A DNA stretch of 64,000 nucleotides from Rallus limicola (taxonomy: Eukaryota; Chordata; Aves; Gruiformes; Rallidae): positions 50,913-114,912 of the forward strand of contig JAKCOZ010000602.1 in NCBI GenBank assembly GCA_022605955.1, written 5' to 3'. Shown piece after piece: positions 1 through 64,000 of the stretch; the stretch's first letter is position 1; every line of letters starts with the position of its first letter. Both the position numbers and the translations under genes were made by a program. The notes below the pieces were generated by a model. The model had not been told where the DNA came from and did not search any database. It saw only the letters and a program-made list of their open reading frames with translations.

Positions 1-1546
1 ACTTTGGCTCTCAGCCTTTTCCTTTGCCTGGAAAGAGGGAACATGCCTGGAACCTCCTACGGTGCTTTTCTCGGCCCTAGCAGACTGCAGTTCAAAACAT
101 GCTAAACGTCCAGCAATAACTCCCAAAGTAAAGAAGCTAGGCCTGAAAGGCATAGCTTGTCTGAAACCTCCTAACAGGACACACGAGCAGACCCTGTCAC
201 TTTGGCTCTCAGCCTTTTCCTTTGCCTGGAAAGAGGGAACATGCCTGGAACCTCCTACGGTGCTTTTCTCGGCCCTAGCAGACTGCAGTTCAAAACATGC
301 TAAACGTCCAGCAATAACTCCCAAAGTAAAGAAGCTAGGCCTGAAAGGCATAGCTTGTCTGAAACCTCCTAACATGACACACGAGCAGCCCCTGTCACTT
401 TGGTTCTCAGCCTTTTCCTTTGCCTGGAAAGAGGGAACATGCCTGGAACCTCCTACGGTGCTTTTCTCGGCCCTAGCAGACTGCAGTTCAAAACATGCTA
501 AACGTCCAGCAATAACTCCCAAAGTAAAGAAGCTAGGCCTGAAAGGCATAGCTTGTCTGAAACCTCCTAACAGGACACACGAGCAGCCCCTGTCACTTTG
601 GCTCTCAGCCTTTTCCTTTGCCTGGAAAGAGGGAACATGCCTGGAACCTCCTACGGTGCTTTTCTCGGCCCTAGCAGACTGCAGTTCAAAACATGCTAAA
701 CGTCCAGCAATAACTCCCAAAGTAAAGAAGCTAGGCCTGAAAGGCATAGCTTGTCTGAAACCTCCTAACAGGACACACGAGCAGCCCCTGTCACTTTGGC
801 TCTCAGCCTTTTCCTTTGCCTGGAAAGAGGGAACATGCCTGGAACCTCCTACGGTGCTTTTCTCGGCCCTAGCAGACTGCAGTTCAAAACATGCTAAACG
901 TCCAGCAATAACTCCCAAAGTAAAGAAGCTAGGCCTGAAAGGCATAGCTTGTCTGAAACCTCCTAACAGGACACACGAGCAGACCCTGAAACTTTGGCTC
1001 TCAGCCTTTTCCTTTGCCTGGAAAGAGGGAACATGCCTGGAACCTCCTACGGTGCTTTTCTCGGCCCTAGCAGACTGCAGTTCAAAACATGCTAAACGTC
1101 CAGCAATAACTCCCAAAGTAAAGAAGCTAGGCCTGAAAGGCATAGCTTGTCTGAAACCTCCTAACATGACACACGAGCAGACCCTGTCACTTTGGTTCGC
1201 AGCCTTTTCCTTTGCCTGGAAAGAGGGAACATGCCTGGAACCACCTACGGTGCTTTTCTCGGCCCTAGCAGACTGCAGTTCAAAACATGCTAAACGTCCA
1301 GCAATAACTCCCAAAGTAAAGAAGCTAGGCCTGAAAAGCATAGCTTGTCTGAAACCTCCTTACAGGACACACGAGCAGACCCTGTCACTTTGGCTCTCAG
1401 CCTTTTCCTTTGCCTGGAAAGAGGGAACATGCCTGGAACCTCCTACGGTGCTTTTCTCGGCCCTAGCAGACTGCAGTTCAAAACATGCTAAACGTCCAGC
1501 AATAACTCCCAAAGTAAAGAAGCTAGGCATGAAAGGCATAGCTTGT
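1..1546 (+). repeat. HOR module A (partial, cut by window start)
   Basis: The window opens at base 33 of a monomer. Six complete monomers and two partial ones precede the first hairpin. Diagnostic variants are AACATGACAC at 371-380 with a TTCTC change near 404, CCCTGAAAC at 984-991, AACATGACAC with TTCGC near 1197, CCACCTAC at 1241, GAAAAGCA at 1333 and CCTTACAGG near 1360. The last monomer carries AGGCATG, the mark that precedes almost every hairpin. Confidence 0.9.
167..364 (+). repeat. Representative consensus monomer (198 bp)
   Basis: This copy matches the majority base at every position I compared. Base counts are 57 C and 42 G, so 50% GC. CTGCAG (PstI) lies at 283-288 and AGGCCT (StuI) at 337-342, each once per standard monomer, so PstI digestion should give a 198-bp ladder. 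TGCCTGGAA occurs twice 19 bp apart, and CTGGAACCTCCTAC resembles CTGAAACCTCCTAAC about 84 bp away, hinting at older internal subrepeats. CpG occurs only four times. Because 198 is 66 codons, one frame on each strand is stop-free and stays open across copies. Confidence 0.95.
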
Positions 1547-1611
1547 CCTGTTAGGAGGTTTCAGACAAGCTATGCCTTTCAGGCCTAGCTTGTCTGAAAC
1601 CTCCTAACAGG
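1547..1611. repeat. HOR-boundary hairpin J1, loop form A
   Basis: Left arm 1547-1571, loop 1572-1586, right arm 1587-1611. The arms are perfect 25-bp inverted copies, extending to 28 bp with flanking TGT/ACA. The loop reads ATGCCTTTCAGGCCT, the inverse of the common form. It adds 47 bp to the monomer register. Confidence 0.95.
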
Positions 1612-3375
1612 ACACACGAGCAGACCCTGTCACTTTGGCTCTCAGCCTTTTCCTTTGCCTGGAAAGAGGGAACATGCCTGGAACCTCCTACGGTGCTTTT
1701 CTCGGCCCTAGCAGACTGCAGTTCAAAACATGCTAAACGTCCAGCAATAACTCCCAAAGTAAAGAAGCTAGGCCTGAAAGGCATAGCTTGTCTGAAACCT
1801 CCTAACAGGACACACGAGCAGACCCTGTCACTTTGGCTCTCAGCCTTTTCCTTTGCCTGGAAAGAGGGAACATGCCTGGAACCTCCTACGGTGCTTTTCT
1901 CGGCCCTAGCAGACTGCAGTTCAAAACATGCTAAACGTCCAGCAATAACTCCCAAAGTAAAGAAGCTAGGCATGAAAGGCATAGCTTGTCTGAAACCTCC
2001 TAACAGGACACACGAGCAGCCCCTGTCACTTTGGCTCTCAGCCTTTTCCTTTGCCTGGAAAGAGGGAACATGCCTGGAACCTCCTACGGTGCTTTTCTCG
2101 GCCCTAGCAGACTGCAGTTCAAAACATGCTAAACGTCCAGCAATAACTCCCAAAGTAAAGAAGCTAGGCCTGAAAGGCATAGCTTGTCTGAAACCTCCTA
2201 ACAGGACACACGAGCAGCCCCTGTCACTTTGGCTCTCAGCCTTTTCCTTTGCCTGGAAAGAGGGAACATGCCTGGAACCTCCTACGGTGCTTTTCTCGGC
2301 CCTAGCAGACTGCAGTTCAAAACATGCTAAACGTCCAGCAATAACTCCCAAAGTAAAGAAGCTAGGCCTGAAAGGCATAGCTTGTCTGAAACCTCCTAAC
2401 AGGACACACGAGCAAACCCTGTCACTTTGGCTCTCAGCCTTTTCCTTTGCCTGGAAAGAGGGAACATGCCTGGAACCTCCTACGGTGCTTTTCTCGGCCC
2501 TAGCAGACTGCAGTTCAAAACATGCTAAACGTCCAGCAATAACTCCCAAAGTAAAGAAGCTAGGCCTGAAAGGCATAGCTTGTCTGAAACCTCCTAACAG
2601 GACACACGAGCAGACCCTGTCACTTTGGCTCTCAGCCTTTTCCTTTGCCTGGAAAGAGGGAACATGCCTGGAACCTCCTACGGTGCTTTTCTCGGCCCTA
2701 GCAGACTGCAGTTCAAAACATGCTAAACGTCCAGCAATAACTCCCAAAGTAAAGAAGCTAGGCCTGAAAGGCATAGCTTGTCTGAAACCTCCTAACAGGA
2801 CACACGAGCAGCCCCTGTCACTTTGGCTCTCAGCCTTTTCCTTTGCCTGGAAAGAGGGAACATGCCTGGAACCTCCTACGGTGCTTTTCTCGGCCCTAGC
2901 AGACTGCAGTTCAAAACATGCTAAACGTCCAGCAATAACTCCCAAAGTAAAGAAGCTAGGCCTGAAAGGCATAGCTTGTCTGAAACCTCCTAACAGGAAA
3001 CACAAGCAGACCCTGTCACTTTGGCTCTCAGCCTTTTCCTTTGCCTGGAAAGAGGGAACATGCCTGGAACCTCCTACAGTGCTTTTCTCGGCCCTAGCAG
3101 ACTGCAGTTCAAAACATGCTAAACGTCCAGCAATAACTCCCAAAGTAAAGAAGCTAGGCCTGAAAGGCATAGCTTGTCTGAAACCTCCTAACAGGACACA
3201 CGAGCAGACCCTGTCACTTTGGCTCTCAGCCTTTTCCTTTGCCTGGAAAGAGGGAACATGCCTGGAACCTCCTACGGTGCTTTTCTCGGCCCTAGCAGAC
3301 TGCAGTTCAAAACATGCTAAACGTCCAGCAATAACTCCCAAAGTAAAGAAGCTAGGCATGAAAGGCATAGCTTGT
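1547..3375 (+). repeat. HOR module B: 9 monomers + 47 bp
   Basis: The length is 1829 bp, equal to 9x198+47. It opens with the alternative-loop hairpin (form A). An AGGCATG monomer occurs inside the module (1968-1974) without a hairpin after it. Other variants are GAGCAAACC near 2410, AGGAAACACAAGC at 2995-3007 and CTACAGTGC near 3075. Module D (5600-7428) has the same length and the same form-A start and form-B end, so the two are probably duplicates. Confidence 0.9.
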
Positions 3376-3439
3376 CCTGTTAGGAGGTTTCAGACAAGCT
3401 AGGCTTAAAGGCATAGCTTGTCTGAAACCTCCTAACAGG
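3376..3439. repeat. HOR-boundary hairpin J2, loop form B (14 nt)
   Basis: Arms 3376-3400 and 3415-3439 are perfect inverses. The loop is AGGCTTAAAGGCAT, one base shorter than the usual AGGCCTGAAAGGCAT and with a substitution, so the StuI site is lost. It explains the 46-bp remainder of module C. Confidence 0.93.
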
Positions 3440-5599
3440 ACACACGAGCAGACCCTGTCACTTTGGCTCTCAGCCTTTTCCTTTGCCTGGAAAGAGGGAA
3501 CATGCCTGGAACCTCCTACGGTGCTTTTCTCGGCCCTAGCAGACTGCAATTCAAAACATGCTAAACGTCCAGCAATAACTCCCAAAGTAAAGAAGCTAGG
3601 CCTGAAAGGCATATCTTGGCTGAAACCTCCTAACAGGACACCCGAGCAGACCCTGTCACTTTGGCTCTCAGCCTTTTCCTTTGCCTGGAAAGAGGGAACA
3701 TGCCTGGAACCTCCTACGGTGCTTTTCTCGGCCCTAGCAGACTGCAGTTCAAAACATGCTAAACGTCCAGCAATAACTCCCAAAGTAAAGAAGCTAGGCC
3801 TGAAAGGCATAGCTTGTCTGAAACCTCCTAACAGGACAAACGAGCAGACACTGTCACTTTGGCTCTCAGCCTTTTCCTTTGCCTGGAAAGAGGGAACATG
3901 CCTGGAACCTCCTACGGTGCTTTTCTCGGCCCTAGCAGACTGCAGTTCAAAACATGCTAAACGTCCAGCAATAACTCCCAAAGTAAAGAAGCTAGGCCTG
4001 AAAGGCATAGCTTGTCTGAAACCTCCTAACAGGACACACGAGCAGACCCTGTCACTTTGGCTCTCAGCCTTTTCCTTTGCCTGGAAAGAGGGAACATGCC
4101 TGGAACCTCCTACGGTGCTTTTCTCGGCCCTAGCAGACTGCAGTTCAAAACATGCTAAACGTCCAGCAATAACTCCCAAAGTAAAGAAGCTAGGCCTGAA
4201 AGGCATAGCTTGTCTGAAACCTCCTAACAGGACACACGAGCAGACCCTGTCGCTTTGGCTCTCAGCCATTTCCTTTGCCTGGAAAGAGGGAACATGCCTG
4301 GAACCTCCTACGGTTCTTTTCTCGGCCCTAGCAGACTGCAGTTCAAAACATGCTAAACGTCCAGCAATAACTCCCAAAGTAAAGAAGCTAGGCCTGAAAG
4401 GCATAGCTTGTCTGAAACCTCCTAACAGGACACACGAGCAGCCCCTGTCACTTTGGCTCTCAGCCTTTTCCTTTGCCTGGAAAGAGGGAACATGCCTGGA
4501 ACCTCCTACGGTGCTTTTCTCGGCCCTAGCAGACTGCAGTTCAAAACATGCTAAACGTCCAGCAATAACTCCCAAAGTAAAGAAGCTAGGCCTGAAAGGC
4601 ATAGCTTGTCTGAAACCTCCTAACAGGACACACGAGCAGACCCTGTCACTTTGGCTCTCAGCCTTTTCCTTTGCCTGGAAAGAGGGAACATGCCTGGAAC
4701 CTCCTACGGTGCTTTTCTCGGCCCTAGCAGACTGCAGTTCAAAACATGCTAAACGTCCAGCAATAACTCCCAAAGTAAAGAAGCTAGGCCTGAAAGGCAT
4801 AGCTTGTCTGAAACCTCCTAACAGGACACACGAGCAGCCCCTGTCACTTTGGCTCTCAGCCTTTTCCTTTGCCTGGAAAGAGGGAACATGCCTGGAACCT
4901 CCTACGGTGCTTTTCTCGGCCCTAGCAGACTGCAGTTCAAAACATGCTAAACGTCCAGCAATAACTCCCAAAGTAAAGAAGCTAGGCCTGAAAGGCATAG
5001 CTTGTCTGAAACCTCCTAACAGGACACACGAGCAGACCCTGTCACTTTGGCTCTCAGCCTTTTCCTTTGCCTGGAAAGAGGGAACATGCCTGGAACCTCC
5101 TACGGTGCTTTTCTCGGCCCTAGCAGACTGCAGTTCAAAACATGCTAAACGTCCAGCAATAACTCCCAAAGTAAAGAAGCTAGGCCTGAAAGGCATACCT
5201 TGTCTGAAACCTCCTAACATGACACACGAGCAGCCCCTGTCACTTTGGTTCTCAGCCTTTTCCTTTGCCTGGAAAGAGGGAACATGCCTGGAACCTCCTA
5301 CGGTGCTTTTCTCGGCCCTAGCAGACTGCAGTTCAAAACATGCTAAACGTCCAGCAATAACTCCCAAAGTAAAGAAGCTAGGCCTGAAAGGCATAGCTTG
5401 TCTGAAACCTCCTAACAGGACACACGAGCAGACCCTGTCACTTTGGCTCTCAGCCTTTTCCTTTGCCTGGAAAGAGGGAACATGCCTGGAACCTCCTAGG
5501 GTGCTTTTCTCGGCCCTAGCAGACTGCAGTTCAAAACATGCTAAATGTCCAGCAATAACTCCCAAAGTAAAGAAGCTAGGCATGAAAGGCATAGCTTGT
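3376..5599 (+). repeat. HOR module C: 11 monomers + 46 bp
   Basis: The length is 2224 bp, one short of 11x198+47. The missing base is in the loop of its opening hairpin. Ordered variants near the start are GCAATTC (3547), ATATCTTGG (3611), CCCGAG (3641), then GACAAACGAG with GCAGACACTG (3836-3853). The same series starts modules E and F in part. Later marks are GTCGCTTTGG with GCCATTTCC (4249-4273), GCATACC (5194) and CTAGGGTGC (5497). Confidence 0.9.
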
Positions 5600-5664
5600 C
5601 CTGTTAGGAGGTTTCAGACAAGCTATGCCTTTCAGGCCTAGCTTGTCTGAAACCTCCTAACAGG
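5600..5664. repeat. HOR-boundary hairpin J3, loop form A
   Basis: Perfect 25-bp arms 5600-5624 and 5640-5664. The loop (5625-5639) is in the inverted orientation, as in J1. These are the only two form-A loops in the window. Confidence 0.95.
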
Positions 5665-7428
5665 ACACACGAGCAGACCCTGTCACTTTGGCTCTCAGCC
5701 TTTTCCTTTGCCTGGAAAGAGGGAACATGCCTGGAACCTCCTACGGTGCTTTTCTCGGCCCTAGCAGACTGCAGTTCAAAACATGCTAAACGTCCAGCAA
5801 TAACTCCCAAAGTAAAGAAGCTAGGCCTGAAAGGCATAGCTTGTCTGAAACCTCCTAACAGGACACACGAGCAGCCCCTGTCACTTTGGCTCTCAGCCTT
5901 TTCCTTTGCCTGGAAAGAGGGAACATGCCTGGAACCTCCTACGGTGCTTTTCTCGGCCCTAGCAGACTGCAGTTCAAAACATGCTAAACGTCCAGCAATA
6001 ACTCCCAAAGTAAAGAAGCTAGGCCTGAAAGGCATAGCTTGTCTGAAACCTCCTAACAGGACACACGAGCAGACCCTGTCACTTTGGCTCTCAGCCTTTT
6101 CCTTTGCCTGGAAAGAGGGAACATGCCTGGAACCTCCTACGGTGCTTTTCTCGGCCCTAGCAGACTGCAGTTCAAAACATGCTAAACGTCCAGCAATAAC
6201 TCCCAAAGTAAAGAAGCTAGGCCTGAAAGGCATAGCTTGTCTGAAACCTCCTAACAGGACACCCGAGCAGACCCTGTCACTTTGGCTCTCAGCCTTTTCC
6301 TTTGCCTGGAAAGAGGGAACATGCCTGGAACCTCCTACGGTGCTTTTCTCGGCCCTAGCAGACTGCAGTTCAAAACATGCTAAACGTCCAGCAATAACTC
6401 CCAAAGTAAAGAAGCTAGGCCTGAAAGGCATAGCTTGTCTGAAACCTCCTAACAGGACACACGAGCAGCCCCTGTCACTTTGGCTCTCAGCCTTTTCCTT
6501 TGCCTGGAAAGAGGGAACATGCCTGGAACCTCCTACGGTGCTTTTCTCGGCCCTAGCAGACTGCAGTTCAAAACATGCTAAACGTCCAGCAATAACTCCC
6601 AAAGTAAAGAAGCTAGGCCTGAAAGGCATAGCTTGTCTGAAACCTCCTAACAGGACACACGAGCAGACCCTGTCGCTTTGGCTCTCAGCCTTTTCCTTTG
6701 CCTGGAAAGAGGGAACATGCCTGGAACCTCCTACGGTGCTTTTCTCGGCCCTAGCAGACTGCAGTTCAAAACATGCTAAACGTCCAGCAATAACTCCCAA
6801 AGTAAAGAAGCTAGGCCTGAAAGGCATAGCTTGTCTGAAACCTCCTAACAGGACACACGAGCAGCCCCTGTCACTTTGGCTCTCAGCCTTTTCCTTTGCC
6901 TGGAAAGAGGGAACATGCCTGGAACCTCCTACGGTGCTTTTCTCGGCCCTAGCAGACTGCAGTTCAAAACATGCTAAACGTCCAGCAATAACTCCCAAAG
7001 TAAAGAAGCTAGGCCTGAAAGGCATAGCTTGTCTGAAACCTCCTAACAGGACACACGAGCAGACCCTGTCACTTTGGCTCTCAGCCTTTTCCTTTGCCTG
7101 GAAAGAGGGAACATGCCTGGAACCTCCTACGGTGCTTTTCTCGGCCCTAGCAGACTGCAGTTCAAAACATGCTAAACGTCCAGCAATAACTCCCAAAGTA
7201 AAGAAGCTAGGCCTGAAAGGCATAGCTTGTCTGAAACCTCCTAACAGGACACACGAGCAGCCCCTGTCACTTTGGCTCTCAGCCTTTTCCTTTGCCTGGA
7301 AAGAGGGAACATGCCTGGAACCTCCTACGGTGCTTTTCTCGGCCCTAGCAGACTGCAGTTCAAAACATGCTAAACGTCCAGCAATAACTCCCAAAGTAAA
7401 GAAGCTAGGCATGAAAGGCATAGCTTGT
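5600..7428 (+). repeat. HOR module D: 9 monomers + 47 bp
   Basis: Exactly 1829 bp. It opens with a form-A hairpin like module B. CCCGAG occurs near 6263 and GTCGCTTTGG near 6672. Most other monomers alternate between the GCAGCCCCTG and GCAGACCCTG types, giving a roughly two-monomer rhythm in the second half. Confidence 0.9.
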
Positions 7429-7493
7429 CCTGTTAGGAGGTTTCAGACAAGCTAGGCCTGAAAGGCATAGCTTGTCTGAAACCTCCTAACAGG
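7429..7493. repeat. HOR-boundary hairpin J4, loop form B
   Basis: Perfect 25-bp arms. The loop is AGGCCTGAAAGGCAT, the common orientation. In form B the insertion can also be described as a 25-bp inverted copy followed by a 22-bp direct duplication. Confidence 0.95.
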
Positions 7494-9059
7494 ACACACG
7501 AGCAGACCCTGTCACTTTGGCTCTCAGCCTTTTCCTTTGCCTGGAAAGAGGGAACATGCCTGGAACCTCCTACGGTGCTTTTCTCGGCCCTAGCAGACTG
7601 CAATTCAAAACATGCTAAACGTCCAGCAATAACTCCCAAAGTAAAGAAGCTAGGCCTGAAAGGCATATCTTGTCTGAAACCTCCTAACAGGACACCCGAG
7701 CAGACCCTGTCACTTTGGCTCTCAGCCTTTTCCTTTGCCTGGAAAGAGGGAACATGCCTGGAACCTCCTACGGTGCTTTTCTCGGCCCTAGCAGACTGCA
7801 GTTCAAAACATGCTAAACGTCCAGCAATAACTCCCAAAGTAAAGAAGCTAGGCCTGAAAGGCATAGCTTGTCTGAAACCTCCTAACAGGACACACGAGCA
7901 GACCCTGTCACTTTGGCTCTCAGCCTTTTCCTTTGCCTGGAAAGAGGGAACATGCCTGGAACCTCCTACGGTGCTTTTCTCGGCCCTAGCAGACTGCAGT
8001 TCAAAACATGCTAACCGTCCAGCAATAACTCCCAAAGTAAAGAAGCTAGGCCTGAAAGGCATAGCTTGTCTGAAACCTCCTAACAGGACACACGAGCAGA
8101 CCCTGTCACTTTGGCTCTCAGCCTTTTCCTTTGCCTGGAAAGAGGGAACATGCCTGGAACCTCCTACGGTGCTTTTCTCGGCCCTAGCAGACTGCAGTTC
8201 AAAACATGCTAAACGTCCAGCAATAACTCCCAAAGTAAAGAAGCTAGGCCTGAAAGGCATAGCTTGTCTGAAACCTCCTAACAGGACACACGAGCAGACC
8301 CTGTCACTTTGGCTCTCAGCCTTTTCCTTTGCCTGGAAAGAGGGAACATGCCTGGAACCTCCTACGGTGCTTTTCTCGGCCCTAGCAGACTGCAGTTCAA
8401 AACATGCTAAACGTCCAGCAATAACTCCCAAAGTAAAGAAGCTAGGCCTGAAAGGCATAGCTTGTCTGAAACCTCCTAACAGGACACACAAGCAGACCCT
8501 GTCACTTTGGCTCTCAGCCTTTTCCTTTGCCTGGAAAGAGGGAACATGCCTGGAACCTCCTACGGTGCTTTTCTCGGCCCTAGCAGACTGCAGTTCAAAA
8601 CATGCTAAACGTCCAGCAATAACTCCCAAAGTAAAGAAGCTAGGCCTGAAAGGCATAGCTTGTCTGAAACCTCCTAACAGGACACACAAGCAGACCCTGT
8701 CACTTTGGCTCTCAGCCTTTTCCTTTGCCTGGAAAGAGGGAACATGCCTGGAACCTCCTACGGTGCTTTTCTCGGCCCTAGCAGACTGCAGTTCAAAACA
8801 TGCTAAACGTCCAGCAATAACTCCCAAAGTAAAGAAGCTAGGCCTGAAAGGCATAGCTTGTCTGAAACCTCCTAACAGGACACACGAGCAGACCCTGTCA
8901 CTTTGGCTCTCAGCCTTTTCCTTTGCCTGGAAAGAGGGAACATGCCTGGAACCTCCTACGGTGCTTTTCTCGGCCCTAGCAGACTGCAGTTCAAAACATG
9001 CTAAACGTCCAGCAATAACTCCTAAAGTAAAGAAGCTAGGCATGAAAGGCATAGCTTGT
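7429..9059 (+). repeat. HOR module E: 8 monomers + 47 bp
   Basis: Exactly 1631 bp. It begins with the GCAATTC, ATATCTTG and CCCGAG series shared with modules C and F. CTAACCGTCC (8011-8020) is private. Two consecutive monomers carry ACACAAGCAG (near 8488 and 8686), a CpG-to-CpA change. CCTAAAGT occurs at 9021. Confidence 0.9.
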
Positions 9060-9124
9060 CCTGTTAGGAGGTTTCAGACAAGCTAGGCCTGAAAGGCATA
9101 GCTTGTCTGAAACCTCCTAACAGG
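9060..9124. repeat. HOR-boundary hairpin J5, loop form B
   Basis: Perfect 25-bp arms and the common loop. It is the last hairpin before 88 monomers without one. Confidence 0.95.
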
Positions 9125-12049
9125 ACACACGAGCAGACCCTGTCACTTTGGCTCTCAGCCTTTTCCTTTGCCTGGAAAGAGGGAACATGCCTGGAACCTC
9201 CTACGGTGCTTTTCTCGGCCCTAGCAGATTGCAATTCAAAACATGCTAAACGTCCAGCAATAACTCCCAAAGTAAAGAAGCTAGGCCTGAAAGGCATATC
9301 TTGTCTGAAACCTCCTAACAGGACACCCGAGCAGACCCTGTCACTTTGGCTCTCAGCCTTTTCTTTTGCCTGGAAAGAGGGAACATGCCTGGAACCTCCT
9401 ACGGTGCTTTTCTCGGCCCTAGCAGACTGCAGTTCAAAACATGCTAAACGTCCAGCAATAACTCCCAAAGTAAAGAAGCTAGGCCTGAAAGGCATAGCTT
9501 GTCTGAAACCTCCTAACAGGACAAACGAGCAGACACTGTCACTTTGGCTCTCAGCCTTTTCCTTTGCCTGGAAAGAGGGAACATGCCTGGAACCTCCTAC
9601 GGTGCTTTTCTCGGCCCTAGCAGACTGCAGTTCAAAACATGCTAAACGTCCAGCAATAACTCCCAAAGTAAAGAAGCTAGGCCTGAAAGGCATAGCTTGT
9701 CTGAAACCTCCTAACAGGACACACGAGCAGACCCTGTCACTTTGGCTCTCAGCCTTTTCCTTTGCCTGGAAAGAGGGAACATGCCTGGAACCTCCTACGG
9801 TGCTTTTCTCGGCCCTAGCAGACTGCAGTTCAAAACATGCTAAACGTCCAGCAATAACTCCCAAAGTAAAGAAGCTAGGCCTGAAAGGCATAGCTTGTCT
9901 GAAACCTCCTAACAGGACACACGAGCAGACCCTGTCACTTTGGCTCTCAGCCTTTTCCTTTGCCTGGAAAGAGGGAACATGCCTGGAACCTCCTACGGTG
10001 CTTTTCTCGGCCCTAGCAGACTGCAGTTCAAAACATGCTAAACGTCCAGCAATAATTCCCAAAGTAAAGAAGCTAGGCCTGAAAGGCATAGCTTGTCTGA
10101 AACCTCCTAACAGGACACACGAGCAGCCCCTGTCACTTTGGCTCTCAGCCTTTTCCTTTGCCTGGAAAGAGGGAACATGCCTGGAACCTCCTACGGTGCT
10201 TTTCTCGGCCCTAGCAGACTGCAGTTCAAAACATGCTAAACGTCCAGCAATAACTCCCAAAGTAAAGAAGCTAGGCCTGAAAGGCATAGCTTGTCTGAAA
10301 CCTCCTAACAGGACACACGAGCAGACCCTGTCACTTTGGCTCTCAGCCTTTACCTTTGCCTGGAAAGAGGGAACATGCCTGGAACCTCCTACGGTGCTTT
10401 TCTCGGCCCTAGCAGACTGCAGTTCAAAACATGCTAAACGTCCAGCAATAACTCCCAAAGTAAAGAAGCTAGGCCTGAAAGGCATAGCTTGTCTGAAACC
10501 TCCTAACAGGACACACGAGCAGACCCTGTCACTTTGGCTCTCAGCCTTTTCCTTTGCCTGGAAAGAGGGAACATGCCTGGAACCTCCTACGGTGCTTTTC
10601 TCGGCCCTAGCAGACTGCAGTTCAAAACATGCTAAACGTCCAGCAATAACTCCCAAAGTAAAGAAGCTAGGCCTGAAAGGCATAGCTTGTCTGAAACCTC
10701 CTAACAGGACACACGAGCAGACCCTGTCGCTTTGGCTCTCAGCCATTTCCTTTGCCTGGAAAGAGGGAACATGCCTGGAACCTCCTACGGTGCTTTTCTC
10801 GGCCCTAGCAGACTGCAGTTCAAAACATGCTAAACGTCCAGCAATAACTCCCAAAGTAAAGAAGCTAGGCCTGAAAGGCATAGCTTGTCTGAAACCTCCT
10901 AACAGGACACACGAGCAGACCCTGTCACTTTGGCTCTCAGCCTTTTCCTTTGCCTGGAAAGAGGGAACATGCCTGGAACATCCTACGGTGCTTTTCTCGG
11001 CCCTAGCAGACTGCAGTTCAAAACATGCTAAACGTCCAGCAATATCTCCCAAAGTAAAGAAGCTAGGCCTGAAAGGCATAGCTTGTCTGAAACCTCCCAA
11101 CAGGACACACGAGCAGCCCCTGTCACTTTGGCTCTCAGCCTTTTCCTTTGCCTGGAAAGAGGGAACATGCCTGGAACCTCCTACGGTGCTTTTCTCGGCC
11201 CTAGCAGACTGCAGTTCAAAACATGCTAAACGTCCAGCAATAACTCCCAAAGTAAAGAAGCTAGGCCTGAAAGGCATAGCTTGTCTGAAACCTCCTAACA
11301 GGACACACGAGCAGACCCTGTCACTTTGGCTCTCAGCCTTTTCCTTTGCCTGGAAAGAGGGAACATGCCTGGAACCTCCTACGGTGCTTTTCTCGGCCCT
11401 AGCAGACTGCAGTTCAAAACATGCTAAACGTCCAGCAATAACTCCCAAAGTAAAGAAGCTAGGCCTGAAAGGCATAGCTTGTCTGAAACCTCCTAACAGG
11501 ACACACGAGCAGACCCTGTCACTTTGGCTCTCAGCCTTTTCCTTTGCCTGGAAAGAGGGAACATGCCTGGAACCTCCTACGGTGCTTTTCTCGGCCCTAG
11601 CAGACTGCAGTTCAAAACATGCTAAACGTCCAGCAATAACTACCAAAGTAAAAAAGCTAGGCCTGAAAGGCATAGCTTGTCTGAAACCTCCTAACAGGAC
11701 ACACGAGCAGCCCCTGTCACTTTGGCTCTCAGCCTTTTCCTTTGCCTGGAAAGAGGGAACATGCCTGGAACCTCCTACGGTGCTTTTCTCGGCCCTAGCA
11801 GACTGCAGTTCAAAACATGCTAAACGTCCAGCAATAACTCCCAAAGTAAAGAAGCTAGGCCTGAAAGGCATAGCTTGTCTGAAACCTCCTAACAGGACAC
11901 ACAAGCAGACCCTGTCACTTCGGCTCTCAGCCTTTTCCTTTGCCTGGAAAGAGGGAACATGCCTGGAACCTCCTATGGTGCTTTTCTCGGCCCTAGCAGA
12001 CTGCAGTTCAAAACATGCTAAACGTCCAGCAATAACTCCCAAAGTATAG

Positions 12050-13435
12050 AAGCTAGGCCTGAAAGGCATAGCTTGTCTGAAACCTCCTAACAGGACACAC
12101 GAGCAGACCCTGTCACTTTGGCTCTCAGCCTTTTCCTTTGCCTGGAAAGAGGGAACATGCCCGGAACCACCTACGGTGCTTTTCTCGGCCCTAGCAGACT
12201 GCAGTTCAAAACATGCTAAACGTCCAGCAATAACTCCCAAAGTAAAGAAGCTAGGCCTGAAAGGCATAGCTTGTCTGAAACCTCCTAACAGGACACACAA
12301 GCAGCACCTGTCACTTTGGCTCTCAGCCTTTTCCTTTGCCTGGAAAGAGGGAACGTGCCTGGAACCTCCTACGGTGCTTTTCTCGGCCCTAGCAGACTGC
12401 AGTTCAAAACATGCTAAACGTCCAGCAATAACTCCCAAAGTAAAGAAGCTAGGCCTGAAAGGCATAGCTTGTCTGAAACCTCCTAACAGGACACACGAGC
12501 AGACCCTGTCACTTTGGCTCTCAGCCTTTTCCTTTGCCTGGAAAGAGGGAACATGCCTGGAACCTCCTACGGTGCTTTTCTCGGCCCTAGCAGACTGCAG
12601 TTCAAAACATGCTAAACGTCCAGCAATAACTCCCAAAGTAAAGAAGCTAGGCCTGAAAGGCATAGCTTGTCTGAAACCTCCTAACAGGACACACGAGCAG
12701 ACCCTGTCACTTTGGCTCTCAGCCTTTTCCTTTGCCTGGAAAGAGGGAACATGCCTGGAACCTCCTACGGTGCTTTTCTCGGCCCTAGCAGACTGCAGTT
12801 CAAAACATGCTAAACGTCCAGCAATAACTCCCAAAGTAAAGAAGCTAGGCCTGAAAGGCATAGCTTGTCTGAAACCTCCTAACAGGACACCCGAGCAGAC
12901 CCTGTCACTTTGGCTCTCAGCCTTTTCCTTTGCCTGGAAAGAGGGAACATGCCTGGAACCTCCTACGGTGCTTTTCTCGGCCCTAGCAGACTGCAGTTCA
13001 AAACATGCTAAACGTCCAGCAATAACTACCAAAGTAAAAAAGCTAGGCCTGAAAGGCATAGCTTGTCTGAAACCTCCTAACAGGACACACGAGCAGCCCC
13101 TGTCACTTTGGCTCTCAGCCTTTTCCTTTGCCTGGAAAGAGGGAACATGCCTGGAACCTCCTACGGTGCTTTTCTCGGCCCTAGCAGACTGCAGTTCAAA
13201 ACATGCTAAACGTCCAGCAATAACTCCCAAAGTAAAGAAGCTAGGCCTGAAAGGCATAGCTTGTCTGAAACCTCCTAACAGGACACACAAGCAGACCCTG
13301 TCACTTCGGCTCTCAGCCTTTTCCTTTGCCTGGAAAGAGGGAACATGCCTGGAACCTCCTATGGTGCTTTTCTCGGCCCTAGCAGACTGCAGTTCAAAAC
13401 ATGCTAAACGTCCAGCAATAACTCCCAAAGTATAG
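12050..13435 (+). repeat. Sub-block U1 in F: 7 monomers
   Basis: 1386 bp between two AAGTATAG marks. The first monomers carry GCCCGGAACCACC (near 12160), ACAAGCAGCACC (near 12297) and GAACGTGCC (near 12352). The last carry CCCGAG, ACTACCAAAGTAAAAAAG (near 13026), ACTTCGGC and CTATGGTGC. The same head and tail series recur in U2. Confidence 0.88.
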
Positions 13436-15811
13436 AAGCTAGGCCTGAAAGGCATAGCTTGTCTGAAACCTCCTAACAGGACACACGAGCAGACCCTGTC
13501 ACTTTGGCTCTCAGCCTTTTCCTTTGCCTGGAAAGAGGGAACATGCCCGGAACCACCTACGGTGCTTTTCTCGGCCCTAGCAGACTGCAGTTCAAAACAT
13601 GCTAAACGTCCAGCAATAACTCCCAAAGTAAAGAAGCTAGGCCTGAAAGGCATAGCTTGTCTGAAACCTCCTAACAGGACACACAAGCAGCACCTGTCAC
13701 TTTGGCTCTCAGCCTTTTCCTTTGCCTGGAAAGAGGGAACGTGCCTGGAACCTCCTACGGTGCTTTTCTCGGCCCTAGCAGACTGCAGTTCAAAACATGC
13801 TAAACGTCCAGCAATAACTCCCAAAGTAAAGAAGCTAGGCCTGAAAGGCATAGCTTGTCTGAAACCTCCTAACAGGACACACGAGCAGACCCTGTCACTT
13901 TGGCTCTCAGCCTTTTCCTTTGCCTGGAAAGAGGGAACATGCCTGGAACCTCCTACGGTGCTTTTCTCGGCCCTAGCAGACTGCAGTTCAAAACATGCTA
14001 AACGTCCAGCAATAACTCCCAAAGTAAAGAAGCTAGGCCTGAAAGGCATAGCTTGTCTGAAACCTCCTAACAGGACACACGAGCAGACCCTGTCACTTTG
14101 GCTCTCAGCCTTTTCCTTTGCCTGGAAAGAGGGAACATGCCTGGAACCTCCTACGGTGCTTTTCTCGGCCCTAGCAGACTGCAGTTCAAAACATGCTAAA
14201 CGTCCAGCAATAACTCCCAAAGTAAAGAAGCTAGGCCTGAAAGGCATAGCTTGTCTGAAACCTCCTAACAGGACACACGAGCAGACCCTGTCACTTTGGC
14301 TCTCAGCCTTTTCCTTTGCCTGGAAAGAGGGAACATGCCTGGAACCTCCTACGGTGCTTTTCTCGGCCCTAGCAGACTGCAGTTCAAAACATGCTAAACG
14401 TCCAGCAATAACTCCCAAAGTAAAGAAGCTAGGACTGAAAGGCATAGCTTGTCTGAAACCTCCTAACAGGACACACAAGCAGACCCTGTCACTTTGGCTC
14501 TCAGCCTTTTCCTTTGCCTGGAAAGAGGGAACATGCCTGGAACCTCCTACGGTGCTTTTCTCGGGCCTAGCAGACTGCAGTTCAAAACATGCTAAACGTC
14601 CAGCAATAACTCCTAAAGTAAAGAAGCTAGGCCTGAAAGGCATAGCTTGTCTGAAACCTCCTAACAGGACACACGAGCAGCCCCTGTCACTTTGGCTCTC
14701 AGCCTTTTCCTTTGCCTGGAAAGAGGGAACATGCCTGGAACCTCCTACGGTGCTTTTCTCGGCCCTAGCAGACTGCAGTTCAAAACATGCTAAACGTCCA
14801 GCAATAACTCCCAAAGTAAAGAAGCTAGGCCTGAAAGGCATAGCTTGTCTGAAACCTCCTAACAGGACACACGAGCAGACCCTGTCACTTTGGCTCTCAG
14901 CCTTTTCCTTTGCCTGGAAAGAGGGAACATGCCTGGAACCTCCTACGGTGCTTTTCTCGGCCCTAGCAGACTGCAGTTCAAAACATGCCAAACGTCCAGC
15001 AATAACTCCCAAAGTAAAGAAGCTAGGCCTGAAAGGCATAGCTTGTCTGAAACCTCCTAACAGGACACACGAGCAGACCCTGTCACTTTGGCTCTCAGCC
15101 TTTTCCTTTGCCTGGAAAGAGGGAACATGCCTGGAACCTCCTACGGTGCTTTTCTCGGCCCTAGCAGACTGCAGTTCAAAACATGCTAAACGTCCAGCAA
15201 TAACTCCCAAAGTAAAGAAGCTAGGCCTGAAAGGCATAGCTTGTCTGAAACCTCCTAACAGGACACCCGAGCAGACCCTGTCACTTTGGCTCTCAGCCTT
15301 TTCCTTTGCCTGGAAAGAGGGAACATGCCTGGAACCTCCTACGGTGCTTTTCTCGGCCCTAGCAGACTGCAGTTCAAAACATGCTAAACGTCCAGCAATA
15401 ACTACCAAAGTAAAAAAGCTAGGCCTGAAAGGCATAGCTTGTCTGAAACCTCCTAACAGGACACACGAGCAGCCCCTGTCACTTTGGCTCTCAGCCTTTT
15501 CCTTTGCCTGGAAAGAGGGAACATGCCTGGAACCTCCTACGGTGCTTTTCTCGGCCCTAGCAGACTGCAGTTCAAAACATGCTAAACGTCCAGCAATAAC
15601 TCCCAAAGTAAAGAAGCTAGGCCTGAAAGGCATAGCTTGTCTGAAACCTCCTAACAGGACACACAAGCAGACCCTGTCACTTCGGCTCTCAGCCTTTTCC
15701 TTTGCCTGGAAAGAGGGAACATGCCTGGAACCTCCTATGGTGCTTTTCTCGGCCCTAGCAGACTGCAGTTCAAAACATGCTAAACGTCCAGCAATAACTC
15801 CCAAAGTATAG
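13436..15811 (+). repeat. Sub-block U2 in F: 12 monomers
   Basis: 2376 bp. The head series matches U1 (13546, 13682, 13738) and so does the tail series (ACTACCAAAG near 15402, ACTTCGGC, CTATGGTGC). Five extra monomers sit between, marked by AGGACTG (14432-14438), TCGGGCCTAG (near 14562), CCTAAAGT and ATGCCAAACG (near 14986). U1 and U2 are therefore 7- and 12-monomer length variants of one unit. Confidence 0.88.
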
Positions 15812-18583
15812 AAGCTAGGCCTGAAAGGCATAGCTTGTCTGAAACCTCCTAACAGGACACACGAGCAGACCCTGTCACTTTGGCTCTCAGCCTTTTCCTT
15901 TGCCTGGAAAGAGGGAACATGCCCGGAACCACCTACGGTGCTTTTCTCGGCCCTAGCAGACTGCAGTTCAAAACATGCTAAACGTCCAGCAATAACTCCC
16001 AAAGTAAAGAAGCTAGGCCTGAAAGGCATAGCTTGTCTGAAACCTCCTAACAGGACACACAAGCAGCACCTGTCACTTTGGCTCTCAGCCTTTTCCTTTG
16101 CCTGGAAAGAGGGAACGTGCCTGGAACCTCCTACGGTGCTTTTCTCGGCCCTAGCAGACTGCAGTTCAAAACATGCTAAACGTCCAGCAATAACTCCCAA
16201 AGTAAAGAAGCTAGGCCTGAAAGGCATAGCTTGTCTGAAACCTCCTAACAGGACACACGAGCAGACCCTGTCACTTTGGCTCTCAGCCTTTTCCTTTGCC
16301 TGGAAAGAGGGAACATGCCTGGAACCTCCTACGGTGCTTTTCTCGGCCCTAGCAGACTGCAGTTCAAAACATGCTAAACGTCCAGCAATAACTCCCAAAG
16401 TAAAGAAGCTAGGCCTGAAAGGCATAGCTTGTCTGAAACCTCCTAACAGGACACACGAGCAGACCCTGTCACTTTGGCTCTCAGCCTTTTCCTTTGCCTG
16501 GAAAGAGGGAACATGCCTGGAACCTCCTACGGTGCTTTTCTCGGCCCTAGCAGACTGCAGTTCAAAACATGCTAAACGTCCAGCAATAACTCCCAAAGTA
16601 AAGAAGCTAGGCCTGAAAGGCATAGCTTGTCTGAAACCTCCTAACAGGACACACGAGCAGACCCTGTCACTTTGGCTCTCAGCCTTTTCCTTTGCCTGGA
16701 AAGAGGGAACATGCCTGGAACCTCCTACGGTGCTTTTCTCGGCCCTAGCAGACTGCAGTTCAAAACATGCTAAACGTCCAGCAATAACTCCCAAAGTAAA
16801 GAAGCTAGGACTGAAAGGCATAGCTTGTCTGAAACCTCCTAACAGGACACACAAGCAGACCCTGTCACTTTGGCTCTCAGCCTTTTCCTTTGCCTGGAAA
16901 GAGGGAACATGCCTGGAACCTCCTACGGTGCTTTTCTCGGGCCTAGCAGACTGCAGTTCAAAACATGCTAAACGTCCAGCAATAACTCCTAAAGTAAAGA
17001 AGCTAGGCCTGAAAGGCATAGCTTGTCTGAAACCTCCTAACAGGACACACGAGCAGCCCCTGTCACTTTGGCTCTCAGCCTTTTCCTTTGCCTGGAAAGA
17101 GGGAACATGCCTGGAACCTCCTACGGTGCTTTTCTCGGCCCTAGCAGACTGCAGTTCAAAACATGCTAAACGTCCAGCAATAACTCCCAAAGTAAAGAAG
17201 CTAGGCCTGAAAGGCATAGCTTGTCTGAAACCTCCTAACAGGACACACGAGCAGACCCTGTCACTTTGGCTCTCAGCCTTTTCCTTTGCCTGGAAAGAGG
17301 GAACATGCCTGGAACCTCCTACGGTGCTTTTCTCGGCCCTAGCAGACTGCAGTTCAAAACATGCCAAACGTCCAGCAATAACTCCCAAAGTAAAGAAGCT
17401 AGGCCTGAAAGGCATAGCTTGTCTGAAACCTCCTAACAGGACACACGAGCAGACCCTGTCACTTTGGCTCTCAGCCTTTTCCTTTGCCTGGAAAGAGGGA
17501 ACATGCCTGGAACCTCCTACGGTGCTTTTCTCGGCCCTAGCAGACTGCAGTTCAAAACATGCTAAACGTCCAGCAATAACTCCCAAAGTAAAGAAGCTAG
17601 GCCTGAAAGGCATAGCTTGTCTGAAACCTCCTAACAGGACACACGAGCAGACCCTGTCACTTTGGCTCTCAGCCTTTTCCTTTGCCTGGAAAGAGGGAAC
17701 ATGCCTGGAACCTCCTACGGTGCTTTTCTCGGCCCTAGAAGACTGCAGTTCAAAACATGCTAAACGTCCAGCAATAACACCCAAAGTAAAGAAGCTAGGA
17801 CTGAAAGGCATAGCTTGTCTGAAACCTCCTAACAGGACACACGAGCAGCCCCTGTCACTTTGGCTCTCAGCCTTTTCCTTTGCCTGGAAAGAGGGAACAT
17901 GCCTGGAACCTCCTACGGTGCTTTTCTCGGGCCTAGCAGACTGCAGTTCAAAACATGCTAAACGTCCAGCAATAACTCCTAAAGTAAAGAAGCTAGGCCT
18001 GAAAGGCATAGCTTGTCTGAAACCTCCTAACAGGACACACGAGCAGCCCCTGTCACTTTGGCTCTCAGCCTTTTCCTTTGCCTGGAAAGAGGGAACATGC
18101 CTGGAACCTCCTACGGTGCTTTTCTCGGCCCTAGCAGACTGCAGTTCAAAACATGCTAAACGTCCAGCAATAACTCCCAAAGTAAAGAAGCTAGGCCTGA
18201 AAGGCATAGCTTGTCTGAAACCTCCTAACAGGACACACGAGCAGACCCTGTCACTTTGGCTCTCAGCCTTTTCCTTTGCCTGGAAAGAGGGAACATGCCT
18301 GGAACCTCCTACGGTGCTTTTCTCGGCCCTAGCAGACTGCAGTTCAAAACATGCTAAACGTCCAGCAATAACTCCCAAAGTAAAGAAGCTAGGCCTGAAA
18401 GGCATAGCTTGTCTGAAACCTCCTAACAGGACACACGAGCAGCCCCTGTCACTTTGGTTCTCAGCCTTTTCCTTTGCCTGGAAAGAGGGAACATGCCTGG
18501 AACCTCCTACGGTGCTTTTCTCGGCCCTAGCAGACTGCAGTTCAAAACATGCTAAACGTCCAGCAATAACTCCCAAAGTATAG
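15812..18583 (+). repeat. Sub-block U3 in F: 14 monomers
   Basis: 2772 bp. The first monomers repeat U2 at a constant offset of 2376 bp: AGGACTG near 16808, TCGGGCCTAG near 16938 and ATGCCAAACG near 17362. The tail differs: CCTAGAAGAC with AATAACACCC (near 17735-17780), then a second AGGACTG and TCGGGCCTAG pair. It ends with a TTCTC monomer and AAGTATAG. Confidence 0.88.
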
Positions 18584-20365
18584 AAGCTAGGCCTGAAAGG
18601 CATAGCTTGTCTGAAACCTCCTAACAGGACACACGAGCAGACCCTGTCACTTTGGCTCTCAGCCTTTTCCTTTGCCTGGAAAGAGGGAACATGCCTGGAA
18701 CCTCCTACGGTGCTTTTCTCGGCCCTAGCAGACTGCAGTTCAAAACATGCTAAACGTCCAGCAATAACTCCCAAAGTAAAGAAGCTAGGCCTGAAAGGCA
18801 TAGCTTGTCTGAAACCTCCTAACAGGACACACGAGCAGACCCTGTCACTTTGGCTCTCAGCCTTTTCCTTTGCCTGGAAAGAGGGAACATGCCTGGAACC
18901 TCCTACGGTGCTTTTCTCGGCCCTAGCAGACTGCAGTTCAAAACATGCTAAACGTCCAGCAATAACTCCCAAAGTAAAGAAGCTAGGCCTGAAAGGCCTA
19001 GCTTGTCTGAAACCTCCTAACAGGACACCCGAGCAGACCCTGTCACTTTGGCTCTCAGCCTTTTCCTTTGCCTGGAAAGAGGGAACATGCCTGGAACCTC
19101 CTACGGTGCTTTTCTCGGCCCTAGCAGACTGCAGTTCAAAACATGCTAAACGTCCAGCAATAACTCCCAAAGTAAAGAAGCTAGGCCTGAAAGGCATAGC
19201 TTGTCTGAAACCTCCTAACAGGACACACAAGCAGACCCTGTCACTTTGGCTCTCAGCCTTTTCCTTTGCCTGGAAAGAGGGAACATGCCTGGAACCTCCT
19301 ACGGTGCTTTTCTCGGGCCTAGCAGACTGCAGTTCAAAACATGCTAAACGTCCAGCAATAACTCCTAAAGTAAAGAAGCTAGGCCTGAAAGGCATAGCTT
19401 GTCTGAAACCTCCTAACAGGACACACGAGCAGCCCCTGTCACTTTGGCTCTCAGCCTTTTCCTTTGCCTGGAAAGAGGGAACATGCCTGGAACCTCCTAC
19501 GGTGCTTTTCTCGGCCCTAGCAGACTGCAGTTCAAAACATGCTAAACGTCCAGCAATAACTCCCAAAGTAAAGAAGCTAGGCCTGAAAGGCATAGCTTGT
19601 CTGAAACCTCCTAACAGGACACACGAGCAGACCCTGTCACTTTGGCTCTCAGCCTTTTCCTTTGCCTGGAAAGAGGGAACATGCCTGGAACCTCCTACGG
19701 TGCTTTTCTCGGCCCTAGCAGACTGCAGTTCAAAACATGCTAAACGTCCAGCAATAACTCCCAAAGTAAAGAAGCTAGGCCTGAAAGGCATAGCTTGTCT
19801 GAAACCTCCTAACAGGACACACGAGCAGACCCTGTCACTTTGGCTCTCAGCCTTTTCCTTTGCCTGGAAAGAGGGAACATGCCTGGAACCTCCTACGGTG
19901 CTTTTCTCGGCCCTAGCAGACTGCAGTTCAAAACATGCTAAACGTCCAGCAATAACACCCAAAGTAAAAAAGCTAGGCCTGAAAGGCATAGCTTGTCTGA
20001 AACCTCCTAACAGGACACACGAGCAGCCCCTGTCACTTTGGCTCTCAGCCTTTTCCTTTGCCTGGAAAGAGGGAACATGCCTGGAACCTCCTACGGTGCT
20101 TTTCTCGGCCCTAGCAGACTGCAGTTCAAAACATGCTAAACGTCCAGCAATAACTCCCAAAGTAAAGAAGCTAGGCCTGAAAGGCATAGCTTGTCTGAAA
20201 CCTCCTAACAGGACACACAAGCAGACCCTGTCACTTCGGCTCTCAGCCTTTTCCTTTGCCTGGAAAGAGGGAACATGCCTGGAACCTCCTATGGTGCTTT
20301 TCTCGGCCCTAGCAGACTGCAGTTCAAAACATGCTAAACGTCCAGCAATAACTCCCAAAGTATAG
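18584..20365 (+). repeat. Sub-block U4 in F: 9 monomers
   Basis: 1782 bp. The head is consensus-like and lacks the GCCCGGAACCACC mark. GGCCTAGC (near 18996) and CCCGAG follow, then the TCGGGCCTAG and CCTAAAGT pair (19314-19370). The tail has AATAACACCCAAAGTAAAAA (near 19953), ACTTCGGC and CTATGGTGC, a near relative of the U1/U2 tail. Confidence 0.85.
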
Positions 20366-23137
20366 AAGCTAGGCCTGAAAGGCATAGCTTGTCTGAAACC
20401 TCCTAACAGGACACACGAGCAGACCCTGTCACTTTGGCTCTCAGCCTTTTCCTTTGCCTGGAAAGAGGGAACATGCCCGGAACCACCTACGGTGCTTTTC
20501 TCGGCCCTAGCAGACTGCAGTTCAAAACATGCTAAACGTCCAGCAATAACTCCCAAAGTAAAGAAGCTAGGCCTGAAAGGCATAGCTTGTCTGAAACCTC
20601 CTAACAGGACACACGAGCAGCACCTGTCACTTTGGCTCTCAGCCTTTTCCTTTGCCTGGAAAGAGGGAACATGCCTGGAACCTCCTACGGTGCTTTTCTC
20701 GGCCCTAGCAGACTGCAGTTCAAAACATGCTAAACGTCCAGCAATAACTCCCAAAGTAAAGAAGCTAGGCCTGAAAGGCATAGCTTGTCTGAAACCTCCT
20801 AACAGGACACACGAGCAGACCCTGTCACTTTGGCTCTCAATCTTTTCCTTTGCCTGGAAAGAGGGAACATGCCTGGAACCTCCTACGGTGCTTTTCTCGG
20901 CCCTAGCAGACTGCAGTTCAAAACATGCTAAACGTCCAGCAATAACTCCCAAAGTAAAGAAGCTAGGCCTGAAAGGCATAGCTTGTCTGAAACCTCTTAA
21001 CAGGACACACGAGCAGACCCTGTCACTTTGGCTCTCAGCCTTTTCCTTTGCCTGGAAAGAGGGAACATGCCTGGAACCTCCTACGGTGCTTTTCTCGGCC
21101 CTAGCAGACTGCAGTTCAAAACATGCTAAACGTCCAGCAATAACTCCCAAAGTAAAGAAGCTAGGCCTGAAAGGCATAGCTTGTCTGAAACCTCCTAACA
21201 GGACACACGAGCAGACCCTGTCACTTTGGCTCTCAGCCTTTTCCTTTGCCTGGAAAGAGGGAACATGCCTGGAACCTCCTACGGTGCTTTTCTCGGCCCT
21301 AGCAGACTGCAGTTCAAAACATGCTAAACGTCCAGCAATAACTCCCAAAGTAAAGAAGCTAGGACTGAAAGGCATAGCTTGTCTGAAACCTCCTAACAGG
21401 ACACACAAGCAGACCCTGTCACTTTGGCTCTCAGCCTTTTCCTTTGCCTGGAAAGAGGGAACATGCCTGGAACCTCCTACGGTGCTTTTCTCGGGCCTAG
21501 CAGACTGCAGTTCAAAACATGCTAAACGTCCAGCAATAACTCCTAAAGTAAAGAAGCTAGGCCTGAAAGGCATAGCTTGTCTGAAACCTCCTAACAGGAC
21601 ACACGAGCAGCCCCTGTCACTTTGGCTCTCAGCCTTTTCCTTTGCCTGGAAAGAGGGAACATGCCTGGAACCTCCTACGGTGCTTTTCTCGGCCCTAGCA
21701 GACTGCAGTTCAAAACATGCTAAACGTCCAGCAATAACTCCCAAAGTAAAGAAGCTAGGCCTGAAAGGCATAGCTTGTCTGAAACCTCCTAACAGGACAC
21801 ACGAGCAGACCCTGTCACTTTGGCTCTCAGCCTTTTCCTTTGCCTGGAAAGAGGGAACATGCCTGGAACCTCCTACGGTGCTTTTCTCGGCCCTAGCAGA
21901 CTGCAGTTCAAAACATGCTAAACGTCCAGCAATAACTCCCAAAGTAAAGAAGCTAGGCCTGAAAGGCATAGCTTGTCTGAAACCTCCTAACAGGACACAC
22001 GAGCAGACCCTGTCACTTTGGCTCTCAGCCTTTTCCTTTGCCTGGAAAGAGGGAACATGCCTGGAACCTCCTACGGTGCTTTTCTCGGCCCTAGCAGACT
22101 GCAGTTCAAAACATGCTAAACGTCCAGCAATAACTCCCAAAGTAAAGAAGCTAGGCCTGAAAGGCATAGCTTGTCTGAAACCTCCTAACAGGACACACGA
22201 GCAGACCCTGTCACTTTGGCTCTCAGCCTTTTCCTTTGCCTGGAAAGAGGGAACATGCCTGGAACCTCCTACGGTGCTTTTCTCGGCCCTAGAAGACTGC
22301 AGTTCAAAACATGCTAAACGTCCAGCAATAACTCCCAAAGTAAAGAAGCTAGGACTGAAAGGCATAGCTTGTCTGAAACCTCCTAACAGGACACACAAGC
22401 AGACCCTGTCACTTTGGCTCTCAGCCTTTTCCTTTGCCTGGAAAGAGGGAACATGCCTGGAACCTCCTACGGTGCTTTTCTCGGGCCTAGCAGACTGCAG
22501 TTCAAAACATGCTAAACGTCCAGCAATAACTCCTAAAGTAAAGAAGCTAGGCCTGAAAGGCATAGCTTGTCTGAAACCTCCTAACAGGACACACGAGCAG
22601 CCCCTGTCACTTTGGCTCTCAGCCTTTTCCTTTGCCTGGAAAGAGGGAACATGCCTGGAACCTCCTACGGTGCTTTTCTCGGCCCTAGCAGACTGCAGTT
22701 CAAAACATGCTAAACGTCCAGCAATAACTCCCAAAGTAAAGAAGCTAGGCCTGAAAGGCATAGCTTGTCTGAAAACTCCTAACAGGACACACGAGCAGAC
22801 CCTGTCACTTTGGCTCTCAGCCTTTTCCTTTGCCTGGAAAGAGGGAACATGCCTGGAACCTCCTACGGTGCTTTTCTCGGCCCTAGCAGACTGCAGTTCA
22901 AAACATGCTAAACGTCCAGCAATAACTCCCAAAGTAAAGAAGCTAGGCCTGAAAGGCATAGGTTGTCTGAAACCTCCTAACAGGACACACGAGCAGACCC
23001 TGTCACTTTGGCTCTCAGCCTTTTCCTTTGCCTGGAAAGAGGGAACATGCCTGGAACCTCCTACGGTGCTTTTCTCGGCCCTAGCAGACTGCAGTTCAAA
23101 ACATGCTAAACGTCCAGCAATAACTCCCAAAGTATAG
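20366..23137 (+). repeat. Sub-block U5 in F: 14 monomers
   Basis: 2772 bp, the same length and closely similar order as U3. GCCCGGAACCACC is at 20476, ACGAGCAGCACC near 20612, two AGGACTG plus TCGGGCCTAG pairs (near 21361/21491 and 22351/22481) and CCTAGAAGAC near 22290. Private changes are CTCTCAATC (near 20836), CCTCTTAAC (near 20994), AAAACTCC (near 22773) and GCATAGGTTG (near 22957). Confidence 0.87.
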
Positions 23138-24523
23138 AAGCTAGGCCTGAAAGGCATAGCTTGTCTGAAACCTCCTAACAGGACACACGAGCAGACCCTG
23201 TCACTTTGGCTCTCAGCCTTTTCCTTTGCCTGGAAAGAGGGAACATGCCTGGAACCTCCTACGGTGCTTTTCTCGGCCCTAGCAGACTGCAGTTCAAAAC
23301 ATGCTAAACGTCCAGCAATAACTCCCAAAGTAAAGAAGCTAGGCCTGAAAGGCATAGCTTGTCTGAAACCTCCTAACAGGACACACGAGCAGACCCTGTC
23401 ACTTTGGCTCTCAGCCTTTTCCTTTGCCTGGAAAGAGGGAACATGCCTGGAACCTCCTACGGTGCTTTTCTCGGCCCTAGCAGACTGCAGTTCAAAACAT
23501 GCTAAACGTCCAGCAATAACTCCCAAAGTAAAGAAGCTAGGCCTGAAAGGCATAGCTTGTCTGAAACCTCCTAACAGGACACCCGAGCAGACCCTGTCAC
23601 TTTGGCTCTCAGCCTTTTCCTTTGCCTGGAAAGAGGGAACATGCCTGGAACCTCCTACGGTGCTTTTCTCGGCCCTAGCAGACTGCAGTTCAAAACATGC
23701 TAAACGTCCAGCAATAACTCCCAAAGTAAAGAAGCTAGGCCTGAAAGGCATAGCTTGTCTGAAACCTCCTAACAGGACACACGAGCAGACCCTGTCACTT
23801 TGGCTCTCAGCCTTTTCCTTTGCCTGGAAAGAGGGAACATGCCTGGAACCTCCTACGGTGCTTTTCTCGGGCCTAGCAGACTGCAGTTCAAAACATGCTA
23901 AACGTCCAGCAATAACTCCTAAAGTAAAGAAGCTAGGCCTGAAAGGCATAGCTTGTCTGAAACCTCCTAACAGGACACACGAGCAGACCCTGTCACTTTG
24001 GCTCTCAGCCTTTTCCTTTGCCTGGAAAGAGGGAACATGCCTGGAACCTCCTACGGTGCTTTTCTCGGCCCTAGCAGACTGCAGTTCAAAACATGCTAAA
24101 CGTCCAGCAATAACTCCCAAAGTAAAGAAGCTAGGCCTGAAAGGCATAGCTTGTCTGAAACCTCCTAACAGGACACACGAGCAGACCCTGTCACTTTGGC
24201 TCTCAGCCTTTTCCTTTGCCTGGAAAGAGGGAACATGCCTGGAACCTCCTACGGTGCTTTTCTCGGCCCTAGCAGACTGCAGTTCAAAACATGCTAAACG
24301 TCCAGCAATAACTCCCAAAGTAAAGAAGCTAGGCCTGAAAGGCATAGCTTGTCTGAAACCTCCTAACAGGACACACGAGCAGACCCTGTCACTTTGGCTC
24401 TCAGCCTTTTCCTTTGCCTGGAAAGAGGGAACATGCCTGGAACCTCCTACGGTGCTTTTCTCGGCCCTAGCAGACTGCAGTTCAAAACATGCTAAACGTC
24501 CAGCAATAACACCCAAAGTATAG
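23138..24523 (+). repeat. Sub-block U6 in F: 7 monomers
   Basis: 1386 bp between AAGTATAG marks. The head is consensus-like as in U4, with CCCGAG near 23581 and the TCGGGCCTAG plus CCTAAAGT pair near 23868-23926. The closing monomer has AATAACACCC before AAGTATAG, combining marks that are separate in U3 and U4. Confidence 0.85.
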
Positions 24524-26530
24524 AAGCTAGGCCTGAAAGGCATAGCTTGTCTGAAACCTCCTAACAGGACACACGAGCAGACCCTGTCACTTTGGCTCTC
24601 AGCCTTTTCCTTTGCCTGGAAAGAGGGAACATGCCTGGAACCTCCTACGGTGCTTTTCTCGGCCCTAGCAGACTGCAGTTCAAAACATGCTAAACGTCCA
24701 GCAATAACTCCCAAAGTAAAGAAGCTAGGCCTGAAAGGCATAGCTTCTCTGAAACCTCCTAACAGGGCACACGAGCAGACCCTGTCACTTTGGCTCTCAG
24801 CCTTTTCCTTTGCCTGGAAAGAGGGAACATGCCTGGAACCTCCTACGGTGCTTTTCTCGGCCCTAGCAGACTGCAGTTCAAAACATGCTAAACGTCCAGC
24901 AATAACTCCCAAAGTAAAGAAGCTAGGCCTGAAAGGCATAGCTTGTCTGAAACCTCCTAACAGGACACACGAGCAGCCCCTGTCACTTTGGCTCTCAGCC
25001 TTTTCCTTTGCCTGGAAAGAGGGAACATGCCTGGAACCTCCTACGGTGCTTTTCTCGGCCCTAGCAGACTGCAGTTCAAAACATGCTAAACGTCCAGCAA
25101 TAACTCCCAAAGTAAAGAAGCTAGGCCTGAAAGGCATAGCTTGTCTGAAACCTCCTAACATGACACACGAGCAGCCCCTGTCACTTTGGTTCTCAGCCTT
25201 TTCCTTTGCCTGGAAAGAGGGAACATGCCTGGAACCTCCTACGGTGCTTTTCTCGGCCCTAGCAGACTGCAGTTCAAAACATGCTAAACGTCCAGCAATA
25301 ACTCCCAAAGTAAAGAAGCTAGGCCTGAAAGGCATAGCTTGTCTGAAACCTCCTAACAGGACACACGAGCAGACCCTGTCACTTTGGCTCTCAGCCTTTT
25401 CCTTTGCCTGGAAAGAGGGAACATGCCTGGAACCTCCTACGGTGCTTTTCTCGGCCCTAGCAGACTGCAGTTCAAAACATGCTAAACGTCCAGCAATAAC
25501 TCCCAAAGTAAAGAAGCTAGGAATGAAAGGCATAGCTTGTCTGAAACCTCCTAACAGGACACACAAGCAGACCCTGTCACTTTGGCTCTCAGCCTTTTCC
25601 TTTGCCTGGAAAGAGGGAACATGCCTGGAACCTCCTACGGTGCTTTTCTCGGCCCTAGCAGACTGCAATTCAAAACATGCTAAACGTCCAGCAATAACTC
25701 CCAAAGTAAAGAAGCTAGGCCTGAAAGGCATATCTTGTCTGAAACCTCCTAACAGGACACATGAGAAAACCCTTTCACTTTGGCTCTCAGCTTTTTCCTT
25801 TGCTTGGAAAGAGGGAACATGCCTGGAACCTCCTACGGTGCTTTTCTCGGCCCTAGCAGACTGCAGCTCAAAACACGCTAAACGTCCAGCAATAACTCCC
25901 AAAGTAAAGAAGCTAGGCCTGAAAGGCATAGCTTGTCTGAAACCTCCTAACAGGACACACGAGCAGACCCTGTCACTTTGGCTCTCAGCCTTTTCCTTTG
26001 CCTGGAAAGAGGGAACATGCCTGGAACCTCCTACGGTGCTTTTCTCGGCCCTAGCAGACTGCAGTTCAAAACATGCTAAACGTCCAGCAATAACTCCCAA
26101 AGTAAAGAAGCTAGGCCTGAAAGGCATAGCTTGTCTGAAACCTCCTAACAGGACACACGAGCAGACCCTGTCACTTTGGCTCTCAGCCTTTTCCTTTGCC
26201 TGGAAAGAGGGAACATGCCTGGAACCTCCTACGGTGCTTTTCTCGGCCCTAGCAGACTGCAGTTCAAAACATGCTAAACGTCCAGCAATAACTCCCAAAG
26301 TAAAGAAGCTAGGCCTGAAAGGCATAGGTTGTCTGAAACCTCCTAACAGGACACACGAGCAGACCCTGTCACTTTGGCTCTCAGCCTTTTCCTTTGCCTA
26401 GAAAGAGGGAACATGCCTGGAACCTCCTACGGTGCTTTTCTCGGCCCTAGCAGACTGCAGTTCAAAACATGCTAAACGTCCAGCAATAACTCCCAAAGTA
26501 AAGAAGCTAGGCATGAAAGGCATAGCTTGT

Positions 26531-26595
26531 CCTGTTAGGAGGTTTCAGACAAGCTAGGCCTGAAAGGCATAGCTTGTCTGAAACCTCCTAACAGG
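26531..26595. repeat. HOR-boundary hairpin J6, loop form B
   Basis: Perfect 25-bp arms and the common loop. It ends the 88-monomer block; the monomer before it carries AGGCATG. Confidence 0.95.
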
Positions 26596-27963
26596 ACACA
26601 CGAGCAGACCCTGTCACTTTGGCTCTCAGCCTTTTCCTTTGCCTGGAAAGAGGGAACATGCCTGGAACCTCCTACGGTGCTTTTCTCGGCCCTAGCAGAC
26701 TGCAGTTCAAAACATGCTAAACGTCCAGCAATAACTCCCAAAGTAAAGAAGCTAGGCCTGAAAGGCATAGCTTGTCTGAAACCTCCTAACAGGACACACG
26801 AGCAGACCCTGTCACTTTGGCTCTCAGCCTTTTCCTTTGCCTGGAAAGAGGGAACATGCCTGGAACCTCCTACGGTGCTTTTCTCGGCCCTAGCAGACTG
26901 CAGTTCAAAACATGCTAAACGTCCAGCAATAACTCCCAAAGTAAAGAAGCTAGGCCTGAAAGGCATAGCTTGTCTGAAACCTCCTAACATGACACACGAG
27001 CAGCCCCTGTCACTTTGGTTCTCAGCCTTTTCCTTTGCCTGGAAAGAGGGAACATGCCTGGAACCTCCTACGGTGCTTTTCTCGGCCCTAGCAGACTGCA
27101 GTTCAAAACATGCTAAACGTCCAGCAATAACTCCCAAAGTAAAGAAGCTAGGCCTGAAAGGCATAGCTTGTCTGAAACCTCCTAACAGGACACACGAGCA
27201 GCCCCTGTCACTTTGGCTCTCAGCCTTTTCCTTTGCCTGGAAAGAGGGAACATGCCTGGAACCTCCTACGGTGCTTTTCTCGGCCCTAGCAGACTGCAGT
27301 TCAAAACATGCTAAACGTCCAGCAATAACTCCCAAAGTAAAGAAGCTAGGCCTGAAAGGCATAGCTTGTCTGAAACCTCCTAACAGGACACACGAGCAGC
27401 CCCTGTCACTTTGGCTCTCAGCCTTTTCCTTTGCCTGGAAAGAGGGAACATGCCTGGAACCTCCTACGGTGCTTTTCTCGGCCCTAGCAGACTGCAGTTC
27501 AAAACATGCTAAACGTCCAGCAATAACTCCCAAAGTAAAGAAGCTAGGCCTGAAAGGCATAGCTTGTCTGAAACCTCCTAACAGGACACACGAGCAGACC
27601 CTGTCACTTTGGCTCTCAGCCTTTTCCTTTGCCTGGAAAGAGGGAACATGCCTGGAACCTCCTACGGTGCTTTTCTCGGCCCTAGCAGACTGCAGTTCAA
27701 AACATGCTAAACGTCCAGCAATAACTCCCAAAGTAAAGAAGCTAGGAATGAAAGGCATAGCTTGTCTGAAACCTCCTAACAGGACACACAAGCAGACCCT
27801 GTCACTTTGGCTCTCAGCCTTTTCCTTTGCCTGGAAAGAGGGAACATGCCTGGAACCTCCTACGGTGCTTTTCTCGGCCCTAGAAGACTGCAGTTCAAAA
27901 CATGCTAAACGTCCAGCAATAACTCCCAAAGTAAAGAAGCTAGGCATGAAAGGCATAGCTTGT
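26531..27963 (+). repeat. HOR module G: 7 monomers + 47 bp
   Basis: Exactly 1433 bp. One AACATGACAC/TTCTC monomer occurs near 26988. It ends with the series AGGAATG (27745), ACACAAGCAG (27785), CCTAGAAGAC (27878) and AGGCATG. That closing series recurs in modules I to O. Confidence 0.9.
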
Positions 27964-28028
27964 CCTGTTAGGAGGTTTCAGACAAGCTAGGCCTGAAAGG
28001 CATAGCTTGTCTGAAAGCTCCTAACAGG
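27964..28028. repeat. HOR-boundary hairpin J7, loop form B
   Basis: The right arm reads GAAAGCTCC where a perfect inverse would be GAAACCTCC, so the stem has one mismatch. This is the first hairpin with that change, and most later ones share it. Confidence 0.95.
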
Positions 28029-30980
28029 ACACACGAGCAGACCCTGTCACTTTGGCTCTCAGCCTTTTCCTTTGCCTGGAAAGAGGGAACATGCCTGGAA
28101 CCTCCTACGGTGCTTTTCTCGGGCCTAGCAGACTGCAATTCAAAACATGCTAAACGTCCAGCAATAACTCCCAAAGTAAAGAAGCTAGGCCTGAAAGGCA
28201 TAGCTTGTCTGAAACCTCCTAGCAGGACACACGAGCAGACCCTGTCACTTTGGCTCTCAGCCTTTTCCTTTGCCTGGAAAGAGGGAACATGCCTGGAACC
28301 TCCTACGGTGCTTTTCTCGGCCCTAGCAGACTGCAGTTCAAAACATGCTAAACGTCCAGCAATAACTCCCAAAGTAAAGAAGCTAGGCCTGAAAGGCATA
28401 GCTTGTCTGAAACCTCCTAACAGGACACACGAGCAGACCCTGTCGCTTTGGCTCTCAGCCTTTTCCTTTGCCTGGAAAGAGAGAACATGCCTGGAACCTC
28501 CTACGGTGCTTTTCTCGGCCCTAGCAGACTGCAGTTCAAAACATGCTAAACGTCCAGCAATAACTCCCAAAGTAAAGAAGCTAGGCCTGAAAGGCATAGC
28601 TTGTCTGAAACCTCCTAGCAGGACACACGAGCAGACCCTGTCACTTTGGCTCTCAGCCTTTTCCTTTGCCTGGAAAGAGGGAACATGCCTGGAACCTCCT
28701 ATGGTGCTTTTCTCGGCCCTAGCAGACTGCAGTTCAAAACATGCTAAACGTCCAGCAATAACTCCCAAAGTAAAGAAGCTAGGCCTGAAAGGCATAGCTT
28801 GTCTGAAACCTCCTAACAGGACACACGAGCAGCCCTTGTCACTTTGGCTCTCAGCCTTTTCCTTTGCCTGGAAAGAGGGAACATGCCTGGAACCTCCTAC
28901 GGTGCTTTTCTCGGCCCTAGCAGACTGCAGTTCAAAACATGCTAAACGTCCAGCAATAACTCCCAAAGTAAAGAAGCTAGGCCTGAAAGGCATAGCTTGT
29001 CTGAAACCTCCTAACATGACACACGAGCAGCCCCTGTCACTTTGGTTCTCAGCCTTTTCCTTTGCCTGGAAAGAGGGAACATGCCTGGAACCTCCTACGG
29101 TGCTTTTCTCGGCCATAGCAGACTGCAGTTCAAAACATGCTAAACATCCAGCAATAACTCCCAAAGTAAAGAAGCTAGGCCTGAAAGGCATAGCTTGTCT
29201 GAAACCTCCTAACAGGACACACGAGCAGCCCCTGTCACTTTGGCTCTCAGCCTTTTCCTTTGCCTGGAAAGAGGGAACATGCCTGGAACCTCCTACGGTG
29301 CTTTTCTCGGCCCTAGCAGACTGCAGTTCAAAACATGCTAAACGTCCAGCAATAACTCCCAAAGTAAAGAAGCTAGGCCTGAAAGGCATAGCTTGTCTGA
29401 AACCTCCTAACAGGACACACGAGCAGACCCTGTCACTTTGGCTCTCAGCCTTTTCCTTTGCCTGGAAAGAGGGAACATGCCTGGAACCTCCTACGGTGCT
29501 TTTCTCGGCCCTAGCAGACTGCAGTTCAAAACATGCTAAACGTCCAGCAATAACTCCCAAAGTAAAGAAGCTAGGCCTGAAAGGCATAGCTTGTCTGAAA
29601 CCTCCTAACAGGACACACGAGCAGCCCTTGTCACTTTGGCTCTCAGCCTTTTCCTTTGCCTGGAAAGAGGGAACATGCCTGGAACCTCCTACGGTGCTTT
29701 TCTCGGCCCTAGCAGACTGCAGTTCAAAACATGCTAAACGTCCAGCAATAACTCCCAAAGTAAAGAAGCTAGGCATGAAAGGCATAGCTTGTCTGAAACC
29801 TCCTAACATGACACACGAGCAGCCCCTGTCACTTTGGTTCTCAGCCTTTTCCTTTGCCTGGAAAGAGGGAACATGCCTGGAACCTCCTACGGTGCTTTTC
29901 TCGGCCATAGCAGACTGCAGTTCAAAACATGCTAAACATCCAGCAATAACTCCCAAAGTAAAGAAGCTAGGCCTGAAAGGCATAGCTTGTCTGAAACCTC
30001 CTAACAGGACACACGAGCAGCCCCTGTCACTTTGGCTCTCAGCCTTTTCCTTTGCCTGGAAAGAGGGAACATGCCTGGAACCTCCTACGGTGCTTTTCTC
30101 GGCCCTAGCAGACTGCAATTCAAAACATGCTAAACGTCCAGCAATAACTCCCAAAGTAAAGAAGCTAGGCCTGAAAGGCATAGCTTGTCTGAAACCTCCT
30201 AACAGGACACACGAGCAAACCCTTTCACTTTGGCTCTCAGCTTTTTCCTTTGCTTGGAAAGAGGGAACATGCCTGGAACCTCCTACGGTGCTTTTCTCGG
30301 CCCTAGCAGACTGCAGTTCAAAACATGCTAAACGTCCAGCAATAACTCCCAAAGTAAAGAAGCTAGGCCTGAAAGGCATAGCTTGTCTGAAACCTCCTAA
30401 CAGGACACACGAGCAGCCCCTGTCACTTTGGCTCTCAGCCTTTTCCTTTGCCTGGAAAGAGGGAACATGCCTGGAACCTCCTACGGTGCTTTTCTCGGCC
30501 CTAGCAGACTGCAGTTCAAAACATGCTAAACGTCCAGCAATAACTCCCAAAGTAAAGAAGCTAGGCCTGAAAGGCATAGCTTGTCTGAAACCTCCTAACA
30601 GGACACACGAGCAGCCCCTGTCACTTTGGCTCTCAGCCTTTTCCTTTGCCTGGAAAGAGGGAACATGCCTGGAACCTCCTACGGTGCTTTTCTCGGCCCT
30701 AGCAGACTGCAGTTCAAAACATGCTAAACGTCCAGCAATAACTCCCAAAGTAAAGAAGCTAGGCCTGAAAGGCATAGCTTGTCTGAAACCTCCTAACAGG
30801 ACACACAAGCAGACCCTGTCACTTTGGCTCTCAGCCTTTTCCTTTGCCTGGAAAGAGGGAACATGCCTGGAACCTCCTACGGTGCTTTTCTCGGCCCTAG
30901 AAGACTGCAGTTCAAAACATGCTAAACGTCCAGCAATAACTCCCAAAGTAAAGAAGCTAGGCATGAAAGGCATAGCTTGT
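27964..30980 (+). repeat. HOR module H: 15 monomers + 47 bp
   Basis: Exactly 3017 bp. It opens with the GAAAGCTCC monomer that follows most later hairpins. Marks in order are TCGGGCCTAG with GCAATTC (28120-28141), CCTAGCAGG, GAGAGAACATG, CTATGGTGC, then two copies of a pair: AACATGACAC/TTCTC followed by GGCCATAGC and AAACATCC (near 29012-29150 and 29807-29940). A strongly divergent monomer with GAGCAAACCCTTTC and CTTTTTCC lies at 30214-30260. It lacks the AGGAATG mark. Confidence 0.9.
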
Positions 30981-31045
30981 CCTGTTAGGAGGTTTCAGAC
31001 AAGCTAGGCCTGAAAGGCATAGCTTGTCTGAAAGCTCCTAACAGG
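30981..31045. repeat. HOR-boundary hairpin J8, loop form B
   Basis: Same structure and same single GAAAGCTCC stem mismatch as J7. Confidence 0.95.
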
Positions 31046-32809
31046 ACACACGAGCAGACCCTGTCACTTTGGCTCTCAGCCTTTTCCTTTGCCTGGAAAG
31101 AGGGAACATGCCTGGAACCTCCTACGGTGCTTTTCTCGGCCCTAGCAGACTGCAATTCAAAACATGCTAAACGTCCAGCAATAACTCCCAAAGTAAAGAA
31201 GCTAGGCCTGAAAGGCATAGCTTGTCTGAAACCTCCTAACATGACACACGAGCAGCCCCTGTCACTTTGGCTCTCAGCCTTTTCCTTTGCCTGGAAAGAG
31301 GGAACATGCCTGGAACCTCCTACGGTGCTTTTCTCGGCCCTAGCAGACTGCAGTTCAAAACATGCTAAACGTCCAGCAATAACTCCCAAAGTAAAGAAGC
31401 TAGGCCTGAAAGGCATAGCTTGTCTGAAACCTCCTAACAGGACACCCGAGCAGACCCTGTCACTTTGGCTCTCAGCCTTTTCCTTTGCCTGGAAAGAGGG
31501 AACATGCCTGGAACCTCCTACGGTGCTTTTCTCGGCCCTAGCAGACTGCAGTTCAAAACATGCTAAACGTCCAGCAATAACTCCCAAAGTAAAGAAGCTA
31601 GGCCTGAAAGGCATAGCTTGTCTGAAACCTCCTAGCAGGACACACGAGCAGACCCTGTCACTTTGGCTCTCAGCCTTTTCCTTTGCCTGGAAAGAGGGAA
31701 CATGCCTGGAACCTCCTACGGTGCTTTTCTCGGCCCTAGCAGACTGCAGTTCAAAACATGCTAAACGTCCAGCAATAACTCCCAAAGTAAAGAAGCTAGG
31801 CCTGAAAGGCATAGCTTGTCTGAAACCTCCTAACAGGACACACGAGCAGACCCTGTCGCTTTGGCTCTCAGCCTTTTCCTTTGCCTGGAAAGAGAGAACA
31901 TGCCTGGAACCTCCTACGGTGCTTTTCTCGGCCCTAGCAGACTGCAGTTCAAAACATGCTAAACGTCCAGCAATAACTCCCAAAGTAAAGAAGCTAGGCC
32001 TGAAAGGCATAGCTTGTCTGAAACCTCCTAACAGGACACACGAGCAGCCCCTGTCACTTTGGCTCTCAGCCTTTTCCTTTGCCTGGAAAGAGGGAACATG
32101 CCTGGAACCTCCTACGGTGCTTTTCTCGGCCCTAGCAGACTGCAGTTCAAAACATGCTAAACGTCCAGCAATAACTTCCAAAGTAAAGAAGCTAGGCCTG
32201 AAAGGCATAGCTTGTCTGAAACCTCCTAACAGGACACACGAGCAGCCCCTGTCACTTTGGCTCTCAGCCTTTTCCTTTGCCTGGAAAGAGGGAACATGCC
32301 TGGAACCTCCTACGGTGCTTTTCTCGGCCCTAGCAGACTGCAGTTCAAAACATGCTAAACGTCCAGCAATAACTCCCAAAGTAAAGAAGCTAGGCCTGAA
32401 AGGCATAGCTTGTCTGAAACCTCCTAACAGGACACACGAGCAGACCCTGTCACTTTGGCTCTCAGCCTTTTCCTTTGCCTGGAAAGAGGGAACATGCCTG
32501 GAACCTCCTACGGTGCTTTTCTCGGCCCTAGCAGACTGCAGTTCAAAACATGCTAAACGTCCAGCAATAACTCCCAAAGTAAAGAAGCTAGGAATGAAAG
32601 GCATAGCTTGTCTGAAACCTCCTAACAGGACACACAAGCAGACCCTGTCACTTTGGCTCTCAGCCTTTTCCTTTGCCTGGAAAGAGGGAACATGCCTGGA
32701 ACCTCCTACGGTGCTTTTCTCGGCCCTAGAAGACTGCAGTTCAAAACATGCTAAACGTCCAGCAATAACTCCCAAAGTAAAGAAGCTAGGCATGAAAGGC
32801 ATAGCTTGT
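30981..32809 (+). repeat. HOR module I: 9 monomers + 47 bp
   Basis: Exactly 1829 bp. The order is hairpin, GAAAGCTCC, GCAATTC, AACATGACAC, CCCGAG, CCTAGCAGG, GTCGCTTTGG with GAGAGAACATG, GCAGCCCC, AACTTCCAAAG (near 32174), two near-consensus copies, then AGGAATG, ACACAAGCAG, CCTAGAAGAC and AGGCATG. This is the simplest version of the late module type. Confidence 0.9.
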
Positions 32810-32874
32810 CCTGTTAGGAGGTTTCAGACAAGCTAGGCCTGAAAGGCATAGCTTGTCTGAAAGCTCCTAACAGG
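32810..32874. repeat. HOR-boundary hairpin J9, loop form B
   Basis: J7-type stem with one mismatch. Its mirror copy is J22 (63360-63423). Confidence 0.95.
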
Positions 32875-35034
32875 ACACACGAGCAGACCCTGTCACTTTG
32901 GCTCTCAGCCTTTTCCTTTGCCTGGAAAGAGGGAACATGCCTGGAACCTCCTACGGTGCTTTTCTCGGCCCTAGCAGACTGCAATTCAAAACATGCTAAA
33001 CGTCCAGCAATAACTCCCAAAGTAAAGAAGCTAGGCCTGAAAGGCATAGCTTGTCTGAAACCTCCTAACATGACACACGAGCAGCCCCTGTCACTTTGGC
33101 TCTCAGCCTTTTCCTTTGCCTGGAAAGAGGGAACATGCCTGGAACCTCCTACGGTGCTTTTCTCGGCCCTAGCAGACTGCAGTTCAAAACATGCTAAACG
33201 TCCAGCAATAACTCCCAAAGTAAAGAAGCTAGGCCTGAAAGGCATAGCTTGTCTGAAACCTCCTAACAGGACACACGAGCAGACCCTGTCACTTTGGCTC
33301 TCAGCCTTTTCCTTTGCCTGGAAAGAGGGAACATGCCTGGAACCTCCTACGGTGCTTTTCTCGGGCCTAGCAGACTGCAGTTCAAAACATGCTAAACGTC
33401 CAGCAATAACTCCCAAAGTAAAGAAGCTAGGCCTGAAAGGCATAGCTTGTCTGAAACCTCCTAACAGGACACACGAGCAGCCCTTGTCACTTTGGCTCTC
33501 AGCCTTTTCCTTTGCCTGGAAAGAGGGAACATGCCTGGAACCTCCTACGGTGCTTTTCTCGGCCCTAGCAGACTGCAGTTCAAAACATGCTAAACGTCCA
33601 GCAATAACTCCCAAAGTAAAGAAGCTAGGCATGAAAGGCATAGCTTGTCTGAAACCTCCTAACAGGACACCCGAGCAGACCCTGTCACTTTGGCTCTCAG
33701 CCTTTTCCTTTGCCTGGAAAGAGGGAACATGCCTGGAACCTCCTACGGTGCTTTTCTCGGCCCTAGCAGACTGCAGTTCAAAACATGCTAAACGTCCAGC
33801 AATAACTCCCAAAGTAAAGAAGCTAGGCCTGAAAGGCATAGCTTGTCTGAAACCTCCTAGCAGGACACACGAGCAGACCCTGTCACTTTGGCTCTCAGCC
33901 TTTTCCTTTGCCTGGAAAGAGGGAACATGCCTGGAACCTCCTACGGTGCTTTTCTCGGCCCTAGCAGACTGCAGTTCAAAACATGCTAAACGTCCAGCAA
34001 TAACTCCCAAAGTAAAGAAGCTAGGCCTGAAAGGCATAGCTTGTCTGAAACCTCCTAACAGGACACACGAGCAGACCCTGTCGCTTTGGCTCTCAGCCTT
34101 TTCCTTTGCCTGGAAAGAGAGAACATGCCTGGAACCTCCTACGGTGCTTTTCTCGGCCCTAGCAGACTGCAGTTCAAAACATGCTAAACGTCCAGCAATA
34201 ACTCCCAAAGTAAAGAAGCTAGGCCTGAAAGGCATAGCTTGTCTGAAACCTCCTAACAGGACACACGAGCAGCCCCTGTCACTTTGGCTCTCAGCCTTTT
34301 CCTTTGCCTGGAAAGAGGGAACATGCCTGGAACCTCCTACGGTGCTTTTCTCGGCCCTAGCAGACTGCAGTTCAAAACATGCTAAACGTCCAGCAATAAC
34401 TTCCAAAGTAAAGAAGCTAGGCCTGAAAGGCATAGCTTGTCTGAAACCTCCTAACAGGACACACGAGCAGCCCCTGTCACTTTGGCTCTCAGCCTTTTCC
34501 TTTGCCTGGAAAGAGGGAACATGCCTGGAACCTCCTACGGTGCTTTTCTCGGCCCTAGCAGACTGCAGTTCAAAACATGCTAAACGTCCAGCAATAACTC
34601 CCAAAGTAAAGAAGCTAGGCCTGAAAGGCATAGCTTGTCTGAAACCTCCTAACAGGACACACGAGCAGACCCTGTCACTTTGGCTCTCAGCCTTTTCCTT
34701 TGCCTGGAAAGAGGGAACATGCCTGGAACCTCCTACGGTGCTTTTCTCGGCCCTAGCAGACTGCAGTTCAAAACATGCTAAACGTCCAGCAATAACTCCC
34801 AAAGTAAAGAAGCTAGGAATGAAAGGCATAGCTTGTCTGAAACCTCCTAACAGGACACACAAGCAGACCCTGTCACTTTGGCTCTCAGCCTTTTCCTTTG
34901 CCTGGAAAGAGGGAACATGCCTGGAACCTCCTACGGTGCTTTTCTCGGCCCTAGAAGACTGCAGTTCAAAACATGCTAAACGTCCAGCAATAACTCCCAA
35001 AGTAAAGAAGCTAGGCATGAAAGGCATAGCTTGT
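32810..35034 (+). repeat. HOR module J: 11 monomers + 47 bp
   Basis: Exactly 2225 bp. It equals module I plus two monomers placed after AACATGACAC. The added part carries TCGGGCCTAG (near 33361), GCAGCCCTTG (near 33478) and an internal AGGCATG (near 33627). The rest, including AACTTCCAAAG near 34400, follows module I in the same order. Confidence 0.9.
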
Positions 35035-35099
35035 CCTGTTAGGAGGTTTCAGACAAGCTAGGCCTGAAAGGCATAGCTTGTCTGAAAGCTCCTAACAGG
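35035..35099. repeat. HOR-boundary hairpin J10, loop form B
   Basis: J7-type stem with one mismatch. Its mirror copy is J21 (61127-61191). Confidence 0.95.
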
Positions 35100-37061
35100 A
35101 CACACGAGCAGACCCTGTCACTTTGGCTCTCAGCCTTTTCCTTTGCCTGGAAAGAGGGAACATGCCTGGAACCTCCTACGGTGCTTTTCTCGGCCCTAGC
35201 AGACTGCAATTCAAAACATGCTAAACGTCCAGCAATAACTCCCAAAGTAAAGAAGCTAGGCCTGAAAGGCATAGCTTGTCTGAAACCTCCTAACATGACA
35301 CACGAGCAGCCCCTGTCACTTTGGCTCTCAGCCTTTTCCTTTGCCTGGAAAGAGGGAACATGCCTGGAACCTCCTACGGTGCTTTTCTCGGCCCTAGCAG
35401 ACTGCAGTTCAAAACATGCTAAACGTCCAGCAATAACTCCCAAAGTAAAGAAGCTAGGCCTGAAAGGCATAGCTTGTCTGAAACCTCCTAACAGGACACA
35501 CGAGCAGACCCTGTCACTTTGGCTCTCAGCCTTTTCCTTTGCCTGGAAAGAGGGAACATGCCTGGAACCTCCTACGGTGCTTTTCTCGGGCCTAGCAGAC
35601 TGCAGTTCAAAACATGCTAAACGTCCAGCAATAACTCCCAAAGTAAAGAAGCTAGGCCTGAAAGGCATAGCTTGTCTGAAACCTCCTAACAGGACACACG
35701 AGCAGCCCTTGTCACTTTGGCTCTCAGCCTTTTCCTTTGCCTGGAAAGAGGGAACATGCCTGGAACCTCCTACGGTGCTTTTCTCGGCCCTAGCAGACTG
35801 CAGTTCAAAACATGCTAAACGTCCAGCAATAACTCCCAAAGTAAAGAAGCTAGGCATGAAAGGCATAGCTTGTCTGAAACCTCCTAACATGACACACGAG
35901 CAGCCCCTGTCACTTTGGTTCTCAGCCTTTTCCTTTGCCTGGAAAGAGGGAACATGCCTGGAACCTCCTACGGTGCTTTTCTCGGCCATAGCAGACTGCA
36001 GTTCAAAACATGCTAAACATCCAGCAATAACTCCCAAAGTAAAGAAGCTAGGCCTGAAAGGCATAGCTTGTCTGAAACCTCCTAACAGGACACACGAGCA
36101 GCCCCTGTCACTTTGGCTCTCAGCCTTTTCCTTTGCCTGGAAAGAGGGAACATGCCTGGAACCTCCTACGGTGCTTTTCTCGGCCCTAGCAGACTGCAAT
36201 TCAAAACATGCTAAACGTCCAGCAATAACTCCCAAAGTAAAGAAGCTAGGCCTGAAAGGCATAGCTTGTCTGAAACCTCCTAACAGGACACACGAGCAAA
36301 CCCTTTCACTTTGGCTCTCAGCTTTTTCCTTTGCTTGGAAAGAGGGAACATGCCTGGAACCTCCTACGGTGCTTTTCTCGGCCCTAGCAGACTGCAGTTC
36401 AAAACATGCTAAACGTCCAGCAATAACTCCCAAAGTAAAGAAGCTAGGCCTGAAAGGCATAGCTTGTCTGAAACCTCCTAACAGGACACACGAGCAGCCC
36501 CTGTCACTTTGGCTCTCAGCCTTTTCCTTTGCCTGGAAAGAGGGAACATGCCTGGAACCTCCTACGGTGCTTTTCTCGGCCCTAGCAGACTGCAGTTCAA
36601 AACATGCTAAACGTCCAGCAATAACTCCCAAAGTAAAGAAGCTAGGCCTGAAAGGCATAGCTTGTCTGAAACCTCCTAACAGGACACACGAGCAGCCCCT
36701 GTCACTTTGGCTCTCAGCCTTTTCCTTTGCCTGGAAAGAGGGAACATGCCTGGAACCTCCTACGGTGCTTTTCTCGGCCCTAGCAGACTGCAGTTCAAAA
36801 CATGCTAAACGTCCAGCAATAACTCCCAAAGTAAAGAAGCTAGGAATGAAAGGCATAGCTTGTCTGAAACCTCCTAACAGGACACACAAGCAGACCCTGT
36901 CACTTTGGCTCTCAGCCTTTTCCTTTGCCTGGAAAGAGGGAACATGCCTGGAACCTCCTACGGTGCTTTTCTCGGCCCTAGAAGACTGCAGTTCAAAACA
37001 TGCTAAACGTCCAGCAATAACTCCCAAAGTAAAGAAGCTAGGCATGAAAGGCATAGCTTGT
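35035..37061 (+). repeat. HOR module K: 10 monomers + 47 bp, mosaic of J and H
   Basis: Exactly 2027 bp. The 5' monomers match module J (GAAAGCTCC, GCAATTC, AACATGACAC, TCGGGCCTAG, GCAGCCCTTG, AGGCATG). From about 35885 they match module H instead: AACATGACAC/TTCTC, GGCCATAGC with AAACATCC, GCAATTC, then the GAGCAAACCCTTTC/CTTTTTCC monomer near 36295. It ends with the usual AGGAATG to AGGCATG series. Confidence 0.88.
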
Positions 37062-37126
37062 CCTGTTAGGAGGTTTCAGACAAGCTAGGCCTGAAAGGCA
37101 TAGCTTGTCTGAAAGCTCCTAACAGG
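37062..37126. repeat. HOR-boundary hairpin J11, loop form B
   Basis: J7-type stem with one mismatch. Its mirror copy is J20 (59104-59168). Confidence 0.95.
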
Positions 37127-37420
37127 ACACACGAGCAGACCCTGTCACTTTGGCTCTCAGCCTTTTCCTTTGCCTGGAAAGAGGGAACATGCCTGGAACC
37201 TCCTACGGTGCTTTTCTCGGCCCTAGCAGACTGCAATTCAAAACATGCTAAACGTCCAGCAATAACTCCCAAAGTAAAGAAGCTAGGCCTGAAAGGCATA
37301 GCTTGTCTGAAACCTCCTAACATGACACACGAGCAGCCCCTGTCACTTTGGCTCTCAGCCTTTTCCTTTGCCTGGAAAGAGGGAACATGCCTGGAACCTC
37401 CTACGGTGCTTTTCTCGGCC

Positions 37421-37520
37421 CTAGCAACTGCAGTTCAAAACATGCTAAACGTCCAGCAATAACTCCCAAAGTAAAGAAGCTAGGCCTGAAAGGCATAGCT
37501 TGTCTGAAACCTCCGAGCAG
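37421..37520 (+). other. 14-bp loss inside module L
   Basis: CTAGCAACTG (37421-37430) lacks one G, and CCTCCGAGCAG (near 37510-37520) lacks 13 bases that normally include TAACAGGACACAC. It is the only deletion longer than one base that I found in the clean part of the array. It reappears at 58711-58720 and 58799-58810, so it marks the same molecule in both arms. Confidence 0.93.
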
Positions 37521-39074
37521 ACCCTGTCACTTTGGCTCTCAGCCTTTTCCTTTGCCTGGAAAGAGGGAACATGCCTGGAACCTCCTACGGTGCTTTTCTC
37601 GGCCCTAGCAGACTGCAGTTCAAAACATGCTAAACGTCCAGCAATAACTCCCAAAGTAAAGAAGCTAGGCCTGAAAGGCATAGCTTGTCTGAAACCTCCT
37701 AGCAGGACACACGAGCAGACCCTGTCACTTTGGCTCTCAGCCTTTTCCTTTGCCTGGAAAGAGGGAACATGCCTGGAACCTCCTACGGTGCTTTTCTCGG
37801 CCCTAGCAGACTGCAGTTCAAAACATGCTAAACGTCCAGCAATAACTCCCAAAGTAAAGAAGCTAGGCCTGAAAGGCATAGCTTGTCTGAAACCTCCTAA
37901 CAGGACACACGAGCAGACCCTGTCGCTTTGGCTCTCAGCCTTTTCCTTTGCCTGGAAAGAGAGAACATGCCTGGAACCTCCTACGGTGCTTTTCTCGGCC
38001 CTAGCAGACTGCAGTTCAAAACATGCTAAACGTCCAGCAATAACTCCCAAAGTAAAGAAGCTAGGCCTGAAAGGCATAGCTTGTCTGAAACCTCCTAACA
38101 GGACACACGAGCAGACCCTGTCACTTTGGCTCTCAGCCTTTTCCTTTGCCTGGAAAGAGGGAACATGCCTGGAACCTCCTACGGTGCTTTTCTCGGCCCT
38201 AGCAGACTGCAGTTCAAAACATGCTAAACGTCCAGCAATAACTCCCAAAGTAAAGAAGCTAGGCCTGAAAGGCATAGCTTGTCTGAAACCTCCTAACAGG
38301 ACACACGAGCAGCCCTTGTCACTTTGGCTCTCAGCCTTTTCCTTTGCCTGGAAAGAGGGAACATGCCTGGAACCTCCTACGGTGCTTTTCTCGGCCCTAG
38401 CAGACTGCAGTTCAAAACATGCTAAACGTCCAGCAATAACTCCCAAAGTAAAGAAGCTAGGCCTGAAAGGCATAGCTTGTCTGAAACCTCCTAACAGGAC
38501 ACACGAGCAGCCCCTGTCACTTTGGCTCTCAGCCTTTTCCTTTGCCTGGAAAGAGGGAACATGCCTGGAACCTCCTACGGTGCTTTTCTCGGCCCTAGCA
38601 GACTGCAGTTCAAAACATGCTAAACGTCCAGCAATAACTCCCAAAGTAAAGAAGCTAGGCCTGAAAGGCATAGCTTGTCTGAAACCTCCTAACAGGACAC
38701 ACGAGCAGACCCTGTCACTTTGGCTCTCAGCCTTTTCCTTTGCCTGGAAAGAGGGAACATGCCTGGAACCTCCTACGGTGCTTTTCTCGGCCCTAGCAGA
38801 CTGCAGTTCAAAACATGCTAAACGTCCAGCAATAACTCCCAAAGTAAAGAAGCTAGGAATGAAAGGCATAGCTTGTCTGAAACCTCCTAACAGGACACAC
38901 AAGCAGACCCTGTCACTTTGGCTCTCAGCCTTTTCCTTTGCCTGGAAAGAGGGAACATGCCTGGAACCTCCTACGGTGCTTTTCTCAGCCCTAGAAGACT
39001 GCAGTTCAAAACATGCTAAACGTCCAGCAATAACTCCCAAAGTAAAGAAGCTAGGCATGAAAGGCATAGCTTGT

Positions 39075-39139
39075 CCTGTTAGGAGGTTTCAGACAAGCTA
39101 GGCCTGAAAGGCATAGCTTGTCTGAAAGCTCCTAACAGG
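39075..39139. repeat. HOR-boundary hairpin J12, loop form B
   Basis: J7-type stem with one mismatch. Its mirror copy is J19 (57089-57152). Confidence 0.95.
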
Positions 39140-40903
39140 ACACACGAGCAGACCCTGTCACTTTGGCTCTCAGCCTTTTCCTTTGCCTGGAAAGAGGGAA
39201 CATGCCTGGAACCTCTAACGGTGCTTTTCTCGGCCCTAGCAGACTGCAATTCAAAACATGCTAAACGTCCAGCAATAACTCCCAAAGTAAAGAAGCTAGG
39301 CCTGAAAGGCATAGCTTGTCTGAAACCTCCTAACATGACACACGAGCAGCCCCTGTCACTTTGGCTCTCAGCCTTTTCCTTTGCCTGGAAAGAGGGAACA
39401 TGCCTGGAACCTCCTACGGTGCTTTTCTCGGCCCTAGCAGACTGCAGTTCAAAACATGCTAAACGTCCAGCAATAACTCCCAAAGTAAAGAAGCTAGGCC
39501 TGAAAGGCATAGCTTGTCTGAAACCTCCTAACAGGACACCCGAGAAGACCCTGTCACTTTGGCTCTCAGCCTTTTCCTTTGCCTGGAAAGAGGGAACATG
39601 CCTGGAACCTCCTACGGTGCTTTTCTCGGCCCTAGCAGACTGCAGTTCAAAACATGCTAAACGTCCAGCAATAACTCCCAAAGTAAAGAAGCTAGGCCTG
39701 AAAGGCATAGCTTGTCTGAAACCTCCTAGCAGGACACACGAGCAGACCCTGTCACTTTGGCTCTCAGCCTTTTCCTTTGCCTGGAAAGAGGAAACATGCC
39801 TGGAACCTCCTACGGTGCTTTTCTCGGCCCTAGCAGACTGCAGTTCAAAACATGCTAAACGTCCAGCAATAACTCCCAAAGTAAAGAAGCTAGGCCTGAA
39901 AGGCATAGCTTGTCTGAAACCTCCTAACAGGACACACGAGCAGACCCTGTCGCTTTGGCTCTCAGCCTTTTCCTTTGCCTGGAAAGAGAGAACATGCCTG
40001 GAACCTCCTACGGTGCTTTTCTCGGCCCTAGCAGACTGCAGTTCAAAACATGCTAAACGTCCAGCAATAACTCCCAAAGTAAAGAAGCTAGGCCTGAAAG
40101 GCATAGCTTGTCTGAAACCTCCTAACAGGACACACGAGCAGACCCTGTCACTTTGGCTCTCAGCCTTTTCCTTTGCCTGGAAAGAGGGAACATGCCTGGA
40201 ACCTCCTACGGTGCTTTTCTCGGCCCTAGCAGACTGCAGTTCAAAACATGCTAAACGTCCAGCAATAACTCCCAAAGTAAAGAAGCTAGGCCTGAAAGGC
40301 ATAGCTTGTCTGAAACCTCCTAACAGGACACACGAGCAGCCCTTGTCACTTTGGCTCTCAGCCTTTTCCTTTGCCTGGAAAGAGGGAACATGCCTGGAAC
40401 CTCCTACGGTGCTTTTCTCGGCCCTAGCAGACTGCAGTTCAAAACATGCTAAACGTCCAGCAATAACTCCCAAAGTAAAGAAGCTAGGCCTGAAAGGCAT
40501 AGCTTGTCTGAAACCTCCTAACAGGACACACGAGCAGCCCCTGTCACTTTGGCTCTCAGCCTTTTCCTTTGCCTGGAAAGAGGGAACATGCCTGGAACCT
40601 CCTACGGTGCTTTTCTCGGCCCTAGCAGACTGCAGTTCAAAACATGCTAAACGTCCAGCAATAACTCCCAAAGTAAAGAAGCTAGGAATGAAAGGCATAG
40701 CTTGTCTGAAACCTCCTAACAGGACACACAAGCAGACCCTGTCACTTTGGCTCTCAGCCTTTTCCTTTGCCTGGAAAGAGGGAACATGCCTGGAACCTCC
40801 TACGGTGCTTTTCTCGGCCCTAGAAGACTGCAGTTCAAAACATGCTAAACGTCCAGCAATAACTCCCAAAGTAAAGAAGCTAGGCATGAAAGGCATAGCT
40901 TGT
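39075..40903 (+). repeat. HOR module M: 9 monomers + 47 bp
   Basis: Exactly 1829 bp with the order of module I. Private changes are ACCTCTAACG (39211-39220), CCCGAGAAG (39539-39547) and GAGGAAACATG (near 39789). GCAGCCCTTG replaces the AACTTCCAAAG stretch of module I. Confidence 0.9.
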
Positions 40904-40968
40904 CCTGTTAGGAGGTTTCAGACAAGCTAGGCCTGAAAGGCATAGCTTGTCTGAAAGCTCCTAACAGG
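40904..40968. repeat. HOR-boundary hairpin J13, loop form B
   Basis: J7-type stem with one mismatch. Its mirror copy is J18 (55260-55323). Confidence 0.95.
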
Positions 40969-43529
40969 ACACACGAGCAGACCCTGTCACTTTGGCTCTC
41001 AGCCTTTTCCTTTGCCTGGAAAGAGGGAACATGCCTGGAACCTCCTACGGTGCTTTTCTCGGCCCTAGCAGACTGCAATTCAAAACATGCTAAACGTCCA
41101 GCAATAACTCCCAAAGTAAAGAAGCTAGGCCTGAAAGGCATAGCTTGTCTGAAACCTCCTAACAGGACACACGAGCAGCCCCTGTCACTTTGGCTCTCAG
41201 CCTTTTCCTTTGCCTGGAAAGAGGGAACATGCCTGGAACCTCCTACGGTGCTTTTCTCGGCCCTAGCAGACTGCAGTTCAAAACATGCTAAACGTCCAGC
41301 AATAACTCCCAAAGTAAAGAAGCTAGGCCTGAAAGGCATAGCTTGTCTGAAACCTCCTAACAGGACACCCGAGCAGACCCTGTCACTTTGGCTCTCAGCC
41401 TTTTCCTTTGCCTGGAAAGAGGGAACATGCCTGGAACCTCCTACGGTGCTTTTCTCGGCCCTAGCAGACTGCAGTTCAAAACATGCTAAACGTCCAGCAA
41501 TAACTCCCAAAGTAAAGAAGCTAGGCCTGAAAGGCATAGCTTGTCTGAAACCTCCTAGCAGGACACACGAGCAGACCCTGTCACTTTGGCTCTCAGCCTT
41601 TTCCTTTGCCTGGAAAGAGGGAACATGCCTGGAACCTCCTACGGTGCTTTTCTCGGCCCTAGCAGTCTGCAGTTCAAAACATGCTAAACGTCCAGCAATA
41701 ACTCCCAAAGTAAAGAAGCTAGGCCTGAAAGGCATAGCTTGTCTGAAACCTCCTAACAGGACACACGAGCAGACCCTGTCGCTTTGGCTCTCAGCCTTTT
41801 CCTTTGCCTGGAAAGAGAGAACATGCCTGGAACCTCCTACGGTGCTTTTCTCGGCCCTAGCAGACTGCAGTTCAAAACATGCTAAACGTCCAGCAATAAC
41901 TCCCAAAGTAAAGAAGCTAGGCCTGAAAGGCATAGCTTGTCTGAAAGCTCCTAACAGGACACACGAGCAGACCCTGTCACTTTGGCTCTCAGCCTTTTCC
42001 TTTGCCTGGAAAGAGGGAACATGCCTGGAACCTCCTACGGTGCTTTTCTCGGCCCTAGCAGACTGCAATTCAAAACATGCTAAACGTCCAGCAATAACTC
42101 CCAAAGTAAAGAAGCTAGGCCTGAAAGGCATAGCTTGTCTGAAACCTCCTAGCAGGACACACGAGCAGACCCTGTCACTTTGGCTCTCAGCCTTTTCCTT
42201 TGCCTGGAAAGAGGGAACATGCCTGGAACCTCCTACGGTGCTTTTCTCGGCCCTAGCAGACTGCAGTTCAAAACATTCTAAACGTCCAGCAATAACTCCC
42301 AAAGTAAAGAAGCTAGGCCTGAAAGGCATAGCTTGTCTGAAACCTCCTAACAGGACACACGAGCAGACCCTGTCGCTTTGGCTCTCAGCCTTTTCCTTTG
42401 CCTGGAAAGAGAGAACATGCCTGGAACCTCCTACGGTGCTTTTCTCGGCCCTAGCAGACTGCAGTTCAAAACATGCTAAACGTCCAGCAATAACTCCCAA
42501 AGTAAAGAAGCTAGGCCTGAAAGGCATAGCTTGTCTGAAACCTCCTAACAGGACACACGAGCAGACCCTGTCACTTTGGCTCTCAGCCTTTTCCTTTGCC
42601 TGGAAAGAGGGAACATGCCTGGAACCTCCTACGGTGCTTTTCTCGGCCCTAGCAGACTGCAGTTCAAAACATGCTAAACGTCCAGCAATAACTCCCAAAG
42701 TAAAGAAGCTAGGCCTGAAAGGCATAGCTTGTCTGAAACCTCCTAACAGGACACACGAGCAGCCCTTGTCACTTTGGCTCTCAGCCTTTTCCTTTGCCTG
42801 GAAAGAGGGAACATGCCTGGAACCTCCTACGGTGCTTTTCTCGGCCCTAGCAGACTGCAGTTCAAAACATGCTAAACGTCCAGCAATAACTCCCAAAGTA
42901 AAGAAGCTAGGCCTGAAAGGCATAGCTTGTCTGAAACCTCCTAACAGGACACACGAGCAGCCCCTGTCACTTTGGCTCTCAGCCTTTTCCTTTGCCTGGA
43001 AAGAGGGGAACATGCCTGGAACCTCCTACGGTGCTTTTTCTCGGCCCTAGCAGACTGCAGTTCAAAACATGCTAAAACGTCCAGCAATAACTCCCAAAGT
43101 AAAGAAGCTAGGCCTGAAAGGCATAGCTTGTCTGAAACCTCCTAACAGGACACACGAGCAGCCCCTGTCACTTTGGCTCTCAGCCTTTTCCTTTGCCTGG
43201 AAAGAGGGAACATGCCTGGAACCTCCTACGGTGCTTTTCTCGGCCCCTAGCAGACTGCAGTTCAAAACATGCTAAACGTCCAGCAATAACTCCCAAAGTA
43301 AAGAAGCTAGGAATGAAAGGCATAGCTTGTCTGAAACCTCCTAACAGGACACACAAGCAGGACCCTGTCACTTTGCTCTCAGCCTTTTCCTTTGCCTGGA
43401 AAGAGGGAACATGCCTGGAAACCTCCTACGGTGCTTTTCTCGGCCCTAGAAGACTGCAGTTCAAAACATGCTAAACGTCCAGCAATAACTCCCAAAGTAA
43501 AGAAGCTAGGCATGAAAGGCATAGCTTGT
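40904..43529 (+). repeat. HOR module N: 13 monomers + 52 bp, with an internal restart
   Basis: 2626 bp, 5 over 13x198+47; the extra bases are 1-base insertions after 43000. The start series GAAAGCTCC, GCAATTC, CCTAGCAGG, GAGAGAACATG occurs twice, from 40954 and again from 41944, the second time without a hairpin. Private substitutions are GCAGTCTGC (near 41663) and AACATTCTAAAC (near 42273). Confidence 0.9.
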
Positions 43530-43594
43530 CCTGTTAGGAGGTTTCAGACAAGCTAGGCCTGAAAGGCATAGCTTGTCTGAAACCTCCTAACAGG
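43530..43594. repeat. HOR-boundary hairpin J14, loop form B
   Basis: The right arm has GAAACCTCC, so the stem is perfect again, unlike its neighbours J7-J13 and J15. Its mirror copy J17 keeps this state. Confidence 0.95.
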
Positions 43595-46500
43595 ACACAC
43601 GAGCAGACCCTGTCACTTTGGCTCTCAGCCTTTTCCTTTGCCTGGAAAGAGGGAACATGCCTGGAACCTCCTACGGTGCTTTTCTCGGCCCTAGCAGACT
43701 GCAATTCAAAACATGCTAAACGTCCAGCAATAACTCCCAAAGTAAAGAAGCTAGGCCTGAAAGGCATAGCTTGTCTGAAACCTCCTAACATGACACACGA
43801 GCAGCCCCTGTCACTTTGGCTCTCAGCCTTTTCCTTTGCCTGGAAAGAGGGAACATGCCTGGAACCTCCTACGGTGCTTTTCTCGGCCCTAGCAGACTGC
43901 AGTTCAAAACATGCTAAACGTCCAGCAATAACTCCCAAAGTAAAGAAGCTAGGCCTGAAAGGCATAGCTTGTCTGAAACCCTCCTAACAGGACACCCGAG
44001 CAGACCCTGTCACTTTGGCTCTCAGCCTTTTCCTTTGCCTGGAAAGAGGGAACATGCCTGGAACCTCCTACGGTGCTTTTCTTGGCCCTAGCAGACTGCA
44101 GTTCAAAACATGCTAAACGTCCAGCAATAACTCCCAAAGTAAAGAAAGCTAGGCCTGAAAGGCATAGCTTGTCTGAAACCTCCTAGCAGGACACACGAGC
44201 AGACCCTGTCACTTTGGCTCTCAGCCTTTTCCTTTGCCTGGAAAGAGGGAACATGCCTGGAACCTCCTACGGTGCTTTTCTCGCCCTAGCAGACTGCAGT
44301 TCAAAACATGCTAAACGTCCAGCAATAACTCCCAAAGTAAAGAAGCTAGGCCTGAAAGGCATAGCTTGTCTGAAACCTCCTAACAGGACACACGAGCAGA
44401 CCCTGTCGCTTTGGCTCTCAGCCTTTTCCTTTGCCTGGAAAGAGAGAACATGCCTGGAACCTCCTACGGTGCTTTTCTCGGCCCTAGCAGACTGCAGTTC
44501 AAAAACATGCTAAACGTCCAGCAATAACTCCCAAAGTAAAGAAGCTAGGCCTGAAAGGCATAGCTTGTCTGAAACCTCCTAACAGGACACACGAGCAGAC
44601 CCTGTCACTTTGGCTCTCAGCCTTTTCCTTTGCCTGGAAAGAGGGAACATGCCTGGAACCTCCTACGGTGCTTTTCTCGGCCCTAGCAGACTGCAGTTCA
44701 AAACATGCTAAACGTCCAGCAATAACTCCCAAAGTAAAGAAGCTAGGCCTGAAAGGCATAGCTTGTCTGAAACCTCCTAACAGGACACACGAGCAGCCCT
44801 TGTCACTTTGGCTCTCAGCCTTTTCCTTTGCCTGGAAAGAGGGAACATGCCTGGAACCTCCTACGGTGCTTTTCTCGGCCCTAGCAGACTGCAGTTCAAA
44901 ACATGCTAAACGTCCAGCAATAACTCCCAAAGTAAAGAAGCTAGGCCTGAAAGGCATAGCTTGTCTGAAACCTCCTAACAGGACACACGAGCAGCCCCTG
45001 TCACTTTGGCTCTCAGCCTTTTCCTTTGCCTGGAAAGAGGGAACATGCCTGGGAACCTCCTACGGTGCTTTTCTCGGCCCTAGCAGACTGCAATTCAAAA
45101 CATGCTAAACGTCCAGCAATAACTCCCAAAGTAAAGAAGCTAGGCCTGAAAGGCATAGCTTGTCTGAAACCTCCTAACAGGACACACGAGCAAACCCTTT
45201 CACTTTGGCTCTCAGCTTTTTCCTTTGCTTGGAAAGAGGGAACATGCCTGGAACCTCCTACGGTGCTTTTCTCGGCCCTAGCAGACTGCAGTTCAAAACA
45301 TGCTAAACGTCCAGCAATAACTCCCAAAGTAAAGAAGCTAGGCCTGAAAGGCATAGCTTGTCTGAAACCTCCTAACAGGACACACGAGCAGACCTGTCAC
45401 TTTGGCTCTCAGCCTTTTCCTTTGCCTGGAAAGAGGGAACATGCCTGGAACATCCTACGGTGCTTTTCTCGGCCCTAGCAGACTGCAGTTCAAAACATGC
45501 TAAACGTCCAGCAATAACTCCCAAAGTAAAGAAGCTAGGCCTGAAAGGCATAGCTTGTCTGAAACCTCCTAACAGGACACACGAGCAGACCCTGTCACTT
45601 TGGCTCTCAGCCTTTTCCTTTGCCTGGAAAGAGGGAACATGCCTGGAACCTCCTACGGTGCTTTTCTCGGCCCCTAGCAGACTGCAGTTCAAAACATGCT
45701 AAACGTCCAGCAATAACTCCCAAAGTAAAGAAGCTAGGCCTGAAAGGCATAGCTTGTCTGAAACCTCCTAACAGGACACACGAGCAGCCCTTGTCACTTT
45801 GGCTCTCAGCCTTTTCCTTTGCCTGGAAAGAGGGAACATGCCTGGAACCTCCTACGGTGCTTTTCTCGGCCCTAGCATACTGCAGTTCAAAACATGCTAA
45901 ACGTCCAGCAATAACTCCCAAAGTAAAGAAGCTAGGCCTGAAAGGCATAGCTTGTCTGAAACCTCCTAACAGGACACACGAGCAGCCCCTGTCACTTTGG
46001 CTCTCAGCCTTTTCCTTTGCCTGGAAAGAGGGAACATGCCTGGAACCTCCTACGGTGCTTTTCTCGGCCCTAGCAGACTGCAATTCAAAACATGCTAAAC
46101 GTCCAGCAATAACTCCCAAAGTAAAGAAGCTAGGCCTGAAAGGCATTGCTTTGTCTGAAACCTCCTAACAGGACACACGAGCAAACCCTTTCACTTTGGC
46201 TCTCAGCTTTTTCCTTTGCTTGGAAAGAGGGAACATTGCCTGGAACCTCCTACGGTGCTTTTCTCGGCCCTAGCAGACTGCAGTTCAAAACATGCTAAAC
46301 GTCCAGCAATAACTCCCAAAGTAAAGAAGCTAGGCCTGAAAGGCATAGCTTGTCTGAAACCTCCTAACAGGACACACGAGCAGACCCTGTCACTTTGGCT
46401 CTCAGCCTTTTCCTTTGCCTGGAAAGAGGGAACATGCCTGGAACCTCCTACGGTGCTTTTTCTCGGCACTAGCAGACTGCAGTTCAAAACATGCTAAACG

Positions 46501-47346
46501 TCCAGCAATAACTCCCAAAGTAAAGAAGCTAGGCCTGAAAGGCATAGCTTGTCTGAAACCTCCTAACAGGACACACGAGCAGCCCCTGTCACTTTGGCTC
46601 TCAGCCTTTTCCTTTGCCTGGAAAGAGGGAACATGCCTGGAACCTCCTACGGTGCTTTTCTCGGCACTAGCTGACTGCAGTTCAAAACATGCTAAACGTC
46701 CAGCAATAACTCCCAAAGTAAAGAAGCTAGGCCTGAAAGGCATAGCTTGTCTGAAACCTCCTAACAGGACACACGAGCAGCCCCTGTCACTTTGGCTCTC
46801 AGCCTTTTCCTTTGCCTCGAAAGAGGGAACATGCCTGGAACCTCCTACGGTGCTTTTCTCGGCCCTAGCAGACTGCAGTTCAAAACATGCTAAACGTCCA
46901 GCAATAACTCCCAAAGTAAAGAAGCTAGGCCTGAAAGGCATAGCTTGTCTGAAACCTCCTAACAGGACACACGAGCAGACCCTGTCACTTTGGCTCTCAG
47001 CCTTTTCCTTTGCCTGGAAAGAGGGAACATGCCTGGAACCTCCTACGGTGCTTTTTCTCGGCCCTAGCAGACTGCAGTTCAAAACATGCTAAACGTCCAG
47101 CAATAACTCCCAAAGTAAAGAAGCTAGGAATGAAAGGCATAGCTTGTCTGAAACCTCCCTAACAGGACACACAAGCAGACCCTGTCACTTTGGCTCTCAG
47201 CCTTTTCCTTTGCTGGAAAGAGGGAACATGCCTGGAACCTCCTACGGTGCTTTTCCTCGGCCCTAGAAGACTGCAGTTCAAAACATGCTAAACGTCCAGC
47301 AATAACTCCCAAAGTAAAGAAGCTAGGCATGAAAGGCATAGCTTGT
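43530..47346 (+). repeat. HOR module O: 19 monomers, indel-bearing
   Basis: 3817 bp, 8 over 19x198+47, from scattered 1-base indels. It contains two copies of the divergent GAGCAAACCCTTTC/CTTTTTCC monomer (near 45190 and 46185). Private marks are CTTGGCCC (44081-44088), GCATACTGC (near 45875), GGCACTAGC twice (46466 and 46664) and GCCTCGAAAG (near 46815). It ends with AGGAATG, ACACAAGCAG and CCTAGAAGAC. Confidence 0.88.
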
Positions 47347-47411
47347 CCTGTTAGGAGGTTTCAGACAAGCTAGGCCTGAAAGGCATAGCTTGTCTGAAAG
47401 CTCCTAACAGG
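47347..47411. repeat. HOR-boundary hairpin J15, loop form B
   Basis: J7-type stem with one mismatch. It lies 761 bp before the turn point; its mirror J16 lies 765 bp after. Confidence 0.95.
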
Positions 47412-48107
47412 ACACACGAGCAGACCCTGTCACTTTGGCTCTCAGCCTTTTCCTTTGCCTGGAAAGAGGGAACATGCCTGGAACCTCCTACGGTGCTTTT
47501 CTCGGCCCTAGCAGACTGCAATTCAAAACATGCTAAACGTCCAGCAATAACTCCCAAAGTAAAGAAGCTAGGCCTGAAAGGCATAGCTTGTCTGAAACCT
47601 CCTAACATGACACACGAGCAGCCCCTGTCACTTTGGCTCTCAGCCTTTTCCTTTGCCTGGAAAGAGGGAACATGCCTGGAACCTCCTACGGTGCTTTTCT
47701 CCGGCCCTAGCAGACTGCAGTTCAAAACATGCTAAACGTCCAGCAATAACTCCCAAAGTAAAGAAGCTAGGCCTGAAAGGCATAGCTTGTCTGAAACCTC
47801 CTAACAGGACACCCGAGCAGACCCTGTCACTTTGGCTCTCAGCCTTTTTCTTTGCCTGGAAAGAGGGAACATGCCTGGAACCTCCTACGGTGCTTTTCTC
47901 GGCCCTAGCAGACTGCAGTTCAAAACATGCTAAACGTCCAGCAATAACTCCCAAAGTAAAGAAGCTAGGCCTGAAAGGCATAGCTTGTCTGAAACCTCCT
48001 AACAGGACACACGAGCAGACCCTGTCACTTTGGCTCTCAGCCTTTTCCTTTGCCTGGAAAGAGGGAACATGCCTGGAACATCCTACGGTGCTTTTCTCGG
48101 CCCTAGC
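47347..48107 (+). repeat. HOR module P (interrupted at the turn point)
   Basis: About 3.8 monomers after the last forward hairpin. They carry GCAATTC, AACATGACAC and CCCGAG as in module I. The final monomer has GGAACATCCTACGG (near 48076) and stops after GGCCCTAGC, about base 113 of the unit, where the reverse copy begins. Confidence 0.9.
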
Positions 48108-48127
48108 TGCTAGGGCCCGAGAAAAGC
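48090..48127. other. Turn point of the palindrome (orientation switch)
   Basis: GGCCCTAGC (48099-48107), one T (48108), then GCTAGGGCC (48109-48117). The symmetry continues outward, broken first by one extra C at 48118. No adapter, spacer, transposon end or unique sequence lies at the switch. A spacer of one base between 16-kb arms would be very unstable in a living chromosome, which favours a fold-back read or assembly artefact. Confidence 0.93.
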
Positions 48128-48873
48128 ACCGTAGGATGTTCCAGGCATGTTCCCTCTTTCCAGGCAAAGGAAAAGGCTGAGAGCCAAAGTGACAGGGTCT
48201 GCTCGTGTGTCCTGTTAGGAGGTTTCAGACAAGCTATGCCTTTCAGGCCTAGCTTCTTTACTTTGGGAGTTATTGCTGGACGTTTAGCATGTTTTGAACT
48301 GCAGTCTGCTAGGGCCGAGAAAAGCACCGTAGGAGGTTCCAGGCATGTTCCCTCTTTCCAGGGCAAAAGAAAAAAAGGCTGAGAGCCAAAGTGACAGGGT
48401 CTGCTCGGGTGTCCTGTTAGGAGGTTTCAGACAAGCTATGCCTTTCAGGCCTAGCTTCTTTACTTTGGGAGTTATTGCTGGACGTTTAGCATGTTTTGAA
48501 CTGCAGTCTGCTAGGGCCGAGAAAAGCACCGTAGGAGGTTCCAGGCATGTTCCCTCTTTCCAGGCAAAGGAAAAGGCTGAGAGCCAAAGTGACAGGGGCT
48601 GCTCGTGTGTCATGTTAGGAGGTTTCAGACAAGCTATGCCTTTCAGGCCTAGCTTCTTTACTTTGGGAGTTATTGCTGACGGTTAGCATGTTTTGAATTG
48701 CAGTCTGCTAGGGCCGAGAAAAGCACCGTAGGAGGTTCCAGGCATGTTCCCTCTTTCCAGGCAAAGGAAAAGGCTGAGAGCCAAAGTGACAGGGTCTGCT
48801 CGTGTGTCCTGTTAGGGAGCTTTCAGACAAGCTATGCCTTTCAGGCCTAGCTTGTCTGAAACCTCCTAACAGG
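48109..48873 (-). repeat. Mirror of module P
   Basis: 765 bp against 761 bp in the forward copy. The first monomer again carries the complement of the private GGAACATCC change, so it is the same monomer read twice and not a neighbour. It differs mainly by extra bases such as CCCGAG at 48116-48121. Confidence 0.92.
48808..48873. repeat. Hairpin J16, mirror of J15
   Basis: Reverse complement of J15 including the GGAGCTTTC mismatch, plus one inserted G. Confidence 0.93.
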
Positions 48874-51800
48874 ACAAGCTATGCCTTTCATGCCTAGCTT
48901 CTTTACTTTGGGAGTTATTGCTGGACGTTTAGCATGTTTTGAACTGCAGTCTTCTAGGGCCGAGAGAAAAGCACCGTAGGAGGTTCCAGGCATGTTCCCT
49001 CTTTCCAGGCAAAGGAAAAGGCTGAGAGCCAAAGTGACAGGTCTGCTTGTGTGTCCTGTTAGGAGGTTTCAGACAAGCTATGCCTTTCATTCCTAGCTTC
49101 TTTACTTTGGGAGTTATTGCTGGACGTTTAGCATGTTTTGAACTGCAGTCTGCTAGGGCCGAGGGGAAAAGCACCGTAGGAGGTTCCAGGCATGTTCCCT
49201 CTTTCCAGGCAAAGGAAAAGCTGAGAGCCAAAGTGACAGGGTCCTGCTCGTGTGTCCTGTTAGGAGGTTTCAGACAAGCTATGCCTTTCAGGCCTAGCTT
49301 CTTTACTTTGGGAGTTATTGCTGGACGTTTAGCCATGTTTTGACTGCAGTCTGCTAGGGCGCGAGAAAAGCACCGTAGGAGGTTCCAGGCATGTTCCCTC
49401 TTTCGAGGCAAAGGAAAGGCTGAGAGCCAAAGTGACAGGGGCTGCTCGTGTGTCCTGTTAGGAGGTTTCAGACAAGCTATGCCTTTCAGGCCTAGCTTCT
49501 TACTTTGGGAGTTATTGCTGGACGTTTAGCATGTTTGAACTGCAGTCTGCTAGTGCCGAGAAAAGCACCGTAGGAGGTTCCAGGCATGTTCCCTCTTTCC
49601 AGGCAAAGGAAAAGGCTGAGAGCCAAGTGACAGGGGCTGCTCGTGTGTCCTGTTAGGAGGTTTCAGACAAGCTATGCCTTTCAGGCCTAGCTTCTTTACT
49701 TTGGGAGTTATTGCTGGACCGTTTAGCATGTTTTGAACTGCAGTCTGCTAGTGCCGAGAAAAGCACCGTAGGAGGTTCCAGGCATGTTCCCTCTTTCCAG
49801 GCAAAGGAAAAGGCTGAGAGCCAAAGTGACAGGGTCTGCTCGTGTGTCCTGTTAGGAGGTTTCAGACCAAGCTATGCCTTTCAGGCCTAGCTTCTTTACT
49901 TTGGGAGTTATTGCTGGACGTTTAGGCATGTTTTGAACTGCAGTCTGCTAGGGCCGAGAAAAGCACCGTAGGAGGTTCCAGGCATGTTCCCTCTTTCCAA
50001 GCAAAGGAAAAAAGCTGAGAGCCAAAGTGAAAGGGTTTGCTCGTGTGTCCTGTTAGGAGGTTTCAGACAAGCTATGCCTTTCAGGCCTAGCTTCTTTACT
50101 TTGGGAGTTATTGCTGGACGTTTAGCATGTTTTGAATTGCAGTCTGCTAGGGCCGAAGAAAAGCACCGTAGGAGGTTCCAGGCATGTTCCCTCTTTCCAG
50201 GCAAAGGAAAAGGCTGAGAGCCAAAGTGACAGGGGCTGCTCGTGTGTCCCTGTTAGGAGGTTTCAGACAAGCTATGCCTTTCAGGCCTAGCTTCTTTACT
50301 TTGGGAGTTATTGCTGGACGTTTAGCATGTTTTTGAACTGCAGTATGCTAGGGCCGAGAAAAGCACCGTAGGAGGTTCCAGGCATGTTCCCTCTTTCAGG
50401 CAAAGGAAAAGGCTGAGAGCCAAAGTGACAAGGGCTGCTCGTGTGTCCTGTTAGGAGGTTTCAGACAAGCTATGCCTTTCAGGCCTAGCTTCTTTACTTT
50501 GGGAGTTATTGCTGGACGTTTAGCATGTTTTGAACTGCAGTCTGCTAGGGCCGAGAGGAAAAGCACCGTAGGAGGTTCCAGGCATGTTCCCTCTTTCCAG
50601 GCAAAGGAAAAGGCTGAGAGCCAAAGTGACAGGGTCTGCTCGTGTGTCCTGTTAGGAGGTTTCAGGTCAAGCTATGCCTTTCAGGCCTAGCTTCTTTACT
50701 TTGGGAGTTATTGCTGGACGTTTAGCATGTTTTGAACTGCAGTCTGCTAGGGCGAGAAAAGCACCGGTAGGATGTTCCAGGCATGTTCCCTCTTTCCAGG
50801 CAAAGGAAAAGGGCTGAGAGCGAGCCAAAGTGACAGGGTCTGCTCGTGTGTCCTGTTAGGAGGTTTCAGACAAGCTATGCCTTTCAGGCCTAGCTTCTTT
50901 ACTTTGGGAGTTATTGCTGGACGTTTAGCATGTTTTGAACTGCAGTCTGCTAGGGCCGAGAAAAGCACCGTAGGAGGTTCCAGGCATGTTCCCTCTTTCC
51001 AAGCAAGGAAAAAGCTGAGAGTCCAAAAGTGAAAGGGTTTGCTCGTGTGTCCTGTTAGGAGGTTTCAGACAAGCTATGCCTTCAGGCCTAGCTTCTTTAC
51101 TTTGGGAGTTATTGCTGGACGTTTAGCATGTTTTGAATTGCAGTCTGCTAGGGCCGAGAAAAGCACCGTAGGAGGTTCCAGGCATGTTCCCTCTTTCCAG
51201 GCAAAGGAAAAGGCTGAGAGGCCAAAGTGACAGGGGCTGCTCGTGTGTCCTGTTAGGAGGTTTCAGACAAGCTATGCCTTCAGGCCTAGCTTCTTTACTT
51301 TGGGAGTTATTGCTGGACGTTTAGCATGTTTTGAACTGCAGTCTGCTAGGGCCGAGAAAAGCACCGTAGGAGGTTCCAGGCATGTTCCCTCTTTCCAGGC
51401 AAAGGAAAGGCTGAGAGCCAAAGTGACAAGGGCTGCTCGTGTGTCCTGTTAGGAGGTTTCAGACAAGCTATGCCTTTCAGGCCTAGCTTCTTTACTTTGG
51501 GAGTTATTGCTGGACGTTTAGCATGTTTGAACTGCAGTCTGCTAGGGCCGAGAAAAAGCACCGTAGGAGGTTCCAGGCATGTTCCCTCTTTCCAGGCAAA
51601 GGAAAAGGCTGAGAGCCAAAGTGACAGGGTCTGCTCGTGTGTCCTGTTAGGAGGTTTCAGACAAGCTATGCCTTTCAGGCCTAGCTTCTTTACTTTGGGA
51701 GTTATTGCTGGACGTTTAGGCATGTTTTTGAACTGCAGTCTGCTAGGGCCGAGAAAGCACCGTAGGAGGTTCCAGGCATGTTCTCTCTTTCCAGGCAAAG

Positions 51801-52701
51801 GAAAAGGCTGAGAGCCAAAGCGACAGGGTCTGCTCGTGTGTCCTGTTAGGAGGTTTCAGACAAGCTATGCCTTTCAGGCCTAGCTTCTTTACTTTGGGAG
51901 TTATTGCTGGACGTTTAGCATGTTTTTGAACTGCAGTCTGCTAGGGCCGAGAAAAGCACCGTAGGAGGTTCCAGGCATGTTCCCTCTTTCCAGGCAAAGG
52001 AAAAGGCTGAGAGCCAAAGTGACAGGGTCTGCTCGTGTGTCCTGCTAGGAGGTTTTCAGACAAGCTATGCCTTTCAGGCCTAGCTTCTTTACTTTGGGAG
52101 TTATTGCTGGACGTTTAGCATGTTTTGAACTGCAGTCTGCTAGGGCCAAGAAAAGCACCGTAGGAGGTTCCAGGCATGTTCCCTCTTTCCAGGCAAAGGA
52201 AAAGGCTGAGAGCCAAAGTGACAGGGTCTGCTCGGGTGTCCTGTTAGGAGGTTTCAGACAAGCTATGCCTTTCAGGCCTAGCTTCTTTACTTTGGGAGTT
52301 ATTGCTGGACGTTTAGCATGTTTTGAACTGCAGTCTGCTAGGGCCGAGAAAAGCACCGTAGGAGGTTCCAGGCATGTTCCCTCTTTCCAGGCAAAGGAAA
52401 AGGCTGAGAGCCAAAGTGACAGGGGCTGCTCGTGTGTCATGTTAGGAGGTTTCAGACAAGCTATGCCTTTCAGGCCTAGCTTCTTTACTTTGGGAGTTAT
52501 TGCTGGACGTTTAGCATGTTTTGAATTGCAGTCTGCTAGGGCCGAGAAAAGCACCGTAGGAGGTTCCAGGCATGTTCCCTCTTTCCAGGCAAAGGAAAAG
52601 GCTGAGAGCCAAAGTGACAGGGTCTGCTCGTGTGTCCTGTTAGCGAGGTTTCAGACAAGCTATGCCTTTCAGGCCTAGCTTGTCTGAAACCTCCTAACAG
52701 G
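48874..52701 (-). repeat. Mirror of module O
   Basis: 3828 bp against 3817 bp. The complements of GCATACTGC (50341-50350), GCCTCGAAAG (49401-49410), both GGCACTAGC marks (49548 and 49748) and both divergent GAGCAAACCC monomers (near 50030 and 51030) occur in reversed order. One base differs at the GGCACTAGC copy nearest the centre: CTGAC at 46671-46675 is CAGAC in the mirror. The other differences I checked are 1-base indels. Confidence 0.92.
52636..52701. repeat. Hairpin J17, mirror of J14
   Basis: Keeps the perfect-stem AGGTTTC state of J14, with one inserted C (TAGCGAGG). Confidence 0.92.
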
Positions 52702-55323
52702 ACAAGCTATGCCTTTCATGCCTAGCTTCTTTACTTTGGGAGTTATTGCTGGACGTTTAGCATGTTTTGAACTGCAGTCTTCTAGGGCCGAGAAAAGCAC
52801 CGTAGGAGGTTCCAGGCATGTTCCCTCTTTCCAGGCAAAGGAAAAGGCTGAGAGCCAAAGTGACAGGGTCTGCTTGTGTGTCCTGTTAGGAGGTTTCAGA
52901 CAAGCTATGCCTTTCATTCCTAGCTTCTTTACTTTGGGAGTTATTGCTGGACGTTTAGCATGTTTTGAACTGCAGTCTGCTAGGGCCGAGAAAGCACCGT
53001 AGGAGGTTCCAGGCATGTTCCCTCTTTCCAGGCAAAGGAAAAGGCTGAGAGCCAAAGTGACAGTGGGCTGCTCGTGTGTCCTGTTAGGAGGTTTCAGACA
53101 AGCTATGCCTTTCAGGCCTAGCTTCTTTACTTGGGAGTTATTGCTGGACGTTTAGCATGTTTTGAACTGCAGTCTGCTAGGGCCGAGAAAAGCACCGTAG
53201 GAGGTTCCAGGGCATGTCCCTCTTTCCAGGCAAAGGAAAAGGCTGAGAGCCAAGTGACAGGGGCTGCTCGTGTGTCCTGTTAGGAGGTTTCAGACAAGCT
53301 ATGCCTTTCAGGCCTAGCTTCTTTACTTTGGGAGTTATTGCTGGACGTTTAGCATGTTTTGAACTGCAGTCTGCTTAGGGCCGAGAAAAAGCACCGTAGG
53401 AGGTTCCAGGCATGTTCCCTCTTTCCAGGCAAAGGAAAAGGCTGAGAGCCAAAGTGACAAGGGCTGCTCGTGTGTCCTGTTAGGAGGTTTCAGACAAGCT
53501 ATGCCTTTCAGGCCTAGCTTCTTTACTTTGGGAGTTATTGCTGGACGTTTAGCATGTTTTGAACTGCAGTCTGCTAGGGCCGAGAAAAGCACCGTAGGAG
53601 GTTCCAGGCATGTTCCCTCTTTCCAGGCAAAGGAAAAGGCTGAGAGCCAAAGTGACAGGTCTGCTCGTGTGTCCTGTTAGGAGGTTTCAGACAAGCTATG
53701 CCTTTCAGGCCTAGCTTCTTTACTTTGGGAGTTATTGCTGGACGTTTAGCATGTTTTGAACTGCAGTCTGCTAGGGCCGAGAAAAGCACCGTAGGAGGTT
53801 CCAGGCATGTTCTCTCTTTCCAGGCAAAGGAAAAGGCTGAGAGCCAAAGCGACAGGGTCTGCTCGTGTGTCCTGTTAGGAGGTTTCAGACAAGCTATGCC
53901 TTTCAGGCCTAGCTTCTTTACTTTGGGAGTTATTGCTGGACGTTTAGAATGTTTTGAACTGCAGTCTGCTAGGCCGAGAAAAGCACCGTAGGAGGTTCCA
54001 GGCATGTTCCCTCTTTCCAGGCAAAGGAAAAGGCTGAGAGCCAAAGTGACTGGGTCTGCTCCGTGTGTCCTGCTAGGAGGTTTCAGACAAGCTATGCCTT
54101 TCAGGCCTAGCTTCTTTACTTTGGGAGTTATTGCTGGACGTTTTAGCATGTTTTGAATTGCAGTCTGCTAGGGCCGAGAAAAGCACCGTAGGAGGTTCCA
54201 GGCATGTTCCCTCTTTCCAGGCAAAGGAAAAGGCTGAGAGCCAAGTGACAGGGTCTGCTCGTGTGTCCTGTTAGGAGCTTTCAGACAAGCTATGCCTTTC
54301 AGGCCTAGCATCTTTACTTTGGGAGTTATTGCTGGACGTTTAGCATGTTTTGAACTGCAGTCTGCTAGGGCCGAGAAAAGCACCGTAGGAGGTTCCAGGC
54401 ATGTTCTCTCTTTCCAGGCAAAGGAAAAGGCTGAGAGCCAAAGCGACAGGGTCTGCTCGTGTGTCCTGTTAGGAGGTTTCAGACAAGCTATGCCTTTCAG
54501 GGCCTAGCTTCTTTACTTTGGGAGTTATTGCTGGACGTTTAGCATGTTTTGAACTGCAGACTGCTAGGGCCGAGAAAAGCACCGTAGGAGGTTCCAGGCA
54601 TGTTCCCTCTTTCCAGGCAAAGGAAAAGGCTGAGAGCCAAAGTGACAGGGTCTGCTCGTGTGTCCTGCTAGGAGGTTTCAGACAAGCTATGCCTTTCAGG
54701 CCTAGCTTCTTTACTTTGGGAGTTATTGCTGGACGTTTAGCATGTTTTGAACTGCAGTCTGCTAGGGCCGAGAAAAGCACCGTAGGAGGTTCCAGGCATG
54801 TTCCCTCTTTCCAGGCAAAGAAAAGGCTGAGAGCCAAAGTGACAGGGTCTGCTCGGGTGTCCTGTTAGGAGGTTTCAGACAAGCTATGGCCTTTCAGGCC
54901 TAGCTTCTTTACTTTGGGAGTTATTGCTGGACGTTTAGCATGTTTTGAACTGCAGTCTGCTAGGGCCGAGAAAAGCACCGTAGGAGGGTTCCAGGGCATG
55001 TTCCCTCTTTCCAGGCAAAGGAAAAGGCTGAGAGCCAAAGTGACAGGGGCTGCTCGTGTGTCCTGTTAGGAGGTTTCAGTCAAGCTATGCCTTTCAGGCC
55101 TAGCTTCTTTACTTTGGGAGTTATTGCTGGACGTTTAGCATGTTTTGAATTGCAGTCTGCTAGGGCCGAGAAAAGCACCGTAGGAGGTTCCAGGCATGTT
55201 CCCTCTTTCCAGGCAAAGGAAAAGGCTGAGAGCCAAAGTGACAGGGTCTGCTCGTGTGTCCTGTTAGGAGCTTTCAGACAAGCTATGCCTTTCAGGCCTA
55301 GCTTGTCTGAAACCTCTAACAGG
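52702..55323 (-). repeat. Mirror of module N
   Basis: 2622 bp against 2626 bp. The private AACATTCT (complement at 53943-53954) and GCAGTCTGC (complement near 54555) changes and the internal restart (GGAGCTTTCAG near 54275) are all present. Confidence 0.92.
55260..55323. repeat. Hairpin J18, mirror of J13
   Basis: Carries the GGAGCTTTC mismatch; one base is missing in AACCTCTAAC. Confidence 0.92.
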
Positions 55324-57152
55324 ACAAGCTATGCCTTTCATGCCTAGCTTCTTTACTTTGGGAGTTATTGCTGGACGTTTAGCATGTTTTGAACTGCAGT
55401 CTTCTAGGGCCGAGAAAAGCACCGTAGGAGGTTCCAGGCATGTTCCCTCTTTCCAGGCAAAGGAAAAGGCTGAGAGCCAAAGTGACAGGGTCTGCTTGTG
55501 TGTCCTGTTAGGAGGTTTCAGACAAGCTATGCCTTTCATTCCTAGCTTCTTTACTTTGGGAGTTATTGCTGGACGTTTATGCATGTTTTGAACTGCAGTC
55601 TGCTAGGGCCGAGAAAAGCACGTAGGAGGTTCCAGGCATGTTCCCTCTTTCCAGGCAAAGGAAAAGGCTGAGAGCCAAAGTGACAGGGGCTGCTCGTGTG
55701 TCCTGTTAGGAGGTTTCAGACAAGCTATGCCTTTCAGGCCTAGCTTCTTTACTTTGGGAGTTATTGCTGGACGTTTAGCATGTTTTGAACTGCAGTCTGC
55801 TAGGGCCGAAGAAAGCACCGTAGGAGGTTCCAGGCATGTTCCCTCTTTCCAGGCAAAGGAAAAGGCTGAGAGCCAAAGTGACAAGGGCTGCTCGTGTGTC
55901 CTGTTAGGAGGTTTCAGACAAGCTATGCTTTCAGGCCTAGCTTCTTTACTTTGGGAGTTATTGCTGGACGTTTAGCATGTTTTGAACTGCAGTCTGCTAG
56001 GGCCGAGAAAAGCACCGTAGGAGGTTCCAGGCATGTTCCCTCTTTCCAGGCAAAGGAAAAGGCTGAGAGCCAAAGTGACAGGGTCTGCTCGTGTGTCCTG
56101 TTAGGAGGTTTCAGACAAGCTATGCCTTCAGGCCTAGCTTCTTTACTTTGGGGAGTTATTGCTGACGTTTAGCATGTTTTGAACTGCAGTCTGCTAGGGC
56201 CGAGAAAAGCACCGTAGGAGGTTCCAGGCATGTTCTCTCTTTCCAGGCAAAGGAAAAGGCTGAGAGCCAAAGCGACAGGGTCTGCTCGGTGTGTCCTGTT
56301 AGGAGGTTTCAGACAAGCTATGCCTTTCAGGCCTAGCTTCTTTACTTTGGGAGTTATTGCTGGACGTTTAGCATGTTTTGAACTGCAGTCTGCTAGGGCC
56401 GAGAAAAGCACCGTAGGAGGTTCCAGGCATGTTTCCTCTTTCCAGGCAAGGGAAAAGGCTGAGAGCCAAAGTGACAGGGGTCTGCTCGTGTGTCCTGCTA
56501 GGAGGTTTCAGACAAGCTATGCCTTTCAGGCCTAGCTTCTTTACTTTGGGAGTTATTGCTGGACGTTTAGCATGTTTTGAACTGCAGTCTGCTAGGGCCG
56601 AGAAAAAGCACCGTAGGAGGTTCCAGGCATGTTCCCTCTTTCCAGGCAAAGGAAAAGGCTGAGAGCCAAAGTGACAGGGTCTTCTCGGGGTGTCCTGTTA
56701 GGAGGTTTCAGACAAGCTATGCCTTTCAGGCCTAGCTTCTTTACTTTGGGAGTTATTGCTGGACGTTTAGCATGTTTTGAACTGCAGTCTGCTAGGGCGA
56801 GAAAAGCACCGTAGGAGGTTCCAGGCATGTTCCCTCTTTCCAGGCAAAGGAAAAGCTGAGAGCCAAAGTGACAGGGGCTGCTCGTGTGTCATGTTAGGAG
56901 GTTTCAGACAAGCTATGCCTTTCAGGCCTAGCTTCTTTACTTTGGGAGTTATTGCTGGACGTTTAGCATGTTTTGAATTGCAGTCTGCTAGGGCCGAGAA
57001 AAGCACCGTTAGAGGTTCCAGGCATGTTCCCTCTTTCCAGGCAAAGGAAAAAGGCTGAGAGCCAAAGTGACAGGGTCTGCTCGTGTGTCCTGTTAGGAGC
57101 TTTCAGACAAGCTATGCCTTTCAGGCTAGCTTGTCTGAAACCTCCTAACAGG
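55324..57152 (-). repeat. Mirror of module M
   Basis: 1829 bp in both copies. The private ACCTCTAACG change is seen as CGTTAGAGGT (57007-57016), GAGGAAACATG as CATGTTTCCTC (near 56429), and CCCGAGAAG near 56682. Confidence 0.92.
57089..57152. repeat. Hairpin J19, mirror of J12
   Basis: Carries the GGAGCTTTC mismatch; the loop has lost one C (TTTCAGGCTAG). Confidence 0.92.
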
Positions 57153-59168
57153 ACAAGCTATGCCTTTCATGCCTAGCTTCTTTACTTTGGGAGTTATTGC
57201 TGGACGTTTAGCATGTTTTGAACTGCAGTCTTCTAGGGCTGAGAAAAGCACCGTAGGAGGTTCCAGGCATGTTCCCTCTTTCCAGGCAAAGGAAAAGGCT
57301 GAGAGCCAAAGTGACAGGGTCTGCTTGTGTGTCCTGTTAGGAGGTTTCAGACAAGCTATGCCTTTCATTCCTAGCTTCTTTACTTTGGGAGTTATTGCTG
57401 GACGTTTAGCATGTTTTGAACTGCAGTCTGCTAGGGCCGAGAAAAGCACCGTAGGAGGTTCCAGGCATGTTCCCTCTTTCCAGGCAAAGGAAAAGGCTGA
57501 GAGCCAAAGTGACAGGGTCTGCTCGTGTGTCCTGTTAGGAGAGGTTTCAGACAAGCTATGCCTTTCAGGCCTAGCTTCTTTTACTTGGGAGTTATTGCTG
57601 GACGTTTAGCATGTTTTGAACTGCAGTCTGCTAGGGCCGAGAAAAGCACCGTAGGAGGTTCAGGCATGTTCCCTCTTTCCAGGCAAAGGAAAAGGCTGAG
57701 AGCCAAAGTGACAGGGGCTGCTCGTGTGTCCTGTTAGGAGGTTTCAGACAAGCTATGCCTTTCAGGCCTAGCTTCTTTACTTTGGGAGTTATTGCTGGAC
57801 GTTTAGCATGTTTGAACTGCAGTCTGCTAGGCCGAGAAAAGCACCGTAGGAGGTTCCAGGCATGTTCCCTCTTTCCAGGCAAAGGAAAAGGCTGAGAGCC
57901 AAAGTGACAAGGGGCTGCTCGTGTGTCCTGTTAGGAGGTTTCAGGACAAGCTATGCCTTTCAGGCCTAGCTTCTTACTTTGGGAGTTATTGCTGGACGTT
58001 TAGCATGTTTTGAACTGCAGTCCTGCTAGGGCCGAGAAAAGCACCGTAGGAGGTTCCAGGCATGTTCCCTCTTTCCAGGCAAAGGAAAAGGCTGAGAGCC
58101 AAAGTGACAGGGTCTGCTCGTGTGTCCTGTTAGGAGGTTTCAGACAAGCTATGCCTTTCAGGCCTAGCTTCTTTACTTTGGGAGTTATTGCTGGACGTTT
58201 AGCATGTTTTGAACTGCAGTCTGCTAGGGCCGAGAAAAGCACCGTAGGAGGTTCCAGGCATGTTCTCTCTTTCCAGGCAAAGGAAAAGGCTGAGAGCCAA
58301 AGCGACAGGGTCTGCTCGTGTGTCCTGTTAGGAGGTTTCAGACAAGCTATGCCTTTCAGGCCTAGCTTCTTTACTTTGGGAGTTATTGCTGGACGTTTAG
58401 CATGTTTTGAACTGCAGTCTGCTAGGGCCGAGAAAAGCACCGTAGGAGGTTCCAGGCATGTTCCCTCTTTCCAGGCAAAGGAAAAGGCTGAGAGCCAAAG
58501 TGACCAGGGTCTGCTCGTGTGTCCTGCTAGGAGGTTTCAGACAAGCTATGCCTTTCAGGCCTAGCTTCTTTACTTTGGGAGTTATTGCTGGACGTTTAGC
58601 ATGTTTTGAAACTGCAGTCTGCTAGGGCCGAGAAAAGCACCGTAGGAGGTTCCAGGCATGTTCCCTCTTTCCAGGCAAAGGAAAAGGCTGAGAGCCAAAG
58701 TGACAGGGTCTGCTCGGAGGTTTCAGACAAGCTATGCCTTCAGGCCTAGCTTCTTTACTTTGGGAGTTATTGCTGGACGTTTAGCATGTTTTTGAACTGC
58801 AGTTGCTAGGGCCCGAGAAAAGCACCGTAGGAGGTTCCAGGCATGTTCCCTCTTTCCAGGCAAAGGAAAAGGCTGAGAGCCAAAGTGACAGGGGCTGCTC
58901 GTGTGTCATGTTAGGAGGTTTCAGACAAGCTATGCCTTCAGGCCTAGCTTCTTTACTTTGGGAGTTATTGCTGGACGTTTAGCATGTTTTGAATTGCAGT
59001 CTGCTAGGGCCGAGAAAAGCACCGTAGGAGGTTCCAGGCATGTTCCCTCTTTCCAGGCAAAGGAAAAGGCTGAGAGCCAAAGTGACAGGGTCTGCTCGTG
59101 TGTCCTGTTAGGAGCTTTCAGACAAGCTATGCCTTTCAGGCCTAGCTTGTCTGAAACCTCCTAACAGG
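57153..59168 (-). repeat. Mirror of module L, sharing its 14-bp loss
   Basis: 2016 bp against 2013 bp. CTGCTCGGAGG (58710-58720) and GCAGTTGCTAGG (near 58799) reproduce the 13-base and 1-base deletions of module L. The private CTCAGCC change is seen as GGGCTGAG (57237-57244). Confidence 0.93.
59104..59168. repeat. Hairpin J20, mirror of J11
   Basis: Full 65-bp mirror copy of J11 with the stem mismatch. Confidence 0.93.
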
Positions 59169-61191
59169 ACAAGCTATGCCTTTCATGCCTAGCTTCTTTA
59201 CTTTGGAGTTATTGCTGGACGTTTAGCATGTTTTGAACTGCAGTCTTCTAGGGCCGAGAAAAGCACCGTAGGAGGTTCCAGGCATGTTCCCTCTTCCAGG
59301 CAAAGGAAAAGGCTGAGAGCCAAAGTGACAGGGTCTGCTTGTGTGTCCTGTTAGGAGGTTTCAGACAAGCTATGCCTTTCATTCCTAGCTTCTTTACTTT
59401 GGGAGTTATTGCTGGACGTTTAGCATGTTTTGAACTGCAGTCTGCTAGGGCCGAGAAAAGCACCGTAGGAGGTTCCAGGCATGTTCCCTCTTTCCAGGCA
59501 AAGGAAAAGGCTGAGAGCCAAAGTGACAGGGGCTGCTCGTGTGTCCTGTTAGGAGGTTTCAGACAAGCTATGCCTTTCAGGCCTAGCTTCTTTACTTTGG
59601 GAGTTATTGCTGGACGTTTAGCATGTTTTGAACTGCAGTCTGCTAGGGCCGAGAAAAGCACCGTAGGAGGTTCCAGGCATGTTCCCCTCTTTCCAGGCAA
59701 AGGAAAAGGCTGAGAGCCAAAGTGACAGGGGCTGCTCGTTGTGTCCTGTTAGGAGGTTTCAGACAAGCTATGCCTTTCAGGCCTAGCTTCTTTACTTTGG
59801 GAGTTATTGCTGGACGTTTAGCATGTTTGAACTGCAGTCTGCTAGGGCCGAGAAAAGCACCGTAGGAGGTTCCAGGCATGTTCCCTCTTTCAAGCAAAGG
59901 AAAAAAGCTGAGAGCCAAAGTGAAAGGGTTTGCTCGTGTGTCCTGTTAGGAGGTTTCAGACAAGCTATGCCTTTCAGGCCTAGCTTCTTTACTTTGGGAG
60001 TTATTGCTGGGACGTTTAGCATGTTTTGAATTGCAGTCTGCTAGGGCCGAGAAAAGCACCGTAGAGGTTCCAGGCATGTTCCCTCTTTCCAGGCAAAGGA
60101 AAAGGCTGAGAGCCAAAGTGACAGGGGCTGCTCGTGTGTCCTGTTAGGAGGTTTCAGACAAGCTATGCCTTTCAGGCCTAGCTTCTTTACTTTGGGAGTT
60201 ATTGCTGGATGTTTAGCATGTTTTGAACTGCAGTCTGCTATGGCCGAGAAAAGCACCGTAGGAGGTTCCAGGCATGTTCCCTCTTTCCAGGCAAAGGAAA
60301 AGGCTGAGAACCAAAGTGACAGGGGCTGCTCGTGTGTCATGTTAGGAGGTTTCAGACAAGCTATGCCTTTCATGCCTAGCTTCTTTACTTTGGGAGTTAT
60401 TGCTGGACGTTTAGCATGTTTTGAACTGCAGTCTGCTAGGGCCGAGAAAAGCACCGTAGGAGGTTCCAGGCCATGTTCCTCTTTCCAGGCAAAGGAAAAG
60501 GCTGAGAGCCAAAGTGACAAGGGCTGCTCGTGTGTCCTGTTAGGAGGTTTCAGACAAGCTATGCCTTTCAGGCCTAGCTTCTTTACTTTGGGAGTTATTG
60601 CTGGACGTTTAGCATGTTTTGAACTGCAGTCTGCTAGGCCGAGAAAAGCACCGTAGGAGGTTCCAGGCATGTTCCCTCTTTCAGGCAAAGGAAAAGGCTG
60701 AGAGCCAAAGTGACAGGGTCTGCTCGTGTGTCCTGTTAGGAGGTTTCAGACAAGCTATGCCTTTCAGGCCTAGCTCTTTACTTTGGGAGTTATTGCTGGA
60801 CGTTTTAGCATGTTTTGAACTGCAGTCTGCTAGGGCCGAGAAAAGCACCGTAGGAGGTTCCAGCATGTTCCCTCTTTCCAGGCAAAGGAAAAGGCTGAGA
60901 GCCAAAGTGACAGGGGCTGCTCGTGTGTCATGTTAGGAGGTTTCAGACAAGCTATGCCTTTCAGGCCTAGCTTCTTTACTTTGGGAGTTATTGCTGGACG
61001 TTTAGCATGTTTTGAATTGCAGTCTGCTAGGGCCGAGAAAAGCACCGTAGGAGGTTCCAGGCATGTTCCCTCTTTCCAGGCAAAGGAAAAGGCTGAGAGC
61101 CAAAGTGACAGGGTCTGCTCGTGTGTCCTGTTAGGAGCTTTCAGACAAGCTATGCCTTTCAGGCCTAGCTTGTCTGAAACCTCCTAACAGG
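59169..61191 (-). repeat. Mirror of module K
   Basis: 2023 bp against 2027 bp. The divergent GAGCAAACCC monomer (near 59920), AAACATCC (GGATGTTTAGC near 60207) and GGCCATAGC (CTATGGCC near 60237) appear in reversed order. Confidence 0.92.
61127..61191. repeat. Hairpin J21, mirror of J10
   Basis: Full 65-bp mirror copy of J10 with the stem mismatch. Confidence 0.93.
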
Positions 61192-63423
61192 ACAAGCTAT
61201 GCCTTTCATGCCTAGCTTCTTTACTTTGGGAGTTATTGCTGGACGTTTAGCATGTTTTGAACTGCAGTCTTCTAGGGCCGAGAAAAGCACCGTAAGGAGG
61301 TTCCAGGCATGTTCCCCTCTTTCCAGGCAAAGGAAAAGGCTGAGAGCAAAGTGACAGGGTCTGCTTGTGTGTCCTGTTAGGAGGTTTCAGACAAGCTATG
61401 CCTTTCATTCCTAGCTTCTTTACTTTGGAGTTATTGCTGGACGTTTAGCATGTTTTGAACTGCAGTCTGCTAGGGCCGAGAAAAGCACCGTAGGAGGTTC
61501 CAGGCATGTTCCCTCTTTCCAGGCAAAGGAAAAGGCTGAGAGCCAAAGTGACAGGGTCTGCTCGTGTGGTCCTGTTAGGAGGTTTCAGACAAGCTATGCC
61601 TTTCAGGCCTAGCTTCTTTACTTTGGGAGTTATTGCTGGACGTTTAGCATGTTTTGAACTGCAGTCTGCTAGGGCCCGAGAAAAGCAACCGTAGGAGGTT
61701 CCAGGCATGTTCCCTCTTTCCAGGCAAAGGAAAAAGGCTGAGAGCCAAAGTGACAGGGGCTGCTCGGTGTGTCCTGTTAGGAGGTTTCAGACAAGCTATG
61801 CCTTTCAGGCCTAGCCTTCTTTACTTTGGAAGTTATTGCTGGACGTTTAGCATGTTTTGAACTGCAGTCTGCTAGGGCCGAGAAAAGCACCGTAGGAGGT
61901 TCCAGGCATGTTCCCTCTTTCCAGGCAAAGGAAAAGGCTGAGAGCCAAAGTGACAGGGGCTGCTCGTGTGTCCTGTTAGGAGGTTTCAGACAAGCTATGC
62001 CTTTCAGGCCTAGCTTCTTTACTTTGGGAGTTATTGCTGGACGTTTAGCATGTTTTGAACTGCAGTCTGCTAGGGCCGAGAAAAGCACCGTAGGAGGTTC
62101 CAGGCATGTTCTCTCTTTCCAGGCAAAGGAAAAGGCTGAGAGCCAAAGCGACAGGGTCTGCTCGTGTGTCCTGTTAGGAGGTTTCAGACAAGCTATGCCT
62201 TTCAGGCCTAGCTTCTTTACTTTGGGAGTTATTGCTGGACGTTTAGCATGTTTTGAACTGCAGTCTGCTAGGGCCGAGAAAAGCACCGTAGGAGGTTCCA
62301 GGCATGTTCCCTCTTTCCAGGCAAAGGAAAAGGCTGAGAGCCAAAGTGACAGGGTCTGCTCGTGTGTCCTGCTAGGAGGTTTCAGACAAGCTATGCCTTT
62401 CAGGCCTAGCTTCTTTACTTTGGGAGTTATTGCTGGACGTTTAGCATGTTTTGAACTGCAGTCTGCTAGGGCCGAGAAAAGCACCGTAGGAGGTTCCAGG
62501 CATGTTCCCTCTTTCCAGGCAAAGGAAAAGGCTGAGAGCCAAAGTGACAGGGTCTGCTCGGGTGTCCTGTTAGGAGGTTTCAGACAAGCTATGCCTTTCA
62601 TGCCTAGCTTCTTTACTTTGGGAGTTATTGCTGGACGTTTAGCATGTTTTGAACTGCAGTCTGCTGAGGGCCGAGAAAAGCACCGTAGGAGGTTCCAGGC
62701 ATGTTCCCTCTTTCCAGGCAAAGGAAAAGGCTGAGAGCCAAAGTGACAAGGGCTGCTCGTGTGTCCTGTTAGGAGGTTTCAGACAAGCTATGCCTTTCAG
62801 GCCTAGCTTCTTTACTTTGGGAGTTATTGCTGGACGTTTAGCATGTTTTGAACTGCAGTCTGCTAGGCCCGAGAAAAGCACCGTAGGAGGTTCCAGGCAT
62901 GTTCCCTCTTTCCAGGCAAAGGAAAAGGCTGAGAGCCAAAGTGACAGGGTCTGCTCGTGTGTCCTGTTAGGAGGTTTCAGACCAAGCTATGCCTTTCAGG
63001 CCTAGCTTCTTTACTTTGGGAGTTATTGCTGGACGTTTAGCATGTTTTGAACTGCAGTCTGCTAGGGCCGAGAAAAGCACCGTAGGAGGTTCCAGGCATG
63101 TTCCCTCTTTCCAGGCAAAGGAAAAGGCTGAGAGCCAAAGTGACAGGGGCTGCTCGTGTGTCATGTTAGGAGGTTTCAGACAAGCTATGCCTTTCAGGCC
63201 TAGCTTCTTTACTTTGGGAGTTATTGCTGGACGTTTAGCATGTTTTGAATTGCAGTCTGCTAGGCCGAGAAAAGCACCGTAGGAGGTTCCAGGCATGTTC
63301 CCTCTTTCCAGGCAAAGGAAAAGGCTGAGAGCCAAAGTGACAGGGTCTGCTCGGTGTGTCCTGTTAGGAGCTTTCAGACAAGCTATGCCTTTCAGGCCTA
63401 GCTTGTCTGAAACTCCTAACAGG
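61192..63423 (-). repeat. Mirror of module J
   Basis: 2232 bp against 2225 bp. The complement of AACTTCCAAAG is seen near 61827 (CTTTGGAAGTT), GAGAGAACATG near 62107, and the internal AGGCATG near 62598. Confidence 0.92.
63360..63423. repeat. Hairpin J22, mirror of J9
   Basis: Mirror copy of J9 with one C missing (GAAACTCC). Confidence 0.92.
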
Positions 63424-64000
63424 ACAAGCTATGCCTTTCATGCCTAGCTTCTTTACTTTGGGAGTTATTGCTGGACGTTTAGCATGTTTTGAACTGCAGT
63501 CTTCTAGGGCCGAGAAAAGCACCGTAGGAGGTTCCAGGCATGTTCCCTCTTTCCAGGCAAAGGAAAAGGCTGAGAGCCAAAGTGACAGGGTCTGCTTGTG
63601 TGTCCTGTTAGGAGGTTTCAGACAAGCTATGCCTTTCATTCCTAGCTTCTTTACTTTGGGAGTTATTGCTGGACGTTTAGCATGTTTTGAACTGCAGTCT
63701 GCTAGGGCCGAGAAAAGCACCGTAGGAGGTTCCAGGCATGTTCCCTCTTTCCAGGCAAAGGAAAAGGCTGAGAGCCAAAGTGACAGGGTCTGCTCGTGTG
63801 TCCTGTTAGGAGGTTTCAGACAAGCTATGCCTTTCAGGCCTAGCTTCTTTACTTTGGGAGTTATTGTCTGGACGTTTAGCATGTTTTGAACTGCAGTCTG
63901 CTAGGGCCGAGAAAAGCACCGTAGGAGGTTCCAGGCATGTTCCCTCTTTCCAGGCAAAGGAAAAGGCTGAGAGCCAAAGTGACAGGGCTGCTCGTGTGTC
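63424..64000 (-). repeat. Mirror of module I (partial, cut by window end)
   Basis: 577 bp that mirror 32233-32809: CTTCTAGGG (CCTAGAAG), TGCTTGTG (ACACAAGC) and CATTCCTAG (AGGAATG) occur in the expected order. The mirror symmetry has not ended at the window edge. Confidence 0.9.

What the first reader, a model, noticed from the sequence alone, without database searches (positions are those of the whole stretch)
32233..64000. Palindrome with arms of at least 15.9 kb and a 1-bp spacer
48109-64000 repeats 32233-48107 in reverse complement, with matching hairpin spacing, private substitutions and a private 14-bp loss. Even the monomer next to the turn shares its private ACATCC change, so this is not two different array segments meeting head to head. 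Fold-back reads (template followed by complement) produce exactly this. If real, it would be a very recent inverted duplication.
Basis: partly seen in the sequence, partly recalled or inferred. Interest (0 to 1): 0.75.

Follow-up and report, generated by a model that had tools for sequence, protein, structure and literature searches.

The report
Fold-back read artefact in satellite array
The huge mirror-image repeat is truly in this sequence, but its right half carries the scattered one-letter mistakes of an uncorrected sequencing read, so it is most likely a technical fold-back artefact in a satellite array rather than a real chromosome feature.

Summary
32233-48107 (15,875 b) is mirrored by 48109-64000 (15,892 b) around a single T at 48108. 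The mirror runs to the window edge, so the true arm length is unknown. The window is a 198-bp satellite array. All 7 left-arm hairpin junctions are mirrored, and the right arm shares 130 of 133 left-arm substitutions.

The new evidence is how the arms differ: 157 differences, of which 146 are gaps (140 of one base) and 11 are substitutions. Judged against array 1-32000, 130 are faults of the right arm, 19 of the left, and 8 are ties. All 27 non-right cases lie at or beyond 43008. The outer left arm (32233-43004) has none, against 83 in its mirror image. So consensus-quality sequence ends near 43.0 kb, and everything right of the turn is of raw-read quality.

A real, very recent inverted duplication supported by very few reads is not excluded. 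Reads, depth, contig length and species could not be examined; the genome search did not complete in 13 tries.

The parts
32233..48107 (+). left arm of the palindrome: 198-bp satellite monomers in + orientation
48108..48108 (.). turn point: single unpaired T between CCCTAGC and GCTAGGG
48109..64000 (-). right arm: reverse complement of the left arm with about 8 one-sided faults per kb; runs to the window edge
   Evidence: 130 faults assigned to the right arm
1..43000 (+). clean part of the array: outside the hairpin junctions no uncompensated indel against the cyclic consensus except the 1-bp and 13-bp losses near 37426 and 37510
43005..48107 (+). inner left arm, reduced quality: 19 left-arm faults plus 8 undecided differences in 5.1 kb

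Best explanation
A fold-back long read was built into the contig. One sequenced molecule gave a strand of the satellite array up to 48107 and then its own complement back from 48108. Because the array had little or no other coverage past about 43.0 kb, the assembler followed that read and wrote its complement out as new sequence, left uncorrected. Shown: the perfect mirror, the near absence of substitutions, the error-like one-base gaps concentrated in the right arm, and the sharp quality step at about 43.0 kb. Inferred: that the cause is one artefactual molecule, and that depth falls there.
For: Of 157 arm differences, 146 are gaps (140 single-base) and 11 are substitutions. 130 are right-arm faults (69 insertions, 53 deletions, 8 substitutions), 19 left, 8 ties. 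The outer left arm has 0 faults against 83 in its mirror; at the inner left-arm rate, zero in 10.8 kb would have Poisson probability about 4e-18. Clean array 1-43000 has no uncompensated indel outside junctions except one 1-bp and one 13-bp loss. Those two, and a 1-bp gain near 44501, are shared by both arms, so true variants are copied and only error-like ones differ. 21-mers absent from 1-32000: 0 to 6.4% per kb bin at 32001-43000, 7.5 to 13% at 43001-48000, 4.1 to 31.7% beyond; leave-out controls 0 to 7.2%. Two right-arm bins (62001 at 4.1%; 52001 at 7.5%) lie within or next to the control range. Fold-back reads are published: about 0.55-0.6% of ONT genomic reads, fewer than half of flagged reads with more than 11 bp between the two alignments, and said to tangle assembly graphs (PMC12870357: passages; Discussion). 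Inverted-repeat chimeras are 0.18-7.33% of reads in ligation libraries (PMC13141652: passages).
Against: No read, depth or contig-end data were seen. In the same 5.1 kb the inner left arm has 19 faults against 47 in the right arm (3.7 against 9.2 per kb, p 0.0008), so a single read of even quality does not explain both. Loss of accuracy after the turn is published for nanopore, but there the second part is also shorter (PMC7229812: passages), whereas here it is 17 b longer. The same paper saw the quality loss at real inverted duplications, so poor quality after the turn does not by itself prove an artefact. One paper saw virtually no fold-backs in PacBio HiFi.
Confidence: 0.85

Rival explanations
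1. A real and very recent inverted duplication in the array (for example sister-chromatid fusion at a broken end, or a fold-back repair event), perhaps present in only some cells, lying where few reads reached and so left uncorrected.
For: The arms share all true variants tested, with a 1-base junction. Nanopore reads lose accuracy after the turn of genuine inverted duplications too (PMC7229812, passages).
Against: Reads from a real locus would cross it from both sides and correct both arms; here 130 of 149 assignable faults are in one arm. No difference stands out as post-duplication change: of 11 substitutions, 8 are right-arm, 1 left-arm and 2 ties, all inside the low-quality stretches.
Confidence: 0.11
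2. Palindrome made before sequencing by whole-genome amplification, where the polymerase switches onto its own product.
For: 40-50% of reads in amplified Arabidopsis PacBio data held palindromes, against 0.5% unamplified (PMC6218980, passages).
Against: No sign of amplification can be read from this window, and several such palindromes would be expected; this window shows one turn.
Confidence: 0.03
3. Two different segments of the array truly meet head to head.
For: The monomers are so alike that single 600-b pieces often match elsewhere as well.
Against: 7 of 7 hairpin spacings, 130 of 133 substitutions and three small indels are shared in register.
Confidence: 0.01

Closest known systems
Fold-back (inverted-repeat) artefact reads in long-read sequencing (PMC12870357, PMC13141652)
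   Same: Near-perfect palindrome, almost no bases at the turn, no adapter-like insert, error-like differences only.
   Different: Seen here in an assembled contig, not in a read; symmetry of a single read could not be measured.
Quality loss of nanopore reads after an inverted duplication (PMC7229812)
   Same: The arm after the turn is the poorer one.
   Different: There the second part is shorter from missed bases; here it is 17 b longer, and the platform is unknown.
Real inverted duplications of chromosomes, such as those from breakage-fusion-bridge cycles (recalled)
   Same: Large identical arms with a tiny spacer.
   Different: They should be supported by many reads and both arms corrected alike; the opposite pattern is seen.

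Membership tests
Fold-back read artefact | strand followed directly by its own complement | tested here: met
   arms 32233-48107 and 48109-64000, one base between
Fold-back read artefact | differences between arms are sequencing errors, not biological variants | tested here: met
   140 of 157 differences are single-base gaps; 130 of 133 left-arm substitutions are shared
Fold-back read artefact | seen in one molecule, or only in symmetric molecules | not testable with these tools
   no raw reads held
Fold-back read artefact | second arm lacks independent coverage | tested here: inconclusive
   right-arm fault rate 7.7-9.2 per kb against none in 32233-43004 is indirect; depth not seen
Real inverted duplication | both arms equally supported and corrected | tested here: not met
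   130 right-arm against 19 left-arm faults
Real inverted duplication | independent reads or maps span the turn | not testable with these tools
   none held

The most novel reading that the evidence does not exclude
A satellite array broke at 48108 in the sampled tissue and its two sister copies fused, giving a genuine, brand-new giant palindrome captured before any mutation could separate its arms.
Probability: 0.08. Interest if true: 0.5.

Novelty: not a real feature. Interest (0 to 1): 0.12.

Why it matters
Such contig tails inflate satellite arrays and mimic breakage-fusion events. The one-sided error test used here (assign each arm difference to the arm that departs from the rest of the array) needs only the assembled sequence, so it can flag fold-back tails in repeats where reads are not at hand. 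If the palindrome were real, it would catch satellite inversion at its birth.

Tried and rejected
Exact 30-base and 23-base satellite patterns in viral contigs and genome contigs: 0 matches. Rfam at gathering thresholds: 0 matches. Paper searches with satellite fragments (0 papers) and with '198 bp' satellite terms (1 listing, Vaccinium, not opened) did not identify the species. Paper searches returned no papers; one search listed two that were not opened; on inversions in satellite arrays gave a listing only.

Turn at a natural short inverted repeat: rejected. The monomer's 4-bp repeat with a 1-b spacer lies about 2 bp from the turn, not at it.

Platform from the error profile: left open. Insertions slightly exceed deletions and substitutions are few, which I recall as more PacBio-like, while published fold-back rates favour nanopore.

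First-pass fault assignment with 12-base flanks only gave 121 right, 16 left, 20 undecided; shorter flanks for the undecided ones gave 130, 19, 8.

Full report
What is there. The window is one 198-bp satellite array. Up to 48107 the monomers lie on the + strand, after it on the - strand. Self-comparison finds one dominant inverted match, 32233-64000, and global alignment gives arms 32233-48107 (15,875 b) and 48109-64000 (15,892 b) around T48108. The right arm is cut by the window edge.

Same segment, not two segments. Single 600-b pieces of the right arm often fit other places as well as their mirror (26 pieces), because monomers are so alike. The long pairing is nevertheless unique among the matches listed: 11 mismatches over 15.9 kb, against 73 over 6.1 kb for the next listed inverted match. 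All 7 hairpin junctions are mirrored in the tandem-repeat boundaries (one left position), although an exact probe recovered only 5 on the right. The right arm shares 130 of 133 left-arm substitutions; the left shares 128 of 136 right-arm ones.

How the arms differ. There are 157 differences: 146 gaps, 140 of them one base, and 11 substitutions. Each was assigned to the arm whose local sequence is the rarer in array 1-32000. With 12-base flanks the result was 121 right, 16 left, 20 undecided; with shorter flanks for the undecided, 130 right, 19 left, 8 ties (recounted). All 27 left or tied cases lie at 43008-47855 of the left arm. In 32233-43004 there are 83 differences, all right-arm faults; in 43005-48107 there are 47 right, 19 left and 8 ties.

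Background quality. Against a cyclic consensus, 1-43000 has, outside 80 b around each junction, 12 compensated gap pairs and only two uncompensated events, the 1-bp and 13-bp losses; one junction insert (near 3376) is one base short. From 43001 to 48107 there are 26 gap events, two of them compensated pairs, leaving 22 uncompensated. The share of 21-mers unseen in 1-32000 rises in the same two steps, with two right-arm bins within or near the control range.

Reading. Substitution-poor, single-base, roughly evenly spread faults (mean 8.3, variance 11.8 per kb over 15 bins) are sequencing errors. Their one-sidedness says the right arm was never corrected by other reads. Together with a one-base turn this is what a fold-back read gives when it is the only sequence to extend a contig. 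At the turn the T is the complement of the A that follows CCCTAGC in the normal monomer, as if one strand ended one base short of the other; this is read from the sequence and was not tested further.

What does not fit neatly. The inner left arm is better than its mirror (19 against 47 faults, p 0.0008). Either a second partial read helps there, or quality dropped after the turn as published for nanopore (PMC7229812, passages). But that paper reports a shorter second part, and here it is longer by 17 b; it also reports the effect at real inverted duplications, so this feature alone cannot separate artefact from reality.

Literature seen. PMC12870357 (passages; Discussion section), PMC13141652 (passages), PMC7229812 (passages), PMC6218980 (passages). 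They show that fold-back reads are common enough, often without any bases between the halves, and can tangle assemblies.

Limits. The verdict rests on the sequence alone.

Noticed in passing
window 1551, 3380, 5604, 7433, 9064, 26535, 27968, 30985, 32814, 35039, 37066, 39079, 40908, 43534, 47351: 15 junctions in the + half carry a 47-bp insert (46 at one) that is partly an inverted copy of the neighbouring monomer piece, making a strong hairpin (one folded: -43 kcal/mol, z -12). Looks like an old template-switch event amplified with the array at spacings of 198n+47.
   Followed up: partly
window 9080-26531: A 17.5-kb run without any hairpin junction, while junctions elsewhere recur every 1.4 to 3.8 kb.
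   Followed up: no
window 9064-26397 (- strand) and matching + frames: The 198-bp unit is 66 codons and its consensus is open in one frame on each strand, so long stop-free frames up to 5777 codons appear; they end at junctions and where indels begin. Probably a by-product of period and chance; not tested as protein.
   Followed up: partly
window 12304, 13690, 16066, 20620: A monomer variant recurs at multiples of 198 bp (7, 12 and 23 units), hinting at a higher-order pattern.
   Followed up: no
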